From positions 121,928 to 185,927 of IMG/VR virus record IMGVR_UViG_3300030104_006883: a stretch of DNA of 64,000 bases. One strand, written 5' to 3'. The DNA comes from a virus. Within the stretch, counting starts at the first letter, position 1. Each line of letters starts with the position of its first letter. A model generated the notes under the pieces. That model had not been told where the DNA came from, did not search any database, and was given only the letters and a program-made list of their open reading frames with translations. Position numbers and translations under genes: made by a program. This document shows, piece after piece, positions 1 to 64,000 of the stretch.

Positions 1-735
1 GTCACGGCGATGACCAAGAAGCTCAAGGCCAAGTGGACCCCAGAGCTAGGTCAGGACCTCAATGCTTATCACAACCTTGATGCAGAGGTTGAGCTTACTT
101 CGGTTCTCTCCGAGCATATTGCTCTAGAGATCGATCGTGAGATCCTTGAGGATCTTGTTAAGGGCTCGACGGCTGGTACACTGTACTGGTCACGCCGTCC
201 TGGTAAGTTCGTTAACCGCGAGACAGGCGCAGGAATTAGTTCTTCAGCAAATGAGGAGCTTCTCGGTGCAGACTTCACGGGTACGGTATCTGAGTGGTAC
301 GAGACACTCATTGAGACAATCAATGACGTCTCCGCTAGAATCCACAGAAAGACTCTCCGTGGTGGCGCGAACTTCGTGGTGGTATCACCTGAAGTCGCTA
401 ACCTCATGGAGTTCACTTCTGGATTCCGCGCTTCTGTTACTCATGATGAGGACAGAGGAACCGCAGGTGCTGTAAGAGTAGGTAGCCTTAGCAAGAAGTT
501 CGATGTCTATGTCGATCCTTACTTCCCACGTAACGTGGTTCTAGTAGGTCGCAAGGGATCAAGCTTCCTTGAGAGTGGCTATGTATATGCCCCGTATGTA
601 CCTCTACAGGTCACACCGACCATCTTTGGTACGGAAGATTTCGTACCACGTAAGGGTGTCATGACCCGTTACGCCAAGAAGATGGTGCGTCCTGATATGT
701 ACGGTCTTGTCATCGTAGAAGACCTAATCGGGTAA
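1..735 (+). CDS. gp23: Major capsid protein, gp23-like (C-terminal part)
   Basis: The reading frame is open at the window edge, so only the last 244 residues are present. They match the C-terminal half of the T4-type major capsid protein that forms the head shell: a beta-rich region with VYVDPYFPRN, then the characteristic end MVRPDMYGLVIVEDLIG. The first ATG in the window (position 10) is internal. Codons are GC-rich compared with flanking genes, as expected of the most highly expressed virion gene. A strong terminator follows 27 bp after the stop, so the head transcript probably ends here. Confidence 0.9.
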   Translation, partial: VTAMTKKLKAKWTPELGQDLNAYHNLDAEVELTSVLSEHIALEIDREILEDLVKGSTAGTLYWSRRPGKFVNRETGAGISSSANEELLGADFTGTVSEWYETLIETINDVSARIHRKTLRGGANFVVVSPEVANLMEFTSGFRASVTHDEDRGTAGAVRVGSLSKKFDVYVDPYFPRNVVLVGRKGSSFLESGYVYAPYVPLQVTPTIFGTEDFVPRKGVMTRYAKKMVRPDMYGLVIVEDLIG

Positions 736-762
736 TTTTAGAGCTACTATAGCTTAGAAAAA

Positions 763-790
763 GGTCTCCACGAAAGTGGAGGCCTTTTTT
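763..790 (+). terminator. Rho-independent terminator after the capsid gene
   Basis: A 9-bp stem (GGTCTCCAC / GTGGAGGCC, one G-U pair) is closed by a GAAA tetraloop and followed directly by six T residues. It has the classic intrinsic terminator form and lies between gp23 and the neck gene. Confidence 0.9.
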
Positions 791-820
791 GTTTCTAAGT
801 CCGAAATGCACATATGGACA

Positions 821-828
821 CTATTTAC
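821..828 (+). promoter_or_regulatory. CTATTTAC motif upstream of the neck gene
   Basis: One of 13 intergenic or gene-start CTATTTA copies in the window. It follows the capsid terminator and lies 23 bp before the neck gene start. Candidate late promoter or RNA-processing element; function inferred only from recurrence. Confidence 0.45.
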
Positions 829-851
829 TCATAGCGCAGGAGACAACATGC

Positions 852-2183
852 ATGGCAATGCCCACCCTATCACCAAAACAAAATCCAAGCCCTGTGGTTT
901 TGACCTCCACTGGCTCAACTGCTGAGTCGAGTGAAAACGAGTGGGACAATTCCGCTGGCAATTCTACAAACTACGCGTTTGGTATTTATTTAACCAACCA
1001 ATACGGTGCTTCCAATAACGATTTTATTTCCGGCGCATCGGATCAAGTAGCCTACACTTATAAGAAGCTAGGCGGAGATGTATTAGATATTGAGTTAACT
1101 GTTGGAAATATTTATACTGCTTATGAAGAGGCAGTTTTAGAGTATTCTTATATTGTCAACATACACCAAGCCAAAAATGTCTTGGGCGACTTGATGGGCA
1201 ACAGAACTGGGTCGTTTGACCAAGATGGCGAAATGAAAACTGGAGAACTCTCTTCGAGTCTTGGAGGGGACAGAGTAGAGCTAAAGATGCCAAGATTTAC
1301 CTTTGAGTATTCTAGGAGAGCTTCTGATGGAGTTTCTGAAGCTGTTGGTATCGGAGGGGCTTTGCCGGAATATTCCGCGTCGTTCGATTCGGTTAATGAT
1401 AAACAAGATTATGATTTACAATCAATAATTTACTCTGCCTCAATTGATGGAACCACCGCTGGGAGCCTATTTACAGGATCCATAGGCAAAAATAAAATTA
1501 CAATTAAAAAAGTATTCTATAAAACTCCCCACGCTATGTGGAGGTTCTATGGCTATTATGGTGGTTTGAACGCAGTAGGAAACATGTCAACGTATGGAAT
1601 GTTTTCTGACGATTCAACGTTTGAAGTAATTCCTGCATGGCAAAATAAAGCACAAGCAATGGCCTATGAAGATGCCATTTATACTAGAAATTCTCATTAT
1701 TCTTATGAAATAAAAAACAATACTTTAAGACTTTTCCCTTCACCAACGTCGATGTCCCCGGACAAGTTCTGGGTCCAGTTCACAGTAAAAACAGATGCTT
1801 GGGTAGAAGAGTCTGACAAGGAAGGCGGCGCTGATGGTGTTAATAATATGAACACGCTGCCATTTGCTAATATACCATATGCAAGCATTAACAGCATCGG
1901 TAAGCAATGGATTAGAAGATTTGCATTAGCGACTGCAAAAGAAATGCTAGCACAGGTGAGAGGAAAGTTTGGTAATACGATACCAATTCCAGGGGACAAT
2001 GTTAACCTAAACGCAACTGAGCTTTTGTCCCAAGCAAAGGATGAGCAACAGGCACTGAGAGAAGAACTGAAGACAGTTCTTGATGAGCTAACTTATGCGA
2101 AGCTTTCCGAGAGAGACGCCACTATACAGGGGAATGTCAACAACACTATGAAGGTGGTGCCGTCTGGCATTTATACAGGGTAG
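852..2183 (+). CDS. gp13: Neck protein, gp13-like
   Basis: A 443-residue virion protein placed between capsid and tail genes where T4-type neck genes lie. Its C-terminal third has the pattern I associate with gp13 of T4-like marine phages: a helix with WIRRFALATAKEMLAQVRGK, then a proline/glycine turn (IPIPGDNVNLNA) and a Glu-rich helix. The N-terminal part is not recognised. The start is ATG 852, eight bases after AGGAGA; the frame is open upstream to 789 but has no ribosome site there. gp13 and gp14 join the filled head to the tail. Assignment is by pattern and position. Confidence 0.6.
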   Translation: MAMPTLSPKQNPSPVVLTSTGSTAESSENEWDNSAGNSTNYAFGIYLTNQYGASNNDFISGASDQVAYTYKKLGGDVLDIELTVGNIYTAYEEAVLEYSYIVNIHQAKNVLGDLMGNRTGSFDQDGEMKTGELSSSLGGDRVELKMPRFTFEYSRRASDGVSEAVGIGGALPEYSASFDSVNDKQDYDLQSIIYSASIDGTTAGSLFTGSIGKNKITIKKVFYKTPHAMWRFYGYYGGLNAVGNMSTYGMFSDDSTFEVIPAWQNKAQAMAYEDAIYTRNSHYSYEIKNNTLRLFPSPTSMSPDKFWVQFTVKTDAWVEESDKEGGADGVNNMNTLPFANIPYASINSIGKQWIRRFALATAKEMLAQVRGKFGNTIPIPGDNVNLNATELLSQAKDEQQALREELKTVLDELTYAKLSERDATIQGNVNNTMKVVPSGIYTG

Positions 2184-2193
2184 GGGGAGTTAG

Positions 2194-2673
2194 ATGTCTA
2201 AATGGAAGCAGCCAGATAGTCCCCCGCCTCCCTTATTTGCTGGGAAAAAAGAACGAGATCTTGTAAAGCAAGTTAATGACGAGCTAATTGAAAGAGTCAT
2301 AGGACAGCAAATAGTTTATTATCCAATTAGTTTAGAAAAAACTGACTTTCACCCTGTCTATGGAGAAGCGATAAAAAAATCTTTTTTGCCTCCGGTAAGG
2401 GTTTATGCGCTAGTTGAGTATGGAGGGAACCAAAGTAATTCAGATGTCTTTGGTATAGATAAGACTTCTACAATAACTGTTTCATTTCACAAAAGAAGAC
2501 TCTTAGAAGAACAAGACTTATATGTAAGAGAAGGTGACTTTGTGCTATATGGAGAACAATATTACGAAATCACAACGATAACCTGGCAAAGACAGCTATT
2601 TGGCCAGATTGACCATAGATTTGAGATTATTGCTAGTTGTACGAGAGCCAGAGAGGGACTATTCAATGTCTGA
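2194..2673 (+). CDS. gp14: Neck protein, gp14-like
   Basis: This 159-residue protein follows the gp13-like gene with a GGGGGAG ribosome site. A proline-rich start precedes YYPISLEKTDFHPVYGEA and VREGDFVLYGEQYYEITTI, which resemble the gp14 neck family of T4-like phages (a 'free of upstream contact, then RPxEGDLIYFP'-type core). It would form the neck ring with gp13. Its end overlaps the next start by 8 bp, implying coupled translation. Confidence 0.55.
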   Translation: MSKWKQPDSPPPPLFAGKKERDLVKQVNDELIERVIGQQIVYYPISLEKTDFHPVYGEAIKKSFLPPVRVYALVEYGGNQSNSDVFGIDKTSTITVSFHKRRLLEEQDLYVREGDFVLYGEQYYEITTITWQRQLFGQIDHRFEIIASCTRAREGLFNV

Positions 2674-3568
2674 TCCTAAGAACGAACATAAAAGTAAACT
2701 TGATTATAGCTTTACGGGACTAGAAGACACTTCAAAGGTGCAAGAAAAGATTTTAGAGCCCTCAACTTTAGAAACTATAGATGAATCTCTATATGATTTT
2801 GTCAACGAGCTTGACATCTTTGCTACGACAAACCGAGGGTTTAGCAAAGTCCCAGTAATTTGGACATCAGCGGAGAGAGCTTTTCATATTAAAGAGTCGC
2901 CGGAGCTACACGACTTAAACGGAAATATAATTCTTCCTGTTATTTCGATTGTTAGAGGTAATATAACTAAAGATCCTGCAAATCGCGGAGGAATATATGC
3001 GAATGCACTCCCACAGAACAAAGAAGGCGGCACTATAACAATAGCAAGAAGGATCAAGCAGGATAAGACTTCGAACTTTGCGAATGCAGACGCCAAGAGA
3101 CTACACGATCAAAGTACTTTCAAGAGAAAAAATGAAAAAGTTGTATACGAGACAATAACGATGCCATTGCCGGTATATGTTGATGTAGAATACTCAATTT
3201 ATGTTAGAACAGAGTACCAACAACAGATGAACGAGATAACAACACCATTTTTGAATGTCGGCAGAGGCCTAAATTATTTCAGCTTGGGAGCGAATGGTCA
3301 CAGGTTTGAAGGCTTTATAGATCCTACACATAATTTTGAAACAAACGCTTTAGACGTAGCTGATCAGGAAAAAACTTTTTTGACTACTATAAATTTAAAG
3401 GTAAGAGGCTATCTTGTAGGGAATGACAAGAACCAGGCACCGCCAAAACTTGTTAAAACGCAAAACGCTGTTGAGGTTCGACTACCGAAAGAGCATGTTA
3501 TTTTTGGAGACATACCGGAAACTACAGACAAGGCCTTTTATAGGGAACAATCCTTAAAAACGAAATAG
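2666..3568 (+). CDS. gp15: Tail completion/sheath terminator, gp15-like
   Basis: A 300-residue protein directly before the sheath gene. The middle shows KVPVIWTSAERAF, ILPVISIVRG and MPLPVYVDVEYSIYVRTEY followed by TTPFLNVGRG, the order seen in T4 gp15 homologues, which cap the tail tube and sheath. ATG 2666, inside the previous gene, follows a GAGAGGGA ribosome site; upstream in-frame codons lack one. Identification rests on motif order and synteny. Confidence 0.6.
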   Translation: MSDPKNEHKSKLDYSFTGLEDTSKVQEKILEPSTLETIDESLYDFVNELDIFATTNRGFSKVPVIWTSAERAFHIKESPELHDLNGNIILPVISIVRGNITKDPANRGGIYANALPQNKEGGTITIARRIKQDKTSNFANADAKRLHDQSTFKRKNEKVVYETITMPLPVYVDVEYSIYVRTEYQQQMNEITTPFLNVGRGLNYFSLGANGHRFEGFIDPTHNFETNALDVADQEKTFLTTINLKVRGYLVGNDKNQAPPKLVKTQNAVEVRLPKEHVIFGDIPETTDKAFYREQSLKTK

Positions 3569-3600
3569 CCCCAATTTTATTCTTTTCGTCGCTCCATTTA

Positions 3601-3608
3601 CTATTTAA
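3601..3608 (+). promoter_or_regulatory. CTATTTAA motif upstream of the sheath gene
   Basis: Recurring CTATTTA element 38 bp before the sheath ATG, in the only intergenic gap of the neck-sheath block. Candidate late promoter. Confidence 0.45.
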
Positions 3609-3646
3609 TAGAGAATAACCATTTTATTTCATGGGAGAACATTAAC

Positions 3647-6600
3647 ATGTCGGTTAAGAAGTTTAAATTTGTTTCACCTGGAGTTTTCATCAATGAGATC
3701 GATAACTCCCAAAGACCAAACGAGCCAACAGGAAGAGGCCCACTTATCATCGGTAGAACCGAAAGAGGCCCATCAATGGTGCCGTATCAAGTAAATTCTT
3801 TTGCAGAATTTGTAACTGTATTCGGCAATCCAATCTCTGGCAAAACAAACACAGATAGTTGGAGAGATGGCAATTACGGCGCTCCAACATACGCTGCATA
3901 TGCGGCACAAGCTTGGTTGACAAATAATTCCCCCGTGACAATAGTCAGGCTTCTTGGTGATGAGAATTCCAAAGGCACTGGAACCGGAGACGCATTGGCA
4001 GGGTGGAACACAGCGAACGAAATTAAGGCCGCTGGAGCTTCTAACGTTATCGCAGGCGGCGGAGCCTATGGCCTTTGGCTTGTTGATAGCGGTTCCAATA
4101 TCGAGGATGGCACAGGCGGGTCCTCGAACTTCATGTTCGGCGCGGGCGTTACTGGAACACTAGGGGCGATTTTTTATACCAACACCGGTTGCCCACAGCT
4201 AAGCGGGTCGACCGCTGGATACAATATAGCTCCATCTGATGGCATACCTGATGTAACAGGCTCTGCAATTTGGGTCAAGTCTACAGCCGATAAGACCTTT
4301 AAGCTTGTTATGATGGATGGATCTACGGATGTGGCGGCTGCGGCTACTGAAACCGTTACATTTAATTTCGATAGAACTTCAAGCAAGTATATTAGAAAGG
4401 TTTTAAATACAAATCCGGTATTGACAAACTCCGATGTTTCTTCAGACACGAAGAACTTTTGGCTTGGTGAGACTTTCGAAAGAGAAGTATACAATAGATG
4501 CTCTGGCTCCACACAATGGGGAGTTATTTTGCCAATGGCCCAATTCGGAACAGCCAGTAACCAGTGGCAGGAGCATAACTATGGAATGAGAAGATCTAAG
4601 ACTGGCTGGTTTATTTCCCAGGACGTGAGAACGACTCCGGGGTCCGCTGTGGAAACTAGCAATGTCTTGAGCCCCGTGTATAGTCCAGAAAGCATGCAAA
4701 AGCTTTTCAAAATTCATTCATTGGGGTGGGGCGAGTGGAACCAGAACAATCTTAAGATCTCTATCGAGAATGTGTCGGCACCTACCAATAATTCAGACCC
4801 TTATGGTCACTTTAGTGTGAGAGTTAGAAAGATAGAAGACAATGATGGTGCTTTGAAGACTGTCGAGCTATACGACAACTGCAATCTTAATCCTAATTCT
4901 GAAAACTACATCGCCAAGATGATCGGCGATAGGTACATCGAGTGGGATGAAGACACAAAGCGATACACAGAGTATGGGAATTATGATAATAATTCGCAAT
5001 TTATCAGAGTCGAAATGAATACTGATGTTGACGACGGAACAACGGACGCCTCGTATCTACCGTTTGGTGTTTATGGGCACCCAAGGTTTGCACCTTGGCG
5101 GTTTGTGTCTGGAACGACAGGCCCTATTAAGTTAGCCTCTGCGGCGACCTCTGGATCTGTTGACTATGCCAACACATATATCTCATCCTTTGTAGGCGGA
5201 GTAACTTCGTTCATCCCAGGAGGTCAGTATCGCAATGATGCAAACAATTCGGATGCTTGGATTGGCGTTGCTCCGTCAGCTTCTAATAACGTTGCACAAG
5301 CAGGGGCGCACGCTCCCTTTGTATTCCCCGCTGTCCCACTAAGGTCTGGGTCGTTAGATGGAAACATCCAGAGCCCAAGACAGGCATACTTCGGTGCAGA
5401 TGTGCTTAGAAAAGAGGGTGGAGTCTTTTATCTTGACTTTGAAAAATCAACAAGAGATATTCTTAGGGCGCTCCCTGACAGCCATAAAGACAGTGACACT
5501 GTGGCAAACCAGCTTGAGTGGTCTTGGGTATTCTCCCTGGATGATGTAAGTGGTACTTTTGGCAATAGTGTATCCTACTCCTCTGGTAGCCGCGCGACAG
5601 GGCGCTCAATAACTGCGGGCTCTGGTTCGTGGCAAGATGTTTTGACCGCAGGGTTCAACAAGTTCACTACTGTGCTCTATGGAGGTTTTGACGGTCTTAG
5701 AATTGATGAATCGGACCCGTTTAGAAACACGTTTACTACTGACGGGACGGAAACAACTAATTATGCTTACAACTCTATTAAGAGAGCTATTGACTCCGCG
5801 AAAGACCCAGAGGTAGTCGATTACAACATCGCACTTGCTCCTGGCGTCACTACTAGCGGATTGACTGACCACTTAATCAATATTTGCGAAGATCGAGGCG
5901 ACGCACTAGCAATCGTAGATTTGGCAGGAGGTTATGTACCTAGTTCCGAGAATACCACGGCACAGTCAGGAAGATTGGGCAGCGTCAATACAACAATTAC
6001 CAATCTAAATAACCGTGGCATTAACTCTAGTTACGGGTGTGCATACTACCCCTGGGTACAGGCTAGGGACACGCTAAACAACGCTACTGTTTGGGTACCA
6101 CCATCTGTTGCCGCATTGGGCGCTATGTCCAACAGTGAAAGAAAGCAAGATCTTTGGTTTGCTCCTGCTGGGTTTAACAGAGGCGGTCTCTCCAAGGGAG
6201 ACGGAGGCATCCCGGTAGTGGGCGTAGCTGAAAAGCTCACTGCTGAAAACCGCGACAAGCTTTACGATGCAAACATCAATCCTATCGCTTCTTTCCCAAA
6301 TGAAGGTATCGTTATCTTCGGACAGAAGACTCTTCAAGTAACGCCTTCGGCTCTTGACAGAGTAAATGTTAGAAGATTGATGATCTTTGTTAAGAAGAGC
6401 ATTTCCCAGATGGCGAATCAGGTTCTGTTCGACCAGAACACGATCACGACGTGGAATAGGTTCACAGGAAAGGTTAATCCGTTCCTAGCGAGCATTAAGG
6501 CTAGATTTGGTCTAGATGATTTCAAGGTTGTCCTCGATAATACGACGACTACACCAGACCTAGTTGACAGAAACATTATTTATGCGAAGATCTTCTTAAA

Positions 6601-6673
6601 GCCAACAAAGGCTGTAGAGTACATCGCTATTGACTTCACAATTACTAATAGTGGAGCGTCTTTCGAGGACTAA
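3647..6673 (+). CDS. gp18: Contractile tail sheath protein, gp18-like
   Basis: The contractile sheath subunit. The N-terminus (SPGVFINEID) and the C-terminal domain are typical of myovirus sheath proteins: RNVRRLMIF-type helix (here RVNVRRLMIFVKKSI), VLFDQNTITTW, then an IAIDFTITNSG end. At 1008 residues it is much longer than T4 gp18 (659), so large extra domains are inserted, probably in residues 130-640, and exposed on the tail surface. Strong ribosome site GGGAGAA before ATG 3647. The tube gene follows. Confidence 0.92.
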   Translation: MSVKKFKFVSPGVFINEIDNSQRPNEPTGRGPLIIGRTERGPSMVPYQVNSFAEFVTVFGNPISGKTNTDSWRDGNYGAPTYAAYAAQAWLTNNSPVTIVRLLGDENSKGTGTGDALAGWNTANEIKAAGASNVIAGGGAYGLWLVDSGSNIEDGTGGSSNFMFGAGVTGTLGAIFYTNTGCPQLSGSTAGYNIAPSDGIPDVTGSAIWVKSTADKTFKLVMMDGSTDVAAAATETVTFNFDRTSSKYIRKVLNTNPVLTNSDVSSDTKNFWLGETFEREVYNRCSGSTQWGVILPMAQFGTASNQWQEHNYGMRRSKTGWFISQDVRTTPGSAVETSNVLSPVYSPESMQKLFKIHSLGWGEWNQNNLKISIENVSAPTNNSDPYGHFSVRVRKIEDNDGALKTVELYDNCNLNPNSENYIAKMIGDRYIEWDEDTKRYTEYGNYDNNSQFIRVEMNTDVDDGTTDASYLPFGVYGHPRFAPWRFVSGTTGPIKLASAATSGSVDYANTYISSFVGGVTSFIPGGQYRNDANNSDAWIGVAPSASNNVAQAGAHAPFVFPAVPLRSGSLDGNIQSPRQAYFGADVLRKEGGVFYLDFEKSTRDILRALPDSHKDSDTVANQLEWSWVFSLDDVSGTFGNSVSYSSGSRATGRSITAGSGSWQDVLTAGFNKFTTVLYGGFDGLRIDESDPFRNTFTTDGTETTNYAYNSIKRAIDSAKDPEVVDYNIALAPGVTTSGLTDHLINICEDRGDALAIVDLAGGYVPSSENTTAQSGRLGSVNTTITNLNNRGINSSYGCAYYPWVQARDTLNNATVWVPPSVAALGAMSNSERKQDLWFAPAGFNRGGLSKGDGGIPVVGVAEKLTAENRDKLYDANINPIASFPNEGIVIFGQKTLQVTPSALDRVNVRRLMIFVKKSISQMANQVLFDQNTITTWNRFTGKVNPFLASIKARFGLDDFKVVLDNTTTTPDLVDRNIIYAKIFLKPTKAVEYIAIDFTITNSGASFED

Positions 6674-6688
6674 AAATAAAACAAATAT

Positions 6689-6696
6689 CTATTTAA
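6689..6696 (+). promoter_or_regulatory. CTATTTAA motif upstream of the tube gene
   Basis: Recurring CTATTTA element between the sheath stop and the tube start, 22 bp before the tube ATG. Candidate late promoter. Confidence 0.45.
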
Positions 6697-6718
6697 ATTA
6701 TAGAGGAGAACTAAAAAC

Positions 6719-7258
6719 ATGGGGTCAACTTCATTCTGGTCTGATCAAAGTATTGAGCCAAAGAGAAAATCAAGATTTATTTTATCACTAGGGGGGATCG
6801 AGCATTGGATTGTAAAGTCAGGTGCAAAGCCTAGCTTCGATATCAATGTAACGGAGCATACTTATCTTAATCATAAGTTCTACTACCCCGGAACAGTTAC
6901 CTGGAATGAGATTGAAGTTACACTTGTTGATCCGCTAAGACCGGATTCAACAGCTACTATGTATCAGGTTCTTCTCTCGTCGGGCTATATCCCGCCTACG
7001 AGCCAGGGAGAAGCAGAGTCAGGCACGGTCTCTAAGAAGAATTCTACTGCCGCCATGAACAATGTAACCATTTCCCATCTTGGACCGGGCGGAATAGATG
7101 ATATTCTAGACACATGGACACTAAATAATGCGTTTGTCTCTAGAGTTAACTGGGGTGACTTAAGTTACGAAGATGATAGTCTTGTTGACATCGTTCTCGG
7201 ATTAAGATATGATTTCGCTACATACGAGACAACAAGTACCCCTTCAAGCGGTATTTAA
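6719..7258 (+). CDS. gp19: Tail tube protein, gp19-like
   Basis: A 179-residue protein with the length and position of T4 gp19, the subunit of the inner tube. It has the family core FYYPGTVTWNEIEVTLVDP and the end GDLSYEDDSLVDIVLGLRYD. Ribosome site AGAGGAGAA before ATG 6719. Confidence 0.9.
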   Translation: MGSTSFWSDQSIEPKRKSRFILSLGGIEHWIVKSGAKPSFDINVTEHTYLNHKFYYPGTVTWNEIEVTLVDPLRPDSTATMYQVLLSSGYIPPTSQGEAESGTVSKKNSTAAMNNVTISHLGPGGIDDILDTWTLNNAFVSRVNWGDLSYEDDSLVDIVLGLRYDFATYETTSTPSSGI

Positions 7259-7284
7259 AGAACTAATAACATAGTGAGGTAAAT

Positions 7285-8127
7285 ATGAGTTCAAGCAGGA
7301 ACGAGGCCCGCATGGGAGTCCCAGAGGACGCCCCACAGCCTCAGACTCAGCAAGGAGATCCTCTCTCTTTTGCTGTTCCTACCGAGTTAGTGGAGATCCC
7401 ATCTAAGGGTAAATTTTACCCAGAGGGCCACCCGCTGCATAATGTTGAGACGGTGGAGATGCGCTTCATGACGGCGAAGGAAGAAGATATTCTTACTTCT
7501 CAATCGTTAATCAAGAAAGGCGTTGTTATCGATAGGCTCCTACAGAGTCTTTTGATAGATAAAAGAATTACACTTGATACCCTTTTGGTAGGGGACAAGA
7601 ACGCTTTAGTAATTGCTGCTAGAGCGAGCGGCTATGGTAATGAGTATGAGACGAAAGTACCTTGTCCTTCTTGCGGCTCCACTGTCGAGTATTCTTTTGA
7701 TCTTGACGAAGTTGAAGTAAAAGAGATCTTTTCAGACGACGATCTAGGGATCAGCTTTACGGGCGCGAATACTTTTAGTATACAACTACCAAAGACTGGA
7801 GCCACCGTTGAAGTTCGCCCTATGACTGGCGCAGATGAAAGATTTATCGCCCAGCAGGCGGAAAGAAGAAAGAAGAATAAGCTAGCAGACAACGCTTTAA
7901 CTACGCAGCTAAAGCGAATGATAGTAGCAATCAACGGCGACGCAGACTCTGCAACTATTAATAAATTCGTTGATAGTATGCCTGCTTTCGACTCTAGACA
8001 TCTAAGAGGCGCTTATACGAAAATTGTTCCTGATATTGACATGCAACAGGAATTTACTTGCTCTGAATGTGGCCATGAGCAAATTATGGAGGTGCCGCTC
8101 ACAGCGGACTTCTTTTGGCCTCGATAA
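7285..8127 (+). CDS. gp26: Baseplate protein gp26-like (T4_baseplate family)
   Basis: A 280-residue protein resembling T4 gp26, a baseplate hub assembly component. It has VEIPSKGKFYPEGHPL near residue 36, a conserved helix MRFMTAKEEDILTSQSLI, and two CxxC pairs (Cys127/130 and Cys259/262) that could bind zinc. Position between tube and tape measure suggests it also acts in the tail-chaperone niche. The last codons contain TTC-TTT-TGG, and a conserved-looking ORF continues in the +1 frame (see the following entry), so a minor fraction may be read as a longer fusion. Confidence 0.75.
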   Translation: MSSSRNEARMGVPEDAPQPQTQQGDPLSFAVPTELVEIPSKGKFYPEGHPLHNVETVEMRFMTAKEEDILTSQSLIKKGVVIDRLLQSLLIDKRITLDTLLVGDKNALVIAARASGYGNEYETKVPCPSCGSTVEYSFDLDEVEVKEIFSDDDLGISFTGANTFSIQLPKTGATVEVRPMTGADERFIAQQAERRKKNKLADNALTTQLKRMIVAINGDADSATINKFVDSMPAFDSRHLRGAYTKIVPDIDMQQEFTCSECGHEQIMEVPLTADFFWPR

Positions 8128-8302
8128 CATATATATAGAAAACGTATATGAGCAGATATTTTTCTTAAAATACCATGGCAATTGGTCTTTCATGGAGGCA
8201 TATAACCTCCCCATCAAGATCCGCGCTTGGTTTTTGCACAGGCTATCGCAACAGATAGATAAAGAGAACAAAGCGATGGAAAAAGCTACAAAGGGTAAAT
8301 AA
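8114..8302 (+). CDS. Probable +1-frame extension of the gp26-like gene (tail chaperone-like)
   Basis: After the gp26-like stop, an ORF in the +1 frame encodes a protein-like segment: YEQIFFLKYHGNWSFMEA, LPIKIRAWFLHRLSQQ and a charged end. Aromatic, helical domains of this kind follow gp26 in other T4-like phages and resemble frameshift products that chaperone tape-measure proteins. No ATG, GTG or TTG with a ribosome site suits this segment; the nearest in-frame ATG is 8075, inside the gp26-like gene, without a clear site. A tRNA-Phe slip from TTT 8113 to TTT 8114 would join the frames. Coordinates give the +1-frame part. Frameshifting is inferred. Confidence 0.5.
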   Translation, partial: FGLDNIYIENVYEQIFFLKYHGNWSFMEAYNLPIKIRAWFLHRLSQQIDKENKAMEKATKGK

Positions 8303-8313
8303 TCTGTTATAAA

Positions 8314-8321
8314 CTATTTAC
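8314..8321 (+). promoter_or_regulatory. CTATTTAC motif
   Basis: Recurring CTATTTA element 17 bp before ATG 8339. The ribosome site AGGAG starts only 5 nt downstream of it, which is tight for a normal -10 box. Confidence 0.4.
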
Positions 8322-8338
8322 TTAGAAGGAGCTTTGTA

Positions 8339-8659
8339 ATGGAAGAAAAGGTATTCGATCTAGGCGCAGCAAAAAGAACTTCGGAGCTAAATGAAGGCTT
8401 CTTGGAGACTTTTGGCTATTTTGCTGAAATGGGCCTAAAAAGACTATTCGGATACGATCTTGGTATACCTTTAAAAGTAAAGGGCACCCCTTCGGAAATT
8501 AAAGCTTTCAGCAGCGCTCTAAACAGCGAAAAGAAATATATGGAGGCCTACAAAAAGCATGGCCTTACTGATTCTAGAACATTAAACAATAAGACTCTTC
8601 TTGATAAAGCGGTGGCTAAATTCCAGAAAGCCACCGGCCTGAAGTGGCCTTTTAAATAG
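8339..8659 (+). CDS. Unknown protein before the tape measure
   Basis: A 106-residue soluble protein I do not recognise. It starts after GAAGGAG and ends 11 bp before the tape-measure start. The sequence is mostly helical and charged, with FGYDLGIPLKVKGT near residue 37. Its place between a gp26-like gene and the tape measure suggests a tail assembly or minor tail role. Confidence 0.7.
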   Translation: MEEKVFDLGAAKRTSELNEGFLETFGYFAEMGLKRLFGYDLGIPLKVKGTPSEIKAFSSALNSEKKYMEAYKKHGLTDSRTLNNKTLLDKAVAKFQKATGLKWPFK

Positions 8660-8670
8660 GAGGCTAGCTC

Positions 8671-10668
8671 GTGGCAGAAGAAGATGAGATAAGAATTGAA
8701 AATATAAGTAGAATCAAAGAAGAAACAGAGGCTCGGAAGGCTCTTCTCGATGTGACTCAACAGGAACAGGCTGAGATCGCAAAGCAGATAGCTACGCTCA
8801 AGGCAAAGAACGAACTCAGCGACGCAGAGCAGGACACCCTACAAAAGCTTTTACAGGTAAGAAAAGATAATATAGAGATCATGGTAAAGACTCGCGCAGA
8901 GCTTGACAAGGCCAGCGAGAAATACCAGGAAGTCACTAATAAAATAAAAGAACTACAAGATGTCGGTAAAACTGCTGCGGATAATATAAAAGACCTCGGA
9001 AGAGCTTTCGGAATACCTAAGAATTTTGAAAAAGGGCTTGTTGGCTCTATCATAAAGCTGGGTATGATGAACAGCAAAACAGAGGAAGGTCAAAAGGCGA
9101 TGCAAGGCTTTAAAAAGAGCTTTGAGGGCACTTTTAGCAAGGCCAATATCTTGATGGCAGCTACAGGGTTTATATTAACCGCTGTGCAAGATGCCGCAAT
9201 GTTCCTATTTAAGAGCTTAAAAGACGTTGTGATCGCCTTCGATGAGATGAGGGCTTCTGTTAACAAAAACATTTTATCTGGGCAAGAATACGCTCAAATA
9301 GCTAAAGAAACATCAGCAGCCAATCTCTACCTCGGAGTTACAGCAGAAGTTGCAGCCGAAAGTGTGTCTGCTATCGCTCAAAACCTAGATTTAGCAAGCG
9401 ATAGAAACAAGATGTTCGCCCAGGAGTTAACACTCACTGTTTCCAAGATGCACATTTTAGGCGCGGACGCCAAGCAAACCACCCAGGCCTTATCATTCTT
9501 CCAAAGAGGCCTTAAATTAAATGCAACAGCCGCGAAGGCTATGACAATGGAAGTCTTCCAACTTTCCCAGGGTCTAAAAACGAATCTTGGAGAGGCGTTC
9601 GATCAATTAAATACAGCGATGCCTACGCTAGCGGCTCATGGAGACGACATGATGAAGGTGTTCGAGGGATTAGCGATTCAATCGAGAGCCTCTGGGGCAT
9701 CTATGCAGACTCTTCTGAGTGTGGCTGGCAAATTTGATGAATTCCGAACAGGTGCGGAGGCAGCGGCAGCTTTAAACAGCATTATGGGAGGAGCGCTGCT
9801 CAACTCTACAGAGCTTGTGAGAATGAGCGAGGAAGAGAGATTAAAAACAATCGTAAGCACAATCCAGGCGCAAGGGGTTGCCTTTAAAGACATGGATCGA
9901 TATGAGAAAAAGTTAATTGCTAGCAAGCTGGGTATCACTGACATGGCAGAGGCAAACAAACTATTTGGAATGAGCATGTCAGAATATGACGAATATAGAA
10001 ATCAAGTAGATGCAGCAGAAAAGTCACAACAAGCGCTGGCTGACGCGGTTCTAAAAGCGACGCCAATAATCCAACAACTACAGCAGCTTGTGATGGATTT
10101 CGTAGTGGCATATGGTGATGATATCGAAGCCTTATTAAGAGGTACTTTGGATTTAGCAAAGAGCTTTATGGAATGGAAGAAGTCAGGGGAGTGGCTCTCA
10201 CCCTGGGGGGCCGCAGTTGTAGGTATCCTTGGTTCGGTAACAGCCGCTCTGGGGCTCTTTGTCGCAATGGTTGTTAAATTAGCAGCAGTTGCTCTTCCAT
10301 TAAAACCTATACTTGCAGGCTTGGGCGCGGCTGTCGCGCCTCTAGCTGCTGGTATGGGCCTCGCGGGCGGCACAGCCACAGCCACAGCCGCTGCTGGCGC
10401 AGGCGCTGCTGCGGGGGGAGCAGGATTGTTGGTTGCTGGCAAGGTACTGGCGGTTCTTGCTGGAGTGGCGGCACTTGGCTATGCGGGTTATAAGCTCTTT
10501 GAGGGTAACGATAGAGCAACACCAGCACCAGCCCAGGCCCAGCGAGCATCTCAGGGAGATTTTGTAATAGACAATGCAACCCTGAACCTCACTTTTAGTG
10601 CAGAAGAAACAGTGAAAATATCAAAGACACTTACAAGCGTTGGATTAAAAGCCAACGGGATGACATAG
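8671..10668 (+). CDS. Tail tape measure-like protein
   Basis: A 665-residue protein with the architecture of a phage tape measure: an N-terminal coiled coil (about residues 1-110, Glu/Lys/Gln rich), long helical middle, and a strongly hydrophobic Ala/Gly-rich stretch at about 505-610 that could form several membrane-spanning helices. Such proteins set tail length and help move DNA through the host membrane. Start GTG 8671 follows ATAGGAGG. T4 uses gp29 here; I see no direct gp29 motif, so the call rests on architecture and position before the tube cap gene. Confidence 0.65.
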   Translation: MAEEDEIRIENISRIKEETEARKALLDVTQQEQAEIAKQIATLKAKNELSDAEQDTLQKLLQVRKDNIEIMVKTRAELDKASEKYQEVTNKIKELQDVGKTAADNIKDLGRAFGIPKNFEKGLVGSIIKLGMMNSKTEEGQKAMQGFKKSFEGTFSKANILMAATGFILTAVQDAAMFLFKSLKDVVIAFDEMRASVNKNILSGQEYAQIAKETSAANLYLGVTAEVAAESVSAIAQNLDLASDRNKMFAQELTLTVSKMHILGADAKQTTQALSFFQRGLKLNATAAKAMTMEVFQLSQGLKTNLGEAFDQLNTAMPTLAAHGDDMMKVFEGLAIQSRASGASMQTLLSVAGKFDEFRTGAEAAAALNSIMGGALLNSTELVRMSEEERLKTIVSTIQAQGVAFKDMDRYEKKLIASKLGITDMAEANKLFGMSMSEYDEYRNQVDAAEKSQQALADAVLKATPIIQQLQQLVMDFVVAYGDDIEALLRGTLDLAKSFMEWKKSGEWLSPWGAAVVGILGSVTAALGLFVAMVVKLAAVALPLKPILAGLGAAVAPLAAGMGLAGGTATATAAAGAGAAAGGAGLLVAGKVLAVLAGVAALGYAGYKLFEGNDRATPAPAQAQRASQGDFVIDNATLNLTFSAEETVKISKTLTSVGLKANGMT

Positions 10669-10678
10669 GGGACAACAA

Positions 10679-11530
10679 ATGGCAGCAGGAGACAGCCTAC
10701 AATGGTTCGATAAGGGAGCCGATGCTAGTGATAATTTAGGTAACAAAGGACAATTTATAGAGTTTTATCAAGTTCCTAGTATGGAGGCTGTACGCTTTAA
10801 GGCCTTTGTAACCCAATATGAAGATGCATATAACAGCACCTGGCAGAGGACTCCTGTCTTTGGCAAGATGGACCCAATACATACGTTTCAGCACACACAG
10901 AGGGTGATAAACCTTTCGTGGGAGGTACTTGCGGGTTCCCTTGAAGAGGCAGTAGAGAACCAGAGAAAACTGTCTATGCTCGTACAAATGTTATACCCAT
11001 CATATGAGGGTTCAGAGAACGGGGGGAAAAGAGTAAAAACAGCCCCTATATTTAAAGTAAAATTTATGAACTTGATAACTGACTCTTCGGTATCCTCGGA
11101 ATCATCTATGGCAGAGACAAGTGGCCTTGTATGTACGATTGATGGTTTTAGACACTCTCCCGTAATGGAGAGCGGACACTTTGTATCAAATGGTGGCTTG
11201 TTTCCAAAAAATTTCCAACTACAATGCAGCATGCATGTCCTACATACTCATGAGCTTGGATGGAATGGAGCAGGAGACTTTGAAGAAACAAATTTCCCAT
11301 ATGGCTCCGATGATAGAGCTTTGGCGGTGGGCTCGGTGGCACAAGGAGATGAGGTTGTACGTAACGAGGACGGCACTTTTGAAGCGAAAATATCATCTTT
11401 GCCAAAATCGATTAGAAGAGGACAAGGAACTAATAATCGGTTCTTAAAGCCATCAGCATGGGAAGAGATGCAAGGATTACCGGCAGAGGTGCCGGTTAGT
11501 GATTTTAGTCCGTCTAAACAGAAGAAATAA
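10679..11530 (+). CDS. gp48: Baseplate tail-tube cap, gp48-like
   Basis: A 283-residue protein with the gp48/gp54 type pattern: FKAFVTQYEDAYNSTW, a VFGKMDPIHTFQHTQR segment, then SLEEAVENQRKLSMLVQMLYP, and later a PKNFQLQCSMHVLHTHELGW segment. In T4, gp48 sits on the hub and starts tube assembly. The gene lies between tape measure and gp53-like genes, as expected. The C-terminal 60 residues are low complexity. Confidence 0.75.
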   Translation: MAAGDSLQWFDKGADASDNLGNKGQFIEFYQVPSMEAVRFKAFVTQYEDAYNSTWQRTPVFGKMDPIHTFQHTQRVINLSWEVLAGSLEEAVENQRKLSMLVQMLYPSYEGSENGGKRVKTAPIFKVKFMNLITDSSVSSESSMAETSGLVCTIDGFRHSPVMESGHFVSNGGLFPKNFQLQCSMHVLHTHELGWNGAGDFEETNFPYGSDDRALAVGSVAQGDEVVRNEDGTFEAKISSLPKSIRRGQGTNNRFLKPSAWEEMQGLPAEVPVSDFSPSKQKK

Positions 11531-11543
11531 GGTGTGTTAAAAA

Positions 11544-11882
11544 ATGGGCGTAAGATACGATAATAGAGCAACTATAAAAATATTAAAAGATTACTATAAG
11601 TCTGCTTTGCAAAGGAGAAATCTTAAAGATTTAACAATCTTTAAGACGCCTGTATTAAATTATCCAACTGCTGAGCAGGCCGACCATTTAAACTTGATAA
11701 GACACACTTGGTCAACTGGAGACAGGTTTTATAAACTGGCCTACAAGCACTATGGCGACCAAGAGCTTTGGTGGGTAATTGCGTTTTTTAATCAAAAGCC
11801 TACCGAGTCCCATTTAAGCTTGGGAGACACTGTTTTGGTGCCTCTTAACTTAGAACTAATGCTAGAAATATTGGGAGTATAA
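11544..11882 (+). CDS. gp53: Baseplate wedge protein gp53-like with LysM-type end
   Basis: A 112-residue protein with the gp53 signature: HTWSTGDRFYKLAYKHYGDQ followed by LWWVIAFFN and a GDTVLVPLN end, a LysM-like fold. In T4, gp53 locks baseplate wedges around the hub. The stop overlaps the lead-in of the next gene, whose ATG follows 2 bp later. Confidence 0.85.
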   Translation: MGVRYDNRATIKILKDYYKSALQRRNLKDLTIFKTPVLNYPTAEQADHLNLIRHTWSTGDRFYKLAYKHYGDQELWWVIAFFNQKPTESHLSLGDTVLVPLNLELMLEILGV

Positions 11883-11883
11883 C

Positions 11884-14800
11884 ATGGGAGGAAGCGCACC
11901 AGGAGGCCCAGCAAAGCCTATTGTAGATGATCAGCAAGTTCTCGATGCCTTGGCTCAGGTTGGAGTAAAGTATCAAACCAGCAATGTACCTGGGCTAACC
12001 CAAGACCAGAGAAACGAGATCCTTGACAAGGTAAAAAGCTATAAAAAGATAAAAGAAATATTAGAAAGAAGTCTCAATAGAGATGCTGCTCGATTAAGGG
12101 CATTTCTCAAGAACTATTCAGGATTTAGAGGCAGACCAGTTGTCAGTGCCGCGCCAGCACAAGGGTCATACTTCCAAAAGTTTGCTTTATTTTTTACCAC
12201 TTCTGAAGATGAAGATGCTGTAAACCATCTTGATGATGCTAAGCCGACTGTCCGCGCAGGAGGCCCTAAGACTAGCGTCGAATATTTTTTTGAAAAACTT
12301 ACTAACGAGGCTCAATATAGACAGGAACTTATTGATCTAGTTGGCTTTAACCCAATTTACAATAAGAACTCAAATCCTGATGGCTGGATCGGCCCTGAAC
12401 TAATCACAACTCATGATGAAATGGTACGTGCTTTGGGCCAGGTCCACGAAATGGGCGACAACTTTGTCGATAGCAGAGAGAACCCAGATTTTGGAAAAGT
12501 AGAATATTTTAAAATATTAGACAGAGAACTTTTAGTAGGACAAAACAGCGGCGGTGCCAAAACCTATCGATCTGTAATTTTAAACTTTCTTCGGTGGGTA
12601 GAAGGAGAAAACAAAAAACAAGATTCAATCAAAGAAGACATAGAGTCAATCATAGGAATAGAGTCCGGCACTACCAGTGGCCTGGAGCTTAAGGAAACAG
12701 AATCTGAAGAGCAGCCAATTACCGAGGTTGTGGAGAGAGAAAGAAGATTCCAAGATCAATGTTTTTTGACTAGTAATTTTAATAAAATATTTGAAAGTAC
12801 GGGCACGACAAGTTATGAGCATTTTATATCTCTTCAGGGAGAGCCGTTCGTAGCGACCAACAACATGACTTTTCACAAAGGGCAAAAGGCTTTCGCAGAT
12901 CTTACATCGTTAGAAATGTCCATGCTCTTTCCCAAGATCAAGCTTTCTAAAGTTTTCTATACAAAAAAAGACGGGAAATTTCAAACTTTAGCATCAGTTC
13001 CCTTTAAGTTTGGCACTTTTAATGACTTCAAGGACCCCTCGATGCTGACTATGAGCAGGAGAGCCAGGGGAGACGACGCAGGCATAGAGTCGTTTTCTTT
13101 TTCTTTCGAAGGGCAGGATTACGCAACAGCGGACAAGATAATAGTTTGCAATGCGACATATTTTTTCAGGTCTATGTCTGATTTTATATCTGATTTTAAG
13201 CATGGAGATAGAATTTTTAGTTATTCGGATTTAGCGGCATACCCTGCCGGAAGAGAAGAGTTTGCTATTAAAGCAGAAGTTGGATGGCAAACTCCGGACG
13301 ACTTGTCTACGCTCGTTGGTTCTAGTCGGGCAGATAAGATAAAAAAGGCGGCGGCGTCCGCAAAATTAGCTATCTTCTTGGAGGTGACTAGCTTTAATTA
13401 CGAGATTAATGAGGACGGCTCTTTAAAGGTATTTGCAGAGTACATGGGCTGGATAAACAATATGCTGTCTGGCCTTAAATTTGATATATTTTTAAATCCT
13501 GATACCGGCGGTGAAATTGATGATCTAAAGCTCGCTACGGCGGAACACTTGGTCACTATCTTAAAGGACCCGTTTGAGCGTGATAGAAAGTTATCTGACG
13601 TTATAGATAACGTAGCGACAGATGTAAATCTTGGCGTTAGCATTGGTGAAGACCCAAGGAGAGTTTTTGTTAATGATATAGGCAGAGTCGCGCAGAGCAT
13701 TGGTTCTAAACAAGATGTACAAAGCACGCTATTGAAATATGTTGACCAAGGCACCGGGATCGACAAGAATATAACTCTTTCACAATATGTGATTAACACG
13801 TCTCCTAATCCAGATAAAGATGCCAATCCTGCTAAAAGGCAAGAAACGCTACAGAAATTTTTGGATGAATCAAGAAGAAACGTAAAAAAAATACAAGAAG
13901 AGGGACTGCTCATAAACCACGATGGTCTTTTAGAAGAGGTATTTGAAGAAGGTCTTGTTTACAGAGTTGATATTCCAGAGGAATCCCTCTCTGATTACCA
14001 AACTAAAGATTTAAATAAGAGACTGTCTCCTTCGATAAGAAAAACATCACAAATTATGGAAAAAAAGGATGTCTTTACTGTTGAAACGCTAGATACTAGC
14101 GCTCAAGGCAAGATTGGCGAAAACTTAATATCCGCCACAAATCGTGCGTTTAGAAACAGAGCCGCAAGGACGAATGACGCTAGAGACTTTCCGGCAGCGG
14201 GTGGCCCTAATGGACGCTTCTCCGGCAGTGGTGGATATAAAATATATTTTGTAACTTTTGGAAATATTTTAAACACGGTAATGAAGAGAGTGTACAGCCC
14301 AAGAAACAAAGACAAGAATGCGTATATAAAGAAATTTAATATGATTGTTGGTTCTGCTAGCACGGAAACGGGTCCGTTCTCTGTAAGAAAGCCCGCTAAT
14401 AAACACAAAAAAGATAACGCTAAAAAAGCAGAAAAGACAGACGAAGCATCGATCGCTGATATTCCGGTTTCTTTAGATCTTTTTACCTATTGGTATCTTA
14501 CTGAAATTATGGAAAGCGGACACGTTACTTATGATATCGGCAAGTTTGTACAAAATATGCTTGATAAATTGATTCTTCCGGCCCTCGGCGCTGATTGTCA
14601 AGAGGACACGGAGGTTTCGGACCTTTATACTGTAAAGGGACAGGTTTACAACAGCACTGGCAAAATTATGAATAAAGTAGAAGGTAGGGCTTTAGAGAGA
14701 GGAGACAGGCTCGACGGAACCGACATTTTTGCAAAGAACACACGTTCTTATACTCTAAAAAACATTAATTCTTACTACTACATCTACATGGATTCAAGGA

Positions 14801-15249
14801 CAGCGCTGAAAGGCTTTAAGAAATTTGAACAACAAAAAGAGGACGGAAGAATTATGACTCTAGGCACAGGCTACAACAAGGGCTTAACAAGAAGCATTAA
14901 GTTTAAAGGGAACGATATACAATACTTCCAAGAGGCCGCAGATGCAGCGCTTAGGGACAAATCTGGCAATAACCGTGCGAGAAGGATGTTAAAGTTCCAC
15001 AACGCCGATATTGATTTATTTGGAAATACTATTTTTTATCCCGGCATGGTTGTTTATATCGCTCCCAATTTCCCTGGAATTCGAACACCGTTTGGGAACC
15101 CTGTAAGGCCGGTAGTCACGGCTACCAACATCGCCAACAGCCTTGGAATCGGCGGCTATTACGTAATTACGAAAGTTAGAAGCAGTATAGACTCATCCGG
15201 TGGGTTCCAAACTAGTATAGAAGCTAATTATGAAGCGGGGGCACAATAA
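11884..15249 (+). CDS. Very large baseplate/hub-like structural protein
   Basis: An 1121-residue protein without a family I can name with certainty. The C-terminal 70 residues (DIDLFGNTIFYPGMVVYIAP, then a glycine-rich LGIGGYYVITKVRS) resemble the end of hub proteins of the gp27/gpD type, where a beta domain closes the hub ring. The N-terminal third is helical with a KVKSYKKIKEILERSL stretch; the middle is mixed. Placement after gp53 supports a baseplate role. The length far exceeds T4 gp27 (391), so it may combine hub and other baseplate functions. Confidence 0.5.
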   Translation: MGGSAPGGPAKPIVDDQQVLDALAQVGVKYQTSNVPGLTQDQRNEILDKVKSYKKIKEILERSLNRDAARLRAFLKNYSGFRGRPVVSAAPAQGSYFQKFALFFTTSEDEDAVNHLDDAKPTVRAGGPKTSVEYFFEKLTNEAQYRQELIDLVGFNPIYNKNSNPDGWIGPELITTHDEMVRALGQVHEMGDNFVDSRENPDFGKVEYFKILDRELLVGQNSGGAKTYRSVILNFLRWVEGENKKQDSIKEDIESIIGIESGTTSGLELKETESEEQPITEVVERERRFQDQCFLTSNFNKIFESTGTTSYEHFISLQGEPFVATNNMTFHKGQKAFADLTSLEMSMLFPKIKLSKVFYTKKDGKFQTLASVPFKFGTFNDFKDPSMLTMSRRARGDDAGIESFSFSFEGQDYATADKIIVCNATYFFRSMSDFISDFKHGDRIFSYSDLAAYPAGREEFAIKAEVGWQTPDDLSTLVGSSRADKIKKAAASAKLAIFLEVTSFNYEINEDGSLKVFAEYMGWINNMLSGLKFDIFLNPDTGGEIDDLKLATAEHLVTILKDPFERDRKLSDVIDNVATDVNLGVSIGEDPRRVFVNDIGRVAQSIGSKQDVQSTLLKYVDQGTGIDKNITLSQYVINTSPNPDKDANPAKRQETLQKFLDESRRNVKKIQEEGLLINHDGLLEEVFEEGLVYRVDIPEESLSDYQTKDLNKRLSPSIRKTSQIMEKKDVFTVETLDTSAQGKIGENLISATNRAFRNRAARTNDARDFPAAGGPNGRFSGSGGYKIYFVTFGNILNTVMKRVYSPRNKDKNAYIKKFNMIVGSASTETGPFSVRKPANKHKKDNAKKAEKTDEASIADIPVSLDLFTYWYLTEIMESGHVTYDIGKFVQNMLDKLILPALGADCQEDTEVSDLYTVKGQVYNSTGKIMNKVEGRALERGDRLDGTDIFAKNTRSYTLKNINSYYYIYMDSRTALKGFKKFEQQKEDGRIMTLGTGYNKGLTRSIKFKGNDIQYFQEAADAALRDKSGNNRARRMLKFHNADIDLFGNTIFYPGMVVYIAPNFPGIRTPFGNPVRPVVTATNIANSLGIGGYYVITKVRSSIDSSGGFQTSIEANYEAGAQ

Positions 15250-16483
15250 ATTGGTTGATATAACATCGAAACTTTACAGAGGGGGCATGAAAGCAGGGAC
15301 AGCTTTTTTCTCTAGACAGAATGAAGAGTTAGAATATCTTTTTAATCGCAACATCACCAATGTTGGATCTACTAGGGGAGTGATCGGTCTTTACGGACTT
15401 GTAGACATGCAGTTTAATACGGTCAATATGGCGGGAACCTATCAAGACGGTGTAGACAGCGGTCGGCTTATTATAGCAAACACCAGCGCGAGCCCAATCT
15501 TTGTCACTAATTTTGTTCACGATGCTTTTGACGCCATGGCAACTTATTATAATGTTGCCAAGCAACACAATAAAATAAGAGCAAATGCAGGCTTTCTTGT
15601 TGATATGAAAATCAAGAGAGGATATGAGAGCATTAATAACTCTCACGAGGCATATATGCAGACTTATTTCCAAGCTTTCACAGATTATCTAAACTCTAGA
15701 GGGCTGGTGGAAAAGATTAGGAACTTTAAAGAGTTTATGCATCATTTCGAGAATTTTATTTATCAAGTCGTCACAGAGAACCCGGTTACTAGAACCGGAT
15801 TCACAAGAAGCATTTATTCTAATATTTTGAATGGTGGTTTGGCCATTGAAATAGAGAATATTAGTAAGTCTAGAGAAAATCTAAAGGTTACTGATTTTTA
15901 TGAAAATCCAAATTTTGATAATTATTCAAAAATAGCAAATCATTTTGGCTTTGTCGTTGATCGAGACGTTCCTTGGAGGCTACTTGCAAACATATCTTCA
16001 CCGAGAATGCAACTTTTTATGCAACAACACGGAGTGACAAAGATGGGACTGTTTGACCAGTATTATGTTAAAACTTCCACATTAGATGTTGATATTTTAA
16101 TAAAACACGCGGCAACATTTTACAACACATACGTGGCGAGAGAACCTGAGACCACACGCCCTGAATTGGTTTTTAATCAAAATTGTCCAACAAAAGGCTC
16201 CTATCTTGGTTCTATATCCACCGGAACTTTAAAAATTAAAAAATTAGCTAGAACCACTGTTAGCAAGGAAGGCGCTATAGCAGACTACGGCGTAAAGCAC
16301 TGGGTAAAGCTGTACTTCAAGCTGAGATTGGCGGAGGAAAAGATAGATATCTCTACGGCGCAAGCTAACTCTCTGTTACAATCAATTTACTCTCGAAGTA
16401 TAAAAAATAATTCTATTGACTTAGCGCTCGGCGTATTTTATAGTGATTTGGAGATAAAGAGAAGAATTACTGTAGAGTTATAG
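15230..16483 (+). CDS. Unknown protein at the end of the baseplate block
   Basis: Up to 417 residues, overlapping the previous gene by 20 bp if ATG 15230 is used; TTG 15251 after a G-run is the alternative start. I recognise no domain. It is rich in Tyr, Phe and Asn, with DYLNSRGLVEKIRNFKEF and PNFDNYSKIANHFGFVVDRD segments. Context (after baseplate, before polymerase, stop adjoining the next ATG) suggests a virion or assembly protein. Confidence 0.6.
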   Translation: MKRGHNKLVDITSKLYRGGMKAGTAFFSRQNEELEYLFNRNITNVGSTRGVIGLYGLVDMQFNTVNMAGTYQDGVDSGRLIIANTSASPIFVTNFVHDAFDAMATYYNVAKQHNKIRANAGFLVDMKIKRGYESINNSHEAYMQTYFQAFTDYLNSRGLVEKIRNFKEFMHHFENFIYQVVTENPVTRTGFTRSIYSNILNGGLAIEIENISKSRENLKVTDFYENPNFDNYSKIANHFGFVVDRDVPWRLLANISSPRMQLFMQQHGVTKMGLFDQYYVKTSTLDVDILIKHAATFYNTYVAREPETTRPELVFNQNCPTKGSYLGSISTGTLKIKKLARTTVSKEGAIADYGVKHWVKLYFKLRLAEEKIDISTAQANSLLQSIYSRSIKNNSIDLALGVFYSDLEIKRRITVEL

Positions 16484-17668
16484 ATGTTATTTCAAACGCT
16501 TGACGATAAAAATCAGTGTGTTGCTGTATATGCAAACGGTGAGCTTGACTTCAATGACATTCCGAAGGGGATGACTAGAACCTGGGGATATGTGCCTTAT
16601 ATTCCTGGTGAGATAGAATATGCAAGCCTATATTGTGTCGGATCTTCTTTAACTGACGTGTGCCCTGTTCACATGAGAGAGGGCTGGGCTAAAATAAATA
16701 AAAAACTTAAGGCCTTCCAAAGGTCTTTTCGGACTGCGAAAGTTGATATGAATGAACTGTGTTTTTTTGACCTAGTTCAAGAGCGGTTTTTACTAGAGTA
16801 TTGCGATATGAAGAATCAGATAACGGAGCACGTTTTAAATACGCACCATAAGCCAGACAATTATGATTTTTTGGTTGAACTCTCTTCTATAATACATGAC
16901 GTAAAATATAGGAAGCTAAACATAGACGTGGGTGGAATTAGAGACATATTTGCAAAGCCCAAAACCAGGAACTTCCTCAAGAAGATTAATTCTTTTAGTC
17001 CATACATATCTTACGATATCGCCGGTACAAGAACCGGACGGCTTACGACTAAGAAAGGATCTTTCCCAATCCTGACTTTGGACAAGGACTTTAGAGCAGT
17101 TATTAAACCAAATAATGATCTTTTTATTGAATTGGACTTCAACGCTGCGGAACTGAGAACAGTTTTAGCACTTTCTGGAGTAGAACAGCCTGACAAAGAT
17201 ATACATGAGTGGATAGGCAACAATATTTTTGCATCCACAGAGGGCAGAGAGGAAATAAAAAAGAAGGTTTTTGCATGGCTGTACAACCCGCTGGCGAAGA
17301 ACGATAAGTTAGAATCCGTTTTTAAGAGAAAGGACATTACGAAAAGCCACTTCAACGGCAAAGAGGTCAAGACGCCCTTTGGAAGGACAATTGAAGTAGA
17401 CGAGCGCCGCGCTTTCAACTACATTGTACAAAGCACGACTAGCGACATGTTTTTGCGCTCGATGATAAAAGTCTTTAATCTGCTAAAAGATCGAAAGTCA
17501 CACATAGCGTTTTCAGTGCACGACTCTCTGGTAATTGATTTTGATATGGAAGATAAGGATTTGCTCAGCGAGATGGTGAATGTTTTTTCTGAGACTGACT
17601 TGGCTAAATTTAAGGTAAACATGAGTATAGGCAAGGACTACGGCTCAATGAGAACAAAGAGGTTATAA
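16484..17668 (+). CDS. Compact family-A DNA polymerase
   Basis: 394 residues with the three polymerase motifs of family A: motif A IELDFNAAELR (catalytic Asp218), motif B REEIKKKVFAWLYN (R255, K259, F263 and Y267 spaced as in E. coli RRSAKAINFGLIYG), and motif C HDS (D347; the usual Glu is Ser). RRAFNYIVQSTTSD matches the conserved NxxxQG region. There is no 3'-5' exonuclease domain and the thumb is short; the enzyme is about two thirds the size of Klenow fragment. It probably does repair, gap filling or primer replacement, since a DnaE-type replicase is also encoded. The stop overlaps the next ATG. Confidence 0.8.
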   Translation: MLFQTLDDKNQCVAVYANGELDFNDIPKGMTRTWGYVPYIPGEIEYASLYCVGSSLTDVCPVHMREGWAKINKKLKAFQRSFRTAKVDMNELCFFDLVQERFLLEYCDMKNQITEHVLNTHHKPDNYDFLVELSSIIHDVKYRKLNIDVGGIRDIFAKPKTRNFLKKINSFSPYISYDIAGTRTGRLTTKKGSFPILTLDKDFRAVIKPNNDLFIELDFNAAELRTVLALSGVEQPDKDIHEWIGNNIFASTEGREEIKKKVFAWLYNPLAKNDKLESVFKRKDITKSHFNGKEVKTPFGRTIEVDERRAFNYIVQSTTSDMFLRSMIKVFNLLKDRKSHIAFSVHDSLVIDFDMEDKDLLSEMVNVFSETDLAKFKVNMSIGKDYGSMRTKRL

Positions 17669-18513
17669 TGGAAACTATTATTGGATTAGGAGACGCAGGG
17701 TGCGCTGTCGCCGACTGTTTTAAATCGTATCCGCAATACGAAGTTTATAAAATAAATTCTGAAAAGAAAAAAGAACCTAACTACCTGTATATAACTCCGC
17801 AAAAATCTCACGAAGATTACGAGAACAAAACTAGGCTGAGAAAGGCTTTTTTCGAAAAGATCTCTGGTCCTATTTTACTAATTTTAGGAGGATCGGGAGA
17901 CATATCGGGTGCCTCTCTTAGGATTTTAGAAAAACTAAAAAATAATCCACTTTATGTTCTTTATATTAAGCCCGATGATAGTCTGCTTTCCGATATCAAA
18001 CAGAAGCAGCACAAAGTGGTCTTCAATGTCTTACAGCAGTATGCCAGGTCGGCACTTTTGGAAAAAATGTACATTGTTGAAAACTCTAAGGTTGAGGCGG
18101 CTCTCGGTGAACTGCCGGTTATTGGGTATCATGATAAAATAAACCAAATGGTAGTTTCTACTATGCACATGCTGAATGTTTGTTATAACACAGATGCGGT
18201 TATAAATACTTTCTCTGACCCTCTTGATGTCTGTAGGATATCGACTTTCGGGATAACAGACCCGGAGACGGGGGAGGATAAGCTTTTTTATGATTTAGAA
18301 TATCCTCGCGAGATCTGTCTCTACTACGCTATTAATAAAGAAAAACTAGAGACAGACGGCTCTTTACTGCGTAAAATAACAACGTCTGTTAAAGAAAAAA
18401 ATGGCGAAAAAACCAGAACAGCGTTTGGAATCTATCCTACTGAATACGAAAGAGATTATGCCTATTGCGTCATGCATTCGTCTCATATACAAGAACAAAA
18501 AATTGATTTTTAA
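17668..18513 (+). CDS. Tubulin/FtsZ-like protein
   Basis: 281 residues with the layout of the tubulin/FtsZ fold. It begins with a glycine loop GLGDAGCAV (FtsZ: GVGGGGGNA), then ILLILGGSGDISGASL at about 69-84 in the position of the tubulin signature GGGTGTG, followed by VLYIKPDD like FtsZ VVTKPF, YIVENSKVEAAL like ITIPNDKLL, a helix with KINQMV, and a DPLDVCRIST strand like FADVRTVM. It is shorter than FtsZ or PhuZ. If it polymerises it could organise replication or DNA position; the role is unknown. Family call is by motif order, not by search. Confidence 0.6.
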   Translation: METIIGLGDAGCAVADCFKSYPQYEVYKINSEKKKEPNYLYITPQKSHEDYENKTRLRKAFFEKISGPILLILGGSGDISGASLRILEKLKNNPLYVLYIKPDDSLLSDIKQKQHKVVFNVLQQYARSALLEKMYIVENSKVEAALGELPVIGYHDKINQMVVSTMHMLNVCYNTDAVINTFSDPLDVCRISTFGITDPETGEDKLFYDLEYPREICLYYAINKEKLETDGSLLRKITTSVKEKNGEKTRTAFGIYPTEYERDYAYCVMHSSHIQEQKIDF

Positions 18514-18514
18514 C

Positions 18515-18552
18515 TTTACAAACGTTTTTGTGTGAGTTATAGTTGGCTCACA
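18515..18552 (+). promoter_or_regulatory. Promoter with inverted repeat before the SSB gene
   Basis: A -35-like TTTACA (18515-18520) and a -10-like TTATAG or TATAGT (18537-18543) at 16-17 bp. The -10 lies within an inverted repeat, TGTGAG (18531-18536) and CTCACA (18547-18552), separated by 10 bp. This could be an operator or a hairpin at the mRNA start. A leader of about 65 nt follows. Confidence 0.5.
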
Positions 18553-18613
18553 AATGAGATGGTTGGAAAATTTGCTGACCATACTCTATCCCATTGACTA
18601 AAAGGAGTTTATC

Positions 18614-19366
18614 ATGGGTATTGATATGTCTAAGATGAAAGAGAAGCTAGCGTCCTTGAATCGCAAGGGCAACGAGAAGAATAACTTTTGGCGTCCAAAG
18701 GATGGCGAGCAGACCATTCGCATTGTTCCTACCGCAGACGGAGACCCGTTCAAGGAATTTTGGTTCCATTATAACCTTGGGAACAACACGCCGTTCCTGA
18801 GTCCAAAGAAGAACTTCGGTGATTCTTGTCCTCTCGATGATTTTGTAAGAACTCTTTACAAGCAGGGCGATCCTGATAGCGTAAAGATGGCGAAGAGCCT
18901 TAGTGCACGCCAGCGGTTCTTTGCACCAGTTCTCGTGCGAGGAGAGGAGGAGCAGGGAGTGAGGATGTGGGGTTTCGGTCGTACAGCCTACCAGGAACTT
19001 CTGAACCTTGTCCTAAATCCTGATTACGGGGATATTACGGATGTAGACAGTGGCACGGACCTTGTTATTACTTATGGCAAGCCCGCAGGAGCACAGTTCC
19101 CTCAAACCACCATCACTCCACGTAGGCATACGTCTCCGATGGTGGAGGACAGTGACGAGGCAGGCAAGCTTCTTGAGGCCATTCCGGATATCGATTCGCT
19201 CTTTGAGCGTCCGAGCCCGGAGGATGTCGGCAAGATGCTCCATGACTACATGACCAGTATCGATGAAGAGGTGTCGGATGCGGGCGCGGATAACACGTCC
19301 CAGGCTAGTTTGACGAGCGAAGACAACTCTGTCGATAGTGCTTTTAATGAGTTGATGAACTCTTAA
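18614..19366 (+). CDS. gp32: Single-stranded DNA-binding protein, gp32-like
   Basis: 250 residues with gp32 features: N-terminal basic helix with KLASLNRKG, then FWRPKDGEQTIRIVP and an FKEFWFHYNLG strand, and a very acidic Ser/Asp-rich tail. gp32 coats single-stranded DNA during replication and recombination. Ribosome site AAAAGGAG. Codon use is GC-rich compared with neighbours, as for abundant proteins. Its own promoter and terminator make it a separate transcription unit. T4 gp32 represses its own translation through its leader; the leader here could do the same. Confidence 0.88.
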   Translation: MGIDMSKMKEKLASLNRKGNEKNNFWRPKDGEQTIRIVPTADGDPFKEFWFHYNLGNNTPFLSPKKNFGDSCPLDDFVRTLYKQGDPDSVKMAKSLSARQRFFAPVLVRGEEEQGVRMWGFGRTAYQELLNLVLNPDYGDITDVDSGTDLVITYGKPAGAQFPQTTITPRRHTSPMVEDSDEAGKLLEAIPDIDSLFERPSPEDVGKMLHDYMTSIDEEVSDAGADNTSQASLTSEDNSVDSAFNELMNS

Positions 19367-19374
19367 GCGCTACC

Positions 19375-19429
19375 GCGACGTGGGGTGTTTAGTCGGCCCC
19401 CCTCCACTCTACACTCCACGTCGCCTTTT
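19375..19429 (+). terminator. Terminator after the SSB gene
   Basis: A 14-bp stem with one mismatch (GCGACGTGGGGTGT against ACACTCCACGTCGC) around a 22-nt loop, followed by CTTTTAAC. It begins 8 bp after the stop codon. Confidence 0.75.
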
Positions 19430-19452
19430 AACACTATAATTAGGATTTTATA

Positions 19453-20577
19453 ATGGCAAGAAGCAGTAAAAAAGCATCCACAAATAATTTAGGTCGGTTA
19501 AGCATGGAAGAGATGCGAAAGATTATTAACCGTAAAGCAGGATATGATTTAGCCTATAATTTAACTGAGGACAATCCAACAGAAGTGAGGGGGTGGATCC
19601 CCACTGGGTCTCGTTGGCTCGATTCTATTATTTGTAAAGGGAAGCTCGCTGGAATACCAATTGGGAAGATAACGGAGATTGCGGGCTTAGAGTCCACAGG
19701 AAAATCCTACCTTGCGGCACAGATTGCCGCAAACGCACAAAAGCAGGACATTGATGTCATTTATTTCGATTCAGAGTCAGCGATCGATCCTGACTTTCTT
19801 GCTAAGGCCGGTTGCGACCTGGATCGCGTTTTGTATATCCAAGCGGAAAGCGTAGAGTTTGTTCTTGAGACAATAGAAGAGTTGCTTGGTAGCAATCAAA
19901 ATAAAATGCTCTTTGTTTGGGACAGCTTGGCTCTGACGCCAGCGATCACTGATATTGAGGGAGACTTTAACCCTCTTTCTTCAATGGCTGTTAAGCCCAG
20001 AATTTTATCCAAGGGCATGGCAAAGTTGACTATTCCTCTGGCCAACGCGGAGGCAACCTTGCTTGTCCTTAACCAGCTAAAGACCAATATTACGTCCAAT
20101 GTCGCGGAGGCGATGACAACGCCTTATTTTACGCCCGGTGGAAAGGCGATGCATTACGCATATGATTTGCGCATTTGGCTTACTGGACGTAAGTCTAAAG
20201 CTTCGTTTGTTAAAGACGAAAATGGCTTTAGAATTGGTTCGGAAGTCAAAGCGAAGCTAGAAAAGTCTAAGTTTGGAACACAGGCGAGGGAGTGCACTTT
20301 CAAGATCTTATGGGGCGATGACGTCAGGGTCCAAGATGAGGAAAGTTGGCTGGAGGCGATAAAGTCTTCTGAGCACTTTACTTCAAGAGGCCCTTGGTAT
20401 GCTATCTCCTATAAAGACGGAACTGAAGAAAAGTTTCAAGGTTCTAGTTGGAGTGAAAAGCTTAAAAATGAAAAATTCAAGGATCGTATTTTAGAGATTA
20501 TGGAAGAAGAGATTATATTTAAGTTTCACAATAGAACCGGGGACGCCTCAGATTTTTATAATGTAGATGCAGAGTAA
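19453..20577 (+). CDS. uvsX: UvsX/RecA-type recombinase
   Basis: 374 residues. Walker A GLESTGKS at about 78-85, a Walker B region FVWDSLALTP, and a RecA-like core with LNQLKTNI. The C-terminus resembles UvsX. It catalyses strand exchange on SSB-coated DNA, which fits the neighbouring SSB gene. The stop overlaps the first bases of the next ORF. Confidence 0.88.
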   Translation: MARSSKKASTNNLGRLSMEEMRKIINRKAGYDLAYNLTEDNPTEVRGWIPTGSRWLDSIICKGKLAGIPIGKITEIAGLESTGKSYLAAQIAANAQKQDIDVIYFDSESAIDPDFLAKAGCDLDRVLYIQAESVEFVLETIEELLGSNQNKMLFVWDSLALTPAITDIEGDFNPLSSMAVKPRILSKGMAKLTIPLANAEATLLVLNQLKTNITSNVAEAMTTPYFTPGGKAMHYAYDLRIWLTGRKSKASFVKDENGFRIGSEVKAKLEKSKFGTQARECTFKILWGDDVRVQDEESWLEAIKSSEHFTSRGPWYAISYKDGTEEKFQGSSWSEKLKNEKFKDRILEIMEEEIIFKFHNRTGDASDFYNVDAE

Positions 20578-20599
20578 TGGGTTCTAAAATAACTTCGAA

Positions 20600-20607
20600 C
20601 TATTTAT
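20600..20607 (+). promoter_or_regulatory. CTATTTAT motif
   Basis: Recurring CTATTTA element 17 bp before ATG 20625, in a gap between uvsX and a small gene. Candidate promoter or processing site. Confidence 0.35.
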
Positions 20608-20624
20608 ACAAAGAGGATAAATAT

Positions 20625-20957
20625 ATGGTTTTAAAGGATAAAATCAAAGAAGTTATTTTAGAGGCATTGCAGCACGATGTTTATAAAGCGGAAGTCTCTG
20701 TAAAATCTGATAAAGAAAGAAATATTACTGAGATTCTTGACGAAATGCGAGCATTATGTGGAGTCACAATTGTTAACTCGTTTCCGTCAAAAAGCCTCAG
20801 CGAAAAATCGGAGCTAACAGTATGCACTATAAAATTCTTTTTAACAAATCCGAGCTTAAAGCTTCACATGAACAAGCTCGCTTTAGCTGCGAAGAAGATA
20901 GATGGCGTTCTGGCGTTCAGGGTGCTAAAAATTGATAAGCTCCAAGAAAAAGATTAA
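20625..20957 (+). CDS. Small conserved-looking protein between uvsX and 5' nuclease
   Basis: 110 residues from ATG 20625 (ribosome site AGAGGA); the frame is open back to the uvsX stop. Not recognised. It has an amphipathic N-terminal helix (LKDKIKEVILEAL), then ITEILDEMRALCGVTIVN and a strand with CTIKFFL, a layout like ferredoxin-fold or ACT-type domains. Location suggests recombination accessory work such as a UvsY-like role, but no sequence proof. Confidence 0.65.
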   Translation: MVLKDKIKEVILEALQHDVYKAEVSVKSDKERNITEILDEMRALCGVTIVNSFPSKSLSEKSELTVCTIKFFLTNPSLKLHMNKLALAAKKIDGVLAFRVLKIDKLQEKD

Positions 20958-21909
20958 AAGAGTACTTTTCATAGATGCTCTGAACTCTTATTACCGAGCT
21001 TATATAGTAGACCCTTCTTTGTCTACAAATGGACAGCCGATTGGAGGCCTTAAGGGCTTTCTTAAAATATTACAAAAGCTGTGCCGGGATATAAAGCCGG
21101 ACAGAATAGTTGTTTGTTGGGATGGAGCGGGCGGTTCAAGGCGCAGAAAGAGCGTTAATAAGAACTATAAAGAGGGTCGCAACCCTATTCGATTGAACAG
21201 AACAATACGAAACCTGACGGAAAACCAAGAATTACAAAACAAGATTTGGCAACAGACACGCCTAGTAGAATATTTGAGTTATATGCCGGTGGCACAACTT
21301 ATGTTTGAGAGCATAGAGGCAGATGATCTGATCGCTTTTGCTTGTCAACTACAGGACTATGCCGGTTGGCAAAAGGTTATAGTGTCAAGTGATAAAGACT
21401 TCATACAAGTTTTGGACAAAGAGACAGTTTTATACCGACCAACGCAAGAAGAGGTTCTAAACGTTAATCGCGTTGTTGATGAATACGGAATTCATCCGAA
21501 CAACTTTGCGCTAGCTAGGGCCATAGCGGGGGATAAGAATGACAATCTTCCGGGCGTCAAGGGAGTTGGCTTGGCGACGGTAAAGAAAAGATTTCCCTTT
21601 ATGAAAGAAAAAGAGGAGGCCTCAATAGCAAGGGTTCTCCATCATTGTCAAGAAAATATTGATGGTGTCAAAGCATTCTCTTCCATATTAGGAGAAGAGA
21701 AGCTTGTTAGAGAAAACTATAAGTTGATGCAACTAAGTTCGCCTAATATCAGCGTGAACACAAAGATGAAGATAAGATCTATTATTGAAAAGGACGAATT
21801 GTTTCTTAATAAAACAGAAATAATTAAGATGATGACTCTTGATGGCTTTGGAGAGAGCAGTTGGTCGGATCTTTTTCAAAGATTCAATAAGATATTGATT
21901 GACAAATAA
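20932..21909 (+). CDS. 5'-3' exonuclease / RNase H (FEN-like)
   Basis: 325 residues with the metal-binding motifs of the Pol I 5' nuclease/T4 RNase H family: FIDALNS, VCWDG, EADDLIAF, VSSDKDFIQVL and GDKNDNLPGVKGVG (helix-hairpin-helix). It removes RNA primers and flaps. TTG 20932 follows AGGGTG at proper distance and lies inside the end of the preceding gene. Confidence 0.88.
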   Translation: MISSKKKIKRVLFIDALNSYYRAYIVDPSLSTNGQPIGGLKGFLKILQKLCRDIKPDRIVVCWDGAGGSRRRKSVNKNYKEGRNPIRLNRTIRNLTENQELQNKIWQQTRLVEYLSYMPVAQLMFESIEADDLIAFACQLQDYAGWQKVIVSSDKDFIQVLDKETVLYRPTQEEVLNVNRVVDEYGIHPNNFALARAIAGDKNDNLPGVKGVGLATVKKRFPFMKEKEEASIARVLHHCQENIDGVKAFSSILGEEKLVRENYKLMQLSSPNISVNTKMKIRSIIEKDELFLNKTEIIKMMTLDGFGESSWSDLFQRFNKILIDK

Positions 21910-21949
21910 CTTCATTTCTTATATATTACTACAAAAGCAGGAGGGGAAG

Positions 21950-23305
21950 TTGCAAGAAGACTTTTCTCTATATGGAAAAAACTTTCAAGAGAAGCTTGTA
22001 CAACTAATTCTAGAAGATCGGGCTTTCTCTGAGCAGATTCAAGAGGTTTTGGATGTCAAGTTTTTTGAATCTAAGTATCTACAAGTATTTACGAGCCTTG
22101 TTTTCGAATATAGAGAAAAGTATAAGGTACACCCCAGTGGCGAGATTCTTGACTCTATATTAAGAACTGAATTGGAGGACCACGCTGACCTTGTAAAGAA
22201 GCAAGTTCGTGATTTTTTCACAAGAGTCAGGACCAAAGATATTGAAGACTCTGAGTATGTTAAGGACACCTCACTAGATTTTTGCAAGAAGCAAAAACTA
22301 AAAGAGGCTATGATGGTCTCTGTGGGGTTGTTGGATAGCTCCTCATTCGAAGAGATTAAAAAAGTTATAGACGAGGCGGTCAAACTTGGGGTTGACAACG
22401 ACCACGGGCATGATTACAAGAAGGATTTTGAGCTTCGGTATCTGTTTAAGGCCAGGAACCCGGTTAGTAGTGGGTGGGCTAGGATTGATAAAATAACCAA
22501 GGGAGGGTTGGGAAAAGGAGAGTTGGGAGTAGTTGTTGCTCCGACTGGCGCTGGAAAATCTCATGCACTTGTGCACTTGGGGGCAAGTGCTCTTATATCC
22601 GGTAAGACAGTGGCGCATTATACTCTGGAACTATCGGAAGAGGTAGTAGGCCAGAGGTACGACAGTTGTATAACTAGATACCCGCTCTCTGGCCTGAACG
22701 CTTTCAAGGACAAAATTAAGGAAACTTGTTTAGAGGTCAAGGGAGATTTATTTATTAAAGAATATCCTACGAAATCTGCAACCGTAAATACTGTTAGGGC
22801 ATCATTAGATAAGTTATTGAAAAGAGACAAGAAAGTCGATTTAATCATAATAGACTACGCCGATATTCTGAAAGCGACGACAAATTTTAAAGAGAAAAGG
22901 AACCAATTAGAGTCTATTTATGAAGAACTGCGAGCAATCGCAAAAGAATATGAATGTCCAGTTTGGACAGCATCTCAAACGAACAGGACTGGTTTGAATC
23001 AAGCAGTAATTACTATGGAAGCAATATCTGAAGCTTTTAACAAATGTTTTGTGGCCGACTTCATCTGCACGGTCTCAAGAACAAAGGAAGATAAGGTCGC
23101 CAACACCGGAAAGATGTACGTCGCAAAAAACCGTAACGGCCCTGACGGAATTGTGTTTCCGTTACTTTTTGATACATCAAACGTAAAAATTGAAGTTTTA
23201 GAACCTACGGACGAGACCATCGAGGAGATGGAGGTTAACGAGGTCAAGAGACAGCAAAAAGAGATGAAAAAAATATACAAACAATGGGAGGAGAATAAGA
23301 AATAA
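21950..23305 (+). CDS. gp41: Replicative DNA helicase, DnaB/gp41-like
   Basis: 451 residues. An N-terminal helical domain precedes a RecA-type motor with Walker A APTGAGKS (about 197-204), Walker B DLIIIDYADIL and QTNRTG (sensor-like) motifs. TTG 21950 is preferred because AGGAGGGG stands 4 bases upstream; the open frame extends to 21899 inside the previous gene. It unwinds DNA at the fork with the DnaE-type polymerase. The stop overlaps the nrdJ ATG. Confidence 0.88.
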   Translation: MQEDFSLYGKNFQEKLVQLILEDRAFSEQIQEVLDVKFFESKYLQVFTSLVFEYREKYKVHPSGEILDSILRTELEDHADLVKKQVRDFFTRVRTKDIEDSEYVKDTSLDFCKKQKLKEAMMVSVGLLDSSSFEEIKKVIDEAVKLGVDNDHGHDYKKDFELRYLFKARNPVSSGWARIDKITKGGLGKGELGVVVAPTGAGKSHALVHLGASALISGKTVAHYTLELSEEVVGQRYDSCITRYPLSGLNAFKDKIKETCLEVKGDLFIKEYPTKSATVNTVRASLDKLLKRDKKVDLIIIDYADILKATTNFKEKRNQLESIYEELRAIAKEYECPVWTASQTNRTGLNQAVITMEAISEAFNKCFVADFICTVSRTKEDKVANTGKMYVAKNRNGPDGIVFPLLFDTSNVKIEVLEPTDETIEEMEVNEVKRQQKEMKKIYKQWEENKK

Positions 23306-25722
23306 TGTTTGATAAGCAAGTAGTAGAAGAGGCAACTCTAAAATATTTTAAAGGTGATGAACTGGCCACAAATGTCTGGATGACAAAATACTGTCTGAAA
23401 GACAAGTCGGGCAATTTGTTAGAAAAAACCCCTGCGGACATGCACAGGAGACTGGCAAAAGAGTTTGCGAGGGTAGAGAACAAATTTAATGGCCTTCGCG
23501 CTATGTCGGAGGAGCAAGTATATGAGGTTCTTGAAAACTTTGATTATATTGTACCCCAGGGGTCCCCAATGATGGGTATAGGTAACAATCATGTAAACGT
23601 CTCTTTGTCTAATTGCGTTGTGGTTGGGCCACCCCAGGATAATATTTCCTCCATTGTTGATGCGGGAAAGGATCTTGCTAACTTATTCAAGCGCAGGTGT
23701 GGAGTGGGGCTGGACTTGTCCTATTTGCGCCCTGAGAACGCTGCCGTTAATAATTCTGCTGGAACCACAAGCGGAGCATGGAGCTTTGCGGATTTTTACT
23801 CCTACGTTTGCCGCATGATTGGACAGAATGGTCGTCGAGGAGCTTTGATGCTTAGCATGGACATAAGGCACCCTGACATTGAAAAATTTATCACAATGAA
23901 GCAAGACTTAACAAAAGTTACTGGAGCTAATGTATCTGTGAAGATAAGTGATGAGTTTATGAAGGCGGTGGAAAACAATGAGTCGTTTACCTTAAGATTC
24001 CCGGTTGATTCTGAGGAGCCCACCATAACAAAAGAAGTGGAGGCTTCCGAGTTGTGGCAACTAGTGGTTGAATCCGCTACTGCTACGGCAGAACCTGGGC
24101 TGCTTATGTGGGACAATATCTTAAAATATTTGCCTGCGAATGAATACGAGCAATTTAAAACAGAGTGTGTGAATCCTTGTGCTGAATTGCCCTTGTCGGC
24201 TTATGATAGCTGTAGGTTGATTTCTATCAATCTAAAGAATTTTGTAAAGAGGCCATTTACAGATAAGGCGGCGTTTGATTTTGCTAAATTTTCACGCACT
24301 GTCTCCTCTGCTATGAGGCTTTCGGACGACCTTGTGGAACTAGAGCTAGAAAAGCTCGAAAACATCAGGACGGTGGCAGACATGGCTGATGAAAAGGCAC
24401 TGTGGCAAAAGCTGTATGACACTTGCTCTAATGGTCGTCGTACTGGTCTCGGAACGCACGGTTTAGCCGATGCTCTGGCATGCTTAAGCTTGGCCTACGA
24501 TTCGGATGAGGCACTGAAGGTTATCGATAAAATTTATAAAACTTTAAAGGTGTCTGCTTATGAAGAGAGTGTAGAACTTGCTATCGAGAGAGGCGCTTTC
24601 CCGGTGTTCTCGTGGGACACTGAAAAGGAGAATGCGTTTATAAAGTCATTGCCTGCGGCGCTGAGAAAGAAAATTGAAAAACATGGTAGAAGAAATATAT
24701 CTATTTTGACGAATGCTCCTACCGGCTCTGTTTCTATAATGAGTCAAACAAGTTCGGGACTGGAGCCGGTTTTCAGAAACTCCTACACCAGAAGAAGAAA
24801 GCTCGATCACAGTGAGAACGTGACTGCTGACTTTGTTGATGACTTGGGAGACAGGTGGAAAGAATTCAAAGTATACCACCATAATGTACAACAATATATG
24901 AATGAAACCACATCAAAACAGGTGCCATCATTTTTTACGGAAAGTCATGAAATTGATTGGACTAGAAGAATAGAAATACAATCATTTATTCAAAGACACA
25001 TTGATCACTCAATTAGTTCTACGATAAATTTGCCGAAAGGTACCTCTCCGGAGATTGTTGCTGAATTGTATTTCGAAGCTTGGAGAAAGGGCCTAAAGGG
25101 CGTCACGGTTTATGTTGATGGCTCTAGAAGTGGTGTGTTAATTACTGACGATCCGGGGACCGAAGAACAAATGGGTTTCCCTCAAATTGATGCCCCTAAG
25201 AGGCCGATTGAGTTGGAATGTGAAATTCATCGGCCAACGATTAAGGGTGAAGAATGGACTGTCCTAGTAGGACTTATGGATGGCAAGCCATATGAGATTA
25301 TGGGAGGGCTATCGACTTTTGTTGAGATACCAAAGAAATACACCCATGGAACTATCATTAAACATCCAAGAAAAAGCACCAATAGCGTGTATGACCTTAA
25401 GTTTGGGGATAACGGAGATGAGGTTATTATAAAAAATATTGTAAAAGTCTTCGACAATCCAAACCACTCGGTATTCACTAGGATGATATCTCTTGCTTTG
25501 CGACACGGTTCTGGTGTACAATATGTAGTTGAACAATTGAACAAGGATAGAGACAGCGACATGTTTAGTTTTTCTAAAGTCACTGCGAGAGTTCTAAAAA
25601 AATATATTGAAGATGGAGCCAAGGCGTCCGATAAAGACTGCCCAGAGTGCGGATCTGACGGCCTTGTTTATATAGAGGGGTGCGCTACCTGCACCTCTTG
25701 TGGCTATGCTAAATGCGGATAG
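23305..25722 (+). CDS. nrdJ: Adenosylcobalamin-dependent ribonucleotide reductase (class II)
   Basis: 805 residues, single-chain class II RNR that makes deoxynucleotides without oxygen dependence. Visible features are RRCGVGLDLSYLRP, NNSAGTTSGAWSF, the active-site NPCAEL (about 289-294), GRRTGLGTHGLADALA and TNAPTGSVSIMSQTSSGLEP. The C-terminus holds paired Cys (CPEC and CTSC, then CG at the end) that usually pass electrons to the active site. A phage using it depends on host cobalamin. Confidence 0.93.
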   Translation: MFDKQVVEEATLKYFKGDELATNVWMTKYCLKDKSGNLLEKTPADMHRRLAKEFARVENKFNGLRAMSEEQVYEVLENFDYIVPQGSPMMGIGNNHVNVSLSNCVVVGPPQDNISSIVDAGKDLANLFKRRCGVGLDLSYLRPENAAVNNSAGTTSGAWSFADFYSYVCRMIGQNGRRGALMLSMDIRHPDIEKFITMKQDLTKVTGANVSVKISDEFMKAVENNESFTLRFPVDSEEPTITKEVEASELWQLVVESATATAEPGLLMWDNILKYLPANEYEQFKTECVNPCAELPLSAYDSCRLISINLKNFVKRPFTDKAAFDFAKFSRTVSSAMRLSDDLVELELEKLENIRTVADMADEKALWQKLYDTCSNGRRTGLGTHGLADALACLSLAYDSDEALKVIDKIYKTLKVSAYEESVELAIERGAFPVFSWDTEKENAFIKSLPAALRKKIEKHGRRNISILTNAPTGSVSIMSQTSSGLEPVFRNSYTRRRKLDHSENVTADFVDDLGDRWKEFKVYHHNVQQYMNETTSKQVPSFFTESHEIDWTRRIEIQSFIQRHIDHSISSTINLPKGTSPEIVAELYFEAWRKGLKGVTVYVDGSRSGVLITDDPGTEEQMGFPQIDAPKRPIELECEIHRPTIKGEEWTVLVGLMDGKPYEIMGGLSTFVEIPKKYTHGTIIKHPRKSTNSVYDLKFGDNGDEVIIKNIVKVFDNPNHSVFTRMISLALRHGSGVQYVVEQLNKDRDSDMFSFSKVTARVLKKYIEDGAKASDKDCPECGSDGLVYIEGCATCTSCGYAKCG

Positions 25723-25728
25723 GAGATT

Positions 25729-26013
25729 ATGATGAGCTACAAGCCTGTTAATAGAATGATAATGCTGGAAGTCGAGAAGCCTGCTGAAGAGGAGACAACG
25801 GTGCTACTCCCAGAGGGGTACAAGCCGCCAGTTCAGTACGGATTTGCCAAAGTTTTGGGAACTGCTCAAGACTGCAAGAACGACTTTTCTGTGGGCGATG
25901 AGATTATATTTGAAAACTCTATGTTGCAAACTATAAGTGTTGATGGTGATGAAATTAATCTTCTTTTGGAGAATTATGTTCTAGCGATTACTAATGTCGA
26001 GGAAGGCATATAG
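25729..26013 (+). CDS. GroES-like co-chaperonin
   Basis: 94 residues (ATG 25729 or 25732) with the GroES shape: start YKPVNRMIMLEVE, a loop EEETTVLLPEGYKPP in place of the mobile loop, GFAKVLG, and VGDEIIFENS. T4 uses gp31 in the same way to fold the capsid protein. The phage also encodes GroEL 18 kb downstream, so this could be its partner or act on the host GroEL. Confidence 0.75.
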   Translation: MMSYKPVNRMIMLEVEKPAEEETTVLLPEGYKPPVQYGFAKVLGTAQDCKNDFSVGDEIIFENSMLQTISVDGDEINLLLENYVLAITNVEEGI

Positions 26014-26027
26014 GTATAGGCAAAAAT

Positions 26028-26621
26028 ATGATTTATTTAGTTGTAAGTGTCCTTGCGGCGGCACTGTCTCAAGATGGTGATACTTGCCAGAAACAGTACC
26101 CAAAGTATGAAGATATAGTTTATCTTGCTGCGACGGATTGTAAGTATGCCAAGGAAGAAAATATAGACTTTGATTTGCTTTGGGACTTGGTTGAGATTGA
26201 GAAAAAGTATGAAGTTCCCACTGAACTAAGAGGAATGGTCTTGGCCGCTGCTTGTATGGAGTCTGGGTACAACCCAAAGGCGAAAGGCGACAGAAAATTT
26301 AGCAAAAGCGGCAAAAGGCCGATGGCGATAGGCATCTTGCAACAGTGGCCTATTTATGAAAAAGTCTACGGAACGGACAGGACCGACCCAATATCATGTG
26401 CTGATTCATGGCTAAAACACATTGTTAAAAAACTAAAAAAGGTAGATAGGCAGTGCAAGTATAAGAGCACCAAGAAGAGATGGGTTGCTGCTTGGGTAAC
26501 TGGAATTCGATATCCTAAAAAAGGCGGAAGGTGCCGAGAGAGACCGAAGCACTTGAGGCTCTTAAACAAATGGCACAGAAAAGCTAAAAAGATGGCTTGT
26601 GAGGAGATCTTTGGCTGCTAG
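26028..26621 (+). CDS. Secreted lytic transglycosylase-like protein
   Basis: 197 residues. A short hydrophobic N-terminus (IYLVVSVLAAAL) suggests export or a signal-anchor. A transglycosylase-like core follows: MESGYNPKAKGD with Glu78 as probable catalyst, then MAIGILQQWP. The rest is basic, with several Cys. It could cleave peptidoglycan at lysis or during entry. An amidase is encoded separately at 41.4 kb. Confidence 0.7.
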   Translation: MIYLVVSVLAAALSQDGDTCQKQYPKYEDIVYLAATDCKYAKEENIDFDLLWDLVEIEKKYEVPTELRGMVLAAACMESGYNPKAKGDRKFSKSGKRPMAIGILQQWPIYEKVYGTDRTDPISCADSWLKHIVKKLKKVDRQCKYKSTKKRWVAAWVTGIRYPKKGGRCRERPKHLRLLNKWHRKAKKMACEEIFGC

Positions 26622-27405
26622 TCTTGAAAACCATATTTATAAGTGGGATGAGGTCGTAATTGGAAACAATTTGGCCTCTTTTGTTTACACTAGAAACAAT
26701 GACTCTAAACTTATATTGAGTGGATTAAAAGATGTCTTCAAGTACGATCTTTTTACGAATAAGCAAGTATTGAAGAACATAGAGCATCCCACTATGGTTG
26801 CGAATAAGAAGACTCTCATAGATCAATTATTGTTTGATTTAGTTCTGCAAGGTAAGTGTCCGATTAGCGAGAAGGTAAATTCAATTCGCGTGAACGCGGA
26901 AGAAAACTTATTAAGTGTTTTTATCTCGGATACGGTTAAGATAACTATAAAATATAACAGCCTGAGAATTTTTGATGATTCTTTAGTCACTGGACTGCCG
27001 TTTGAAACTTCTAAGAGGACAGCGTATTACGTGGTATATGATTGGTTTCTTTCAAATATTAACAGAGACACACACTTCTTGGAATTGTATGACATCGACA
27101 GCCCCTTGGCGCATAGAGTTATTATCAGAAAAATACCACAAAACGTTGTTATATCACAGTCGTCCCTGACAGCAGAGCAGCTTAATAATTTTAATTTTTC
27201 TGATACAATGTGTAGATTCAAAACAGACAAGATGCTTAAGGACAGCGATTTAAGAGGGCCAAGAAATGGTTTTTATAAAAACAGCCCAAGCAAGCCAAGG
27301 TACAGACCTATTAAGCTTGACTTTATGAGAAGAGAGGTAATGCCGCAGGTGGAAAGAGAGTTTGTAAAATATGGAAATATAACTTTCGACAATGAGGAGC
27401 TATAA
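26611..27405 (+). CDS. Unknown protein with N-terminal dinucleotide-fold-like segment
   Basis: 264 residues from TTG 26611, chosen because GAGGAG lies 5 bases upstream inside the previous gene. WDEVVIGNNLASFVYT near the start looks like the first strand and turn of a nucleotide-binding Rossmann unit, but no full pattern follows. The C-terminus has MRREVMPQVEREFVKYG. The stop overlaps the next ATG, so it is translated with the nucleotidyltransferase-like gene and may act with it. Confidence 0.65.
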   Translation: MAASLENHIYKWDEVVIGNNLASFVYTRNNDSKLILSGLKDVFKYDLFTNKQVLKNIEHPTMVANKKTLIDQLLFDLVLQGKCPISEKVNSIRVNAEENLLSVFISDTVKITIKYNSLRIFDDSLVTGLPFETSKRTAYYVVYDWFLSNINRDTHFLELYDIDSPLAHRVIIRKIPQNVVISQSSLTAEQLNNFNFSDTMCRFKTDKMLKDSDLRGPRNGFYKNSPSKPRYRPIKLDFMRREVMPQVEREFVKYGNITFDNEEL

Positions 27406-28274
27406 TGGAGCCTGGATATCATCTAGCCGGGATAATACCTGTGGCTGGTCAAAAATTAGATTTTAATATGCCTTGGCATGATTGTTTAATGCCAATTGCT
27501 AAAAATTATTTAGCTGTAGAGAGGGCAGTGATTGACTGTGGCTATGCGGGATGTGAAACAATATTTGTAATTTGTCATAATGACATGATGCCCTTGATAA
27601 AGGATCGCCTGGGAGACTACATAGAAGATCCCGTTTATGCGTATAGGAATTTTGAAGTCTTTCCTCACGAGTCTAGAATAAGGATACCGATATATTATGT
27701 CGCTATTCATCCTCACGACAGAGATAAGAGAGACAGTCAGGCTTGGAGCATACTATACGGAGCCAAAGTGGCGAACGAGATGATTGGGAGGCTCAGCAGT
27801 TGGCTCGTCCCGAACAAGTTTTTTGTTTCGTTTGCTCACGGGGTGCATGATCCAGAGGTGTTGAGAGAAAATAGAAGGGAAATTTCACGTCCGAAAAATT
27901 TTTCTCTCTCTTGGCAAGGTAAAACAGTTGCAGATGATGAATACTTGCCTTTTACTTTTAACTATGATGATTGCTTGGCACTTATTGATAAGGTTAGAAA
28001 AGAAGGAACTTCTCGATATCTCAACAGAGAGTGGGGCGATAAAAAAATTCTACTCCCACCGGAAGAACAGTACTCGGCGAGATTTTTTAGCTTGAGTGAT
28101 GTTTTTGGAGATTTAGCCTTAGAAGCTATAAAAGAGGCTAAGTATTATTTTAATATAGACAATTGGGATGATTACTGTTACTATATTGCAAATAAACCGG
28201 AAGGCCTACTTAGGCCCAACAAAAGGGTATTAAACCCTCGTTCGCTAAAAGGTATAGGAGTTGAGAGTGAGTGA
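27405..28274 (+). CDS. Nucleotidyltransferase-like protein
   Basis: 289 residues. The first 70 look like the start of a nucleotide-sugar transferase: LAGIIPVAG, then LMPIAKNYLAVERAVIDCGY and CETIFVICHNDM, which match the G-x-G-x-R, K-P and 'aGi-x-eI' pattern loosely. The Arg and Lys of the usual GTP-x-R-x-K loop are not obvious. It may make a glycan precursor for surface or DNA modification; substrate unknown. Confidence 0.5.
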   Translation: MEPGYHLAGIIPVAGQKLDFNMPWHDCLMPIAKNYLAVERAVIDCGYAGCETIFVICHNDMMPLIKDRLGDYIEDPVYAYRNFEVFPHESRIRIPIYYVAIHPHDRDKRDSQAWSILYGAKVANEMIGRLSSWLVPNKFFVSFAHGVHDPEVLRENRREISRPKNFSLSWQGKTVADDEYLPFTFNYDDCLALIDKVRKEGTSRYLNREWGDKKILLPPEEQYSARFFSLSDVFGDLALEAIKEAKYYFNIDNWDDYCYYIANKPEGLLRPNKRVLNPRSLKGIGVESE

Positions 28275-29133
28275 TATTCTAAATTACATTGGGGAAACGC
28301 CTTTAATAAAGCTAGCACCCAAGCTCTACGCAAAGCTAGAAACGTACAGCCCAACGGGCTCTATAAAAGATAGAATGGCAAGCTATGTTCTCCGCAAAGC
28401 CGAGGAGAGGGGCGAGATAAAGCCGGGGGACACTATTGTAGAGGCCTCTTCGGGCAATACCGGGATTTCCTTCTCGATGCTAGGCTCCGTTAAGGGGTAC
28501 AAGGTTATAATCATACTGCCTTGCAATATGAGCGAAGAAAGAAAGCAAATGATGAGATTGTTTGGAGCGGAAATAATAGAGGTGGGGGAGAGCGACTTTG
28601 AAGGTGCGATTGCACTAAGAGACAAGATGGTGGAGGAGAATAGCGGCTATTTTTCTCCTAAACAATTTTCTAACCCTGACAACGTAGAATGCCACGAATG
28701 GACTACTGGTATGGAAATTAAAAGACAACTGATTGGTCTAGGAGAGGAAAAAATTGCCGCGATAGTATCTGGTGCTGGGACTGGGGGAACTATAATGGGA
28801 ACAAAGAGGGCTATGGAAAAGTTTGTTGACCAAGAAGCTCCTAAATTTGTGATGGTGATGCCTGCTGAAGGCAAGGTGCATGGAATACAGGGTATTGGAG
28901 ACGGTGGAGATTACCTCGTAAATCGAGATGAGATAGACGAGACGATTGATATTTCAACTGAGGATGCCATTGAAAGCGCGAAAAAATTGGCGAGAGAGCA
29001 GGGGCTCTTTGTTGGTATTAGCGCGGGAGCCAATGTTCTGGCGGCTGAGCGATGGATGCAGCAGAATGAGTATGATGGTTGTGTGGTCACGTTCTTGTGT
29101 GACCGTGGCGAAAGATATTTGAGCGTTCTATAA
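28267..29133 (+). CDS. cysK: Cysteine synthase (O-acetylserine sulfhydrylase)
   Basis: 288 residues of the PLP-dependent CysK/CysM family. Lys34 in TGSIKDRMA is the expected PLP lysine; EASSGNTGISFS binds the substrate and SGAGTGGTI the phosphate. It joins O-acetylserine and sulfide to give cysteine. GTG 28267 is preferred over TTG 28261 since AGGAG is at 28255-28259. An auxiliary metabolic gene that could relieve cysteine or sulfur limits during infection. Confidence 0.88.
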   Translation: MSDILNYIGETPLIKLAPKLYAKLETYSPTGSIKDRMASYVLRKAEERGEIKPGDTIVEASSGNTGISFSMLGSVKGYKVIIILPCNMSEERKQMMRLFGAEIIEVGESDFEGAIALRDKMVEENSGYFSPKQFSNPDNVECHEWTTGMEIKRQLIGLGEEKIAAIVSGAGTGGTIMGTKRAMEKFVDQEAPKFVMVMPAEGKVHGIQGIGDGGDYLVNRDEIDETIDISTEDAIESAKKLAREQGLFVGISAGANVLAAERWMQQNEYDGCVVTFLCDRGERYLSVL

Positions 29134-29345
29134 TGGAATGGTGGAATCGTTTACACATCCTAACAAAAATTGCTTTTATCTGTCTTATACTCGGTAAGAT
29201 ACATTTTATACCGGCGACGCTTTCTATATTTGCAGCCTATGAGTATGCAACATTTTTTTTGGTAGTATATACGATATTTATACTCGCGGCAGCAATCCTT
29301 TCGTTAGTGAGAATTAGACAAATAATTAAGGAGAGTAAAGCATGA
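29133..29345 (+). CDS. Small membrane protein
   Basis: 70 residues with two predicted membrane helices (about 10-32 and 38-60), a short loop and a basic C-terminus. ATG 29133 overlaps the previous stop. Holin-like by size and topology, but no family evidence. Confidence 0.65.
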   Translation: MEWWNRLHILTKIAFICLILGKIHFIPATLSIFAAYEYATFFLVVYTIFILAAAILSLVRIRQIIKESKA

Positions 29346-29830
29346 TGAGCACAAGAAAAGGGTGGATTGACATGTGCGTAGAAACAGTCAAAAAGCACTT
29401 CTTTACGGAAGAGAGAAAATGCCAAGGATTTCGATGCCCTGCTTGTGACAGGAGAGTGAAGTATGAAGATAGGCCTTTGAACAAGACCATGGCGATGGGA
29501 CTTAAATGGCTCGATGAAACAGGCGGCGGTGATTACGTTCACATTGCTCGCAATGTTCCCAACCATTTAAATGGAAAGAAGCTGACTACGCTAAAACATT
29601 GGGGTCTTGTAGAGCGAGGAGAGCCTGGCTATTGGCGTCCTACTAGACTAGGATACGAATTTTTAAAAGGCACTACTCCGGTTTCATTAAAGGCTAGACT
29701 TTTTAATGATAAATGTGAGGGATTGTTCGGAGATAAGGTATACATAGGAGACCTTGTGGAAGGCTTCAAATATAGCGATGTTACAAAACCAGCAGACACA
29801 ACGGCCAGACTTATAAGGAAAAAACAATGA
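29342..29830 (+). CDS. Zinc-finger/winged-helix-like protein
   Basis: 162 residues. CPAC at about 32-35 with further upstream Cys may bind zinc. The segment KTMAMGLKWLDETGG to KLTTLKHWGLVERGE and RPTRLGYEFLKG reads like a winged-helix domain. Could be a DNA-binding regulator. Coupled by overlap to both neighbours. Confidence 0.65.
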   Translation: MMSTRKGWIDMCVETVKKHFFTEERKCQGFRCPACDRRVKYEDRPLNKTMAMGLKWLDETGGGDYVHIARNVPNHLNGKKLTTLKHWGLVERGEPGYWRPTRLGYEFLKGTTPVSLKARLFNDKCEGLFGDKVYIGDLVEGFKYSDVTKPADTTARLIRKKQ

Positions 29831-32800
29831 CACAAAGAAGCAAATCATCAATTCCTTTTGTAGGATTGCACGCGCACAGCGTGGTCGGGTCTCCATTCGA
29901 TGCTCTTGGTTATCCACAGGAGCATATGGACTTTGCTTATGAGAATGGCTGCGATGCCCTGGCTCTCACAGATCATGGAAACGCCAATGGCATGTCCTAC
30001 CAAATCCTTCATGCTAGAAAAATGAAGCAACAGGGAAAGAATTTTAAGCCTATTTTTGGTGTAGAAGCCTATTTCTTACCATCGATAGATGATTGGAGAG
30101 AAGCCTATGAAAAGGCGAAAGAGGATAAGAAAGAGGCCAAGAAACTAAAGAACTCGGACAATATGTCCATTGAAAATGAAATGGATTCAAAGGCAAAAGC
30201 CAACATAATAAAGAAAAAGAACCATCTCATTTTGCTCGCACAGAACCAGAAGGGACTGAACAATATTTTCTCTCTTATTTCTAAATCCTATGAGGGGGAC
30301 AATAGATATCGGTATCCTCGTGTAGACTATAAATTATTGGAGAAATATAATGACGGTATTATTGCTTCGTCTGCTTGCCTTGGTGGCGTGTATGCAGGCA
30401 ACTATTGGGATAATCGTGACGACGGCCCTGATGCTGTTCTAGCATCCATGCGCGAAACAACTGAGAAGATGCAATCTATCTTTGGGGATAGGTGGTACGG
30501 GGAGCTTCAGTGGTTTTCTGCGCCAGAGCAACACGAGCTAAATAAATTTATCATACAGGTGGCCGAAGAGTATGGAATGGAGCTTATTTCCACGGCAGAT
30601 AGTCACTACCCTAATCCTGACGCTTGGAAAGATAGGGAACTTTATAAGCGTCTTGGATTTTTGGGGAGAGCCCAGAAGCCTGAGTGGCTGACAGATGAGC
30701 TTCCTGTTGACGTAGACGAATTTGGCATGGAACTGTATCCAAAGAACGGCGACCAGATGTGGGAAGAGTACAAGAAGTACTCTTCAATGTGCGATGTTGA
30801 ATATGATGATGATCTAATATTAAAATCAATTACCAACACACATAAGATAGCTTTTGAAAGGATCGAGGACTTTATGCCAGACAGCACTGTTAGGCTTCCT
30901 GAATTTGTTGTCCCGCCGGACAATACTGCAACTGGCGCTCTTACTAAACTCGCCATAGACGGCCTTAAGAAAATGAATCTACACGTCAAGCCAGACTATG
31001 TTGAGAGGCTTAAGGAAGAAATAAAGATTATTGATGAGAGGGGGTTTAGCAAGTATTTCCTTACCATGAAGGCAATCGCGGATAGAGCTAATGAAGTGAT
31101 GCTTTCCGGGCCAGGAAGAGGTAGTGCGGCGGGCTCTCTTTTGTCGTATGTCTTGGGTATTACCCAGATAGACCCGATAAAGTACGACCTGCTGTTTTCT
31201 AGATTTATGAGAAGAGACGCCAAGGACTACCCTGATATCGACTATGATGTAAGTGATAGAATGAAACTAACAAACCTATTGGTCGATGAGTGGGGCGCAA
31301 ACACTGTCGTGCCTATTTCTAATTACAATACTTTACAACTTCGGTCTCTGATTAAAGATGTATCTAAGTTCTATAATGTGCCCTTCACGGAAGTCAACCC
31401 CGTTACATCTAAAATGATTCAAGAGGCGACTCCTGCGGCGAAAAAGAAGCACGGAATCAAGTCCGGTGTTTATGTTCCTACTTTTGAAGAGACCATGGAA
31501 TATTCCTCCACACTACAAAAGTATTTACAAAAATATCCATTTATTAAAACACATATTGAGGCAATTTACGGCTCTGTAAGGTCGATTAGTCGACATGCTG
31601 GGGGAGTTGTGATCGGAGAACAGCTAGACAAGTATATGCCCTTGATTACAAACAAGGGAGTGACTCAAACACCATGGTCGGAGGGCCAAAACGTCAGGCA
31701 TTTGGAACCCCTCGGATTCATTAAATTTGATTTCTTGGGACTGAGCACGTTGAGGATGATTGAAGTCGCTATCGAGCACATACTCGAAAGACATCATGGA
31801 ATAAAAAATCCAACATTCGATGACATTAAGAAATATTATGACCAAAATCTTCATCCTGACGCGATTGATTTGAATGATAAGAATGTTTATAGAAACATCT
31901 TTCACAAAGGCAATTTTGCGGGCATCTTCCAGTTTACACAAGAGGGCGCGCAGGAATTTTGTGTCCGGGCTAGACCGAAAAATATTATTGATATTTCTGC
32001 GATTACCTCAATCTACAGGCCTGGGCCTCTTGGCGCTAATGTTGACAAATCATACGTTGAAGCTAAAGAAAACCCCGGATCGATACACTACGTCCACCCT
32101 TTGCTGAAAGAGGTGACGCAGGAGACTTACGGCTTCCTTATTTTTCAGGAACAGATTGCTTTGCTGGCTCACAAATTGGGCAAAAACGTGTCTCTGGACG
32201 AAGGCAATGCACTTAGAAAGCTTTTGACCAAGAAAGGAACGGGGAAGGGAGACTCTCAAAAGATAGAAATAGAACAGAAGTTTATTGATGGATGCAGAGA
32301 TAAAGGAATTGATAGAACTAGCGCAGAAAAGCTTTGGGCTAACTTTGAATACTTCTCTGGTTACGGCTTCAATAAGAGCCATGCAGTATCCTATTCGGTT
32401 TTGAGTTATCAATGTGCTTGGCTATTGAATTATTATCCTTCTGAGTGGGTAGCTGCGTTTCTAGACAGAGAACCGGAAGGCAGAAAAGAACAAGCGATTA
32501 ATATTGCTAAGAAGATGGGATATGAGATCCAGCCGATCGATATTAATCTCTCTACTATGAAATGGACAATCGGAGATGACGATAAGACCCTTATCCAGCC
32601 GTTTAACTCTGTCAAGGGCCTTGGTGATGCCGCAATTAAACAAATCATTGACAACAGACCATTTCACACTGCGGAAGACCTTCTGTTTAATGAAGACATC
32701 TCTTATTCTAAATTAAATAAAAAAGCTCTGGATGTTCTTTGTCGGTGTGGAGCACTGGACCTTCTCATAGATGAAAGATTTAGCGGAACTAAGCATTTTT

Positions 32801-33255
32801 GGGGAGCCGTTGCGTGTGAGAGACCTAAAAATAGAAAAAAGTTTTTAAACAACATTGAGGCGTTTGCAGAACAAGGAGACTTTAGTGACGAAGAGAAGAT
32901 TCGCCACATATCTGATTTAACAGGAGTTTTCCCGTTTGACATTGTTGTAAATAAAGACGTGCAGAGAAAGTTGGGAGAATATTGTGTGCCACCACTAGGT
33001 GAGTGGGACAATGATTTGGGGGTTGCTTGGTTCATTCCCAGAGAAATTGTAAAGAAAAAAACAAAGAACGGAAAAGACTATTGGGTTGTTAGAGCAATTG
33101 ACCCTACGTCAACAATTACTAGTATAAAATGCTGGGGTGTGCGGAAAGGGGATGAATTGCACATAAATAGACCCTACATGGCGAAGCTGGACTATGACGA
33201 GCAATGGGGCTTTTCTACAAGATCTATTAGGCACAACTTTAAATTACTCGGATAG
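29827..33255 (+). CDS. dnaE: DNA polymerase III alpha subunit (family C)
   Basis: 1142 residues, close to E. coli DnaE (1160). The N-terminal PHP domain is visible as HAHSVVGSP and LALTDHGNANG. The palm has GPGRGSAAGSLLSYVLG and YPDIDYDVSD (about 467-476) with the catalytic Asp residues; FAGIFQFTQEG and YGFLIFQEQ follow, then a helix-hairpin-helix and an OB-like C-terminus. It is probably the phage replicase, in place of the T4 family-B polymerase. Confidence 0.93.
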   Translation: MTQRSKSSIPFVGLHAHSVVGSPFDALGYPQEHMDFAYENGCDALALTDHGNANGMSYQILHARKMKQQGKNFKPIFGVEAYFLPSIDDWREAYEKAKEDKKEAKKLKNSDNMSIENEMDSKAKANIIKKKNHLILLAQNQKGLNNIFSLISKSYEGDNRYRYPRVDYKLLEKYNDGIIASSACLGGVYAGNYWDNRDDGPDAVLASMRETTEKMQSIFGDRWYGELQWFSAPEQHELNKFIIQVAEEYGMELISTADSHYPNPDAWKDRELYKRLGFLGRAQKPEWLTDELPVDVDEFGMELYPKNGDQMWEEYKKYSSMCDVEYDDDLILKSITNTHKIAFERIEDFMPDSTVRLPEFVVPPDNTATGALTKLAIDGLKKMNLHVKPDYVERLKEEIKIIDERGFSKYFLTMKAIADRANEVMLSGPGRGSAAGSLLSYVLGITQIDPIKYDLLFSRFMRRDAKDYPDIDYDVSDRMKLTNLLVDEWGANTVVPISNYNTLQLRSLIKDVSKFYNVPFTEVNPVTSKMIQEATPAAKKKHGIKSGVYVPTFEETMEYSSTLQKYLQKYPFIKTHIEAIYGSVRSISRHAGGVVIGEQLDKYMPLITNKGVTQTPWSEGQNVRHLEPLGFIKFDFLGLSTLRMIEVAIEHILERHHGIKNPTFDDIKKYYDQNLHPDAIDLNDKNVYRNIFHKGNFAGIFQFTQEGAQEFCVRARPKNIIDISAITSIYRPGPLGANVDKSYVEAKENPGSIHYVHPLLKEVTQETYGFLIFQEQIALLAHKLGKNVSLDEGNALRKLLTKKGTGKGDSQKIEIEQKFIDGCRDKGIDRTSAEKLWANFEYFSGYGFNKSHAVSYSVLSYQCAWLLNYYPSEWVAAFLDREPEGRKEQAINIAKKMGYEIQPIDINLSTMKWTIGDDDKTLIQPFNSVKGLGDAAIKQIIDNRPFHTAEDLLFNEDISYSKLNKKALDVLCRCGALDLLIDERFSGTKHFWGAVACERPKNRKKFLNNIEAFAEQGDFSDEEKIRHISDLTGVFPFDIVVNKDVQRKLGEYCVPPLGEWDNDLGVAWFIPREIVKKKTKNGKDYWVVRAIDPTSTITSIKCWGVRKGDELHINRPYMAKLDYDEQWGFSTRSIRHNFKLLG

Positions 33256-33274
33256 TGCTTTATAATAATTCTAA

Positions 33275-33282
33275 CTATTTAA
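33275..33282 (+). promoter_or_regulatory. CTATTTAA motif upstream of a fibre gene
   Basis: Recurring CTATTTA element in the 56-bp gap between dnaE and the fibre gene, 29 bp before its ATG. Candidate late promoter. Confidence 0.45.
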
Positions 33283-33311
33283 AATGAAAGAGAGTACCAA
33301 GAGAGCAATAC

Positions 33312-34445
33312 ATGGGTAGTTTCGGTAAGTTTAACGCTGGTGTTAAGTCCGGCCTAAAATCTGGTAAGTTGGGACATATGAAAGACGTGAACACGCTCGC
33401 GTCTTATAATTTAGGTCTCCTTAGATATGACGAAGACACGGAAGGTTGGACAGCGACCGCTGGTGATGTGGAAATTCGTGGCAATACCTTTATGACCGGC
33501 GCTCATAGAATTTTGGGCGATCTTCACGTAACCGGGACTGCTTATTTACAAAATACTGTAATAAAACATAAAACCCAATTCAGTTCTTCTGGAGCAAGCG
33601 TCTTTGGTGATGATTATACCGACTCACACCAATTTACTGGATCGATTTTTTGTAGCCAAAATATGTCCGGTACTTTGTCTTTGAGCGCAAATTCTCTTAC
33701 AGCCTCCTATCTTAAAATCACAGGGTCTACAACACTCGGCAACTATACTTATGTTTGGCCAAGCGCTTCGGGTGACGCTAATCAAGTGCTCACTGTTGAT
33801 GGCAATGGAAACCTTGAATGGGCGGCAGTAGGTGATGGTACCGATGACTTCACTAATAATGGCGATGAGCATGTTGGGAACAGGACTATTGGGAACATAA
33901 CAAACTATACTCTTGGCATCTTAACAAATAATAAACAAAGAATACATCTTACTGGCGAAGGTCAAGGTGGTTTCGTTGGGGTTGGAGTTTCTGGTAGCGA
34001 AGTAACAAACATGTTGACGCTACCCAATATTCCAAATGTTTCCGGATCTGGTAAGGCTGGTAGTTGGAGAACCTACAGTTCTCGTCGGTATAAGAAAGAT
34101 ATAGAAACAATACAATCGCCTATCCAAACTGTCATGAGGCTCAGAGGGGTGACATTTAGGTGGAAGAACGGCGATGTTAATGATATGGGCTTTATTGCTG
34201 AAGAGGTGGGCGCGATTCTTCCGGAGATAGTAGAGTACGAATCAAACGGTGTCGATGCTGAGAGTATGGAATACTCGAAAGTAGGTCCGCTTTTGGTAGA
34301 AGTTGTTAAAGAACAACAAAAAATGATTAAGGGTCTTGATTTAGCACTCGTAGATCTCAGATACGACTTTGAGTACTACAAATTACCCTGGTGGAAGAAG
34401 TTGTTCTTATGGATGAAGAAAAAGATTAAAAAAGATTCTGAATAA
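33312..34445 (+). CDS. Tail fibre/spike protein with S74 chaperone domain
   Basis: 377 residues. The N-terminal 260 are beta-rich with Ser/Thr/Gly strands typical of trimeric fibres. The C-terminus has the intramolecular chaperone (peptidase S74) pattern: SSRRYKKDIETI, VMRLRGVTFRWKN, MGFIAEEVGAILPEIV, YSKVGPLLVEVVKEQQ, then a coiled coil. That domain trimerises the fibre and usually cuts itself off before the Ser of its first strand. ATG 33312 after AGAGAG. Confidence 0.82.
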   Translation: MGSFGKFNAGVKSGLKSGKLGHMKDVNTLASYNLGLLRYDEDTEGWTATAGDVEIRGNTFMTGAHRILGDLHVTGTAYLQNTVIKHKTQFSSSGASVFGDDYTDSHQFTGSIFCSQNMSGTLSLSANSLTASYLKITGSTTLGNYTYVWPSASGDANQVLTVDGNGNLEWAAVGDGTDDFTNNGDEHVGNRTIGNITNYTLGILTNNKQRIHLTGEGQGGFVGVGVSGSEVTNMLTLPNIPNVSGSGKAGSWRTYSSRRYKKDIETIQSPIQTVMRLRGVTFRWKNGDVNDMGFIAEEVGAILPEIVEYESNGVDAESMEYSKVGPLLVEVVKEQQKMIKGLDLALVDLRYDFEYYKLPWWKKLFLWMKKKIKKDSE

Positions 34446-34453
34446 TTGTCACG

Positions 34454-34476
34454 GCTTATAAAAAAACGTTATAAGC
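34454..34476 (+). other. Hairpin after the first fibre gene
   Basis: Perfect 8-bp stem GCTTATAA/TTATAAGC with a 7-nt loop starting 8 bp after the stop. It lacks a T-run, so it may stabilise mRNA or weakly terminate. Confidence 0.4.
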
Positions 34477-34512
34477 AGTGGAATTGTCCCCGCCTTTAGA
34501 GGGCCAAATAGA

Positions 34513-34520
34513 CTATTTAT
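34513..34520 (+). promoter_or_regulatory. CTATTTAT motif upstream of the repeat spike gene
   Basis: Recurring CTATTTA element 62 bp before the spike ATG. A 7-bp hairpin (34526-34542, GCCTGGG/CCCAGGC) follows in the presumed leader. Confidence 0.45.
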
Positions 34521-34582
34521 CTTATGCCTGGGACTCCCAGGCCAATTAAACAATAAATAATCAAATATAGGGGGATTTATTT

Positions 34583-36985
34583 ATGTCTAGTATTCAATTA
34601 TCCGGATCAGGACTTAGAACAGGGGCTAGTACCGTTAAAGTTCTTGAGTTCGGAACAGAAGGAACCGTTAAGGTCGCTGCCGACCTTCAAACAACTGGTT
34701 CTGCAAAATTCACGAAGATCTCGGGATCTTCTACATTAGAGATGGTCGGCGCTGCTTACTTCGGTAGCACTGTCGCAGCTACTGGCTCTATTACCGCTGG
34801 TAGCTCGTTCATCATTGGCTCTGCCGATCTTAACGAGACTGATCTTGAAAAACTCGATGGTATCACCAATGGTACTGTCGCTGCCAACAAGGCTCTTGTC
34901 GTTGATGGTAGTAAGGACTTGGATGGCGTTAATGACCTTACGCTTGAAGGCTCTTTGATCATTGGCAATGCTTCCATGAGCGAAACTGACCTTGAGAAGC
35001 TTGATGGTATCACTAATGGTGCCGGTGCCGCTAACAAGGCTCTTGTCCTTGATGGTAACGCTGATGTGGCTTCTGGCTTGCGCAACGTTACTGCTACAGG
35101 AGCAATCACTGCTGGCACTTCGTTCATCATCGGTTCTGCCGATCTTAACGAAGCTGACCTTGAAAAGCTTGACGGCATCACCAATGGTGCTGGTGCCGCT
35201 AACAAGGCTCTTGTCCTTGATGGTAACGCCGACGTAGCCTCTGGCTTGCGTAGCGTAACTGGCTCTGGCGATGCTTACTTCGCTAATGGCGTCTTCTCGG
35301 GCGACCTTCGTTTGGACGATGACCTTACCGTAGGTGACGCCATCAACGCTGGTGGTAGAATCACTGGTGGGACTCTCACTGATGGAACGGCAACACTAAC
35401 TGGTGGTAGATTCGCTGCTCTGGCTGATCTAACAGCTTCTTACGCCAAGATCGGAGTTCTTGACGTTGTGACAATCAACAGCAAGACCACTACGGTTGAG
35501 AACGTTGAAGTTTCAGCTTCGTTGATGATCCTTTCTGATGGTGCAGCCACCGCCAATGAGGCAGATGGATCAGGTATGTATATCAGTGGCGCAAATGCAC
35601 ACTTTGCCTGGAACAACAGCATGTCGGCACTAAGCTCAAGTCACCAAATGTTCGTCAACGGAAACGTAGCGCTTGGTTCTGGCAACTCGTTTGTTATCGG
35701 TTCTGCCGATCTTAACGAAGCTGACCTTGAAAAGCTCGATGGTATCACCGATGGTACTGTCGCTGCCAACAAGGCAGTTGTTGTTGACTCCAACAAGGAT
35801 GCCTCTGGCTACCGCAACGTTACTGCCGCAGGAGCAATCACTGCCGGTACTTCGTTCATCATCGGCTCTGCCGATCTTAACGAAGCTGACCTTGAAAAGC
35901 TTGACGGCATCACCAATGGTACTGTCGCTGCTAGCAAGGCAGTTGTTGTCGACTCTGACAAGGATGCCTCTGGTTTCCGTAACGTTACTGCCACAGGAGC
36001 AGTCACTGCTGGTACTTCGTTCATCATCGGTTCTGCCGATCTTAACGAAGCCGACCTTGAAAAGCTTGACGGCATCACCAATGGTACTGTCGCTGCTAGC
36101 AAGGCAGTTGTCGTTGATGGTAATAAGGACTTCTCTGGCTTCCGCAACATGAGCGGTAGTGGAGAGCTACAGCTAGTTGGCGCTGTTACAGCCCAGGGCA
36201 ACATCACAACATCTGGTAGTTTTGTTATCGGCAACGCTTCCATGAGCGAAGCTGACCTTGAGAAGCTCGATGGCATTACCGATGGTACTGCTGCTGCTAA
36301 TAAAGCAATGGTCCTAGACTCTAATGCTGACATTACCGGCGGTCGTAACCTTACGCTTTCTGGTGAGCTTGATGCAGCATCAGGCGACTTCTCTGGTAAC
36401 ATTGACGTTGATGGCACAGCCAACCTTGACGATGTTGACATTGACGGTAATACCCAGGCTGACGGCACTTTGACTGTCGGTGTAAATGGTACTGGTTACG
36501 ATGTTAAGTTCTATGGCGATCAAGCCGGTTCTTACTTGATGTGGGATGAGTCATCGAACTCGTTGAACATGATTAATTCACACATGTCTGGAGCTTCGGC
36601 AACCTTCCACGGCGCTCTCTACTCCGAGAGCGATGCAGCCAACAACATCTCTATCCTGGTCCCAGAGACGCACTCGATCAAAGCCGGTCAGTTCGTCACC
36701 TTCTCGGACGCAACTCTCAAGAAGAACGTCAAGCAACTTGACGGAGCTATCGAGAAAGTTATGTCGATGAGAGGCGTTTCTTATGAAATGAAGAAGGACG
36801 ATAGAGGCAGAGCAGAGGTAGGCTTTATCGCTCAAGAGATGAAGCAAGTCGTACCAGAGGTTGTCTACGGAGACGAAGACGGAAATCATGGTATTGATTA
36901 CGGTAAGCTAACTTCGATTTTGGTAGAGGCAGTTAAGGCTCAGCAAACACAGATTGATGAGTTGAAAGCTTTGCTAAAGAAATAA
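34583..36985 (+). CDS. Repeat-containing tail fibre/spike with S74 chaperone domain
   Basis: 800 residues. Seven copies of a unit beginning IGSADLNEADLEKLDGITNG (some IGNASMSEADLEKLDG) alternate with KAVVVDSNKD and GFRNVTATG strands. The C-terminal 100 residues are an S74 chaperone: SDATLKKNVKQLDGAIEKVM, RGVSYEM, VGFIAQEMKQVVPEVV, YGKLTSILVEAVKAQQ. The start follows TAGGGGG. Codons are GC-rich, like gp23 and SSB, suggesting high expression. Probable host-recognition fibre; repeat number could change by recombination. Confidence 0.85.
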   Translation: MSSIQLSGSGLRTGASTVKVLEFGTEGTVKVAADLQTTGSAKFTKISGSSTLEMVGAAYFGSTVAATGSITAGSSFIIGSADLNETDLEKLDGITNGTVAANKALVVDGSKDLDGVNDLTLEGSLIIGNASMSETDLEKLDGITNGAGAANKALVLDGNADVASGLRNVTATGAITAGTSFIIGSADLNEADLEKLDGITNGAGAANKALVLDGNADVASGLRSVTGSGDAYFANGVFSGDLRLDDDLTVGDAINAGGRITGGTLTDGTATLTGGRFAALADLTASYAKIGVLDVVTINSKTTTVENVEVSASLMILSDGAATANEADGSGMYISGANAHFAWNNSMSALSSSHQMFVNGNVALGSGNSFVIGSADLNEADLEKLDGITDGTVAANKAVVVDSNKDASGYRNVTAAGAITAGTSFIIGSADLNEADLEKLDGITNGTVAASKAVVVDSDKDASGFRNVTATGAVTAGTSFIIGSADLNEADLEKLDGITNGTVAASKAVVVDGNKDFSGFRNMSGSGELQLVGAVTAQGNITTSGSFVIGNASMSEADLEKLDGITDGTAAANKAMVLDSNADITGGRNLTLSGELDAASGDFSGNIDVDGTANLDDVDIDGNTQADGTLTVGVNGTGYDVKFYGDQAGSYLMWDESSNSLNMINSHMSGASATFHGALYSESDAANNISILVPETHSIKAGQFVTFSDATLKKNVKQLDGAIEKVMSMRGVSYEMKKDDRGRAEVGFIAQEMKQVVPEVVYGDEDGNHGIDYGKLTSILVEAVKAQQTQIDELKALLKK
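34811..36380 (+). repeat. Seven-copy coding repeat in the spike gene
   Basis: Units begin near 34811, 34958, 35126, 35693, 35858, 36022 and 36224. Copies 3, 5 and 6 keep long identical DNA runs, for example GATCTTAACGAAG. Spacing is about 147-168 bp for neighbours, with a longer unrelated insert between copies 3 and 4. Near-identity at silent sites suggests recent duplication or gene conversion. Confidence 0.85.
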
Positions 36986-37033
36986 AGTAATTTTTATTAC
37001 TTAGTGTTTGACACTTAGTGTTGCACACAGTGA

Positions 37034-37061
37034 GCCGGGGGAGGATTTTTCCTCCCCCGGC
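37034..37061 (+). terminator. Terminator-like hairpin after the spike gene
   Basis: Perfect 11-bp GC-rich stem GCCGGGGGAGG/CCTCCCCCGGC with a 6-nt loop; a T-rich stretch (CTTTTTATT) follows after a short gap. It isolates the spike unit from the dUTPase gene. Confidence 0.75.
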
Positions 37062-37077
37062 CTCATGCTTTTTATTG

Positions 37078-37105
37078 TTGACAAGTAAAAAAAACAATGT
37101 TACTT
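37078..37105 (+). promoter_or_regulatory. Possible promoter before dUTPase
   Basis: TTGACA (37078-37083), 16 bp, then TTACTT; the -35 is consensus, the -10 poor. It follows the terminator and lies 27 bp before ATG 37132. Confidence 0.4.
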
Positions 37106-37131
37106 TAAAGCTCCAAATCAAAGGAGCATCA

Positions 37132-37587
37132 ATGATTATTGAGTTTTGTAAGGTCCGACCCACTGCTGTGAATCCCAAGAGGGCCAACCCATCTGACGCA
37201 GGACTGGATGTTTTTTATTGTCCCGAAGACAAGAAAAAATCAATAACTATAAGACCAGGCCAGAACGCTATTTTGCCGACTGGTTTAAAGTTCGGACTTC
37301 CTCATGGATACATGTTGCAAGTAATGAATAGATCTAGTCTTGCTGCCAAAAGAAACCTTATTGTGGGAGCACACTGTATAGATGCGGGATATGATGGTGA
37401 AGTTTTTATTGATTTACACAATATCGGATTGATTGAGAGCGTTATAAAGCCCGGAGATAAGATAGCACAATTAACCCTGGTTCCGGTGGTACACGCCAGA
37501 GTAATTGAGACTAGCGATGACTTATATGCAGACAGCATCGCGATAACAGAAAGGGGCGACGGAGCCCTGGGGAGTACTGGAACATGA
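37132..37587 (+). CDS. dut: dUTP diphosphatase
   Basis: 151 residues, usual size for trimeric dUTPase. The five motifs are visible: DAGLDVF (22-28), MNRSSLA (65-71), HCIDAGYDGEV (81-91), GDKIAQLTLVPV and the C-terminal arm ERGDGALGSTGT. It hydrolyses dUTP to dUMP, keeping uracil out of DNA and feeding ThyX. ATG 37132 follows AAAGGAG; the longer open frame upstream runs through the terminator. Confidence 0.93.
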   Translation: MIIEFCKVRPTAVNPKRANPSDAGLDVFYCPEDKKKSITIRPGQNAILPTGLKFGLPHGYMLQVMNRSSLAAKRNLIVGAHCIDAGYDGEVFIDLHNIGLIESVIKPGDKIAQLTLVPVVHARVIETSDDLYADSIAITERGDGALGSTGT

Positions 37588-37856
37588 GCACAGCTAATTT
37601 AGACGAAATGGATAGAAGGGGCATGTTCCCAGGCATTAAGAAAGAGATGGTGAACCACCCTACTCATTATAAGCCCGATGGATCAAAATATGAAGCCATC
37701 GACGTTATAGAGGACTGGAACTTAGGGTTTAATGACGGCAACGCTGTTAAATATATTTGCCGACATAGGTTTAAAGAAAGCGCGATACAGGACATAGAAA
37801 AGGCAATTTGGTACCTTCAGAGGCACTTAGAAAATCTCAAAAAGGAGACAAGGTGA
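37584..37856 (+). CDS. DUF3310-type small phage protein
   Basis: 90 residues with the DUF3310 pattern: VNHPTHYKPDG, YEAIDVIEDW, NAVKYICRHRFK, and DIEKAIWYLQRHLE. The family is common in phages near nucleotide-metabolism genes; its function is not established. It overlaps dUTPase by 4 bp. Confidence 0.8.
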   Translation: MSTANLDEMDRRGMFPGIKKEMVNHPTHYKPDGSKYEAIDVIEDWNLGFNDGNAVKYICRHRFKESAIQDIEKAIWYLQRHLENLKKETR

Positions 37857-38866
37857 AAGAAGCATTATCGTTCGACGATGTGTTGCTAGCCCCGCAGTAT
37901 AGTGACATTAAAAGCAGAACAGAAGTAGATATATCGAGTGATCTCGATAGCGATTTGAGGTTCGAACTCCCAGTTATCTCTAGCCCCATGGATACAATTA
38001 CAGGGCACGAGATGGCCACCAGCATCGGACAGGCTGGCGGGCTGGGTATTGTTCATAGATATAACACCGTGCAAGAACAGTGTGAAATCTTGGGCAATGT
38101 AGAGACTAAATTTAAAGCAGCCGCGATTGGTATGACCGGAGACTATGTGGAGAGAGCCAAACATCTGGTTCATGAAGGCGGCGCAAGAATTCTTTGTGTT
38201 GACGTCGCGCATGGGCACCACGTCATGATGGAAAAGTGTCTGAAGAACCTAAAGGATGACTTTGGCAACACTGTCCATATTATGGCAGGCAACGTCGCAA
38301 CACTAGAAGCATTTGATGCCCTTGCTAGATGGGGGGCAGACTCTATTAGGGTCGGTATTGGCGGCGGGAGCATTTGTTCGACAAGACTTGTAAGCGGACA
38401 CGGTGTTCCAACCTTCCAAAGCATTGTCGATTGTGCTAGAACAGAGCATGATGTGAGTATAATAGCAGATGGAGGCATTAAGACTACCGGAGATATGGTC
38501 AAGGCCATCGCCGCAGGCGCAGACTTTGTTATGATTGGCTCTATGCTAGCGGGAACCGCAGAAACCCCTGGGCAAATATTCAAGAGCGGTGAAGGTAAAA
38601 AATACAAAGTTTATAGGGGCATGGCCTCCTCAGAGGCACAAAATAAATGGAGAGGCAAATCCTCCACTCCCGAAGGCGTTTCCACGACAGTGCCTTACAA
38701 AGGAAAAGTATCTGACATACTGAGAGACGTAAAGGGTGGGATAAAGAGCGGCTTTTCTTATTCTGGCGCGAGAAGCCTCCAAGAATTTCAGACGCGAGTG
38801 TCCTTTATCAGGCAAACCTCTGCGGGCCAGCATGAAAGCTTCACTCATATATTGACGAGGAAGTAA
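37853..38866 (+). CDS. IMP dehydrogenase / GMP reductase family enzyme
   Basis: 337 residues, a TIM barrel without CBS domains. LSFDDVLLAPQYSDI opens the fold; the catalytic loop is GGGSICSTR with Cys175; the flap has YRGMASSEAQ. Length and the end of the protein (SGARSLQEFQTR, FIRQTSAG) look more like GMP reductase, while HGVPTFQSI and VPYKGKV are shared by both. GMPR turns GMP to IMP; IMPDH makes XMP. GTG 37853 follows AAAGGAGA. See the PurA-family gene at 50.8 kb. Confidence 0.82.
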   Translation: MKEALSFDDVLLAPQYSDIKSRTEVDISSDLDSDLRFELPVISSPMDTITGHEMATSIGQAGGLGIVHRYNTVQEQCEILGNVETKFKAAAIGMTGDYVERAKHLVHEGGARILCVDVAHGHHVMMEKCLKNLKDDFGNTVHIMAGNVATLEAFDALARWGADSIRVGIGGGSICSTRLVSGHGVPTFQSIVDCARTEHDVSIIADGGIKTTGDMVKAIAAGADFVMIGSMLAGTAETPGQIFKSGEGKKYKVYRGMASSEAQNKWRGKSSTPEGVSTTVPYKGKVSDILRDVKGGIKSGFSYSGARSLQEFQTRVSFIRQTSAGQHESFTHILTRK

Positions 38867-38867
38867 C

Positions 38868-39296
38868 ATGAGTAACGAAAAAAAGCACTCAAATAGGACT
38901 CGAAAAGGGGATGAGAGGGATTGGGTAAGAAGCCGTATGAGTCCCGATTCTAGAATTAGAGATGCCACAGTACCTGATCCCGAGGAGCGAAAGAAAATAA
39001 TGTTTTATGACACGGCGAAAAGACGCACTGATCTTAATATTAAATTAAAATATGACAATATTAAGCAGTCTGAGTTTTTTAGAATAATGATATCTGGTTA
39101 TCTGGAATCAGATCCAGACGTACTTTCTTATATTGAGAAATATAAAGAAAAGATGGAAATACACAATTCTCACAAGAGGCGTAAAACTAAACAATTAAGA
39201 AGTGAAGAACAAAAAACAAAAAAGAATTACTCTTTGGATGAAAACGAAGTTGACGATATCTTTGATATTATAGCAGAGGAGCATCCAGACCTATGA
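38868..39296 (+). CDS. Unknown basic protein with acidic hydrophobic tail
   Basis: 142 residues, Arg/Lys/Glu-rich and largely helical. The middle (DLNIKLKYDNIKQSEFFRIM) could be a small DNA-binding domain. The end, VDDIFDIIAEEHPDL, is an acidic-hydrophobic tail like clamp- or polymerase-binding tails of phage late factors; this is speculative. The stop overlaps the sigma region 4 gene. Confidence 0.6.
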   Translation: MSNEKKHSNRTRKGDERDWVRSRMSPDSRIRDATVPDPEERKKIMFYDTAKRRTDLNIKLKYDNIKQSEFFRIMISGYLESDPDVLSYIEKYKEKMEIHNSHKRRKTKQLRSEEQKTKKNYSLDENEVDDIFDIIAEEHPDL

Positions 39297-39532
39297 AGTG
39301 TTTAGAGAAGTGCAAAGAATATAATATTTCATGCCCTGTTAAGGACTGTAGGCTTTGGATAGAATACGAGTCTGAGTATAATTGTACTCTAGAGGCGATT
39401 GAAAGGTGCGTTGACGTGGAAAAGAGACCATTAACATTACAAGAAGTTGGAAGACGGCTAAGGCTCAGTTTTGTCCGGATAAAACAGATAGAAACTACTG
39501 CTATGGCCAAAGTAGCTTCCATGTTAGAATAA
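39293..39532 (+). CDS. Free-standing sigma region 4-like protein
   Basis: 79 residues. The C-terminal half, LTLQEVGRRLRLSFVRIKQI, followed by ETTAMAKV, is a clear match to sigma70 region 4 (LTLEEIGxxLGVTRERIRQIE). The N-terminal half has Cys3, 7, 14, 19, 31 and 39, which could bind zinc. No regions 1-3. It might bind the RNA polymerase beta flap or a -35 element and so switch promoter choice, like T4 gp33 or an anti-sigma factor. Confidence 0.75.
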   Translation: MKCLEKCKEYNISCPVKDCRLWIEYESEYNCTLEAIERCVDVEKRPLTLQEVGRRLRLSFVRIKQIETTAMAKVASMLE

Positions 39533-39558
39533 TATTTAGAATTTAGGTAGTTATAGTA

Positions 39559-39566
39559 CTATTTAC
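39559..39566 (+). promoter_or_regulatory. CTATTTAC motif
   Basis: Recurring CTATTTA element 36 bp before ATG 39603, in the 70-bp gap after the sigma4 gene. Candidate late promoter. Confidence 0.45.
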
Positions 39567-39602
39567 TTGTGCAAGTCTTTAACACACACTAGGAGTACCA
39601 AA

Positions 39603-40271
39603 ATGAAGAAGACATTAAACGAATCAACTATTCGCAAGTTTATGAAGCTGGCTAACATCGAAGCCCTTTCTGAAAACTTTGTGGACAATAACATAGAAGA
39701 GGCTCACTGCTCCAAGAGAGACGATGAAGATGCCATGGAAGAGGCAATCGAAGAATCGGATGAAACTCTTGAAGAGGCAGAAGAGACCCTTGAGGAGACC
39801 GAGGAAACATCTGAGGGTATGGGTCATGCTTATGGACGTGACGATGAGGACGCCATGGAAGAGGGCGCTCACGAGGACGCTCCATCCGACGAGATGTCCG
39901 ATGTTTCACCGGATACAGTAGAGGCCATTGTGGACGCAATCGCGGACGCACTTGAGTCAGTAACAGGCGTTGAAATTAATGTCGATTCTGCCGGAGGAGG
40001 TGAAGAGGCAGCAATGGACGCAGAGGGCGACCTGGAGCCGACTGGCGGTGAAGAGCTTGAGCCGACTGATGGTGATGAAGAGCTTGAGGCGGCTGAAGAC
40101 GCCCTTGAGCTTAGCGAAGAGGAAGAGCTTGAAGAGGCCATGGATGAGGTTGAAGAAGCTCTAAGTGCTGCTGATGTTTCTTTGGAAGAGGATCTTAACG
40201 AAGACGAATTTCTAAATGAAGTAACGAAGCGCGTGGCTAAGCGTCTCCTCGCATTAAGCAAGAACGGTTAA
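39603..40271 (+). CDS. Highly acidic protein
   Basis: 222 residues, dominated by Glu and Asp, with two RDDEDAMEE copies. The ends are not acidic: N-terminal KKTLNESTIRKFMKLANIEA and C-terminal FLNEVTKRVAKRLLALSK are amphipathic helices. The form suits a scaffold or internal head protein, or a DNA mimic. Ribosome site AGGAG; own upstream motif and hairpin downstream, so separately expressed. Function unknown. Confidence 0.75.
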   Translation: MKKTLNESTIRKFMKLANIEALSENFVDNNIEEAHCSKRDDEDAMEEAIEESDETLEEAEETLEETEETSEGMGHAYGRDDEDAMEEGAHEDAPSDEMSDVSPDTVEAIVDAIADALESVTGVEINVDSAGGGEEAAMDAEGDLEPTGGEELEPTDGDEELEAAEDALELSEEEELEEAMDEVEEALSAADVSLEEDLNEDEFLNEVTKRVAKRLLALSKNG

Positions 40272-40296
40272 TTAGCCACACTAGTGTGTAATTGGA

Positions 40297-40329
40297 AAGA
40301 AGGGGGAGGCTTAGGTCTCCCTTCTTCTT
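40297..40329 (+). terminator. Possible terminator after the acidic protein gene
   Basis: Imperfect hairpin: AAGAAGGGGGAG pairs with CTCCCTTCTTC across an 8-nt loop, followed by TTATAA. The T-run is weak. Confidence 0.45.
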
Positions 40330-40343
40330 ATAAGGCAGGAAAA

Positions 40344-40733
40344 GTGTTAGCAGAAAACCAAGTAGTTGATAGTGCATTGTGGTTCTTTTTAGGATGTGCC
40401 TCTTATCGCGTTATCAGTTCGTTGGTACTTTCTGCTAGATCGCTTCTGCTGATGGAGCAGACAATCTTGAACTGCTTGAATGTGCTATCATATTGTGATG
40501 ATATGTATGGAACATTTTCAAAAATGAAGCACGGATTAATAAGAAAAAACCGACCAAGCGAGCAAGAGTATGACGAAATGGATTCTGATAATGCTCTTCG
40601 CGATACTTGGAGATACATGGCGATTTACAGCATAATTAATTCTTGTCCCGCAACACTACGTGGCGCAATAAAATTTAATGACTGGGACAGCGCCATGAAA
40701 TACCTAAATAAAATAGAAAAGGGGAATAAATGA
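40344..40733 (+). CDS. Unknown protein with one membrane helix
   Basis: 129 residues from GTG 40344 after GGCAGGAA. A hydrophobic segment (ALWFFLGCASYRVISSLV) lies near residues 10-28; the rest is soluble with many Met and Asp. The stop overlaps the ClpP-like ATG. Confidence 0.6.
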   Translation: MLAENQVVDSALWFFLGCASYRVISSLVLSARSLLLMEQTILNCLNVLSYCDDMYGTFSKMKHGLIRKNRPSEQEYDEMDSDNALRDTWRYMAIYSIINSCPATLRGAIKFNDWDSAMKYLNKIEKGNK

Positions 40734-41377
40734 GTTCCGATAAAGACGATCTCAAAGACCAAGAGGCGGCTGAGCAACTGATTGCGTCGCTTTTAGGGAA
40801 AGGTCCAATTACTGAAGAGGTTAAGCTCAGGGTGGCCACCTTATATGGAGATATAACTCAGGATAAATGTAGCGACGCTATATATAATCTATTATATCTA
40901 AAAGAATCAGGCAAACAGACCATACAAGACCCCAATGATGCCAAAGTAATCTATCAAGCCCATGAGCCGGTGGATTTCTATATTTCTACATGGGGAGGCT
41001 CTGTGGTGGATATGTTCGCAGTCTATGATGTTATGAAGATGATACAACATGAGTGTGACATTCGTACTTTTGGATTTGGCAAAGTAATGTCGGCGGGAGT
41101 TGTCCTGCTTGCTGCTGGGGCCAAAGGGCAAAGATTCGTTGGATCTAATTGTAGACTTATGATCCATGGAGTGTCTTCGGGCCAACAGGGCAATTTGGAT
41201 GAATTAAAAAATGAACTAGAAGAAGCGAAGTGGGCTCAAAAGCAGTATATAAAGGCTCTTGCTAAGGACTCAAAAATGAGTCAAAAGCAAATTAGAGAGC
41301 TTTTTAGTCAAAACAAGAATATATATTTTAACGCAGAACAGGCGATAGAGTATGGAATTGCTGATTACGTCATATAG
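40730..41377 (+). CDS. clpP: ClpP-like serine protease
   Basis: 215 residues with ClpP fold features: FYISTWGGSV, catalytic Ser121 in GKVMSAGVVLLAAG and His146 in RLMIHGVSSG. The third triad position, Asp in E. coli TERDRFLSAPEA, aligns with Asn in QNKNIYFNAEQA; some active ClpPs also have Asn. It may process phage or host proteins, or act in prohead maturation. No Clp ATPase is seen here. Confidence 0.85.
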   Translation: MSSDKDDLKDQEAAEQLIASLLGKGPITEEVKLRVATLYGDITQDKCSDAIYNLLYLKESGKQTIQDPNDAKVIYQAHEPVDFYISTWGGSVVDMFAVYDVMKMIQHECDIRTFGFGKVMSAGVVLLAAGAKGQRFVGSNCRLMIHGVSSGQQGNLDELKNELEEAKWAQKQYIKALAKDSKMSQKQIRELFSQNKNIYFNAEQAIEYGIADYVI

Positions 41378-41395
41378 TGGGAGGCACGAATAGTT

Positions 41396-42271
41396 TTGTT
41401 TGGTAAAATTTCCTATAATAAAAGAAGTTCTAAGAAATATGGTTGGCTCCCTACATGGTTTGGCATGGATAGTTTTTGTCCGAAATTAATTGAAAGGATC
41501 AAGCTTTTTCAAGTTGAATGGGATCTAAAGCCGGACGGACTAGTCGGACCACAGACCTACAGAAGATTGTTTACGGCTAAGGAGGCCAAGAACAAATCCG
41601 AAAACTCAATCATATGTAACGGGATGCAGGTGCCGATAAATTGGGATAAAATTAAAATTGATATGATGAACTCCGATTGTTACAAGAGACCTAGCAAGGC
41701 TAGGTATCCTAATATGATCGTAACTCATTGGGATGTATGTCTTTCGGCAGACTCCTGCAAGAGAGTTCTAGAGAAAAGAAATATCTCCACGCACTTCTGT
41801 ATTGACAACGACGGCACAATAGTTCAACTAGTTGACTGTAACGATATTGCTTGGCATGCTGGTATTCGCGCCGTTAACAATAACTCCATTGGAGTAGATT
41901 TTAGCAACGCGTATTACACCAGGTATCAAAAGATATATGTTAAAAGAGGCTTTGGCGAAAGACCTATTTTAGAGAATAGTGTGGTTCATGGAAGGAAACT
42001 GTCTCCTCATCTTGGTTACTACCCGGTGCAAATTGAAGCGTACAAGGCACTGCTGGAAGCGCTGATGAGCCACTACAAAATACCCGCAGACTTTCCTCGC
42101 GAAAGGTTCGAAGAGCTAAACACGACGGTTGATAAAGATGCCGCAAGGGGAAGGTTTGAAGGTGTCGTATGTCACTATCATCTAACTAAAAGAAAGATTG
42201 ACACAGCGGGACTGAAGCTCGATGAAATTATTAATGATTTAAAAGAGTATCCTGTTGGCTCTAAGGACTAA
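41396..42271 (+). CDS. N-acetylmuramoyl-L-alanine amidase (endolysin)
   Basis: 291 residues. The N-terminal 60 hold a peptidoglycan-binding repeat (LFQVEWDLKPDGLVGPQTY). The amidase_2 domain follows: MIVTHWDVCLSADS, STHFCIDNDGTIVQ, DIAWHAG and CHYHLTKRKIDTAG, giving zinc-binding His residues. It cuts the peptide from glycan strands. TTG 41396 after GGGAGG; no signal peptide, so a holin would be needed. Confidence 0.85.
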   Translation: MFGKISYNKRSSKKYGWLPTWFGMDSFCPKLIERIKLFQVEWDLKPDGLVGPQTYRRLFTAKEAKNKSENSIICNGMQVPINWDKIKIDMMNSDCYKRPSKARYPNMIVTHWDVCLSADSCKRVLEKRNISTHFCIDNDGTIVQLVDCNDIAWHAGIRAVNNNSIGVDFSNAYYTRYQKIYVKRGFGERPILENSVVHGRKLSPHLGYYPVQIEAYKALLEALMSHYKIPADFPRERFEELNTTVDKDAARGRFEGVVCHYHLTKRKIDTAGLKLDEIINDLKEYPVGSKD

Positions 42272-42291
42272 TTATATTGGGAGTTTACAAC

Positions 42292-42627
42292 ATGAAAATT
42301 ACAAAACAACAACTTAGGCAGATTATTAAGGAAGAAGCAAGCCTGCTAGAGGCAGAGGGAAGTGCAGAGGAACTGATAAAGAGGCTTGTGAAGGTGCACA
42401 AGGATGTGGCCTCTGGAGAGGGTTCGGTCGGCGACGCGGAAGCTGAGAGGCAACTACGTGATCTTGCCGCGCGAGACGACGGGTTTAAATCTAAAGATAT
42501 TGCGACAATAGCCAAAAGTATATTGGCAATCATGCCAGAAGTAGGAAGGCCTGATAAGTCGGGACAACTGTCTGGCTTCTTAGGTCAAAGGATTGGATAT
42601 CTGTATTCCGCTCTTAGGAGATCTTAA
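42292..42627 (+). CDS. IIKEE-helix protein 1
   Basis: 111 residues beginning MKITKQQLRQIIKEEASLLE. The N-terminal helix is shared with the next two genes; the remainder is a short helical domain (FLGQRIGYLYSALRR at the end). The shared helix may be a capsid-targeting signal as in T4 internal proteins, whose N-termini are cut after Glu; inference only. Confidence 0.65.
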   Translation: MKITKQQLRQIIKEEASLLEAEGSAEELIKRLVKVHKDVASGEGSVGDAEAERQLRDLAARDDGFKSKDIATIAKSILAIMPEVGRPDKSGQLSGFLGQRIGYLYSALRRS

Positions 42628-42630
42628 CGA

Positions 42631-42906
42631 ATGAATATCCCTAAACCAAGATTAAAACAAATTATTAAGGAAGAGCTTTCTAGCGTCATTGCCGAAAATA
42701 AAATTAGACAGATTGTTGACGATCGCGCTCTCGACGCAACAGACGAAGAAGGGATTAGTTTTTTTAGATCTTTGGTGAGAGCAACGGGTAAATACCTGGC
42801 CCCAAGAGAGCAAGAGATAGTTGATCAATTAGAAGATGCCGTTGTAAACATATTAACAAAAGCAGCAGAAAACACATATACGGGTAAATTCCCTGGAGTA
42901 AATTAA
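42631..42906 (+). CDS. IIKEE-helix protein 2
   Basis: 91 residues, starts MNIPKPRLKQIIKEELSSV after TAGGAG. Only the first helix resembles its neighbours; the rest (FFRSLVRATGKYLAPREQ) is different. Four bases separate it from protein 1. Confidence 0.65.
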   Translation: MNIPKPRLKQIIKEELSSVIAENKIRQIVDDRALDATDEEGISFFRSLVRATGKYLAPREQEIVDQLEDAVVNILTKAAENTYTGKFPGVN

Positions 42907-42907
42907 A

Positions 42908-43480
42908 ATGAAAATTGCAAAGTCAAAGTTAAAAGAAATAATAAAAGAAGAAATAGCAAAAAGTTTTGATGAAGGTGTCGAAGCGATAGACCCGCAAGTG
43001 ATGAGGGCGGCAAGAGATGAGGACAAGAGAGCCTTCTTCAGCGACACTCTTGAGGATCTGCAAACGGTGGGCGCGGCTATGCTCGGCTACAGAATGGTGG
43101 ATCACAAAAACCCTGCTAAGGTGAAGACTGCAACTAAGATGGCAGATCCAAAAGATATCTTATTGCTAGGCGTCACCCCCGAACACATCTACTTCAAGAC
43201 AATGGATGATATATACTATCGTATGCCAAGACCAGGCGCTGCTCTGGAGGAAGAGCTTGGTGACGATCTCGGAGTAGACGAAATCCCACATGAGTTCGTA
43301 CTAGACAAGTTGGTAGACGCTGCCTCCAAGTACACCGCTATGACGGCCAGAAATATGTTACGCGCCGCTCGTGTACAGTCTCCTGAGTGGCCTGATATAG
43401 AGTCAATGATCGAAGAACCTCTCATGGATGCTCTTACTGATCTTGCAAAAGTAATCCACTTAAAACAAAACGAAGAATAA
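42908..43480 (+). CDS. IIKEE-helix protein 3
   Basis: 190 residues, starts MKIAKSKLKEIIKEEIAKSF. A larger domain follows with ILLLGVTPEHIYFKTMDDIY, ending in a helical segment. Third of three tandem genes with the same N-terminal helix and unrelated bodies. Confidence 0.65.
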   Translation: MKIAKSKLKEIIKEEIAKSFDEGVEAIDPQVMRAARDEDKRAFFSDTLEDLQTVGAAMLGYRMVDHKNPAKVKTATKMADPKDILLLGVTPEHIYFKTMDDIYYRMPRPGAALEEELGDDLGVDEIPHEFVLDKLVDAASKYTAMTARNMLRAARVQSPEWPDIESMIEEPLMDALTDLAKVIHLKQNEE

Positions 43481-43483
43481 CAC

Positions 43484-43511
43484 TTGACAACTAAAATACA
43501 GTTGTTATATA
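43484..43511 (+). promoter_or_regulatory. Sigma70-type promoter of groEL
   Basis: TTGACA (43484-43489), 16-bp spacer, TATATA (43506-43511). The -35 is consensus. It overlaps no gene and lies 33 bp before the groEL start. Confidence 0.7.
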
Positions 43512-43543
43512 GTACTCTCAACTAGTCTAAAAGCGAGGTAAGC

Positions 43544-45115
43544 GTGACTAAACACTATTCTTCAGGGAGAGCCCTGCATGAAAAACTTCTTGAGGGTATC
43601 AACGATCTTGCTGATAACGTTGCTTCTACCCTGGGACCAAGAGGGCGGAATGTAATCCTACACAAAGAGGGCCATAGCCCTATAGTTACCAAGGATGGAG
43701 TTACCGTCGCAAACTTTATTAATTTTGATGACCCTATCAAGAATGTGGGTGCCGAGATAATCAAGCAAGCAGCAAGCAATACAAATGTTAGTGCTGGCGA
43801 CGGCACAACTACTTCCACTGTATTATCTCGTGCTATTTTAGAGCAGGCACAAAAATATTTAGTTGCTGGTTCCTCACCTGTGGAGTTGAAGAGAGGAATG
43901 GACAAGACTGTAGAAGCCATAGTCGGCAACATTAAGGGCTTATCAAAGCCTGTTGAGACACAGGAGGATATCAAGCACATTGCGACGATCTCCGCCAACA
44001 ATGACAAATCTATTGGTGAGCTAATAACCATGGCGATCGACCAGGCAGGAAAAGATGGAGCCATAACTGTTGAGGATGGTAAGTCGATTGAAACAACACT
44101 AGACGTGGTTGAAGGGTTTAGGTTCGACTCTGGCTATTTTTCTAAATCGTTTATAACCAACCAGCGAAAGGGCGCTATCAAATATGATAACCCTATGATG
44201 TTAATTACGGATTATAAGATCGATAGCGTGGATGTTATTTATCCTGTTTTGGAACTAGCAGCGCGAGACGGTCGTCCGCTTGTTATCGTCGCCGAGGAGG
44301 TAGAGGGGCAAGCTCTAGCGGCTTTAATCATGAACTCTACAAGAGGAACCATGAGGGTGGCGGCTGTCAAGGCCCCTTACTATGGTGAAGAACGTAGAAA
44401 TACACTAAAAGACCTTAGTGTTTCTATTGGAGCTACGTTTATCTCCAGAGAATCAGGGATAAAGCTGGCCGATGTAAAACTAGACAATCTTGGAACTTGC
44501 GATAAGATAGAAGTTATTAAAAACCACACCACAGTAGTGGGGGGCAATGGGGACGTTGACGCAATAGATGAAAAGATTGAGTCCCTAAAGGAAGAAATAA
44601 AACAAACTGCGGATATGCAGGAGTGCGAAAAGATTCAAGAAAGAATCACGCGCCTTGCCAGCGGAGTAGCGATTATACGTGTGGGCGGAGCCACTGAGGT
44701 CGAGATGATAGAAAAGAAGCACCGAATAGAGGATGCACTTGAGGCGGTCAGATCTGCACAAGAGGAGGGTATGGTTAGTGGAGGAGGTGTCACACTTCTC
44801 AGAGCAGCGCAAGATATAGATTATGTTGAGTATGATAATGAAGATCAGGCGCTAGGAAAACAAATTATACTTAGCGCGATTGAGTCTCCCTTGAGGCAAA
44901 TGGCCATTAACTGTGGCCTGTCCCCGGACTTGATTGTTGAGAAAGTTCTTGCATCTGAGGACGGGTCGGGTTATAATTTTGTGACGAATGAAATAGCGGA
45001 CATGTTTGAGGAAGGGGTCATAGACCCAGCAAAGGTTACAAGAACTGCTCTTCAAAATGCTACGTCTGTTTCATCTACGTTAATAACAACTAATTATGCT
45101 GTAATAGAAAACTAA
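43544..45115 (+). CDS. groEL: GroEL chaperonin
   Basis: 523 residues, full length for GroEL (548 in E. coli) without the GGM tail. LGPRGRNVIL, VTKDGVTVA and GDGTTTSTVLSRAI are the ATP-binding motifs; EGMVSGGGVTLLRA is also present. GTG 43544 after GCGAGGT. Phage chaperonins fold capsid or other late proteins, alone or with a GroES-like partner (25.7 kb). Confidence 0.93.
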   Translation: MTKHYSSGRALHEKLLEGINDLADNVASTLGPRGRNVILHKEGHSPIVTKDGVTVANFINFDDPIKNVGAEIIKQAASNTNVSAGDGTTTSTVLSRAILEQAQKYLVAGSSPVELKRGMDKTVEAIVGNIKGLSKPVETQEDIKHIATISANNDKSIGELITMAIDQAGKDGAITVEDGKSIETTLDVVEGFRFDSGYFSKSFITNQRKGAIKYDNPMMLITDYKIDSVDVIYPVLELAARDGRPLVIVAEEVEGQALAALIMNSTRGTMRVAAVKAPYYGEERRNTLKDLSVSIGATFISRESGIKLADVKLDNLGTCDKIEVIKNHTTVVGGNGDVDAIDEKIESLKEEIKQTADMQECEKIQERITRLASGVAIIRVGGATEVEMIEKKHRIEDALEAVRSAQEEGMVSGGGVTLLRAAQDIDYVEYDNEDQALGKQIILSAIESPLRQMAINCGLSPDLIVEKVLASEDGSGYNFVTNEIADMFEEGVIDPAKVTRTALQNATSVSSTLITTNYAVIEN

Positions 45116-45116
45116 A

Positions 45117-45124
45117 CTATTTAC
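45117..45124 (+). promoter_or_regulatory. CTATTTAC motif
   Basis: Recurring CTATTTA element 18 bp before the start at 45143, directly after groEL. Candidate late promoter for the holin-like unit. Confidence 0.45.
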
Positions 45125-45142
45125 AGATATGAGGAAAATATT

Positions 45143-45430
45143 TTGGACGGACTAGACGTAAATCAAATCCATAGAGACTTGGTTGATTTAAACAGCAAGA
45201 TACAGCGTATGGTAGATGTTATCGAGGTGGTAAAAGACCGACAAGAAGAAATGGCCGACGACATAAACAAGATTAAAAATGCTGTGTACAATCCTGATGA
45301 GGGTATATACGCAAGATTGCGCGAGCTTGAAAGTTGGAAGCAGACCACATCAAAGATTATGTGGATCTTTGCGACTTCTTTAATAGGACTTACGACCGCT
45401 GCACTCTTGAGCGATGTTATGAGAGGATAA
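45143..45430 (+). CDS. XhlA/holin-like membrane protein
   Basis: 95 residues from TTG 45143. A coiled coil of about 50 residues is followed by ARLRELESWKQTTSKIMWIF and one membrane helix near the C-terminus, the layout of haemolysin XhlA-type proteins that support holins. A role in lysis is likely but not proven. Confidence 0.65.
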   Translation: MDGLDVNQIHRDLVDLNSKIQRMVDVIEVVKDRQEEMADDINKIKNAVYNPDEGIYARLRELESWKQTTSKIMWIFATSLIGLTTAALLSDVMRG

Positions 45431-45431
45431 T

Positions 45432-45734
45432 TTGAAAATTAAAATTGAAAGAACCGTTAATGTAGACGAAGCTCCGGAAGAAGCCAAGAGGTCTATGGTC
45501 CTGGCAATTGACCAAGCAGTAAACGTTCATAATTTAGTGAAAAATCTTTCAAAAAAAGCCGATGAAGAACCCTTGAATGCCTATGCAGTCAACCAGGAAA
45601 TACACGCAATAAGAGAGTGTTTGTTTGAAATGGATTTGATGCTTTCGGACGCTTCTAATATATTAATAACATATCAAGCGGCAACAGCACAGGAAGCTGC
45701 TAGCATAAAGCAGATATCAGAAAACGAGGAATAG
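45432..45734 (+). CDS. Unknown helical protein
   Basis: 100 residues, TTG start one base after the previous stop. Helical, acidic, with IRECLFEMDLMLSDASNILI. No family recognised. Confidence 0.6.
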   Translation: MKIKIERTVNVDEAPEEAKRSMVLAIDQAVNVHNLVKNLSKKADEEPLNAYAVNQEIHAIRECLFEMDLMLSDASNILITYQAATAQEAASIKQISENEE

Positions 45735-45735
45735 A

Positions 45736-45954
45736 TTGTTGAATTTAAAAAATGGAGATTTAGTGCATGTACCATCATCTACCACCCTGACTCTTAAAGG
45801 TGGTGACTATTCTACTTCTTTTATGAGACTTAGGGAGCCAAAAAAACTACTGGTAGCAGAAGCCCATGAGAGAAAGGTCGGCGTACTGTATGATGGACTA
45901 GTCTGGTACGTGGATAAGAAAGATGTTTATTCGTTGGGAGATAAAAATGAATAA
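45736..45954 (+). CDS. NGDLV-type small protein
   Basis: 72 residues. LKNGDLVHVPS at the start, then alternating strands and KVGVLYDGLVWYV, resembles the GDLV small-protein family concentrated beyond 52 kb; this is its leftmost possible member. Confidence 0.55.
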   Translation: MLNLKNGDLVHVPSSTTLTLKGGDYSTSFMRLREPKKLLVAEAHERKVGVLYDGLVWYVDKKDVYSLGDKNE

Positions 45955-46267
45955 TTTAATTTTGCTAACTGAAGTGTTTGAAACTAGCGGAGAGATGAAG
46001 TACACAAAGCTCGCTAAGTATTCCAAAACAGAAAGACAGCCAAGGTTTTCGATCAGAAACATCTATGTAAACCCTAGTCATGTAACGCTTATTAAGCAGG
46101 ACGACTTGTCAAAAGAAAGGCTTCTAAAAGGGGAGTTTCCAGAGGGGTTAGACGACAGGCAGGAGTTTACAAAAGTTCAAATAGGCTGCAATTCTTCTTA
46201 TGGATCTCTAAATTTAACCGTAATAGGTTCCGTAGGTATGATTGCCGAAAAACTAAACGGGGCATAA
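45947..46267 (+). CDS. Unknown protein
   Basis: 106 residues from ATG 45947 after GGGAGA, overlapping the previous gene. Mostly beta with FSIRNIYVNPSHVTLI. Not recognised. Confidence 0.6.
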   Translation: MNNLILLTEVFETSGEMKYTKLAKYSKTERQPRFSIRNIYVNPSHVTLIKQDDLSKERLLKGEFPEGLDDRQEFTKVQIGCNSSYGSLNLTVIGSVGMIAEKLNGA

Positions 46268-46296
46268 AAATTAAACAGCAGGTAAAAACTTTTTCT

Positions 46297-46626
46297 ATGG
46301 AATTGAAAGATCTCCAAGATCTTGAGGTCAGCACAAGAAAAGAAGTTTATATAGCGTTGCAGAACATGCAACACTTTTGTATCGAAGAACCTCATAATAT
46401 TCATTTGCTCTCTTTATTAACTGAATCATACTCTTTGAGGTCTAAGTTGTTGTTAGAACTTGTAGCAATATTGGAGGAGGCCGAAGGGATTGAGGAAAAG
46501 GATGGCAAAACCGTAGTCCCTCTCCAAGAGAAGACCTTAATGTTTTTACAAACGGCGATTATCGCCAAAATACATGTTGATAAAGACTTGAGGGCGATTA
46601 GTAAAATTTCAATTCAAGAAGTTTAA
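46297..46626 (+). CDS. Unknown helical protein
   Basis: 109 residues, helical, with LLSLLTESYSLRSKLLLELV. No clear ribosome site. Not recognised. Confidence 0.55.
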   Translation: MELKDLQDLEVSTRKEVYIALQNMQHFCIEEPHNIHLLSLLTESYSLRSKLLLELVAILEEAEGIEEKDGKTVVPLQEKTLMFLQTAIIAKIHVDKDLRAISKISIQEV

Positions 46627-46627
46627 A

Positions 46628-46963
46628 ATGTTTTATGGAATACTATTCTTTATTGTGGGGAACGTAATCGCGTGGTTCCAGTTTAACTCGCAGTTTGTTT
46701 GGCCTTGGTGGAAAGATAGGCCCCTGACAGCCCAGCTTATATTTGCAATACCGATGGGAATGTGTTTCTGGCATGCTGCCAAACATATCGTTGAAGATTC
46801 AGGCGAGCTTTGGACTTCCAAGCTTGTGGGGTTTAGCGTCAGCAATTTAATATTTCCGATCCTTACTTATATATTTATGAAAGAAAGTATGTTTACCATT
46901 AAGACCATGAGTTGTCTTTTTCTTGGAGCAATAATTGTCTTCATACAAATTTATTTTAAATAA
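46628..46963 (+). CDS. Conserved-looking four-helix membrane protein
   Basis: 111 residues with four membrane helices. FNSQFVWPWWKDRP and the even spacing of helices resemble a transporter half (EamA/DMT-like) found in T4-like marine phages. Function unknown. Confidence 0.7.
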   Translation: MFYGILFFIVGNVIAWFQFNSQFVWPWWKDRPLTAQLIFAIPMGMCFWHAAKHIVEDSGELWTSKLVGFSVSNLIFPILTYIFMKESMFTIKTMSCLFLGAIIVFIQIYFK

Positions 46964-46966
46964 CCC

Positions 46967-46994
46967 TTGATTTATCTTTTTTTGTCACTATTGT
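46967..46994 (+). promoter_or_regulatory. Sigma70-type promoter of the Hsp20 gene
   Basis: TTGATT (46967-46972), 16-bp spacer, TATTGT (46989-46994), 40 bp before the Hsp20 ATG. Confidence 0.55.
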
Positions 46995-47033
46995 TGTTTC
47001 GCCTGGTGGCATATTGTTAAAAAGGAGAATGAC

Positions 47034-47450
47034 ATGGGTAAAATTAGTACATATAATCATCCAGCAACTGTTTTTGATTCTATAGTTGATGGGTTTTTGA
47101 CTTCTGGGTTCGTTGATGACTTTATTGGTCGCTCGGCAAGGGCGATTGCGACTCCCAAAACGCAGACGATTGAGAACAAAGATGCATATATTATCTCTCT
47201 CGCTGCTCCGGGCGTGAGCAAAGAAGATTTCAATGTTACTCTTGCTGGGCGAATTATCACTTTAGAATACAAAAAGGGCGAAAAGGGAAGTGAATTTTTT
47301 AACTTCTCTTCATTCAAAAAGACGTGGACAGCACCAAAAGGAGTTGAATCAAAAGGGATAAGTGCAGAATATGTGGATGGGATTCTTAATATAATTGTTA
47401 AGAAGCCTGATATAGTTGACGAAGAATCCGAAGTAATAACAATTAATTAA
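47034..47450 (+). CDS. Small heat-shock protein, Hsp20/alpha-crystallin
   Basis: 138 residues with an alpha-crystallin domain: YIISLAAPGVSKEDFNVTL, GRIITLEY and KGISAEYVDGILNIIVKK. The C-terminal IxI-type tail is VITIN. Hsp20 proteins of T4-like phages bind unfolded proteins. Ribosome site AAAGGAG; own promoter and terminator. Confidence 0.9.
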   Translation: MGKISTYNHPATVFDSIVDGFLTSGFVDDFIGRSARAIATPKTQTIENKDAYIISLAAPGVSKEDFNVTLAGRIITLEYKKGEKGSEFFNFSSFKKTWTAPKGVESKGISAEYVDGILNIIVKKPDIVDEESEVITIN

Positions 47451-47474
47451 GTTGTTTTGTTTACCTTTGCTTAG

Positions 47475-47510
47475 AAAGAGAAATGTTTTTTAAACATTTC
47501 TCTTTTTTTT
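47475..47510 (+). terminator. Terminator after the Hsp20 gene
   Basis: Perfect 14-bp stem AAAGAGAAATGTTT / AAACATTTCTCTTT with a 3-nt loop; the 3' side runs into a T-run. Begins 24 bp after the stop. Confidence 0.85.
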
Positions 47511-47587
47511 ATTGCATTAGCGAGATATAAATCATATTTATTATTGAGTAGTTGTACAACTCTTTGTACGACGGGAGTAGTCTATCG

Positions 47588-48208
47588 ATGTCCACCGGGG
47601 TGAAGGCAAAATATCTATCAGTATTTTTGTTTATCAACCTTGTAGTATATTTTCTGATACAGAGACATGTGACTCAAAACGATTACGACCTAATGACACA
47701 GATTGACCATGCGATACCCTTCATGCCGCAGTATATATGGCTATATCATAGTATAGTCCCTGTGATAGGCGCTTCTATGATATTGATGGTAAAATCTAAA
47801 AGAATATTTTTTACCACTCTTTGGTCTTTTATACTTGCGACGGTCGTTCTTAACTTCTTTTATCTTTATTTTCCATCATTTTATCCGCGTGGAGAGTTCG
47901 ACCCGACAACTATATCTGAGGTTGTGGTTGAGATCACTAGAAAAATTGATGGAGCGAACAATACGTTCCCAAGTGGACACGTCTGTTTTGCATGGCTCAT
48001 GTACTGGGGTGTTTATTTTTCCGAGGCAGCGAGGAACTTGAGGGGGTTGAGGTCGCTTTTTTGCCTATGGGCGATAGGGATTTCTATGTCTACTCTAGTT
48101 CTCAAACAACACTATATTGTTGATGTGGCATCTGGCTTTGCCCTTGCAACTATTAGCTTTTTTATGGTAAAGTCTTTTGTGGAGACACGTAGATTGTTCG
48201 AAGACTAG
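47588..48208 (+). CDS. PAP2-type membrane phosphatase
   Basis: 206 residues, five or six membrane helices. PAP2 motifs are visible: NTFPSGHVCFAW (C2, His) and LKQHYIVDVASG (C3, His/Asp); the C1 equivalent may be YPRGE, weak. Such enzymes dephosphorylate lipid phosphates or act in phospholipid head-group exchange. ATG 47588 after GGGAG at 10 bases; the open frame starts at 47552. A membrane lipid enzyme is unusual in a phage. Confidence 0.75.
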   Translation: MSTGVKAKYLSVFLFINLVVYFLIQRHVTQNDYDLMTQIDHAIPFMPQYIWLYHSIVPVIGASMILMVKSKRIFFTTLWSFILATVVLNFFYLYFPSFYPRGEFDPTTISEVVVEITRKIDGANNTFPSGHVCFAWLMYWGVYFSEAARNLRGLRSLFCLWAIGISMSTLVLKQHYIVDVASGFALATISFFMVKSFVETRRLFED

Positions 48209-48216
48209 CTATTTAT
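48209..48216 (+). promoter_or_regulatory. CTATTTAT motif
   Basis: Recurring CTATTTA element directly after the PAP2 stop, 10 bp before a small membrane ORF. Confidence 0.4.
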
Positions 48217-48226
48217 ATAAAGCACA

Positions 48227-48316
48227 ATGGAAGAAAAAGAAATTAGACTCTGCTTGGAGATGAGTGCCCTTGTGATAACGTTGTTTCTTTGCGTGGCTAT
48301 ACTTGAGAACTGTTAA
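48227..48316 (+). CDS. Very small membrane protein (29 aa)
   Basis: ATG 48227 opens 29 residues: an acidic start (MEEKEIRLCLEM), then one hydrophobic helix (SALVITLFLCVAIL). It sits between the CTATTTA motif and the deformylase ATG (48317), whose first base follows its stop, so translation may be coupled. Confidence 0.5.
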   Translation: MEEKEIRLCLEMSALVITLFLCVAILENC

Positions 48317-48790
48317 ATGAATTTGGAATTAATAAAAGAAACTAGCAAGCTGAAAAAAACTTGCAGCAAAGTCGTTGATTTCGAGGAGGCTGAGAGTTTA
48401 GCAAAAGAAATGCTGTTATTTTTAAAAGATAGGCATACTGGAGTTGGCTTGGCCGCTAACCAAGTTGGATATGATATGCAGGTTTGCGTTATCAACGTCG
48501 CGGGTCCAATAATCCTGATAAACCCAAAAATTACTAGTGCATTTAAGAAAATTGTATTTAATGAGGGATGTTTGTCTTTTCCTGGGGATATTGTTACAAC
48601 ACAGAGGTATGCCAATATAGCCGTCACTGCGGACAACCACCCTAAAACATTGTATTTTTCCGAAGATAATTTGTTAGAAAGTGTGTGCGTCCAACACGAA
48701 ATTGATCATTTGAATGGGATAACAATGTACGATAGAAAAATAGACCTTGACAAAAACAAAGATTCTATTTATGATGAGGGAGTCTTTTAG
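48317..48790 (+). CDS. def: Peptide deformylase
   Basis: 157 residues with the three deformylase motifs: GVGLAANQVG (42-51), EGCLSFPG (83-90) and QHEIDHLNG (126-134). Cys85, His127 and His131 bind the metal and Glu128 is catalytic. It removes formyl groups from nascent proteins. Slightly shorter than bacterial Def, as is common for phage versions. Confidence 0.92.
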   Translation: MNLELIKETSKLKKTCSKVVDFEEAESLAKEMLLFLKDRHTGVGLAANQVGYDMQVCVINVAGPIILINPKITSAFKKIVFNEGCLSFPGDIVTTQRYANIAVTADNHPKTLYFSEDNLLESVCVQHEIDHLNGITMYDRKIDLDKNKDSIYDEGVF

Positions 48791-48804
48791 CTAAGGAGGG
48801 CGTT

Positions 48805-48957
48805 ATGGCTAAGAACAAGAGTGCAAAGACAGCGAGTGACCCAAAAAAGACTAGTATAGGCCGAGGGCCAAACCGGAAGTGGGGCAACAAAGGTGGAGGC
48901 AAAGACGGCTCTACTATTTCAAAGACATACAAAAAACGTTACAGAGGCCAAGGGTAA
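48805..48957 (+). CDS. Small basic protein (50 aa)
   Basis: Very strong ribosome site AAGGAGGG before ATG 48805. 50 residues rich in Lys, Arg, Gly and Ser (MAKNKSAKTASDPKKTSIGR, GGGKDGS). Probably unstructured and nucleic-acid binding. The stop overlaps the next ATG (TAATG). Confidence 0.6.
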   Translation: MAKNKSAKTASDPKKTSIGRGPNRKWGNKGGGKDGSTISKTYKKRYRGQG

Positions 48958-49112
48958 TGCCAGACGAACGACCGCATATAAGGATACCGCTTCCACCACC
49001 TGAGTGGGAAAGGTATATAGAGGAAGAGCGGAAAAGAAAGAAGTGGGAAGATGGAGGAAAAACATCTCCGACAGGAAGTACTACTGGAAGCGTTATTATT
49101 ATTCAAATATGA
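48957..49112 (+). CDS. Small charged protein (51 aa)
   Basis: 51 residues from ATG 48957, overlapping the previous stop. PLPPPEWERYIEEERKRKKW, a proline stretch and a charged helix, then a Gly/Thr/Ser end. The following ATG overlaps its stop by ATGA. Confidence 0.5.
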   Translation: MPDERPHIRIPLPPPEWERYIEEERKRKKWEDGGKTSPTGSTTGSVIIIQI

Positions 49113-49381
49113 TTTTATTTTTTAAAAACTTTATTACCCGCTTAAAACTGATGAACTCAGTTTTTAGGGGCAGGCCAAAGGACGCCTTGTTGTTGGCTGA
49201 TACGCTTGTTGATGAGAAAGTGAAAGAAGAGAACAAGAGAGTTTATCCATTTTGCTCGATCACACAAAACAACAATTCTCTAGAAGAAAAATACTTTCGA
49301 AACAAGCAGGATGCAGAGAACAGCATGAATAAAAATTTGGCAGAATCGAAATGTTCATGGATGTTTGAAAGGAGGGTGTGA
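49109..49381 (+). CDS. Unknown protein
   Basis: 90 residues from ATG 49109 by ATGA overlap. Aromatic N-terminus (MILFFKNFITRLKLMNSVF), then charged and soluble with two Cys. Not recognised. Confidence 0.5.
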   Translation: MILFFKNFITRLKLMNSVFRGRPKDALLLADTLVDEKVKEENKRVYPFCSITQNNNSLEEKYFRNKQDAENSMNKNLAESKCSWMFERRV

Positions 49382-49587
49382 TGCCACATATGCACGTATT
49401 AAGTCTTAAAGACAAATATCATAGAGATTTACTTATTGGAGAAAGTTGCGTCGCCATTATTGAAGGCCGCGCAGAGAATGCAGTTATAGTGGCTGCAAAG
49501 ATGTCACAGTGTTTAGTGAAGACCGAAAAGGGAGAAAAACACGTAGTACCCTGGTCTAAAATAATCAATGTAAAAAGGTCTTACTGA
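49381..49587 (+). CDS. Unknown small beta protein
   Basis: 68 residues from ATG 49381 after AAAGGAGGGTG. Beta-rich, with GESCVAIIEGRAENAVIV and KMSQCLVKTEKGEKHVV, similar in feel to the SH3-like GDLV proteins but without the start motif. Confidence 0.55.
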   Translation: MPHMHVLSLKDKYHRDLLIGESCVAIIEGRAENAVIVAAKMSQCLVKTEKGEKHVVPWSKIINVKRSY

Positions 49588-49865
49588 TGGGAAGCGCCTC
49601 TAGAAAATTAAAAAGAAACCAGGAAAAAAAAGCCAAGAAAGATCTACAAAAAAAACTCGGCATGTTTGAAAAACTAGGAGACGAGTGTTTAGTTTGTAGC
49701 GCACCTTTCGATAAAAAATCCAAACAACAAGTTAAGGAATGGTTTGTGGTGGTCAGGAAAGAGCAGGGGGTTGTTAATTTATATTGCCCCCCTTGTTGGA
49801 AAAAAGGCCAGAAAATGATAGCCGATATTGCAAAGGATATTTCGGAGGGGAAAAATGGGATCTAA
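49587..49865 (+). CDS. Zinc-ribbon-like protein
   Basis: 92 residues. Basic N-terminus (SRKLKRNQEKKAKKDLQKKL), then CLVC and CPPC pairs about 39 residues apart, forming a likely zinc ribbon. Resembles small phage proteins seen near host takeover genes; function unknown. Confidence 0.65.
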   Translation: MGSASRKLKRNQEKKAKKDLQKKLGMFEKLGDECLVCSAPFDKKSKQQVKEWFVVVRKEQGVVNLYCPPCWKKGQKMIADIAKDISEGKNGI

Positions 49866-50085
49866 GGACACGATCTCCGCAGGAAAGGAACACCACCTGT
49901 TTCAGGATCGAAGAGATGGAGAGAGTATATTTCTTGAGGTAGAGAATATTGATTTCGAGGTAGACCCTGATCGAGTGGCCGTAAAAATACCACTTGACAT
50001 TTGGAATCAAATGGTAGATGATTACCGCATCAAACACAGCCGACCCTTCTTAGACGAAGATGGGCAGTTGGAATTAGATTTCTAA
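49855..50085 (+). CDS. Unknown protein
   Basis: 76 residues from ATG 49855 after GGAGGGG, overlapping the zinc-ribbon gene. Acidic, ends DGQLELDF. Not recognised. Confidence 0.6.
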   Translation: MGSKDTISAGKEHHLFQDRRDGESIFLEVENIDFEVDPDRVAVKIPLDIWNQMVDDYRIKHSRPFLDEDGQLELDF

Positions 50086-50097
50086 TAGGAATATAAA

Positions 50098-50793
50098 GTG
50101 CAAATTGATTTATACGACGATGGTATCGGCAAAGTTGAACTTGTCCAAAGCATGGGCACTGATCTTACAATAGTCAATAGTGCTCGCGTTTCGTTTGGCA
50201 AGGAAAAAGAAAAACTTGACGATAAAGACAAGAAGCTTATAAAGTATCTAGTGGAGCATCGCCATACGTCGACTTTCGAACACAACCTCGCCACCTTCAG
50301 ATTTAAGGTGCCGTTGTTCATACGATCGCAGCATCATAGACACAGAACCTGGTCATATAATGAGATAAGTAGAAGGTACACTAGTTTTGATCTGGAGTTT
50401 TATCAGCCGAGCACGTTTAGAGCCCAACATAGCTCTAATCGACAGGCAAGTACAAGTGAGTTGGTTTGTCCCTTGATCAATATCTCCGGTTCACAGAGCC
50501 CACAGCCTGCGGACAAGCTACTGAGAGAGCACCATGAAAGGTCATTAGATCTATACAATAAAATGTTAGAAGCTGGCATATGCAGAGAACAGGCCAGAGG
50601 GCTGTTGCCACAAAATTTATATACGGAATATTACGGAACCACTAATCTGTCTAATCTGTTAAAATTTATTGACTTGCGCTTACATGAGGGTGCACAATGG
50701 GAGATACAGAGGGTGGCGGAGGCTTGCTTGGAGATAGCGACAGAACTGTGGCCCGTCTCAGTACAATCGTACAGAGACAACAAAGGAATATGA
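50098..50793 (+). CDS. thyX: FAD-dependent thymidylate synthase
   Basis: 231 residues with the ThyX signature RHR-x7-S (Arg81-His-Arg83 to Ser91: RHRTWSYNEIS). ThyX methylates dUMP to dTMP with folate, FAD and NADPH. GTG 50098. With dUTPase, the deaminase and RNR it completes a dTMP supply route. Confidence 0.93.
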   Translation: MQIDLYDDGIGKVELVQSMGTDLTIVNSARVSFGKEKEKLDDKDKKLIKYLVEHRHTSTFEHNLATFRFKVPLFIRSQHHRHRTWSYNEISRRYTSFDLEFYQPSTFRAQHSSNRQASTSELVCPLINISGSQSPQPADKLLREHHERSLDLYNKMLEAGICREQARGLLPQNLYTEYYGTTNLSNLLKFIDLRLHEGAQWEIQRVAEACLEIATELWPVSVQSYRDNKGI

Positions 50794-50827
50794 GAATACT
50801 CGCATATCATTATATAAGGAGAATAAA

Positions 50828-51817
50828 ATGATCGCAGATGTAATTGTCGACCTCCAGTATGGAGACTGTGGTAAAGGTAAAATTACTCATCACTTGTGTA
50901 AAGACAACCATTATACACACGTCCTGCGATATAATGGAGGATGCAACGCGGGTCATACTATATATCACAAGGGTAAGCGATTTATCACTCACCACATACC
51001 GGCGGGAGTGTTCTTCGGTGTGAAGTCAATTATTGGCTCCGGGTGCGTGGTGAACGTGGAACAATTTTTTAATGAGTTGGAGGAGCTAAACAATGGAGGA
51101 ATCGACACGCAAGGCTTGGTATACATTGCCGCTAACGCTCATGTTATCACTAATGAGCATTTGGAAGAAGAGACGAGAGAGCAAAAAATTGGCACCACCA
51201 AGAGGGGTAACGGACCTGCGTACAGAGACAAATACGCACGGACTGGAGTTCAGGCTAAGGATGTTCCCGAGCTAGAGCCTTTCTTAATAGATCTTTACGA
51301 AGAGTTTCACGAAAACGACGCTTCTCCTATTATTTTATGTGAAGGCGCTCAGGGATTTGGCCTTGATATTGATCATGGAGACTACCCGTATGTGACTTCA
51401 AGCCACTGTACAACCGCAGGGGCGCTGTTAAACGCCATTCCACCGTCCTGGGTTAGAGACGTTTGGGGCGTTGCCAAAATATATGAAACCTATGTTGGCA
51501 GTAAGCAATTTGAACCAGACGAGCCTGTCTTCTCTAGGCTTCGAGAGATAGGGGAAGAGTATGGTGCGACAACGGGTCGACCACGACAATGTAATTGGGC
51601 CGACATGTCGTTGATTGAGAGGGCTAGCAAGATCAATGGTGTGACAAAGTTGGTTTTTAATAAAGTTGATATTCTTAGAGAACTTGGAGAGTGGAACCTA
51701 ATTATTAATGGAGAGGCTGTTAACTTTGAAGACGAGGAGAGCACAAGAAACTATATCTTGAAGCGTCTACAAAACAACATGGAGATTTATTTTTCTGACT
51801 CGCCGCACAGGATATAA
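50828..51817 (+). CDS. Adenylosuccinate synthetase family (PurA or PurZ0-like)
   Basis: 329 residues, far shorter than bacterial PurA (432) and near archaeal PurA and phage PurZ sizes. The P-loop is QYGDCGKGK with Asp13 kept; NAGHT, GTTKRGNGPAY, EGAQG and TTGRPRQCNWAD follow. NKVD near the C-terminal third is a guanine-specific motif, so GTP is the expected phosphate donor. Canonical PurZ has lost the P-loop Asp and uses ATP, so this is PurA (IMP substrate) or the GTP-using PurZ0 type (dGMP substrate, towards 2-aminoadenine DNA). Sequence alone does not settle this. Confidence 0.85.
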   Translation: MIADVIVDLQYGDCGKGKITHHLCKDNHYTHVLRYNGGCNAGHTIYHKGKRFITHHIPAGVFFGVKSIIGSGCVVNVEQFFNELEELNNGGIDTQGLVYIAANAHVITNEHLEEETREQKIGTTKRGNGPAYRDKYARTGVQAKDVPELEPFLIDLYEEFHENDASPIILCEGAQGFGLDIDHGDYPYVTSSHCTTAGALLNAIPPSWVRDVWGVAKIYETYVGSKQFEPDEPVFSRLREIGEEYGATTGRPRQCNWADMSLIERASKINGVTKLVFNKVDILRELGEWNLIINGEAVNFEDEESTRNYILKRLQNNMEIYFSDSPHRI

Positions 51818-51827
51818 GGAGGTCGCA

Positions 51828-52133
51828 ATGAGCAAGAGGGGGGATGAAAGAAGAAAAAAGCTCATTCAAGAAGCAGAGGGCAAGATAGACCAAATAAAAA
51901 ATGGCCACGCTTTTCATGTGGATAAAGAAGTTATCAGAGTTTTAAAGCTGTTGATACTTGAATTGAAAACTGCAAATATGGAAAGCTCTTCCTTCAAAAA
52001 ATTATTGGTAGAGAGCAGGTTGACCGCCGCTAAAAATAAAAATAAGATTGAAGTTCTAGATTATGAAAATAAAAAACTTTTAAAAGAATTAGAGGCGATG
52101 AGGACCATTGAAAGAAGAAATAAAAAAAGGTGA
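51828..52133 (+). CDS. Unknown coiled-coil protein
   Basis: 101 residues after AAGGAGG. Basic start (SKRGDERRKKL), a helical middle and a C-terminal coiled coil. Overlaps the next gene. Confidence 0.6.
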   Translation: MSKRGDERRKKLIQEAEGKIDQIKNGHAFHVDKEVIRVLKLLILELKTANMESSSFKKLLVESRLTAAKNKNKIEVLDYENKKLLKELEAMRTIERRNKKR

Positions 52134-52344
52134 CTTAGTTCTTTGGAGGAGTGACGATCAGTTCGACCTAGTTGCAGGTCCGCCTCGCGACAACGCAGAA
52201 CAACTGGGTATCGTAGTCGAGACTAGAATGCTAGAGAATGCCAAGGGAGAGCTTGCAATAAGAGGAGTCTTGGTGAGATGGCCGGAATATGACACTGACT
52301 TTTGGACTCCAGTTGAGATGTTACAGGTTATAAGTGAATCATGA
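52108..52344 (+). CDS. GDLV-family small protein (52.1 kb)
   Basis: 78 residues from TTG 52108 after GAGGA. EIKKGDLVLWRSDD, then LGIVVETR and GVLVRWPEYD: the shared pattern of a GDLV start, a hydrophobic strand with G-I-V-x, and a W/V-containing strand, as in an SH3-like barrel. Confidence 0.6.
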   Translation: MKEEIKKGDLVLWRSDDQFDLVAGPPRDNAEQLGIVVETRMLENAKGELAIRGVLVRWPEYDTDFWTPVEMLQVISES

Positions 52345-52399
52345 TAAAGTGGAACAAACGTTTTCGTGCTACTAATTAAGTTTCATGGAGGCGTAGCAG

Positions 52400-52576
52400 A
52401 TGCATTTCACAGCAATAGAAATAGAGAAATATGAGAGAGGAGACTTGTCTTTTGAAAAGACAGTGGACTTGTTCCAAAGGATAGTCGATTCTGGGATGTT
52501 GTGGAGATTTGACAACGGGATACACGTTGACATCAACAAGCTAATTGACAGAGGCTATGTTTTAGCTAGATATTGA
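52400..52576 (+). CDS. Short conserved phage protein (58 aa)
   Basis: ATG 52400 after GGAGG, 58 residues. YERGDLSFEKTVDLFQRIVD followed by SGMLWRFDNG and LIDRGYV matches a short family seen in many phages (pattern Y-x-x-G-x-L-x-x-x-x-x-x-x-L-F-Q). Function unknown. Confidence 0.75.
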   Translation: MHFTAIEIEKYERGDLSFEKTVDLFQRIVDSGMLWRFDNGIHVDINKLIDRGYVLARY

Positions 52577-52591
52577 AAATTGTTTTTTGGT

Positions 52592-52599
52592 CTATTTAT
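52592..52599 (+). promoter_or_regulatory. CTATTTAT motif
   Basis: Recurring CTATTTA element 6 bp before the start at 52606. Confidence 0.35.
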
Positions 52600-52605
52600 T
52601 TATAG

Positions 52606-52830
52606 ATGAACCTTTATTATATTTATCAAGACGAAAATACTGGTGAAGGCACCTATCATGCTGCTGTTGTCGCCGCTGAAACCAAAGAAGAGGCTCGCTC
52701 AATTCATCCGGCTGGGAACTGGGACAGGGTGGACATGTGGTGTTATTCGGAGGAAGAGGTAGGTGTAAGGCTAATAGGCAAGGCAGCAAAGCCGGTCGCA
52801 AGCGGTGTCGTTTTGGCAAGCAATTCTTAA
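52606..52830 (+). CDS. Small conserved phage protein
   Basis: 74 residues. YHAAVVAAETKEEARSIHP, W and VRLIGKA are the pattern of a small alpha-beta protein common in phages. Function unknown. No clear ribosome site; the CTATTTA motif is just upstream. Confidence 0.65.
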   Translation: MNLYYIYQDENTGEGTYHAAVVAAETKEEARSIHPAGNWDRVDMWCYSEEEVGVRLIGKAAKPVASGVVLASNS

Positions 52831-52854
52831 TTTGGAATAATGGTATATTTTTTA

Positions 52855-52862
52855 CTATTTAA
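52855..52862 (+). promoter_or_regulatory. CTATTTAA motif
   Basis: Recurring CTATTTA element in the gap after 52830. Confidence 0.35.
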
Positions 52863-52984
52863 AATAAATTGGTTTCCTTGCGCTTTTGAAAATGCAAGTG
52901 GTACGATGGGAAGGCGGACCCCCATCATTTTTTTACAAACCCTATTGTGGGGCTATTATTCGACGTGTAGTCAAAGGGGAATAC

Positions 52985-53152
52985 ATGGTAAAGGTTTATG
53001 AACCTAACAAGTCTGAGAAGGCTATTGATGTTATATTAACTGAATTGTATCTTTTACGAAGTGCAATTGAGAATGAAAAAAAAGATAAGTTAGAGGCGCG
53101 TATAAAAAAAATTCGTGCAATGCTGATTAAAATAAAAGATGACCTTGACTAG
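52985..53152 (+). CDS. Small helical protein
   Basis: 55 residues from ATG 52985 after AAAGGGGA; the frame continues upstream to ATG 52892, with no ribosome site there. Helical and basic (KIRAMLIKIKDDL). Not recognised. Confidence 0.45.
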   Translation: MVKVYEPNKSEKAIDVILTELYLLRSAIENEKKDKLEARIKKIRAMLIKIKDDLD

Positions 53153-53192
53153 TCAATAACAAGATTAAATGTCCCTGCATGGTATTTACTAC

Positions 53193-53720
53193 ATGGGGAA
53201 GAAATATAAATGTTCTTATTGTTTAGAGAAGGGCCACAATGTAAGAGGATGTGCCTCGTACAAGAATGACATAATTATAGCGGCCAGCAGAACGTTGGAG
53301 TTGAGAAAAGAACTTGTGGTGGCATGCGAAAGACAAGGGTTTGGTGTCGGGTGCATAGTTTCAGTGAACATGCGCTTGTGGGACAACAATTTGCATGAAT
53401 ATATAAACGTTGATACCATCGGAACTGTTGAGGAGATATATTGGAAATATCTCTTCTGGAAAAACCTTTCCGGAGATCGAAGTATAAACGGTGCGGTAAA
53501 GATTTCTTTCACGCATCCGAGCGCTGACGCGAGAGTTTATGTGACAACGGCCCTGCCCCCCAGCATCCAGAAAGAGATGAGGATTGACAGCACATTTGCT
53601 AAAAGGTCCATATTGAAAATAGTAGGCAAGTCAGACCATTTGTCGCTACCGGAATCTTTTTTAGACTTTGAGGAGATCAAGAAAGAAGTAGAAAGAAGAC
53701 ACAGGTTCAACGTGGAATAA
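53193..53720 (+). CDS. CCHC zinc-knuckle protein 1
   Basis: 175 residues from ATG 53193 (ATG 53169 is possible). A retroviral-type zinc knuckle CSYCLEKGHNVRGC (C-x2-C-x4-H-x4-C) starts at residue 7. After a helix, FGVGCIVSVNMRLWDN and IGTVEEIYW resemble the GDLV/SH3-like proteins nearby. Paralogous to the genes at 62.1 and 62.9 kb. Likely nucleic-acid binding. Confidence 0.75.
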   Translation: MGKKYKCSYCLEKGHNVRGCASYKNDIIIAASRTLELRKELVVACERQGFGVGCIVSVNMRLWDNNLHEYINVDTIGTVEEIYWKYLFWKNLSGDRSINGAVKISFTHPSADARVYVTTALPPSIQKEMRIDSTFAKRSILKIVGKSDHLSLPESFLDFEEIKKEVERRHRFNVE

Positions 53721-53725
53721 TTTTC

Positions 53726-53753
53726 TTGATTTTTCCAAAAAAGGAATTATTAT
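53726..53753 (+). promoter_or_regulatory. Sigma70-type promoter
   Basis: TTGATT, 16-bp spacer, TATTAT (53748-53753); the gene at 53772 follows 18 bp later with ribosome site AGGAGG. Confidence 0.6.
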
Positions 53754-53771
53754 TGTTACAGGAGGAAACGT

Positions 53772-54017
53772 ATGTTTGATTTTGTAGACGATCCGTTTTC
53801 GGATTCTGTTGATCACGGTTCATTTAAAAATTTATATTTGGAAGATTATGAGCACATGCTAGAGAAGGCTGAAGCGGCTAATGAAATCGCTGCGGAGTAT
53901 CGCATGGCAGGACACCATCTCGCTGCCGAGGAGCAAACAAAAAAGGCCGTTGCCTTTAGAAATTGTGCCGAAAGTATTTTGGCGGTTGCTGCCACCATAC
54001 CTATGGCTGACGCGTAA
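53772..54017 (+). CDS. Unknown helical protein
   Basis: 81 residues, acidic start (FDFVDDPFSDSVD), then helices with EAANEIAAEYRMAGHHLAAE, like a TPR-type hairpin. Not recognised. Stop overlaps the next ATG. Confidence 0.65.
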   Translation: MFDFVDDPFSDSVDHGSFKNLYLEDYEHMLEKAEAANEIAAEYRMAGHHLAAEEQTKKAVAFRNCAESILAVAATIPMADA

Positions 54018-54217
54018 TGATAAAGAAGGGTTCTTTAGTTAGGGTATCCTATTATTATCACGAGCATGTTACTCTAGGAATCGTTGTAGGTGACACGACC
54101 GAGGACTATTCAACTAGTGAGCCTCGCTGCCTTGTCCACTGGTTCTACAATGGAGAAACTAAAGAAATGTTAGAGAAGTACGTCGCTGTTGTTTCGGAGC
54201 CACCAGATGATAATTAA
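54017..54217 (+). CDS. KGSLV-family small protein
   Basis: 66 residues. IKKGSLVRVSYYYHEH, VTLGIVVGD and CLVHWFYNG: the family pattern (K-x-G-S/D-L-V, G-I-V, V-x-W). Start overlaps the previous stop (TAATG). Confidence 0.65.
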   Translation: MIKKGSLVRVSYYYHEHVTLGIVVGDTTEDYSTSEPRCLVHWFYNGETKEMLEKYVAVVSEPPDDN

Positions 54218-54413
54218 GCACTTTCATGAACACGAATTGCTGAGCGCCTACAAAGCAGGCTCTAGTTCCGATAAAAAATATTATCAAAAATTAAAAAAGA
54301 AAAGACGACAAGAAAAGCTTGATCTTGGACCCGCTGCGATTATAAACATAGCAGGCCAAAAAAAAGAGGAACTGTTTATCTACGACAGGTTTGGCAAGAA
54401 GAAAAAGTTTTAG
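54207..54413 (+). CDS. Unknown basic protein
   Basis: 68 residues from ATG 54207 after CGGAG. Lys-rich (KKYYQKLKKKRRQEK) with a beta C-terminus. Not recognised. Confidence 0.55.
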   Translation: MIIKHFHEHELLSAYKAGSSSDKKYYQKLKKKRRQEKLDLGPAAIINIAGQKKEELFIYDRFGKKKKF

Positions 54414-54424
54414 GAGACTTGATT

Positions 54425-54937
54425 ATGAATATCTTTGCGATTGAGAAAGATAACAGCGGACAGATTGATTGGATAAAATCGGCAGAATCTCAGGACAACT
54501 ACAGAGTTGTTAAAATGATTTTGGAATCTTGTCAGATACTATCAACTGTTCTTAATGAGCAGGGAGTGCAAGCACCATATAAATCATTTAATCCTAAGCA
54601 TCCATCTTGTCTCTGGGCTGCGGAGTCTAGCGACAACTTTGAGAATCTAGTGATGCACTGTTACGCTTTGATTGGGGAATATTCGGAGCGCTTTGGTAAA
54701 GATCATAAGTGCATTAGCGTATTGGAGAAGATTGTTTTACTCTATGACCCGAGCAGGTTCCCGACTCAAGATGCGACACCGCTCAAGATGGCGATGCCGG
54801 ATGAATTTAAGAGCGATGATATTGTCGAATCGTATAGAAAATATTATGCGAGCAAGACGAGAATGAGGTACCCATCTGATAAAGTGCCCAAGTGGTTTAT
54901 TACTTATCGCGGCAATGAACCATTTGTTGTAGTTTAA
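54425..54937 (+). CDS. Pyrimidine-dimer glycosylase-like (Pyr_excise family)
   Basis: 170 residues from ATG 54425 after GGAG. MNIFAIEKD, VVKMILESCQILSTVLN, FNPKHPSCLWAAESSDNF and the EYSERFGKDHK segment match a phage family annotated as pyrimidine dimer DNA glycosylase. Many members lack proof of activity. A role in UV-damage repair is plausible. Confidence 0.65.
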   Translation: MNIFAIEKDNSGQIDWIKSAESQDNYRVVKMILESCQILSTVLNEQGVQAPYKSFNPKHPSCLWAAESSDNFENLVMHCYALIGEYSERFGKDHKCISVLEKIVLLYDPSRFPTQDATPLKMAMPDEFKSDDIVESYRKYYASKTRMRYPSDKVPKWFITYRGNEPFVVV

Positions 54938-54939
54938 GC

Positions 54940-54967
54940 TTTACTAAATTATAAAAGGTGTTATAAT
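54940..54967 (+). promoter_or_regulatory. Sigma70-type promoter, leaderless geometry
   Basis: TTTACT, 16-bp spacer, TATAAT (54962-54967); 6 nt then ATG 54974. Transcription would start at about the A of the ATG. Confidence 0.75.
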
Positions 54968-54973
54968 ATAGGT

Positions 54974-55264
54974 ATGACTGGATCACTTATAAGCTACAGA
55001 TGCGGAGGAAGTTTCTCCATGGGGGTGGTGATTGACTCATTTATCTTGGACATACCTGGATATAAGGGGTTGATGGCTGACGGGGACACTATAATTTCTG
55101 TTGGTTGGCTTACCGACAAGAGCGAAAAGAATCGTCGCCCAAAGCCGCTTTACCTGATGCAGATGGGGGACAGAAATAAGCTTGAGGAAGCACGAAATAG
55201 GATGAACAGAAATCGTAAGTTTTGGTACAACCTAAAGTGGTTTAACATGGAAAATATTGTGTAA
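54974..55264 (+). CDS. GSLI-type protein, probably leaderless
   Basis: 96 residues. TGSLISYRCGGSFSMGVVID resembles the GSLV/GDLV pattern; the C-terminus is helical and basic with Trp. No ribosome site between the -10 and the ATG. Confidence 0.65.
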   Translation: MTGSLISYRCGGSFSMGVVIDSFILDIPGYKGLMADGDTIISVGWLTDKSEKNRRPKPLYLMQMGDRNKLEEARNRMNRNRKFWYNLKWFNMENIV

Positions 55265-55285
55265 AAGGAGTCGGCGCTATGCCTA

Positions 55286-55642
55286 GTGTATTACGAAGCT
55301 CGTGAAAGAGCATTGAGCAACGGAAGAGTTTATCATCTGGTCGCGATACTGAAGCGCGGAAGAAAAGTTGTTAAGATTGGTGAAAATACGTGCAAAACTC
55401 ATCCAAGGTTCAAAAGAACATATCCTGATGGAACCACCGGCAGTCACATGCACGCGGAAATGAATGTCCTCCGCTTTGCCAAACCAGGGGACACCATCGA
55501 AGTCATGAGATTTTTAAAGACCGGAGGGATGGCGATGGCCAAGCCCTGTGAGCACTGTATGAAGCACATTCGACGGGCCGGTATAAAAAAAGTTCGTTAT
55601 ACGAACGAAGAGGGCGATTGGGAAACTATGAGGATTGAATAG
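55286..55642 (+). CDS. Cytidine/deoxycytidylate deaminase-like protein
   Basis: 118 residues. Zinc motifs HAE (56-58) and PCEHC (87-91) with the spacing of dCMP/CDA deaminases, then RRAGIKKVRYTNEEG. It may turn dCMP to dUMP for ThyX. GTG 55286 is far (16 nt) from the AAGGAG site, which better fits ATG 55279, an 8-codon out-of-frame ORF. Confidence 0.78.
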   Translation: MYYEARERALSNGRVYHLVAILKRGRKVVKIGENTCKTHPRFKRTYPDGTTGSHMHAEMNVLRFAKPGDTIEVMRFLKTGGMAMAKPCEHCMKHIRRAGIKKVRYTNEEGDWETMRIE

Positions 55643-55725
55643 TGCTTATTCATGATAGAAAAACTTATGAAGAGTTTAGAGATGTGATTATAAACTTATT
55701 GACTTTATTCCGGAGGAGGTTTTAG
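55642..55725 (+). CDS. Possible micro-protein (27 aa)
   Basis: GTG 55642 overlaps the deaminase stop; 27 residues, ending LLTLFRRRF. Its end contains the ribosome site of the next gene. Low support. Confidence 0.25.
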   Translation: MLIHDRKTYEEFRDVIINLLTLFRRRF

Positions 55726-55728
55726 GCC

Positions 55729-55947
55729 GTGAAAACTAAAAGACCCGAAAAGGGAGATTTAATAATTACTCGCAAGGGGGAATTTGGTATTCTCGTAGAA
55801 AGGGACCAGCACCAAGGTTCTTACTTCTGGAGAGTTGCTTTTACTGGAAAACAGCCCTGGAATTATGGGCATGAGTATGGGTGGCTAGAGACAAACATCC
55901 TAAACCGTGCTTATGGCAAACTTTGGAGGGCAAATGCTGGAGTCTGA
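55729..55947 (+). CDS. KGDLI-family small protein
   Basis: 72 residues from GTG 55729 after GGAGGAGG. RPEKGDLIITRKGEF, GILVERDQH and FWRVAFTG show the family pattern. Confidence 0.65.
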   Translation: MKTKRPEKGDLIITRKGEFGILVERDQHQGSYFWRVAFTGKQPWNYGHEYGWLETNILNRAYGKLWRANAGV

Positions 55948-56119
55948 GATGGCGCTCAAGGCACCTTATTTTGAGCTATGGATGCTGCTAGAGCTTTGTC
56001 ATGTTATGACATTTTCTCTTATATTCTCTATAGTTGCAAATTATTTTATTTCTTCTCTTGACTCAAGAAAAGTCCGTGATTATAATCGAGCAAAGGAGAA
56101 GAGCGGTGAAAAAAGGTGA
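55934..56119 (+). CDS. Small membrane protein
   Basis: 61 residues from ATG 55934 after GGAGGG. A long hydrophobic segment (LLELCHVMTFSLIFSIVANY) then a basic tail. Overlaps both neighbours. Confidence 0.55.
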   Translation: MLESEMALKAPYFELWMLLELCHVMTFSLIFSIVANYFISSLDSRKVRDYNRAKEKSGEKR

Positions 56120-56300
56120 TTTGATTTTATTTTGCGATCCTACGGGATCTTCGCCACCGGAGCCTGGTATCGTGATAGATGTAGACACGGAACCCCTCGA
56201 AGGCGACCCTAACTGCCTCGGATTGGTTTATGTAAATTTTGAAGACGGTGACTTTTGGGTAGACATGGACGATTGTAAAATTTTGAACGAGGAGTGGTAA
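56106..56300 (+). CDS. KKGDL-family small protein
   Basis: 64 residues from GTG 56106 after AAGGAG. MKKGDLILFCDPTGS, PGIVIDVD and VYVNFEDGDFWVD fit the family. Acidic. Confidence 0.68.
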   Translation: MKKGDLILFCDPTGSSPPEPGIVIDVDTEPLEGDPNCLGLVYVNFEDGDFWVDMDDCKILNEEW

Positions 56301-56301
56301 A

Positions 56302-56502
56302 ATTAAGAAAGGAGACTTGGTAGTTTTGTCTGCCTACGCCAGAGGCCTAAAGTGGCTTAGCGGCTCCTACGCAGGAAAAATAGGAGTTGTTGCCGGTATT
56401 GGCGAGTGTTCTTTTAAAAATAACGCCATGGAATACTGGGTAATTTTTACTGATGGCGAGGAAGAAAGATTTCTAAGAAAAGAGCTAAAAATAGCAAAAT
56501 AA
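56302..56502 (+). CDS. KKGDLV-family small protein with probable ATT start
   Basis: The family motif KKGDLVVLSA is encoded upstream of the first ordinary start (TTG 56317). The codon before KKGDLV is ATT at 56302, seven bases after GAGGAG, just where paralogues have ATG or GTG. I therefore place the start at ATT (66 residues). The body has GKIGVVAG and YWVIFTDGEEERF. Confidence 0.6.
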   Translation: MKKGDLVVLSAYARGLKWLSGSYAGKIGVVAGIGECSFKNNAMEYWVIFTDGEEERFLRKELKIAK

Positions 56503-56530
56503 TTTTATTTTTTGAAAAGGGGGTTATAAC

Positions 56531-56800
56531 ATGGGTGTGGTTAAAGAATATTATAATTTGAGAGTCGGGGACATGTTTGAGACAAACTCTGGATTTGGCT
56601 TGATAACCAAGGTAACTTCTAAAAAATATTATTACAAAGTTGTTTCGAGCGAGCAAGCAATCAAAGGAGATTCTTACCCTATCGATAAGGATCGCTTCTG
56701 GGATATTTTTGTGGATGAAGATAAAGAAAAGGTGACAATCCACTATTCTCCTGATATGAAGTACAGAAGAAAAAAACTAATTTATGAAGTGCAAAATTAA
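56531..56800 (+). CDS. VGDMF-family protein
   Basis: 89 residues after AAGGGGG. LRVGDMFETNSGFGLITKV then alternating strands; a divergent family member. Confidence 0.6.
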   Translation: MGVVKEYYNLRVGDMFETNSGFGLITKVTSKKYYYKVVSSEQAIKGDSYPIDKDRFWDIFVDEDKEKVTIHYSPDMKYRRKKLIYEVQN

Positions 56801-57113
56801 AAAATGTAAAAATGAACGTGCCCCTGGGAGGGCTACCTGTTATACGTGCAAGAATTTAATTTATAGGTACGGGATAACCGGCCCGGAGAGATCCCAGATA
56901 TTGAAAGAGCAAAACAACTCTTGTCGTATTTGTAGTAGAAAAATAAAATTTACTGGTAAGAATGACGGCATAGCCTCCCTAGATCACTGCCACAAAACGG
57001 GAAAGGTTAGGGGAGTGCTCTGTGGAAAGTGTAATACTTGGGTTGGGTATTATGAAAACAATAAGATTGATTTAGAGATAGTTAAAAATTATATTGGAGG
57101 TGAAGATGAATAA
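56784..57113 (+). CDS. Endonuclease VII-like HNH nuclease
   Basis: 109 residues. Four N-terminal Cys, then CRICSRKI, LDHCHKTGKVRGVLC and KCNTWVGYY: the recombination endonuclease VII pattern (T4 gp49) with its zinc site and catalytic DH. It could resolve Holliday junctions or be a small mobile HNH nuclease. Confidence 0.85.
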   Translation: MKCKIKKCKNERAPGRATCYTCKNLIYRYGITGPERSQILKEQNNSCRICSRKIKFTGKNDGIASLDHCHKTGKVRGVLCGKCNTWVGYYENNKIDLEIVKNYIGGEDE

Positions 57114-57207
57114 GTTTACTAGCGCCGAGCGTGACGGGGAGTTTATTTTTAAAGTCTTGTCTTGCGGCGGCATTTTGTCTGTAGTTTGTTATCTATTTTT
57201 GATTTGA
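57106..57207 (+). CDS. Small single-helix membrane protein (33 aa)
   Basis: ATG 57106 after GGAGGTG. 33 residues: a charged start (NKFTSAERDGEF), then a hydrophobic end (GGILSVVCYLFLI). Overlaps the nuclease by 8 bp. Confidence 0.5.
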   Translation: MNKFTSAERDGEFIFKVLSCGGILSVVCYLFLI

Positions 57208-57213
57208 TTATGC

Positions 57214-57289
57214 GCGCCCATAGCTCAACCGGAAGAGCAACAGCCTTCTAAGCTGTAGGTTGGAGGTTCGAGTCCTCCTGGGCGTACCA
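57214..57289 (+). tRNA. tRNA-Arg (UCU)
   Basis: Complete cloverleaf with encoded CCA. Anticodon loop CTTCTAA between ACAGC and GCTGT gives UCU for AGA codons. T-loop TTCGAGT. AGA is common in the genes here, so the tRNA fits phage codon use. Confidence 0.95.
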
Positions 57290-57322
57290 TTTTCTTTACT
57301 TTTGAAGAGAGGGGATTATCAT

Positions 57323-57574
<252 letters not shown>

Positions 57575-57595
57575 TACCGATTCGTCTTTCTCCTA

Positions 57596-57603
57596 CTATT
57601 TAT
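57596..57603 (+). promoter_or_regulatory. CTATTTAT motif upstream of a fibre-like gene
   Basis: Recurring CTATTTA element 16 bp before the GTG at 57620. The ribosome site AGGAGGGGG starts two bases after it, which argues against an ordinary -10 box. Confidence 0.4.
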
Positions 57604-57619
57604 AGGAGGGGGATATAAT

Positions 57620-58402
57620 GTGGCAGGCTCAAGTTTTGGCGACAACACGAGTATTTCGGGTAGTTTAATTGTATCGGGCACTATCGCTCTCGGAGACGGC
57701 GACGATAATGTTTCTTTAGACGGAACTACTCTTGCCATAGACTCTTCCAATAACCGCGTTGGGATAGGCACGAGCAGCCCGGTCTACAAATTGCATGTCA
57801 ATGCATCGGCGGCAGATACTACAAGTCAAATAACGTCCTATTTCCGATCGGCAGACACAGATTACTCTAGGATTGCGGTTGACTCGACAAGCAACGCGGA
57901 TACACAAATATCTTTTATGAACAATGGTTCTACAAAGTGGAGCATCGGCAACGAAGCTGCGGCTGATTCTTTTCACGTCACAACCGGCTTTGGACCTTTC
58001 GACACAGACAACCCGCTAGTGATATCCAGCGACGGAGATACAACTTTAGCTGGCAACACTTCATTAGACGGTGGTTACGTTCTTGGTAATGAATCATTAA
58101 CTGCTTCTGACACCGGAGGCAACGCAAGCGTAACAAAGACGCTCAGCCTTTTGACCAACATGGGGGGCAACCTAGCTTTAACTTTGGGAAACGCAGCCAA
58201 CACTGGACAAGTAAAAAAATTATTATGCACCGGATACAATGGATCGAATTCTTTAGTTGTTACGGTTAACAGTGCGTCTTGGACAGGTGGATCATCCGGT
58301 ACAATAACTTTTTCTACTGCTGCGAGCTTTGTTCATCTGGTTTGGGCAAATTCTGTGTGGTGGGTTCTCGGAGCCTCCGCGTCGGGTGTTTCTTTTGGAT
58401 AA
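57620..58402 (+). CDS. Tail fibre-like structural protein
   Basis: 260 residues, beta-rich, Ser/Thr/Gly/Asn dominated. NRVGIGTSSPVYKLHVNASA is a fibre/collagen-like repeat seen in many phage fibres. No S74 domain. C-terminal half has ANTGQVKKLLC and FVHLVWANSVWWVLG, like receptor-binding tips. Separated from other fibre genes, inside the tRNA region. Confidence 0.75.
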   Translation: MAGSSFGDNTSISGSLIVSGTIALGDGDDNVSLDGTTLAIDSSNNRVGIGTSSPVYKLHVNASAADTTSQITSYFRSADTDYSRIAVDSTSNADTQISFMNNGSTKWSIGNEAAADSFHVTTGFGPFDTDNPLVISSDGDTTLAGNTSLDGGYVLGNESLTASDTGGNASVTKTLSLLTNMGGNLALTLGNAANTGQVKKLLCTGYNGSNSLVVTVNSASWTGGSSGTITFSTAASFVHLVWANSVWWVLGASASGVSFG

Positions 58403-58410
58403 ATAAAAGC

Positions 58411-58438
58411 TTTACTTTTTCAAATTAGTGTTTATAGT
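58411..58438 (+). promoter_or_regulatory. Sigma70-type promoter for tRNA-Leu/tRNA-CAU
   Basis: TTTACT, 16-bp spacer, TATAGT, 12 bp before tRNA-Leu. Confidence 0.7.
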
Positions 58439-58450
58439 GTATTCGTAAAT

Positions 58451-58536
58451 GGCCTTGTGGCGGAATTGGTAGACGCAGCAGACTCAAAATCTGCCGTCCT
58501 TTGGGCGTGAGGGTTCGAGTCCCTCCGAGGCCACCA
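58451..58536 (+). tRNA. tRNA-Leu (CAA)
   Basis: 86-nt class II tRNA with long variable arm and encoded CCA. Anticodon loop CTCAAAA between GCAGA and TCTGC gives CAA for UUG. Confidence 0.93.
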
Positions 58537-58541
58537 TATAC

Positions 58542-58618
58542 GGACCTTTAGCTCAGTTGGTTAGAGCCCCCCGCTCATAACGGGGTAGTCCTCGGTTCGA
58601 GTCCGAGAGGGTCCACCA
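58542..58618 (+). tRNA. tRNA with CAU anticodon (Ile2 or elongator Met)
   Basis: Cloverleaf with encoded CCA; anticodon loop CTCATAA. Acceptor GGACCTT has C4-G69 and C5-G68, which are positive determinants for TilS lysidine synthase in tRNA-Ile2 and absent from E. coli tRNA-Met. That favours Ile reading AUA. However, a second AUA reader occurs at 60909. Confidence 0.9.
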
Positions 58619-58627
58619 AAATATAAC

Positions 58628-58655
58628 TTGATATTTTTCTTTAGGGGGTTAAAAT
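58628..58655 (+). promoter_or_regulatory. Sigma70-type promoter, leaderless geometry
   Basis: TTGATA, 16-bp spacer, TAAAAT, 6 nt, then ATG 58662. An AGGGGG lies in the spacer, upstream of the expected mRNA start. Confidence 0.65.
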
Positions 58656-58661
58656 ATTAAC

Positions 58662-58910
58662 ATGGAAAACAAAAAGAAATATCAAGTTGGTGATTTGGTG
58701 ATTTGCAGGTTCCAACCGGGAGCCCAGAATTATGATTCTAGGCACGGGTTTATCCCCATGCATCATACTATTAAAGATGAAATTGGTATTGTTGTGGGCC
58801 ACAGAGAGAGCGGGCTTAAAGGTGGTTCCGCTGACTACCGTGTAAATTTCCCGCAGTTTAGCGGATATGTCCATATTCTCGCGGCGTCTGCGCTGGAGCC
58901 CATGGAATGA
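58662..58910 (+). CDS. VGDLV-family protein
   Basis: 82 residues. KKYQVGDLVICRFQPGA, DEIGIVVGH and DYRVNFPQF. Stop overlaps the next ATG (ATGA). Confidence 0.7.
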   Translation: MENKKKYQVGDLVICRFQPGAQNYDSRHGFIPMHHTIKDEIGIVVGHRESGLKGGSADYRVNFPQFSGYVHILAASALEPME

Positions 58911-59119
58911 AAGTCGGCGATTTGCTTGTTTATTATGATATCAATGGCAAAGAAATCTCTGGGATTGTAGTGAAAGGGTCACATTACAGCGAAACCACTG
59001 AGTCGCAAGCAGTAAGGGCGCTCTGGTCCGATGACGGATTGATAACTGATGAACCCATAGACATCATTCTTAGTGACGATCTAGAGTATAGTTATATTAA
59101 GCTTGTTTCGGAAGCTTAG
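58907..59119 (+). CDS. KVGDLL-family small protein
   Basis: 70 residues. MKVGDLLVYYDINGK, ISGIVVKGS and VRALWSDDG. The ATG overlaps the stop of the previous family member. Confidence 0.72.
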   Translation: MKVGDLLVYYDINGKEISGIVVKGSHYSETTESQAVRALWSDDGLITDEPIDIILSDDLEYSYIKLVSEA

Positions 59120-59183
59120 TGTAGTTAAAAATTTACTCCCTTAGACATGTTATTACTACTTATTCAAAAGCCAAGGAGGCAAA

Positions 59184-59420
59184 ATGACGCGGAAAGATTT
59201 CCAGCTAATCGCTGACGTAGTTGCTACGGTTGATGACATGAACGCTCGTAACGAGTTGGCACTTAACTTTGTAACTAAACTTTATGACACAAATGAAAAA
59301 TTTGATAGTGTTCGTTTTTTGAAAGCGTGCCAGGTTAATATCAAAAACAATCGTAAGAGAGTAGAAAAAAAGGATCGATTTGATGATTCTTATGCAAAAG
59401 AAAGTTTTATAGCGCCGTAA
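59184..59420 (+). CDS. Small conserved phage protein
   Basis: 78 residues after AAGGAGG. DFQLIADVVATV, RNELALNFVTKL and RFLKACQV fit a short phage family of unknown function. A weak TTTACT-N16-TACTAC promoter lies at 59132-59159. Confidence 0.68.
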   Translation: MTRKDFQLIADVVATVDDMNARNELALNFVTKLYDTNEKFDSVRFLKACQVNIKNNRKRVEKKDRFDDSYAKESFIAP

Positions 59421-59433
59421 CGGTTCTTATAAT
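59406..59433 (+). promoter_or_regulatory. Sigma70-type promoter for tRNA-Asn
   Basis: TTTATA, 16-bp spacer, TATAAT, 13 bp before the tRNA; the -35 is inside the preceding gene. Confidence 0.55.
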
Positions 59434-59446
59434 ATAGTCAAGACAA

Positions 59447-59522
59447 TGCACAGTAGCTCAGTTGGTAGAGCAGACGGCTGTTAACCGTCCGGTCACAGGT
59501 TCGAGCCCTGTCTGTGCAGCCA
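59447..59522 (+). tRNA. tRNA-Asn (GUU)
   Basis: Cloverleaf with acceptor TGCACAG/CTGTGCA, anticodon loop CTGTTAA (GUU), T-loop TTCGAGC, discriminator G and encoded CCA. Confidence 0.95.
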
Positions 59523-59539
59523 AACAAAGAGAGGAAACC

Positions 59540-59704
59540 TTGAGAAGCACTAGCATGGCAAAGACTGTTTTAAATGCTCTGGAAGATGCTCAAAGAGATG
59601 AGTATCGGTTTGAAGATTTAGAAGACTTGTCTGTGTTCATAACCCAAAGGGTTGCGGACCATATCAATAGGGCGCTAAAAGAGATGCTGGACATTGACCG
59701 ATGA
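59540..59704 (+). CDS. Small helical protein (54 aa)
   Basis: TTG 59540 after GAGAGGAA, 54 residues (ATG 59555 is possible). Helical, acidic, with LEDLSVFITQRVADHINRAL. Stop overlaps the next ATG (ATGA). Confidence 0.55.
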   Translation: MRSTSMAKTVLNALEDAQRDEYRFEDLEDLSVFITQRVADHINRALKEMLDIDR

Positions 59705-59883
59705 AAGTCGGTAGTTTGGTGAAAACTAGAGGAGTCTGGGGATCTCGCGAGCACGCGATTATAGTCGATATTCATAAACGAATAGGAGGACACCACTCCT
59801 ACGATATTGTTTTTATTAGAGATGGATTTAAAAAGTATAACCTCGAACGATCTGAATTTGAATTAGTTAGTGGAGTAGATTAA
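59701..59883 (+). CDS. KVGSLV-family small protein
   Basis: 60 residues. MKVGSLVKTRGVWG, HAIIVDIHK and YDIVFIRDG. Typical family member with the ATGAAAGTCGGT start. Confidence 0.7.
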   Translation: MKVGSLVKTRGVWGSREHAIIVDIHKRIGGHHSYDIVFIRDGFKKYNLERSEFELVSGVD

Positions 59884-59884
59884 T

Positions 59885-60271
59885 ATGGGATACCGATCAA
59901 ATGTAGTTTTGGCGATGAGTGAACCTATCAAGCCTTATTTTTTAACCTTGATGGCGACGAACCCCAAAGCAAAGAAGTTTATTGAAGAAGCTGATGTGTT
60001 CGCTTCTTCAAAGATTGAAGAGGGCGATTTTGTAGTCGCCTGGAACGGTGTAAAGTGGTATCCATCTTATGATGAGGTGGAGGCTATTATTAATTTTGTC
60101 TTCGACCTGGAGAACCATGACCTTAGTGACTACGGCGCTAAGAATGGAGACATACAGTGGGAGGAGGAATTGTTTAAGTTCATTCGTATTGGTGAGGACC
60201 ATGGCGATGTGGATGTCATTGGTACCGGATTCTGGGATTTAATGCCAGTCACCAAAATTGGTTGGCCTTAA
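59885..60271 (+). CDS. Conserved phage protein of unknown function
   Basis: 128 residues. GYRSNVVLAMSEP at the start, FVVAWNGVKWYPSYDEV and FIRIGEDHGDVDVIG resemble a small family found in several phages. Not a GDLV protein. Confidence 0.65.
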   Translation: MGYRSNVVLAMSEPIKPYFLTLMATNPKAKKFIEEADVFASSKIEEGDFVVAWNGVKWYPSYDEVEAIINFVFDLENHDLSDYGAKNGDIQWEEELFKFIRIGEDHGDVDVIGTGFWDLMPVTKIGWP

Positions 60272-60274
60272 AAT

Positions 60275-60302
60275 TTGACCTATTGCACTTTGTAGTTATA
60301 AT
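60275..60302 (+). promoter_or_regulatory. Sigma70-type promoter, leaderless geometry
   Basis: TTGACC, 16-bp spacer, TATAAT; 6 nt, then ATGATG at 60309. No ribosome site in between. Confidence 0.78.
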
Positions 60303-60308
60303 TGTGAC

Positions 60309-60524
60309 ATGATGAAAGTTGGCGATTTAGTAAAAATGAAGTATGCCATGTGGTGGCGTCTGCGCGGAGAGAGAGCCGCCAGCAGAAAATACACCGAAAA
60401 AGTTGGTGTGGTGACGTCGGCTGACCATAATGCAATTAAAGTGCTTTTGGTTGGCGAAGACCGCGCCAGGGTCGGTTTGAAAGAAGAGTGGGAGATTGTA
60501 AATGAAAGTCGGCGATCTTGTTAG
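60309..60524 (+). CDS. KVGDLV-family protein
   Basis: 71 residues. MKVGDLVKMKYAMWW, VGVVTSAD and IKVLLVGED. The C-terminus EIVNESRRSC is produced by the overlap with the next start. Confidence 0.72.
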   Translation: MMKVGDLVKMKYAMWWRLRGERAASRKYTEKVGVVTSADHNAIKVLLVGEDRARVGLKEEWEIVNESRRSC

Positions 60525-60684
60525 GGTTAAGCGGGACTATCAAAACACAGAGGCCGCAGGAGTGCTGGCGCTAATTGTTAAAAGATCCGGCAACTCAGTC
60601 ATAGTGCAGGCACTAGGCAACCTAGATAAACCTCATTATGAGCATCGATGGTGGTTTAATCCTGAACATCTGGAGGTTATTTGA
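60502..60684 (+). CDS. KVGDLV-family small protein
   Basis: 60 residues. MKVGDLVRVKRDYQ, LALIVKRS and VIVQALGN. Begins 23 bp inside the previous gene. Confidence 0.72.
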   Translation: MKVGDLVRVKRDYQNTEAAGVLALIVKRSGNSVIVQALGNLDKPHYEHRWWFNPEHLEVI

Positions 60685-60839
60685 TGTGGGTTTTTTATTC
60701 AGAGTTATCCGAAGTCGCTTATCAGTCTCCGAGTGATGCGGCAATATTTCTATTTATGTATTGTGCGATGGCAGCGTGTGTTTTGCTCCCCCCTTACATG
60801 GAGACGGTTAGAAACGAAAGTCATCGACCCGACCGATGA
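60684..60839 (+). CDS. Small membrane protein (51 aa) with degenerate junction
   Basis: ATG 60684 shares its A with the previous stop; GGAGG is 11 bases upstream. 51 residues with a hydrophobic middle (AAIFLFMYCAMAACVLL). The end, YMETVRNESHRPDR, resembles the C-terminus created by a family junction, but the embedded start reads ACG. Confidence 0.5.
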   Translation: MWVFYSELSEVAYQSPSDAAIFLFMYCAMAACVLLPPYMETVRNESHRPDR

Positions 60840-60859
60840 ATTGGATGATTATAAAAAGT

Positions 60860-60887
60860 TTTACTTTTGCTGTGTTGTTGTTACAAT
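60860..60887 (+). promoter_or_regulatory. Sigma70-type promoter for tRNA-Ile(UAU)
   Basis: TTTACT, 16-bp spacer, TACAAT, 21 bp before the tRNA. Confidence 0.65.
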
Positions 60888-60908
60888 GCCAATGAAAGCA
60901 AACAGTAT

Positions 60909-60985
60909 GCGCCCGTAGCTCAGTAGGTTAGAGCGCCATTCTTATAAAGTGGTTGTCGTGGGTTCAAGTCCCATCGGGCGCACCA
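60909..60985 (+). tRNA. tRNA-Ile (UAU)
   Basis: Cloverleaf with encoded CCA; acceptor GCGCCCG/CGGGCGC, anticodon loop CTTATAA between CCATT and AGTGG. UAU reads AUA directly, an anticodon uncommon in bacteria. Confidence 0.92.
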
Positions 60986-61007
60986 AATATTTTACTTAGG
61001 AGCCATT

Positions 61008-61190
61008 GTGAATTTTTATGCTTATTCTCCGGGGGACTTACTCTCCCGTGACCGTAACTTGGCACTTGTAGTGGACGGAGGAACCGTGAATACCTTTACA
61101 GTTCAATGGGTCACTGGCTCGAATACGGGCAAACGGATCACTTATCAATACGGTGAGCGGCCCGCATTTAAGATGCTGAACCCATCATGA
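61008..61190 (+). CDS. GDLL-family small protein
   Basis: 60 residues from GTG 61008 after AGGAG. YAYSPGDLLSRDRN, LALVVDGG and FTVQWVTG. Stop overlaps the next ATG (ATGA). Confidence 0.62.
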   Translation: MNFYAYSPGDLLSRDRNLALVVDGGTVNTFTVQWVTGSNTGKRITYQYGERPAFKMLNPS

Positions 61191-61363
61191 AGGTTGGCTC
61201 GCTCGTTTATAATATTTTCGATGAGAGAAAGATTGACCAACGAGAGATTGGTATTATAATGGATGTGAGAACAGTGGTAGGAACCGCAAAGGTTCTTTGG
61301 CCTGGACACTCTCCCTCATGGATTAGAAAAGATAACCTGGAGATGGTAGATGCAGCAGAATGA
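61187..61363 (+). CDS. KVGSLV-family small protein (58 aa)
   Basis: MKVGSLVYNIFDERK, EIGIIMDVR and AKVLWPGHS, ending NLEMVDAAE. A textbook family member, short enough to be missed by a 60-residue cut-off. Confidence 0.72.
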   Translation: MKVGSLVYNIFDERKIDQREIGIIMDVRTVVGTAKVLWPGHSPSWIRKDNLEMVDAAE

Positions 61364-61865
61364 TATTTTAATGAAGAAGTGGTGTTTTGGAATCGGTCGA
61401 GTCCGAAAGACTGTAGAAACAAACAGCGAGGGAGAGGCAGAGATTGTGCGCTCTTTTCCGCGTTACCGCACCATTGTGATGAAGGTGGCGTCCGCTAAGA
61501 AGCTGCCTGATAATAAGTGGGAGGTGGAAGCAGATAAGTACACGTCTCTAACAAAGCCTCCTAAGCGAGTCAAGATTATTCTTGACCAAAAGCAACACAT
61601 GCAGGCCGGAAAGATTTTTAGTTCTTACGAGGTAGCAGGCGAAAAAAAACCCTTCTACCATGTGCAGACATCTCAAGTCGCCGGAGAGGGGATGCCTCCT
61701 GTTGGCAGTCTGGTCACGCTAAATAAGCGACACGCCATTGTTACGGAGACGGGACAAAATTGTCTCACCGTCTGGATGGATAATAAGTTTCATGAGGTGG
61801 TGGTGAAGCCCGGAAGCGTCCGATGGCATAGCGATAAGATTTTAGCTAACGCTGTGAAATCATAA
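61350..61865 (+). CDS. Two-part protein with C-terminal GSLV domain
   Basis: 171 residues. The N-terminal 115 (CFGIGRVRKTVE, RTIVMKVASA, KRVKIILDQKQH) are not recognised. The C-terminal part PPVGSLVTLNKRHAIVT with LTVWMDNKF repeats the family pattern, so this is a fusion of a family domain to another domain. Starts inside the previous gene. Confidence 0.65.
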   Translation: MQQNDILMKKWCFGIGRVRKTVETNSEGEAEIVRSFPRYRTIVMKVASAKKLPDNKWEVEADKYTSLTKPPKRVKIILDQKQHMQAGKIFSSYEVAGEKKPFYHVQTSQVAGEGMPPVGSLVTLNKRHAIVTETGQNCLTVWMDNKFHEVVVKPGSVRWHSDKILANAVKS

Positions 61866-62042
61866 ATGAAGATTGGTGACTTGGTACAAGTTAGGCTTAG
61901 CTCTCGCAGCGCGAACAAGGGTGACATTGGTATTTTTCTTGCTTTTGACCATCCTTTTGGCGAATGGTGCTACGTGCAAAAATGCGACGGGACAAAACTG
62001 AGAGTCCCTTGGGCACATCTTGATGAGCTAAACGATTATTAA
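61866..62042 (+). CDS. KIGDLV-family small protein (58 aa)
   Basis: ATG 61866 starts directly after the previous TAA. MKIGDLVQVRLSSRS, DIGIFLAFD and RVPWAHLDEL. 58 residues. Confidence 0.7.
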   Translation: MKIGDLVQVRLSSRSANKGDIGIFLAFDHPFGEWCYVQKCDGTKLRVPWAHLDELNDY

Positions 62043-62046
62043 AAGT

Positions 62047-62074
62047 TTTACTTTAACGGTACCGCGACTACAAT
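62047..62074 (+). promoter_or_regulatory. Sigma70-type promoter
   Basis: TTTACT, 16-bp spacer, TACAAT (62069-62074); 27 bp before the zinc-knuckle gene, which has ribosome site AGGAGGGG. Confidence 0.65.
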
Positions 62075-62101
62075 GTTGTTGTAATACCCAGGAGGGGAAT
62101 C

Positions 62102-62848
62102 ATGAGTGTTAGGTGTAGCTATTGCTATGAAGTAGGACATAACCGCAGAACGTGCCCTCATCTCAAGAAGGCTTTGAAGAAGGCTGCGGAAGATGGCAAT
62201 CTATACGCGAAGGCCGAACTAAATAAAAAGATTGTTCGGACTTGTGGTTATTGCGCTAGACAAGGACACGATAGGAGGACTTGTAAATATCTCAAGAGAG
62301 ATATAGAGCGCTTGGCGTCTTGTAATCTAGAGATTCGGAAGAGAATCCAAAAAAAGGCTCAAGACCTTAATTTTGGCGTGGGTACTCTTGTCTCTGCTCG
62401 CTTTAGTAGATGGAACGAGGAAGAGCGTGAGTACCAACCCAAGAGCGCGTTTGGAATCATTAAGAAGATTGATTGGGAGACAGTAGACATCCATTCAGAA
62501 TGGGACAGTTCTGGCTCCTCTGCGTGGCCGTCTCCTGTGACTGTTGAATTTTTTGACGTGCCACAAAATCCTGCAAGAAGGTTTGATTTCCCTTTTGAAG
62601 TCAGCTACTTGGGGCCAGAAGAAAGAAAATCATTTCCAGAATGGAGGATGAGGGATGAACTTCTAGTGCATAACGCTGTGGCCGCGCAAGATGAGGGCGA
62701 ATCCTCACTAAATCAACAGTCCTGTCAAGACCTTGCTAAGAAGCTTATTACATACCGAGAATGGAAAGAGAACTACTGTGATAGGACGATTCAACGCACC
62801 CAGCGCTATTTGGGTATCGAGGAAGTTTTGACTTCCCAAGAACAGTGA
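62102..62848 (+). CDS. CCHC zinc-knuckle protein 2 (two knuckles)
   Basis: 248 residues with two C-x2-C-x4-H-x4-C knuckles: Cys5-Cys8-His13-Cys18 (CSYCYEVGHNRRTC) and Cys48-Cys51-His56-Cys61 (CGYCARQGHDRRTC), joined by a helical linker. FGVGTLVSARFSRWN and AFGIIKKIDW at about 91-125 resemble the GDLV domain. Helical C-terminus. RNA or single-stranded DNA binding is likely. Confidence 0.8.
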   Translation: MSVRCSYCYEVGHNRRTCPHLKKALKKAAEDGNLYAKAELNKKIVRTCGYCARQGHDRRTCKYLKRDIERLASCNLEIRKRIQKKAQDLNFGVGTLVSARFSRWNEEEREYQPKSAFGIIKKIDWETVDIHSEWDSSGSSAWPSPVTVEFFDVPQNPARRFDFPFEVSYLGPEERKSFPEWRMRDELLVHNAVAAQDEGESSLNQQSCQDLAKKLITYREWKENYCDRTIQRTQRYLGIEEVLTSQEQ

Positions 62849-62855
62849 TTATAAT
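62828..62855 (+). promoter_or_regulatory. Sigma70-type promoter inside the gene end
   Basis: TTGACT, 16-bp spacer, TATAAT (62850-62855); 6 nt then ATG 62862 (5-codon ORF), with GAGGAGG for the gene at 62876. Confidence 0.7.
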
Positions 62856-62875
62856 CCTCACATGAGGAGGTGGAG

Positions 62876-63199
62876 ATGAAATGTAGCTATTGCCAAAGGC
62901 AAGCGAACCATAACAGGAGAACATGCCCGGTAAAGAAGCGGGATGCTAAAATGTTTGAAGTTCATAGATTCCCGCAGAAGTTTTCTGTGGGGTCGTTGGC
63001 AATCGGCTGTCCCGCACCCCCCCGTTGGGCGGGAGAACGCCCCAGAACCGATTGGACAACAGGGCTACTCTTTCATATTCTGTCAGGCCCTCGCTCAGAT
63101 TACCATTCATGGGGAGGGTTGTATGATGTCATATGTTTGAGCGGAAATCACTCGGGTCAAACAAAGCAGGTTTATGGTGACTTCCTCTCCCCAAAGTAA
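62876..63199 (+). CDS. CCHC-like zinc-knuckle protein 3
   Basis: 107 residues from ATG 62876. CSYCQRQANHNRRTC has one extra residue before the His (C-x2-C-x5-H-x4-C). FSVGSLAIGCPAPPRW follows, a divergent GDLV-like segment. Third paralogue of the family. Confidence 0.7.
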   Translation: MKCSYCQRQANHNRRTCPVKKRDAKMFEVHRFPQKFSVGSLAIGCPAPPRWAGERPRTDWTTGLLFHILSGPRSDYHSWGGLYDVICLSGNHSGQTKQVYGDFLSPK

Positions 63200-63202
63200 A
63201 AC

Positions 63203-63230
63203 TTTACTTTTAAGTTTTCGAGGTTATAAA
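63203..63230 (+). promoter_or_regulatory. Sigma70-type promoter, leaderless geometry
   Basis: TTTACT, 16-bp spacer, TATAAA; 6 nt, then ATG 63237. Confidence 0.75.
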
Positions 63231-63236
63231 CCTAGC

Positions 63237-63410
63237 ATGATAAAAGTCGGTGATTTAGTTAGATGCAAGGTTGTGCGAAGTTCGGAAGACCTTGCGTATG
63301 TTTTAGATGTGCCAAAAGAAGATGGCTCTTGGGTCTATCTAGTGTGGTGTAAAACAGGCTCTAAGACCTCAACTCACACTTCTCTGGTGGAGATGGTAAA
63401 TGCAAGTTAA
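63237..63410 (+). CDS. KVGDLV-family small protein (57 aa)
   Basis: MIKVGDLVRCKVVRSS, AYVLDVPKE and VYLVWCKTG; ends SLVEMVNAS through overlap with the next start. Confidence 0.72.
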   Translation: MIKVGDLVRCKVVRSSEDLAYVLDVPKEDGSWVYLVWCKTGSKTSTHTSLVEMVNAS

Positions 63411-63588
63411 AGTAGCTGATTTGGTGAAGCACTCAGAAATCCCCTCACTAGGTGTTGGCCTTGTGACGAAGAGTCTAGGCGTTCACTGCATGGTGCAGTG
63501 GACATACCCAGCCGGTGGCGACCGCAAGAATCCCGGCCCAACACTGGAAAGAAACAGTATGCTGGAGTTTGTCAATGAAAGTCGGTGA
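63400..63588 (+). CDS. KVADLV-family small protein
   Basis: 62 residues. MQVKVADLVKHSEIP, GVGLVTKS and CMVQWTYPA; ends LEFVNESR through the next overlapping start. Confidence 0.7.
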   Translation: MQVKVADLVKHSEIPSLGVGLVTKSLGVHCMVQWTYPAGGDRKNPGPTLERNSMLEFVNESR

Positions 63589-63748
63589 TCTGGTAAGGCA
63601 TACAAGAAACGGAGAACCATTTGGGGAAATCCTAGTGGTAACGGCGCAGAAACTCAGCGAGACAAAAAATGAGTTTGTCAAACTTTCTGGCGGACGGAAT
63701 TCATGGCTACCAGCGGTATGCATGATAGTTGTCAGTGCGGTAGAATAA
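63575..63748 (+). CDS. KVGDLV-family small protein (57 aa)
   Basis: MKVGDLVRHTRNGEP, FGEILVVTAQ and FVKLSGGRN. Begins 14 bp inside the previous gene, with GGAG nine bases upstream. Confidence 0.72.
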   Translation: MKVGDLVRHTRNGEPFGEILVVTAQKLSETKNEFVKLSGGRNSWLPAVCMIVVSAVE

Positions 63749-63751
63749 ATC

Positions 63752-63779
63752 TTTACTTTCGCTCTTGCGCGACTATAAT
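63752..63779 (+). promoter_or_regulatory. Sigma70-type promoter, leaderless geometry
   Basis: TTTACT, 16-bp spacer, TATAAT; 6 nt (GAGGGC), then ATGATG at 63786. Confidence 0.78.
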
Positions 63780-63785
63780 GAGGGC

Positions 63786-63965
63786 ATGATGAAAGTCGGT
63801 GATTTGGTAAATTTTACAGAGACGAAGTATCTAGGTACTATTATCTGCATTGATGAAAATCGATGTGAGATTCTCGTTCACGGAGACGTTCCTTTTAAAA
63901 ACCCTACTTGGATGAGCATGAAGATGCTCAAAAGAAACGCGGAGGCTATCAATGAAAGTCGGTGA
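63786..63965 (+). CDS. KVGDLV-family small protein (59 aa)
   Basis: MMKVGDLVNFTETKY, LGTIICIDENRC and EILVHGDVP; ends EAINESR through the next start. Confidence 0.72.
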   Translation: MMKVGDLVNFTETKYLGTIICIDENRCEILVHGDVPFKNPTWMSMKMLKRNAEAINESR

Positions 63966-64000
63966 TTTGGTAAGATATAAAAGTGAGACACTAGGTTCCA
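63952..64000 (+). CDS. KVGDLV-family protein, cut by window end
   Basis: MKVGDLVRYKSETLGS and then the window ends. The array therefore continues beyond the window. Confidence 0.65.
   Translation, partial: MKVGDLVRYKSETLGS

What the first reader, a model, noticed from the sequence alone, without database searches (positions are those of the whole stretch)
52108..64000. Expansion of a short KVGDLV/KKGDLV protein family
At least 20 small proteins (about 57-96 residues) at the right end share an N-terminal K-x-G-(D/S)-L-(V/I/L), then a hydrophobic strand with G-(I/V)-(V/I) and a strand with V/W. Members include 52108, 54017, 54974, 55729, 56106, 56302, 58662, 58907, 59701, 60309, 60502, 61008, 61187, 61866, 63237, 63400, 63575, 63786 and 63952; the array leaves the window. 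A domain copy is fused in 61350, and similar segments occur in the zinc-knuckle proteins. The layout suggests an SH3/KOW-like barrel, a fold often used for RNA, ribosome or polymerase contact. Repeated duplication with strong divergence points to an arms race or multi-target host takeover set.
Basis: partly seen in the sequence, partly recalled or inferred. Interest (0 to 1): 0.85.

Follow-up and report, generated by a model that had tools for sequence, protein, structure and literature searches.

The report
Phage array of swappable mini-protein genes
Mostly uncultured, apparently marine phages carry strings of very small barrel-shaped protein genes, joined end to end by one repeated 30-letter DNA link that carries the end of one gene and the start of the next, so that single genes can be dropped, added or swapped like cassettes.

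Summary
The family is real. 54974 and 61008 fail; the 61350 fusion and the zinc-knuckle copies are unproven. The array runs on into the record's start: 31 matches within about 28 kb, none elsewhere in 186 kb. AlphaFold gives SH3/KOW-like five-strand barrels (pLDDT 88-89). It holds the next gene's Shine-Dalgarno and start, the previous gene's last residues (LEV-SESR) and its stop, in an exact 14-nt overlap. There are 535 such junctions in 126 loci; in loci not chosen by the linker, 72 of 141 adjacent pairs have it, against 1 of 97 control pairs. Near-identical units (92-99%) sit beside unrelated neighbours, with identity breaking inside the linker. Two contigs (99.5-100% identical) differ by exactly one cassette. 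dN/dS is about 0.24, so variation comes from cassette turnover, not positive selection on residues. Strong host-type promoters occur only in this region. Most likely: an early, translationally coupled, recombination-shuffled repertoire of adaptor barrels. Their targets are unknown.

The parts
52108..52344 (+). family unit (KKGDLV); standalone
   Evidence: out-of-sample HMM E 1e-9
54017..54217 (+). family unit (KKGSLV); 1-nt overlap with the gene before
   Evidence: out-of-sample HMM E 5e-11
54940..54967 (+). promoter-like TTTACT-N16-TATAAT
   Evidence: HMM E 3.7
55729..55947 (+). family unit (EKGDLI), GTG start
   Evidence: HMM E 1.3e-4
56058..56086 (+). promoter-like TTGACT-N17-TATAAT heading unit 56106
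56106..56300 (+). family unit (KKGDLI), GTG start
   Evidence: HMM E 1.9e-6
56317..56502 (+). family unit, N-terminal motif degenerate
   Evidence: HMM E 1.7e-7
58662..58910 (+). family unit (QVGDLV)
   Evidence: HMM E 1.9e-5; relatives in L082, L083
58907..59119 (+). family unit (KVGDLL); 4-nt overlap with 58662
   Evidence: HMM E 1.1e-6
59701..59883 (+). family unit (KVGSLV)
   Evidence: HMM E 1.8e-9
60275..60302 (+). promoter-like TTGACC-N16-TATAAT, 9 bp before unit 60312
60312..60524 (+). family unit (KVGDLV; tail NESRRSC)
   Evidence: HMM E 1e-11
60502..60684 (+). family unit (KVGDLV); AlphaFold model: five-strand barrel
   Evidence: HMM E 3e-11; AF2 pLDDT 89.3
   Evidence: HMM E 0.6
61187..61363 (+). 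family unit (KVGSLV)
   Evidence: HMM E 1e-10
61350..61865 (+). 171-aa protein with a possible C-terminal copy (PPVGSLV), unproven; overlaps 61187 gene by 14 nt
   Evidence: HMM E 0.5; ORFs
61866..62042 (+). family unit (KIGDLV)
   Evidence: HMM E 2e-8
62102..62848 (+). tandem CCHC zinc-knuckle protein that accompanies arrays; C-terminal link to the family only suggestive
   Evidence: 57 similar ORFs in array loci; hhalign prob 7-12%
63237..63410 (+). family unit (KVGDLV)
   Evidence: HMM E 9e-9
63400..63588 (+). family unit ending LEFVNESR
   Evidence: HMM E 6e-9
63562..63597 (+). dual-coding linker: ..CTGGAGTTTGTCA ATGAAAGTCGGTGATCTGGT; SD, start of 63575 and stop of 63400 in a 14-nt overlap
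   Evidence: sequence; junction statistics
63575..63748 (+). family unit; 89% identical allele at the record's other end
   Evidence: HMM E 1e-6
63752..63779 (+). promoter-like TTTACT-N16-TATAAT heading unit 63789
63789..63965 (+). family unit ending NESR
   Evidence: HMM E 3e-9
63940..63972 (+). dual-coding linker between 63789 and 63952 (14-nt overlap)
   Evidence: sequence
63952..64000 (+). family unit cut by window end; whole copy at L009:437-610

Best explanation
This is an early-region cassette array of a large tailed phage. Each cassette encodes one 55-80-residue SH3/KOW-like barrel. Shown from sequence: cassettes are joined by a dual-coding linker of about 32 bp, in which the last residues of one protein (LEV-[IV]-[SN]ESR-stop), the Shine-Dalgarno and start codon of the next, and the next protein's first residues (MKVGDLV) share the same bases, in an exact 14-nt overlap. 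Shown by comparison of contigs: single cassettes are deleted, inserted and replaced with breakpoints inside this linker. Inferred: post-termination ribosomes reinitiate on the next unit, so any cassette inserted at a linker is translated; the repeated linker is the substrate for homologous recombination (the phage encodes a RecA/UvsX-like recombinase). Also inferred: the proteins are made early from host-type promoters and act as small adaptors binding various host or phage proteins or nucleic acids. The phage would thus keep a quickly replaceable takeover or counter-defence repertoire.
For: Family and fold. Linker: 438 of 915 neighbouring pairs overlap by exactly 14 nt in pattern-selected loci; 72 of 141 adjacent pairs in loci fetched by a flanking gene rather than by the linker, against 1 of 97 pairs of other genes; 535 linkers in 126 loci, SD-like GGAG/GAGG in 83%, cassette period median 175 bp. 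Exchange: units 92-99% identical with unrelated neighbours, DNA identity ending inside the linker; L023 and L026 are 99.5% and 100% identical over 8.4 and 2.6 kb and differ by one cassette flanked by a 20-bp repeat ATGAAAGTCGGTGATTTGGT; L034 and L101 carry a different cassette between 99%-identical flanks; reordered maps. Functional proteins: dN/dS 0.24. Early-type promoters TTKACN-N15-17-TATAAT: 20 on the + strand, all in the array region, none on the minus strand or in the other stretches examined; promoter-like sites enriched 48 vs 23 and 36 vs 12 expected. RecA-family gene in the record.
Against: No experiment. Targets unknown. Not every unit uses the linker: within the window only two family-to-family junctions (63400/63575 and 63789/63952) are exact 14-nt linkers, plus six in the continuation L009. 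All comparisons are metagenome assemblies. The neighbour-conservation deficit relative to other genes is moderate (54% vs 76% at 90-98% identity). Early timing rests on promoter type only.
Confidence: 0.66

Rival explanations
1. Plain tandem duplication and divergence: the linker is conserved only because it is dual-coding and carries translation signals; there is no cassette exchange beyond ordinary gene gain and loss.
For: Linker conservation is largely explained by SD, start, stop and the two reading frames; codon choice outside the overlap is free. Two ends of this record are 90% identical alleles of the same units in the same order.
Against: Near-identical units with unrelated neighbours on both sides, breaks inside the linker, precise one-cassette deletion and replacement.
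Confidence: 0.15
2. Assembly chimeras: repeats of 20-40 bp made assemblers join cassettes wrongly.
For: All data are metagenome contigs and breakpoints lie in repeats; the record itself ends in such a repeat region.
Against: The same orders recur in contigs of different IMG metagenome ids (L136, L137, L138 and L103/L048; L023 and L026 over 14 units), and cassettes are swapped at 85% genome divergence too (L137 vs L139). The repeats are shorter than common final assembly k-mers (general knowledge).
Confidence: 0.08
3. A site-specific, integron-like system in which a dedicated recombinase acts on the linker.
For: One repeated junction sequence, single-cassette precision.
Against: No tyrosine-recombinase match in the whole record; linker conservation stops where coding and translation needs stop; a RecA-like gene offers a simpler route.
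Confidence: 0.07
4. The barrels are structural or DNA-packaging accessory proteins, not takeover adaptors.
For: Small SH3-like barrels are used in many virion parts (general knowledge).
Against: They lie in a region with dense host-type promoters away from the tail genes and beside ThyX/PurA-like, AAA/VWA and sigma-factor genes; paralogue number and turnover are unusual for virion parts.
Confidence: 0.08

Closest known systems
PeSL-mediated modular shuffling in T4-type phages (Arbiol 2010, Comeau 2014; cited in PMC4503421, originals not held)
   Same: Short repeated motif between small early genes; shuffling of hypervariable small genes; early-type promoters present here too
   Different: PeSL is a promoter plus stem-loop motif; here the shared motif is coding in two frames, lies inside genes, has no promoter or terminator (terminator-like sites 11 vs 9.5 expected), and the cassettes are members of one protein family
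Integron gene-cassette arrays
   Same: Array of single-gene cassettes with a common junction, gained, lost and reordered one at a time
   Different: No integrase found; junction is dual-coding and gives translational coupling; attC-type folding not tested
Start-associated sequences of cluster K mycobacteriophages (PMC3203893)
   Same: Short repeat at many gene starts with a proposed role in translation initiation
   Different: Upstream 13-bp motif 5'-GGGATAGGAGCCC at genes of many families; no dual coding described, no demonstrated cassette exchange
Gene overlaps with termination-reinitiation (PMC10666635)
   Same: Overlapping stop and start with SD, expected coupling
   Different: Typical overlaps are 4 or 1 nt and longer ones are rare; here 14 nt is the main mode
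KOW/SH3-like domains (NusG, Spt5) and phage T4 early protein MotB (PMC7827196)
   Same: Predicted fold; MotB is an early phage protein with a predicted KOW domain that binds DNA
   Different: No significant sequence match to KOW families; here free-standing single barrels in multi-copy arrays
Segmental amplification of anti-defence genes by UvsX-dependent recombination in T6 (PMC13096335)
   Same: Recombination changes copy number of small adaptive segments
   Different: There identical tandem copies arise under selection; here diverged paralogues are exchanged through built-in linkers

Membership tests
KVGDLV phage family (this report) | Match beyond the N-terminal motif | tested here: met
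   12 window ORFs at E<1e-2 with the first 8 residues removed from an out-of-sample model
SH3-like barrel fold | Five-strand small barrel | tested here: met
   AF2 pLDDT 88.3 and 89.3; Foldseek prob about 1.00, TM about 0.6-0.77 to KOW, PWWP and SH3-like domains, E 0.01-0.2; prediction, not a solved structure
KOW (PF00467) | Score above the curated cut-off | tested here: not met
   consensus 11.8 bits against a cut-off of 22.3
Integron | Tyrosine integrase (PF00589) | tested here: not met
   no match in the record
Integron | attC-type folded recombination site | not tested
   linker not folded or compared with attC
PeSL cassettes | Promoter plus stem-loop between genes at the shuffled junction | tested here: not met
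   linker holds neither; promoters occur before first units of runs and single genes; terminators not enriched
Translationally coupled gene chain | Overlapping stop/start with SD | tested here: met
   14-nt overlap, SD-like in 83-91% of linkers
Translationally coupled gene chain | Downstream translation depends on upstream translation | not testable with these tools
   needs reporters or ribosome profiling
Arms-race family under positive selection | dN/dS above 1 | tested here: not met
   pooled 0.24, median 0.21 per cluster; averaged over whole bodies, so single fast sites are not excluded

The most novel reading that the evidence does not exclude
A previously undescribed kind of phage cassette platform: a dual-coding linker makes single-domain genes interchangeable by homologous recombination while keeping every inserted gene translated. 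It would let oceanic phages trade small adaptor proteins one at a time, working like an integron without an integrase.
Probability: 0.5. Interest if true: 0.86.

Novelty: new variant of a known kind. Interest (0 to 1): 0.72.

Why it matters
It gives a concrete molecular reason for the turnover of small early genes in large uncultured phages: the joint itself is a recombination substrate that cannot break translation. It turns hundreds of unannotated 'hypothetical proteins' into one family with a predicted fold, makes cassette exchange testable in a laboratory phage, and yields a catalogue of natural mini-barrels likely to hit bacterial targets. The linker could also be used to build exchangeable coupled gene chains.

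Tried and rejected
The 31-row alignment was too diverse for a collection scan, so I used the linker pattern and two flanking genes; the latter give samples not selected for the linker. Pfam and PHROG searches gave nothing above cut-off. tblastn of a typical unit and of the consensus found no match, and blastn of the linker only chance-level partial matches, among 50,697 phage records, so no cultured representative is known to me. Idea that units are under diversifying selection: rejected by dN/dS. Idea that the linker is conserved as a DNA site beyond coding: not supported, because codons after the overlap vary freely and the C of GTC keeps the C-terminal Arg (CGG) of the previous protein. Idea that zinc-knuckle proteins carry a family domain: only 7-12% profile-profile probability. 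The 90% identical record ends (window 63513-64000 vs L009 1-485) are best read as two population alleles closing a circle: joining the ends directly would fuse ORFs; a real tandem duplication is not excluded. No paper describing this array was found in ten searches of the open library, which does not hold most subscription papers.
Full report
OBSERVATION. The window is bases 121928-185927 of a 185,927-bp virus record. I aligned 31 candidates, built a profile, and extended it with ORFs of viral loci fetched by a DNA pattern. A model trained only on members from other loci finds 16 window ORFs at E<1e-3 and nothing else in the six frames of the 64 kb below E 0.1. With the first eight residues removed 12 still score below E 1e-2. 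Reversed and shuffled sets give no hit at E<1e-2. 54974 and 61008 are not members by this test, and the 61350 and zinc-knuckle copies are unproven. In the whole record all 31 matches lie in 174047-185917 and 1-15984; those at the record's start overlap the window's end as 90% identical copies with identical flanks, so the distinct number is about 26-28.

FOLD. AlphaFold2 with 29 and 47 family rows gave five-strand small barrels at pLDDT 88.3 (a typical linker unit from L038) and 89.3 (window 60502). Foldseek finds KOW domains of Spt5/NusG, PWWP and other SH3-like barrels at probability about 1.00 but E 0.01-0.2. The fold class is therefore well supported and the specific function is not. Viral matches are uncharacterised small phage proteins. 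Pfam KOW is far below cut-off.

THE LINKER. Reading the junctions shows that proteins ending in NESR or SESR do so because AAT GAA AGT CGG TGA is the other frame of A ATG AAA GTC GGT GAT, the MKVGD start of the next gene. Over all loci the consensus is TGGAGGTnATCA[A/G]TGAAAGTCGGTGATTTGGT; GGAGGT sits at Shine-Dalgarno distance and encodes the LEV before the tail. Exactly 14 nt of overlap occurs in 438 of 915 neighbouring pairs in the pattern-selected loci. In loci fetched by a flanking AAA-ATPase gene, so not selected for the linker, 23 of 25 carry members; 72 of 141 adjacent pairs have the 14-nt overlap, against 1 of 97 pairs of other genes there. Published surveys find 4- and 1-nt overlaps by far the commonest and, in the genome counts given, overlaps longer than 8 nt rare (PMC10666635). 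In this genome the runs are 63400=63575, 63789=63952, and in L009 274=437=600=751 and 972=1180=1337=1491.

EXCHANGE. Units 92-99% identical in different contigs often have unrelated neighbours. Aligned DNA shows near-identity across the unit that collapses to chance within the linker on either side. In an automatic scan no right-hand break lies beyond +29 and no left-hand break lies upstream of -13 relative to the start codon; the other breaks fall inside units where the copies themselves diverge. The cleanest cases: L023 and L026 match at 99.5% over 8,388 bp and 100% over 2,609 bp and differ by one cassette of 176 bp flanked by the 20-bp repeat ATGAAAGTCGGTGATTTGGT; L034 and L101 have 99%-identical flanks around two unrelated cassettes of equal length. 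L137 and L139, about 85% identical, differ by several single-cassette replacements in the same place. Against other genes in the same loci, the next unit is conserved less often (14/26 vs 303/401 at 90-98% identity; 8/23 vs 212/436 at 80-90%).

SELECTION AND EXPRESSION. Bodies without the linker ends show dN/dS 0.24 pooled over 107 clusters; the two record-end alleles show pN/pS of about 0.14 and 0.33. So the units are working proteins under constraint, and diversity arises by cassette turnover. Near-consensus promoters TTKACN-N15-17-TATAAT number 20, all on the + strand in window 51.8-64 kb and L009 0-9.1 kb, none elsewhere in the window or in L009 9.1-16 kb. Several stand just before the first unit of a run or before single units (60275, 63752; L009 237, 925, 7342, 7828). 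This suggests expression by host RNA polymerase early in infection; it is an inference.

MECHANISM. Most likely one transcript per run is translated by coupled reinitiation, and the linkers serve as homology for the phage's RecA-like recombinase (match at window about 19519-20325). No tyrosine integrase was found. An endonuclease VII gene lies in the array region (window 56784-57113). The proteins probably act as small binding adaptors in takeover or counter-defence; this last step is the weakest, about 0.4.

COMPARISON AND NOVELTY. It works like PeSL shuffling or an integron array but fails their defining features where tested. The fold is known; the dual-coding exchange linker at this scale is, as far as the held library shows, not described. 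I file it as a new variant of a known kind (modular phage gene exchange). Habitat: the contigs carry IMG metagenome numbers that I recognise from memory as largely marine; this was not checked. No match was found among the deposited phage records. Four bacterial MAG contigs also hold 4-10 members each, probably mis-binned or integrated phage DNA.

Noticed in passing
window 62102-62848, 53169-53720, 62870-63199; L137, L103, L205-L209 and others: A protein with two CCHC zinc knuckles (C-x2-C-x4-GHN-x4-C) and a GxGxLV C-terminal region recurs about once per array locus (57 ORFs with at least one knuckle); the libraries give it no name above cut-off. Possible RNA-binding partner of the array.
   Followed up: partly
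window 51800-64000 and L009 1-9100: Twenty near-perfect TTKACN-N15-17-TATAAT promoters on one strand, none in the other stretches examined: a sharply bounded early-type region.
   Followed up: yes
window 63513-64000 and L009 1-485: Record ends overlap at 90% identity with identical flanks of about 76 and 68 bp: probably a circularly closed genome with two population alleles, or a tandem duplication.
   Followed up: partly
window 57214-60985: Six tRNA genes (Arg, Pro, Leu, Met, Asn, Ile) scattered among the array units.
   Followed up: no
window 56784-57113: Recombination endonuclease VII-like gene (PF02945) inside the array.
   Followed up: partly
window 43544-45115, 50098-50793, 50828-51817, 55286-55642: Phage-encoded GroEL-like chaperonin, ThyX-like and PurA-like proteins (by eye, not tested) and a deoxycytidylate-type deaminase.
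   Followed up: no
L009 2121-4575: MoxR-like AAA ATPase followed by a metallopeptidase/VWA (DUF2201) protein, next to the array in many relatives; distant relatives in N4-like and large Vibrio phages.
   Followed up: partly
L133 (CP070664.1, WOR-3 MAG chromosome): Four family members and one linker in a record labelled as a bacterial chromosome; integrated or mis-assembled phage DNA.
   Followed up: no
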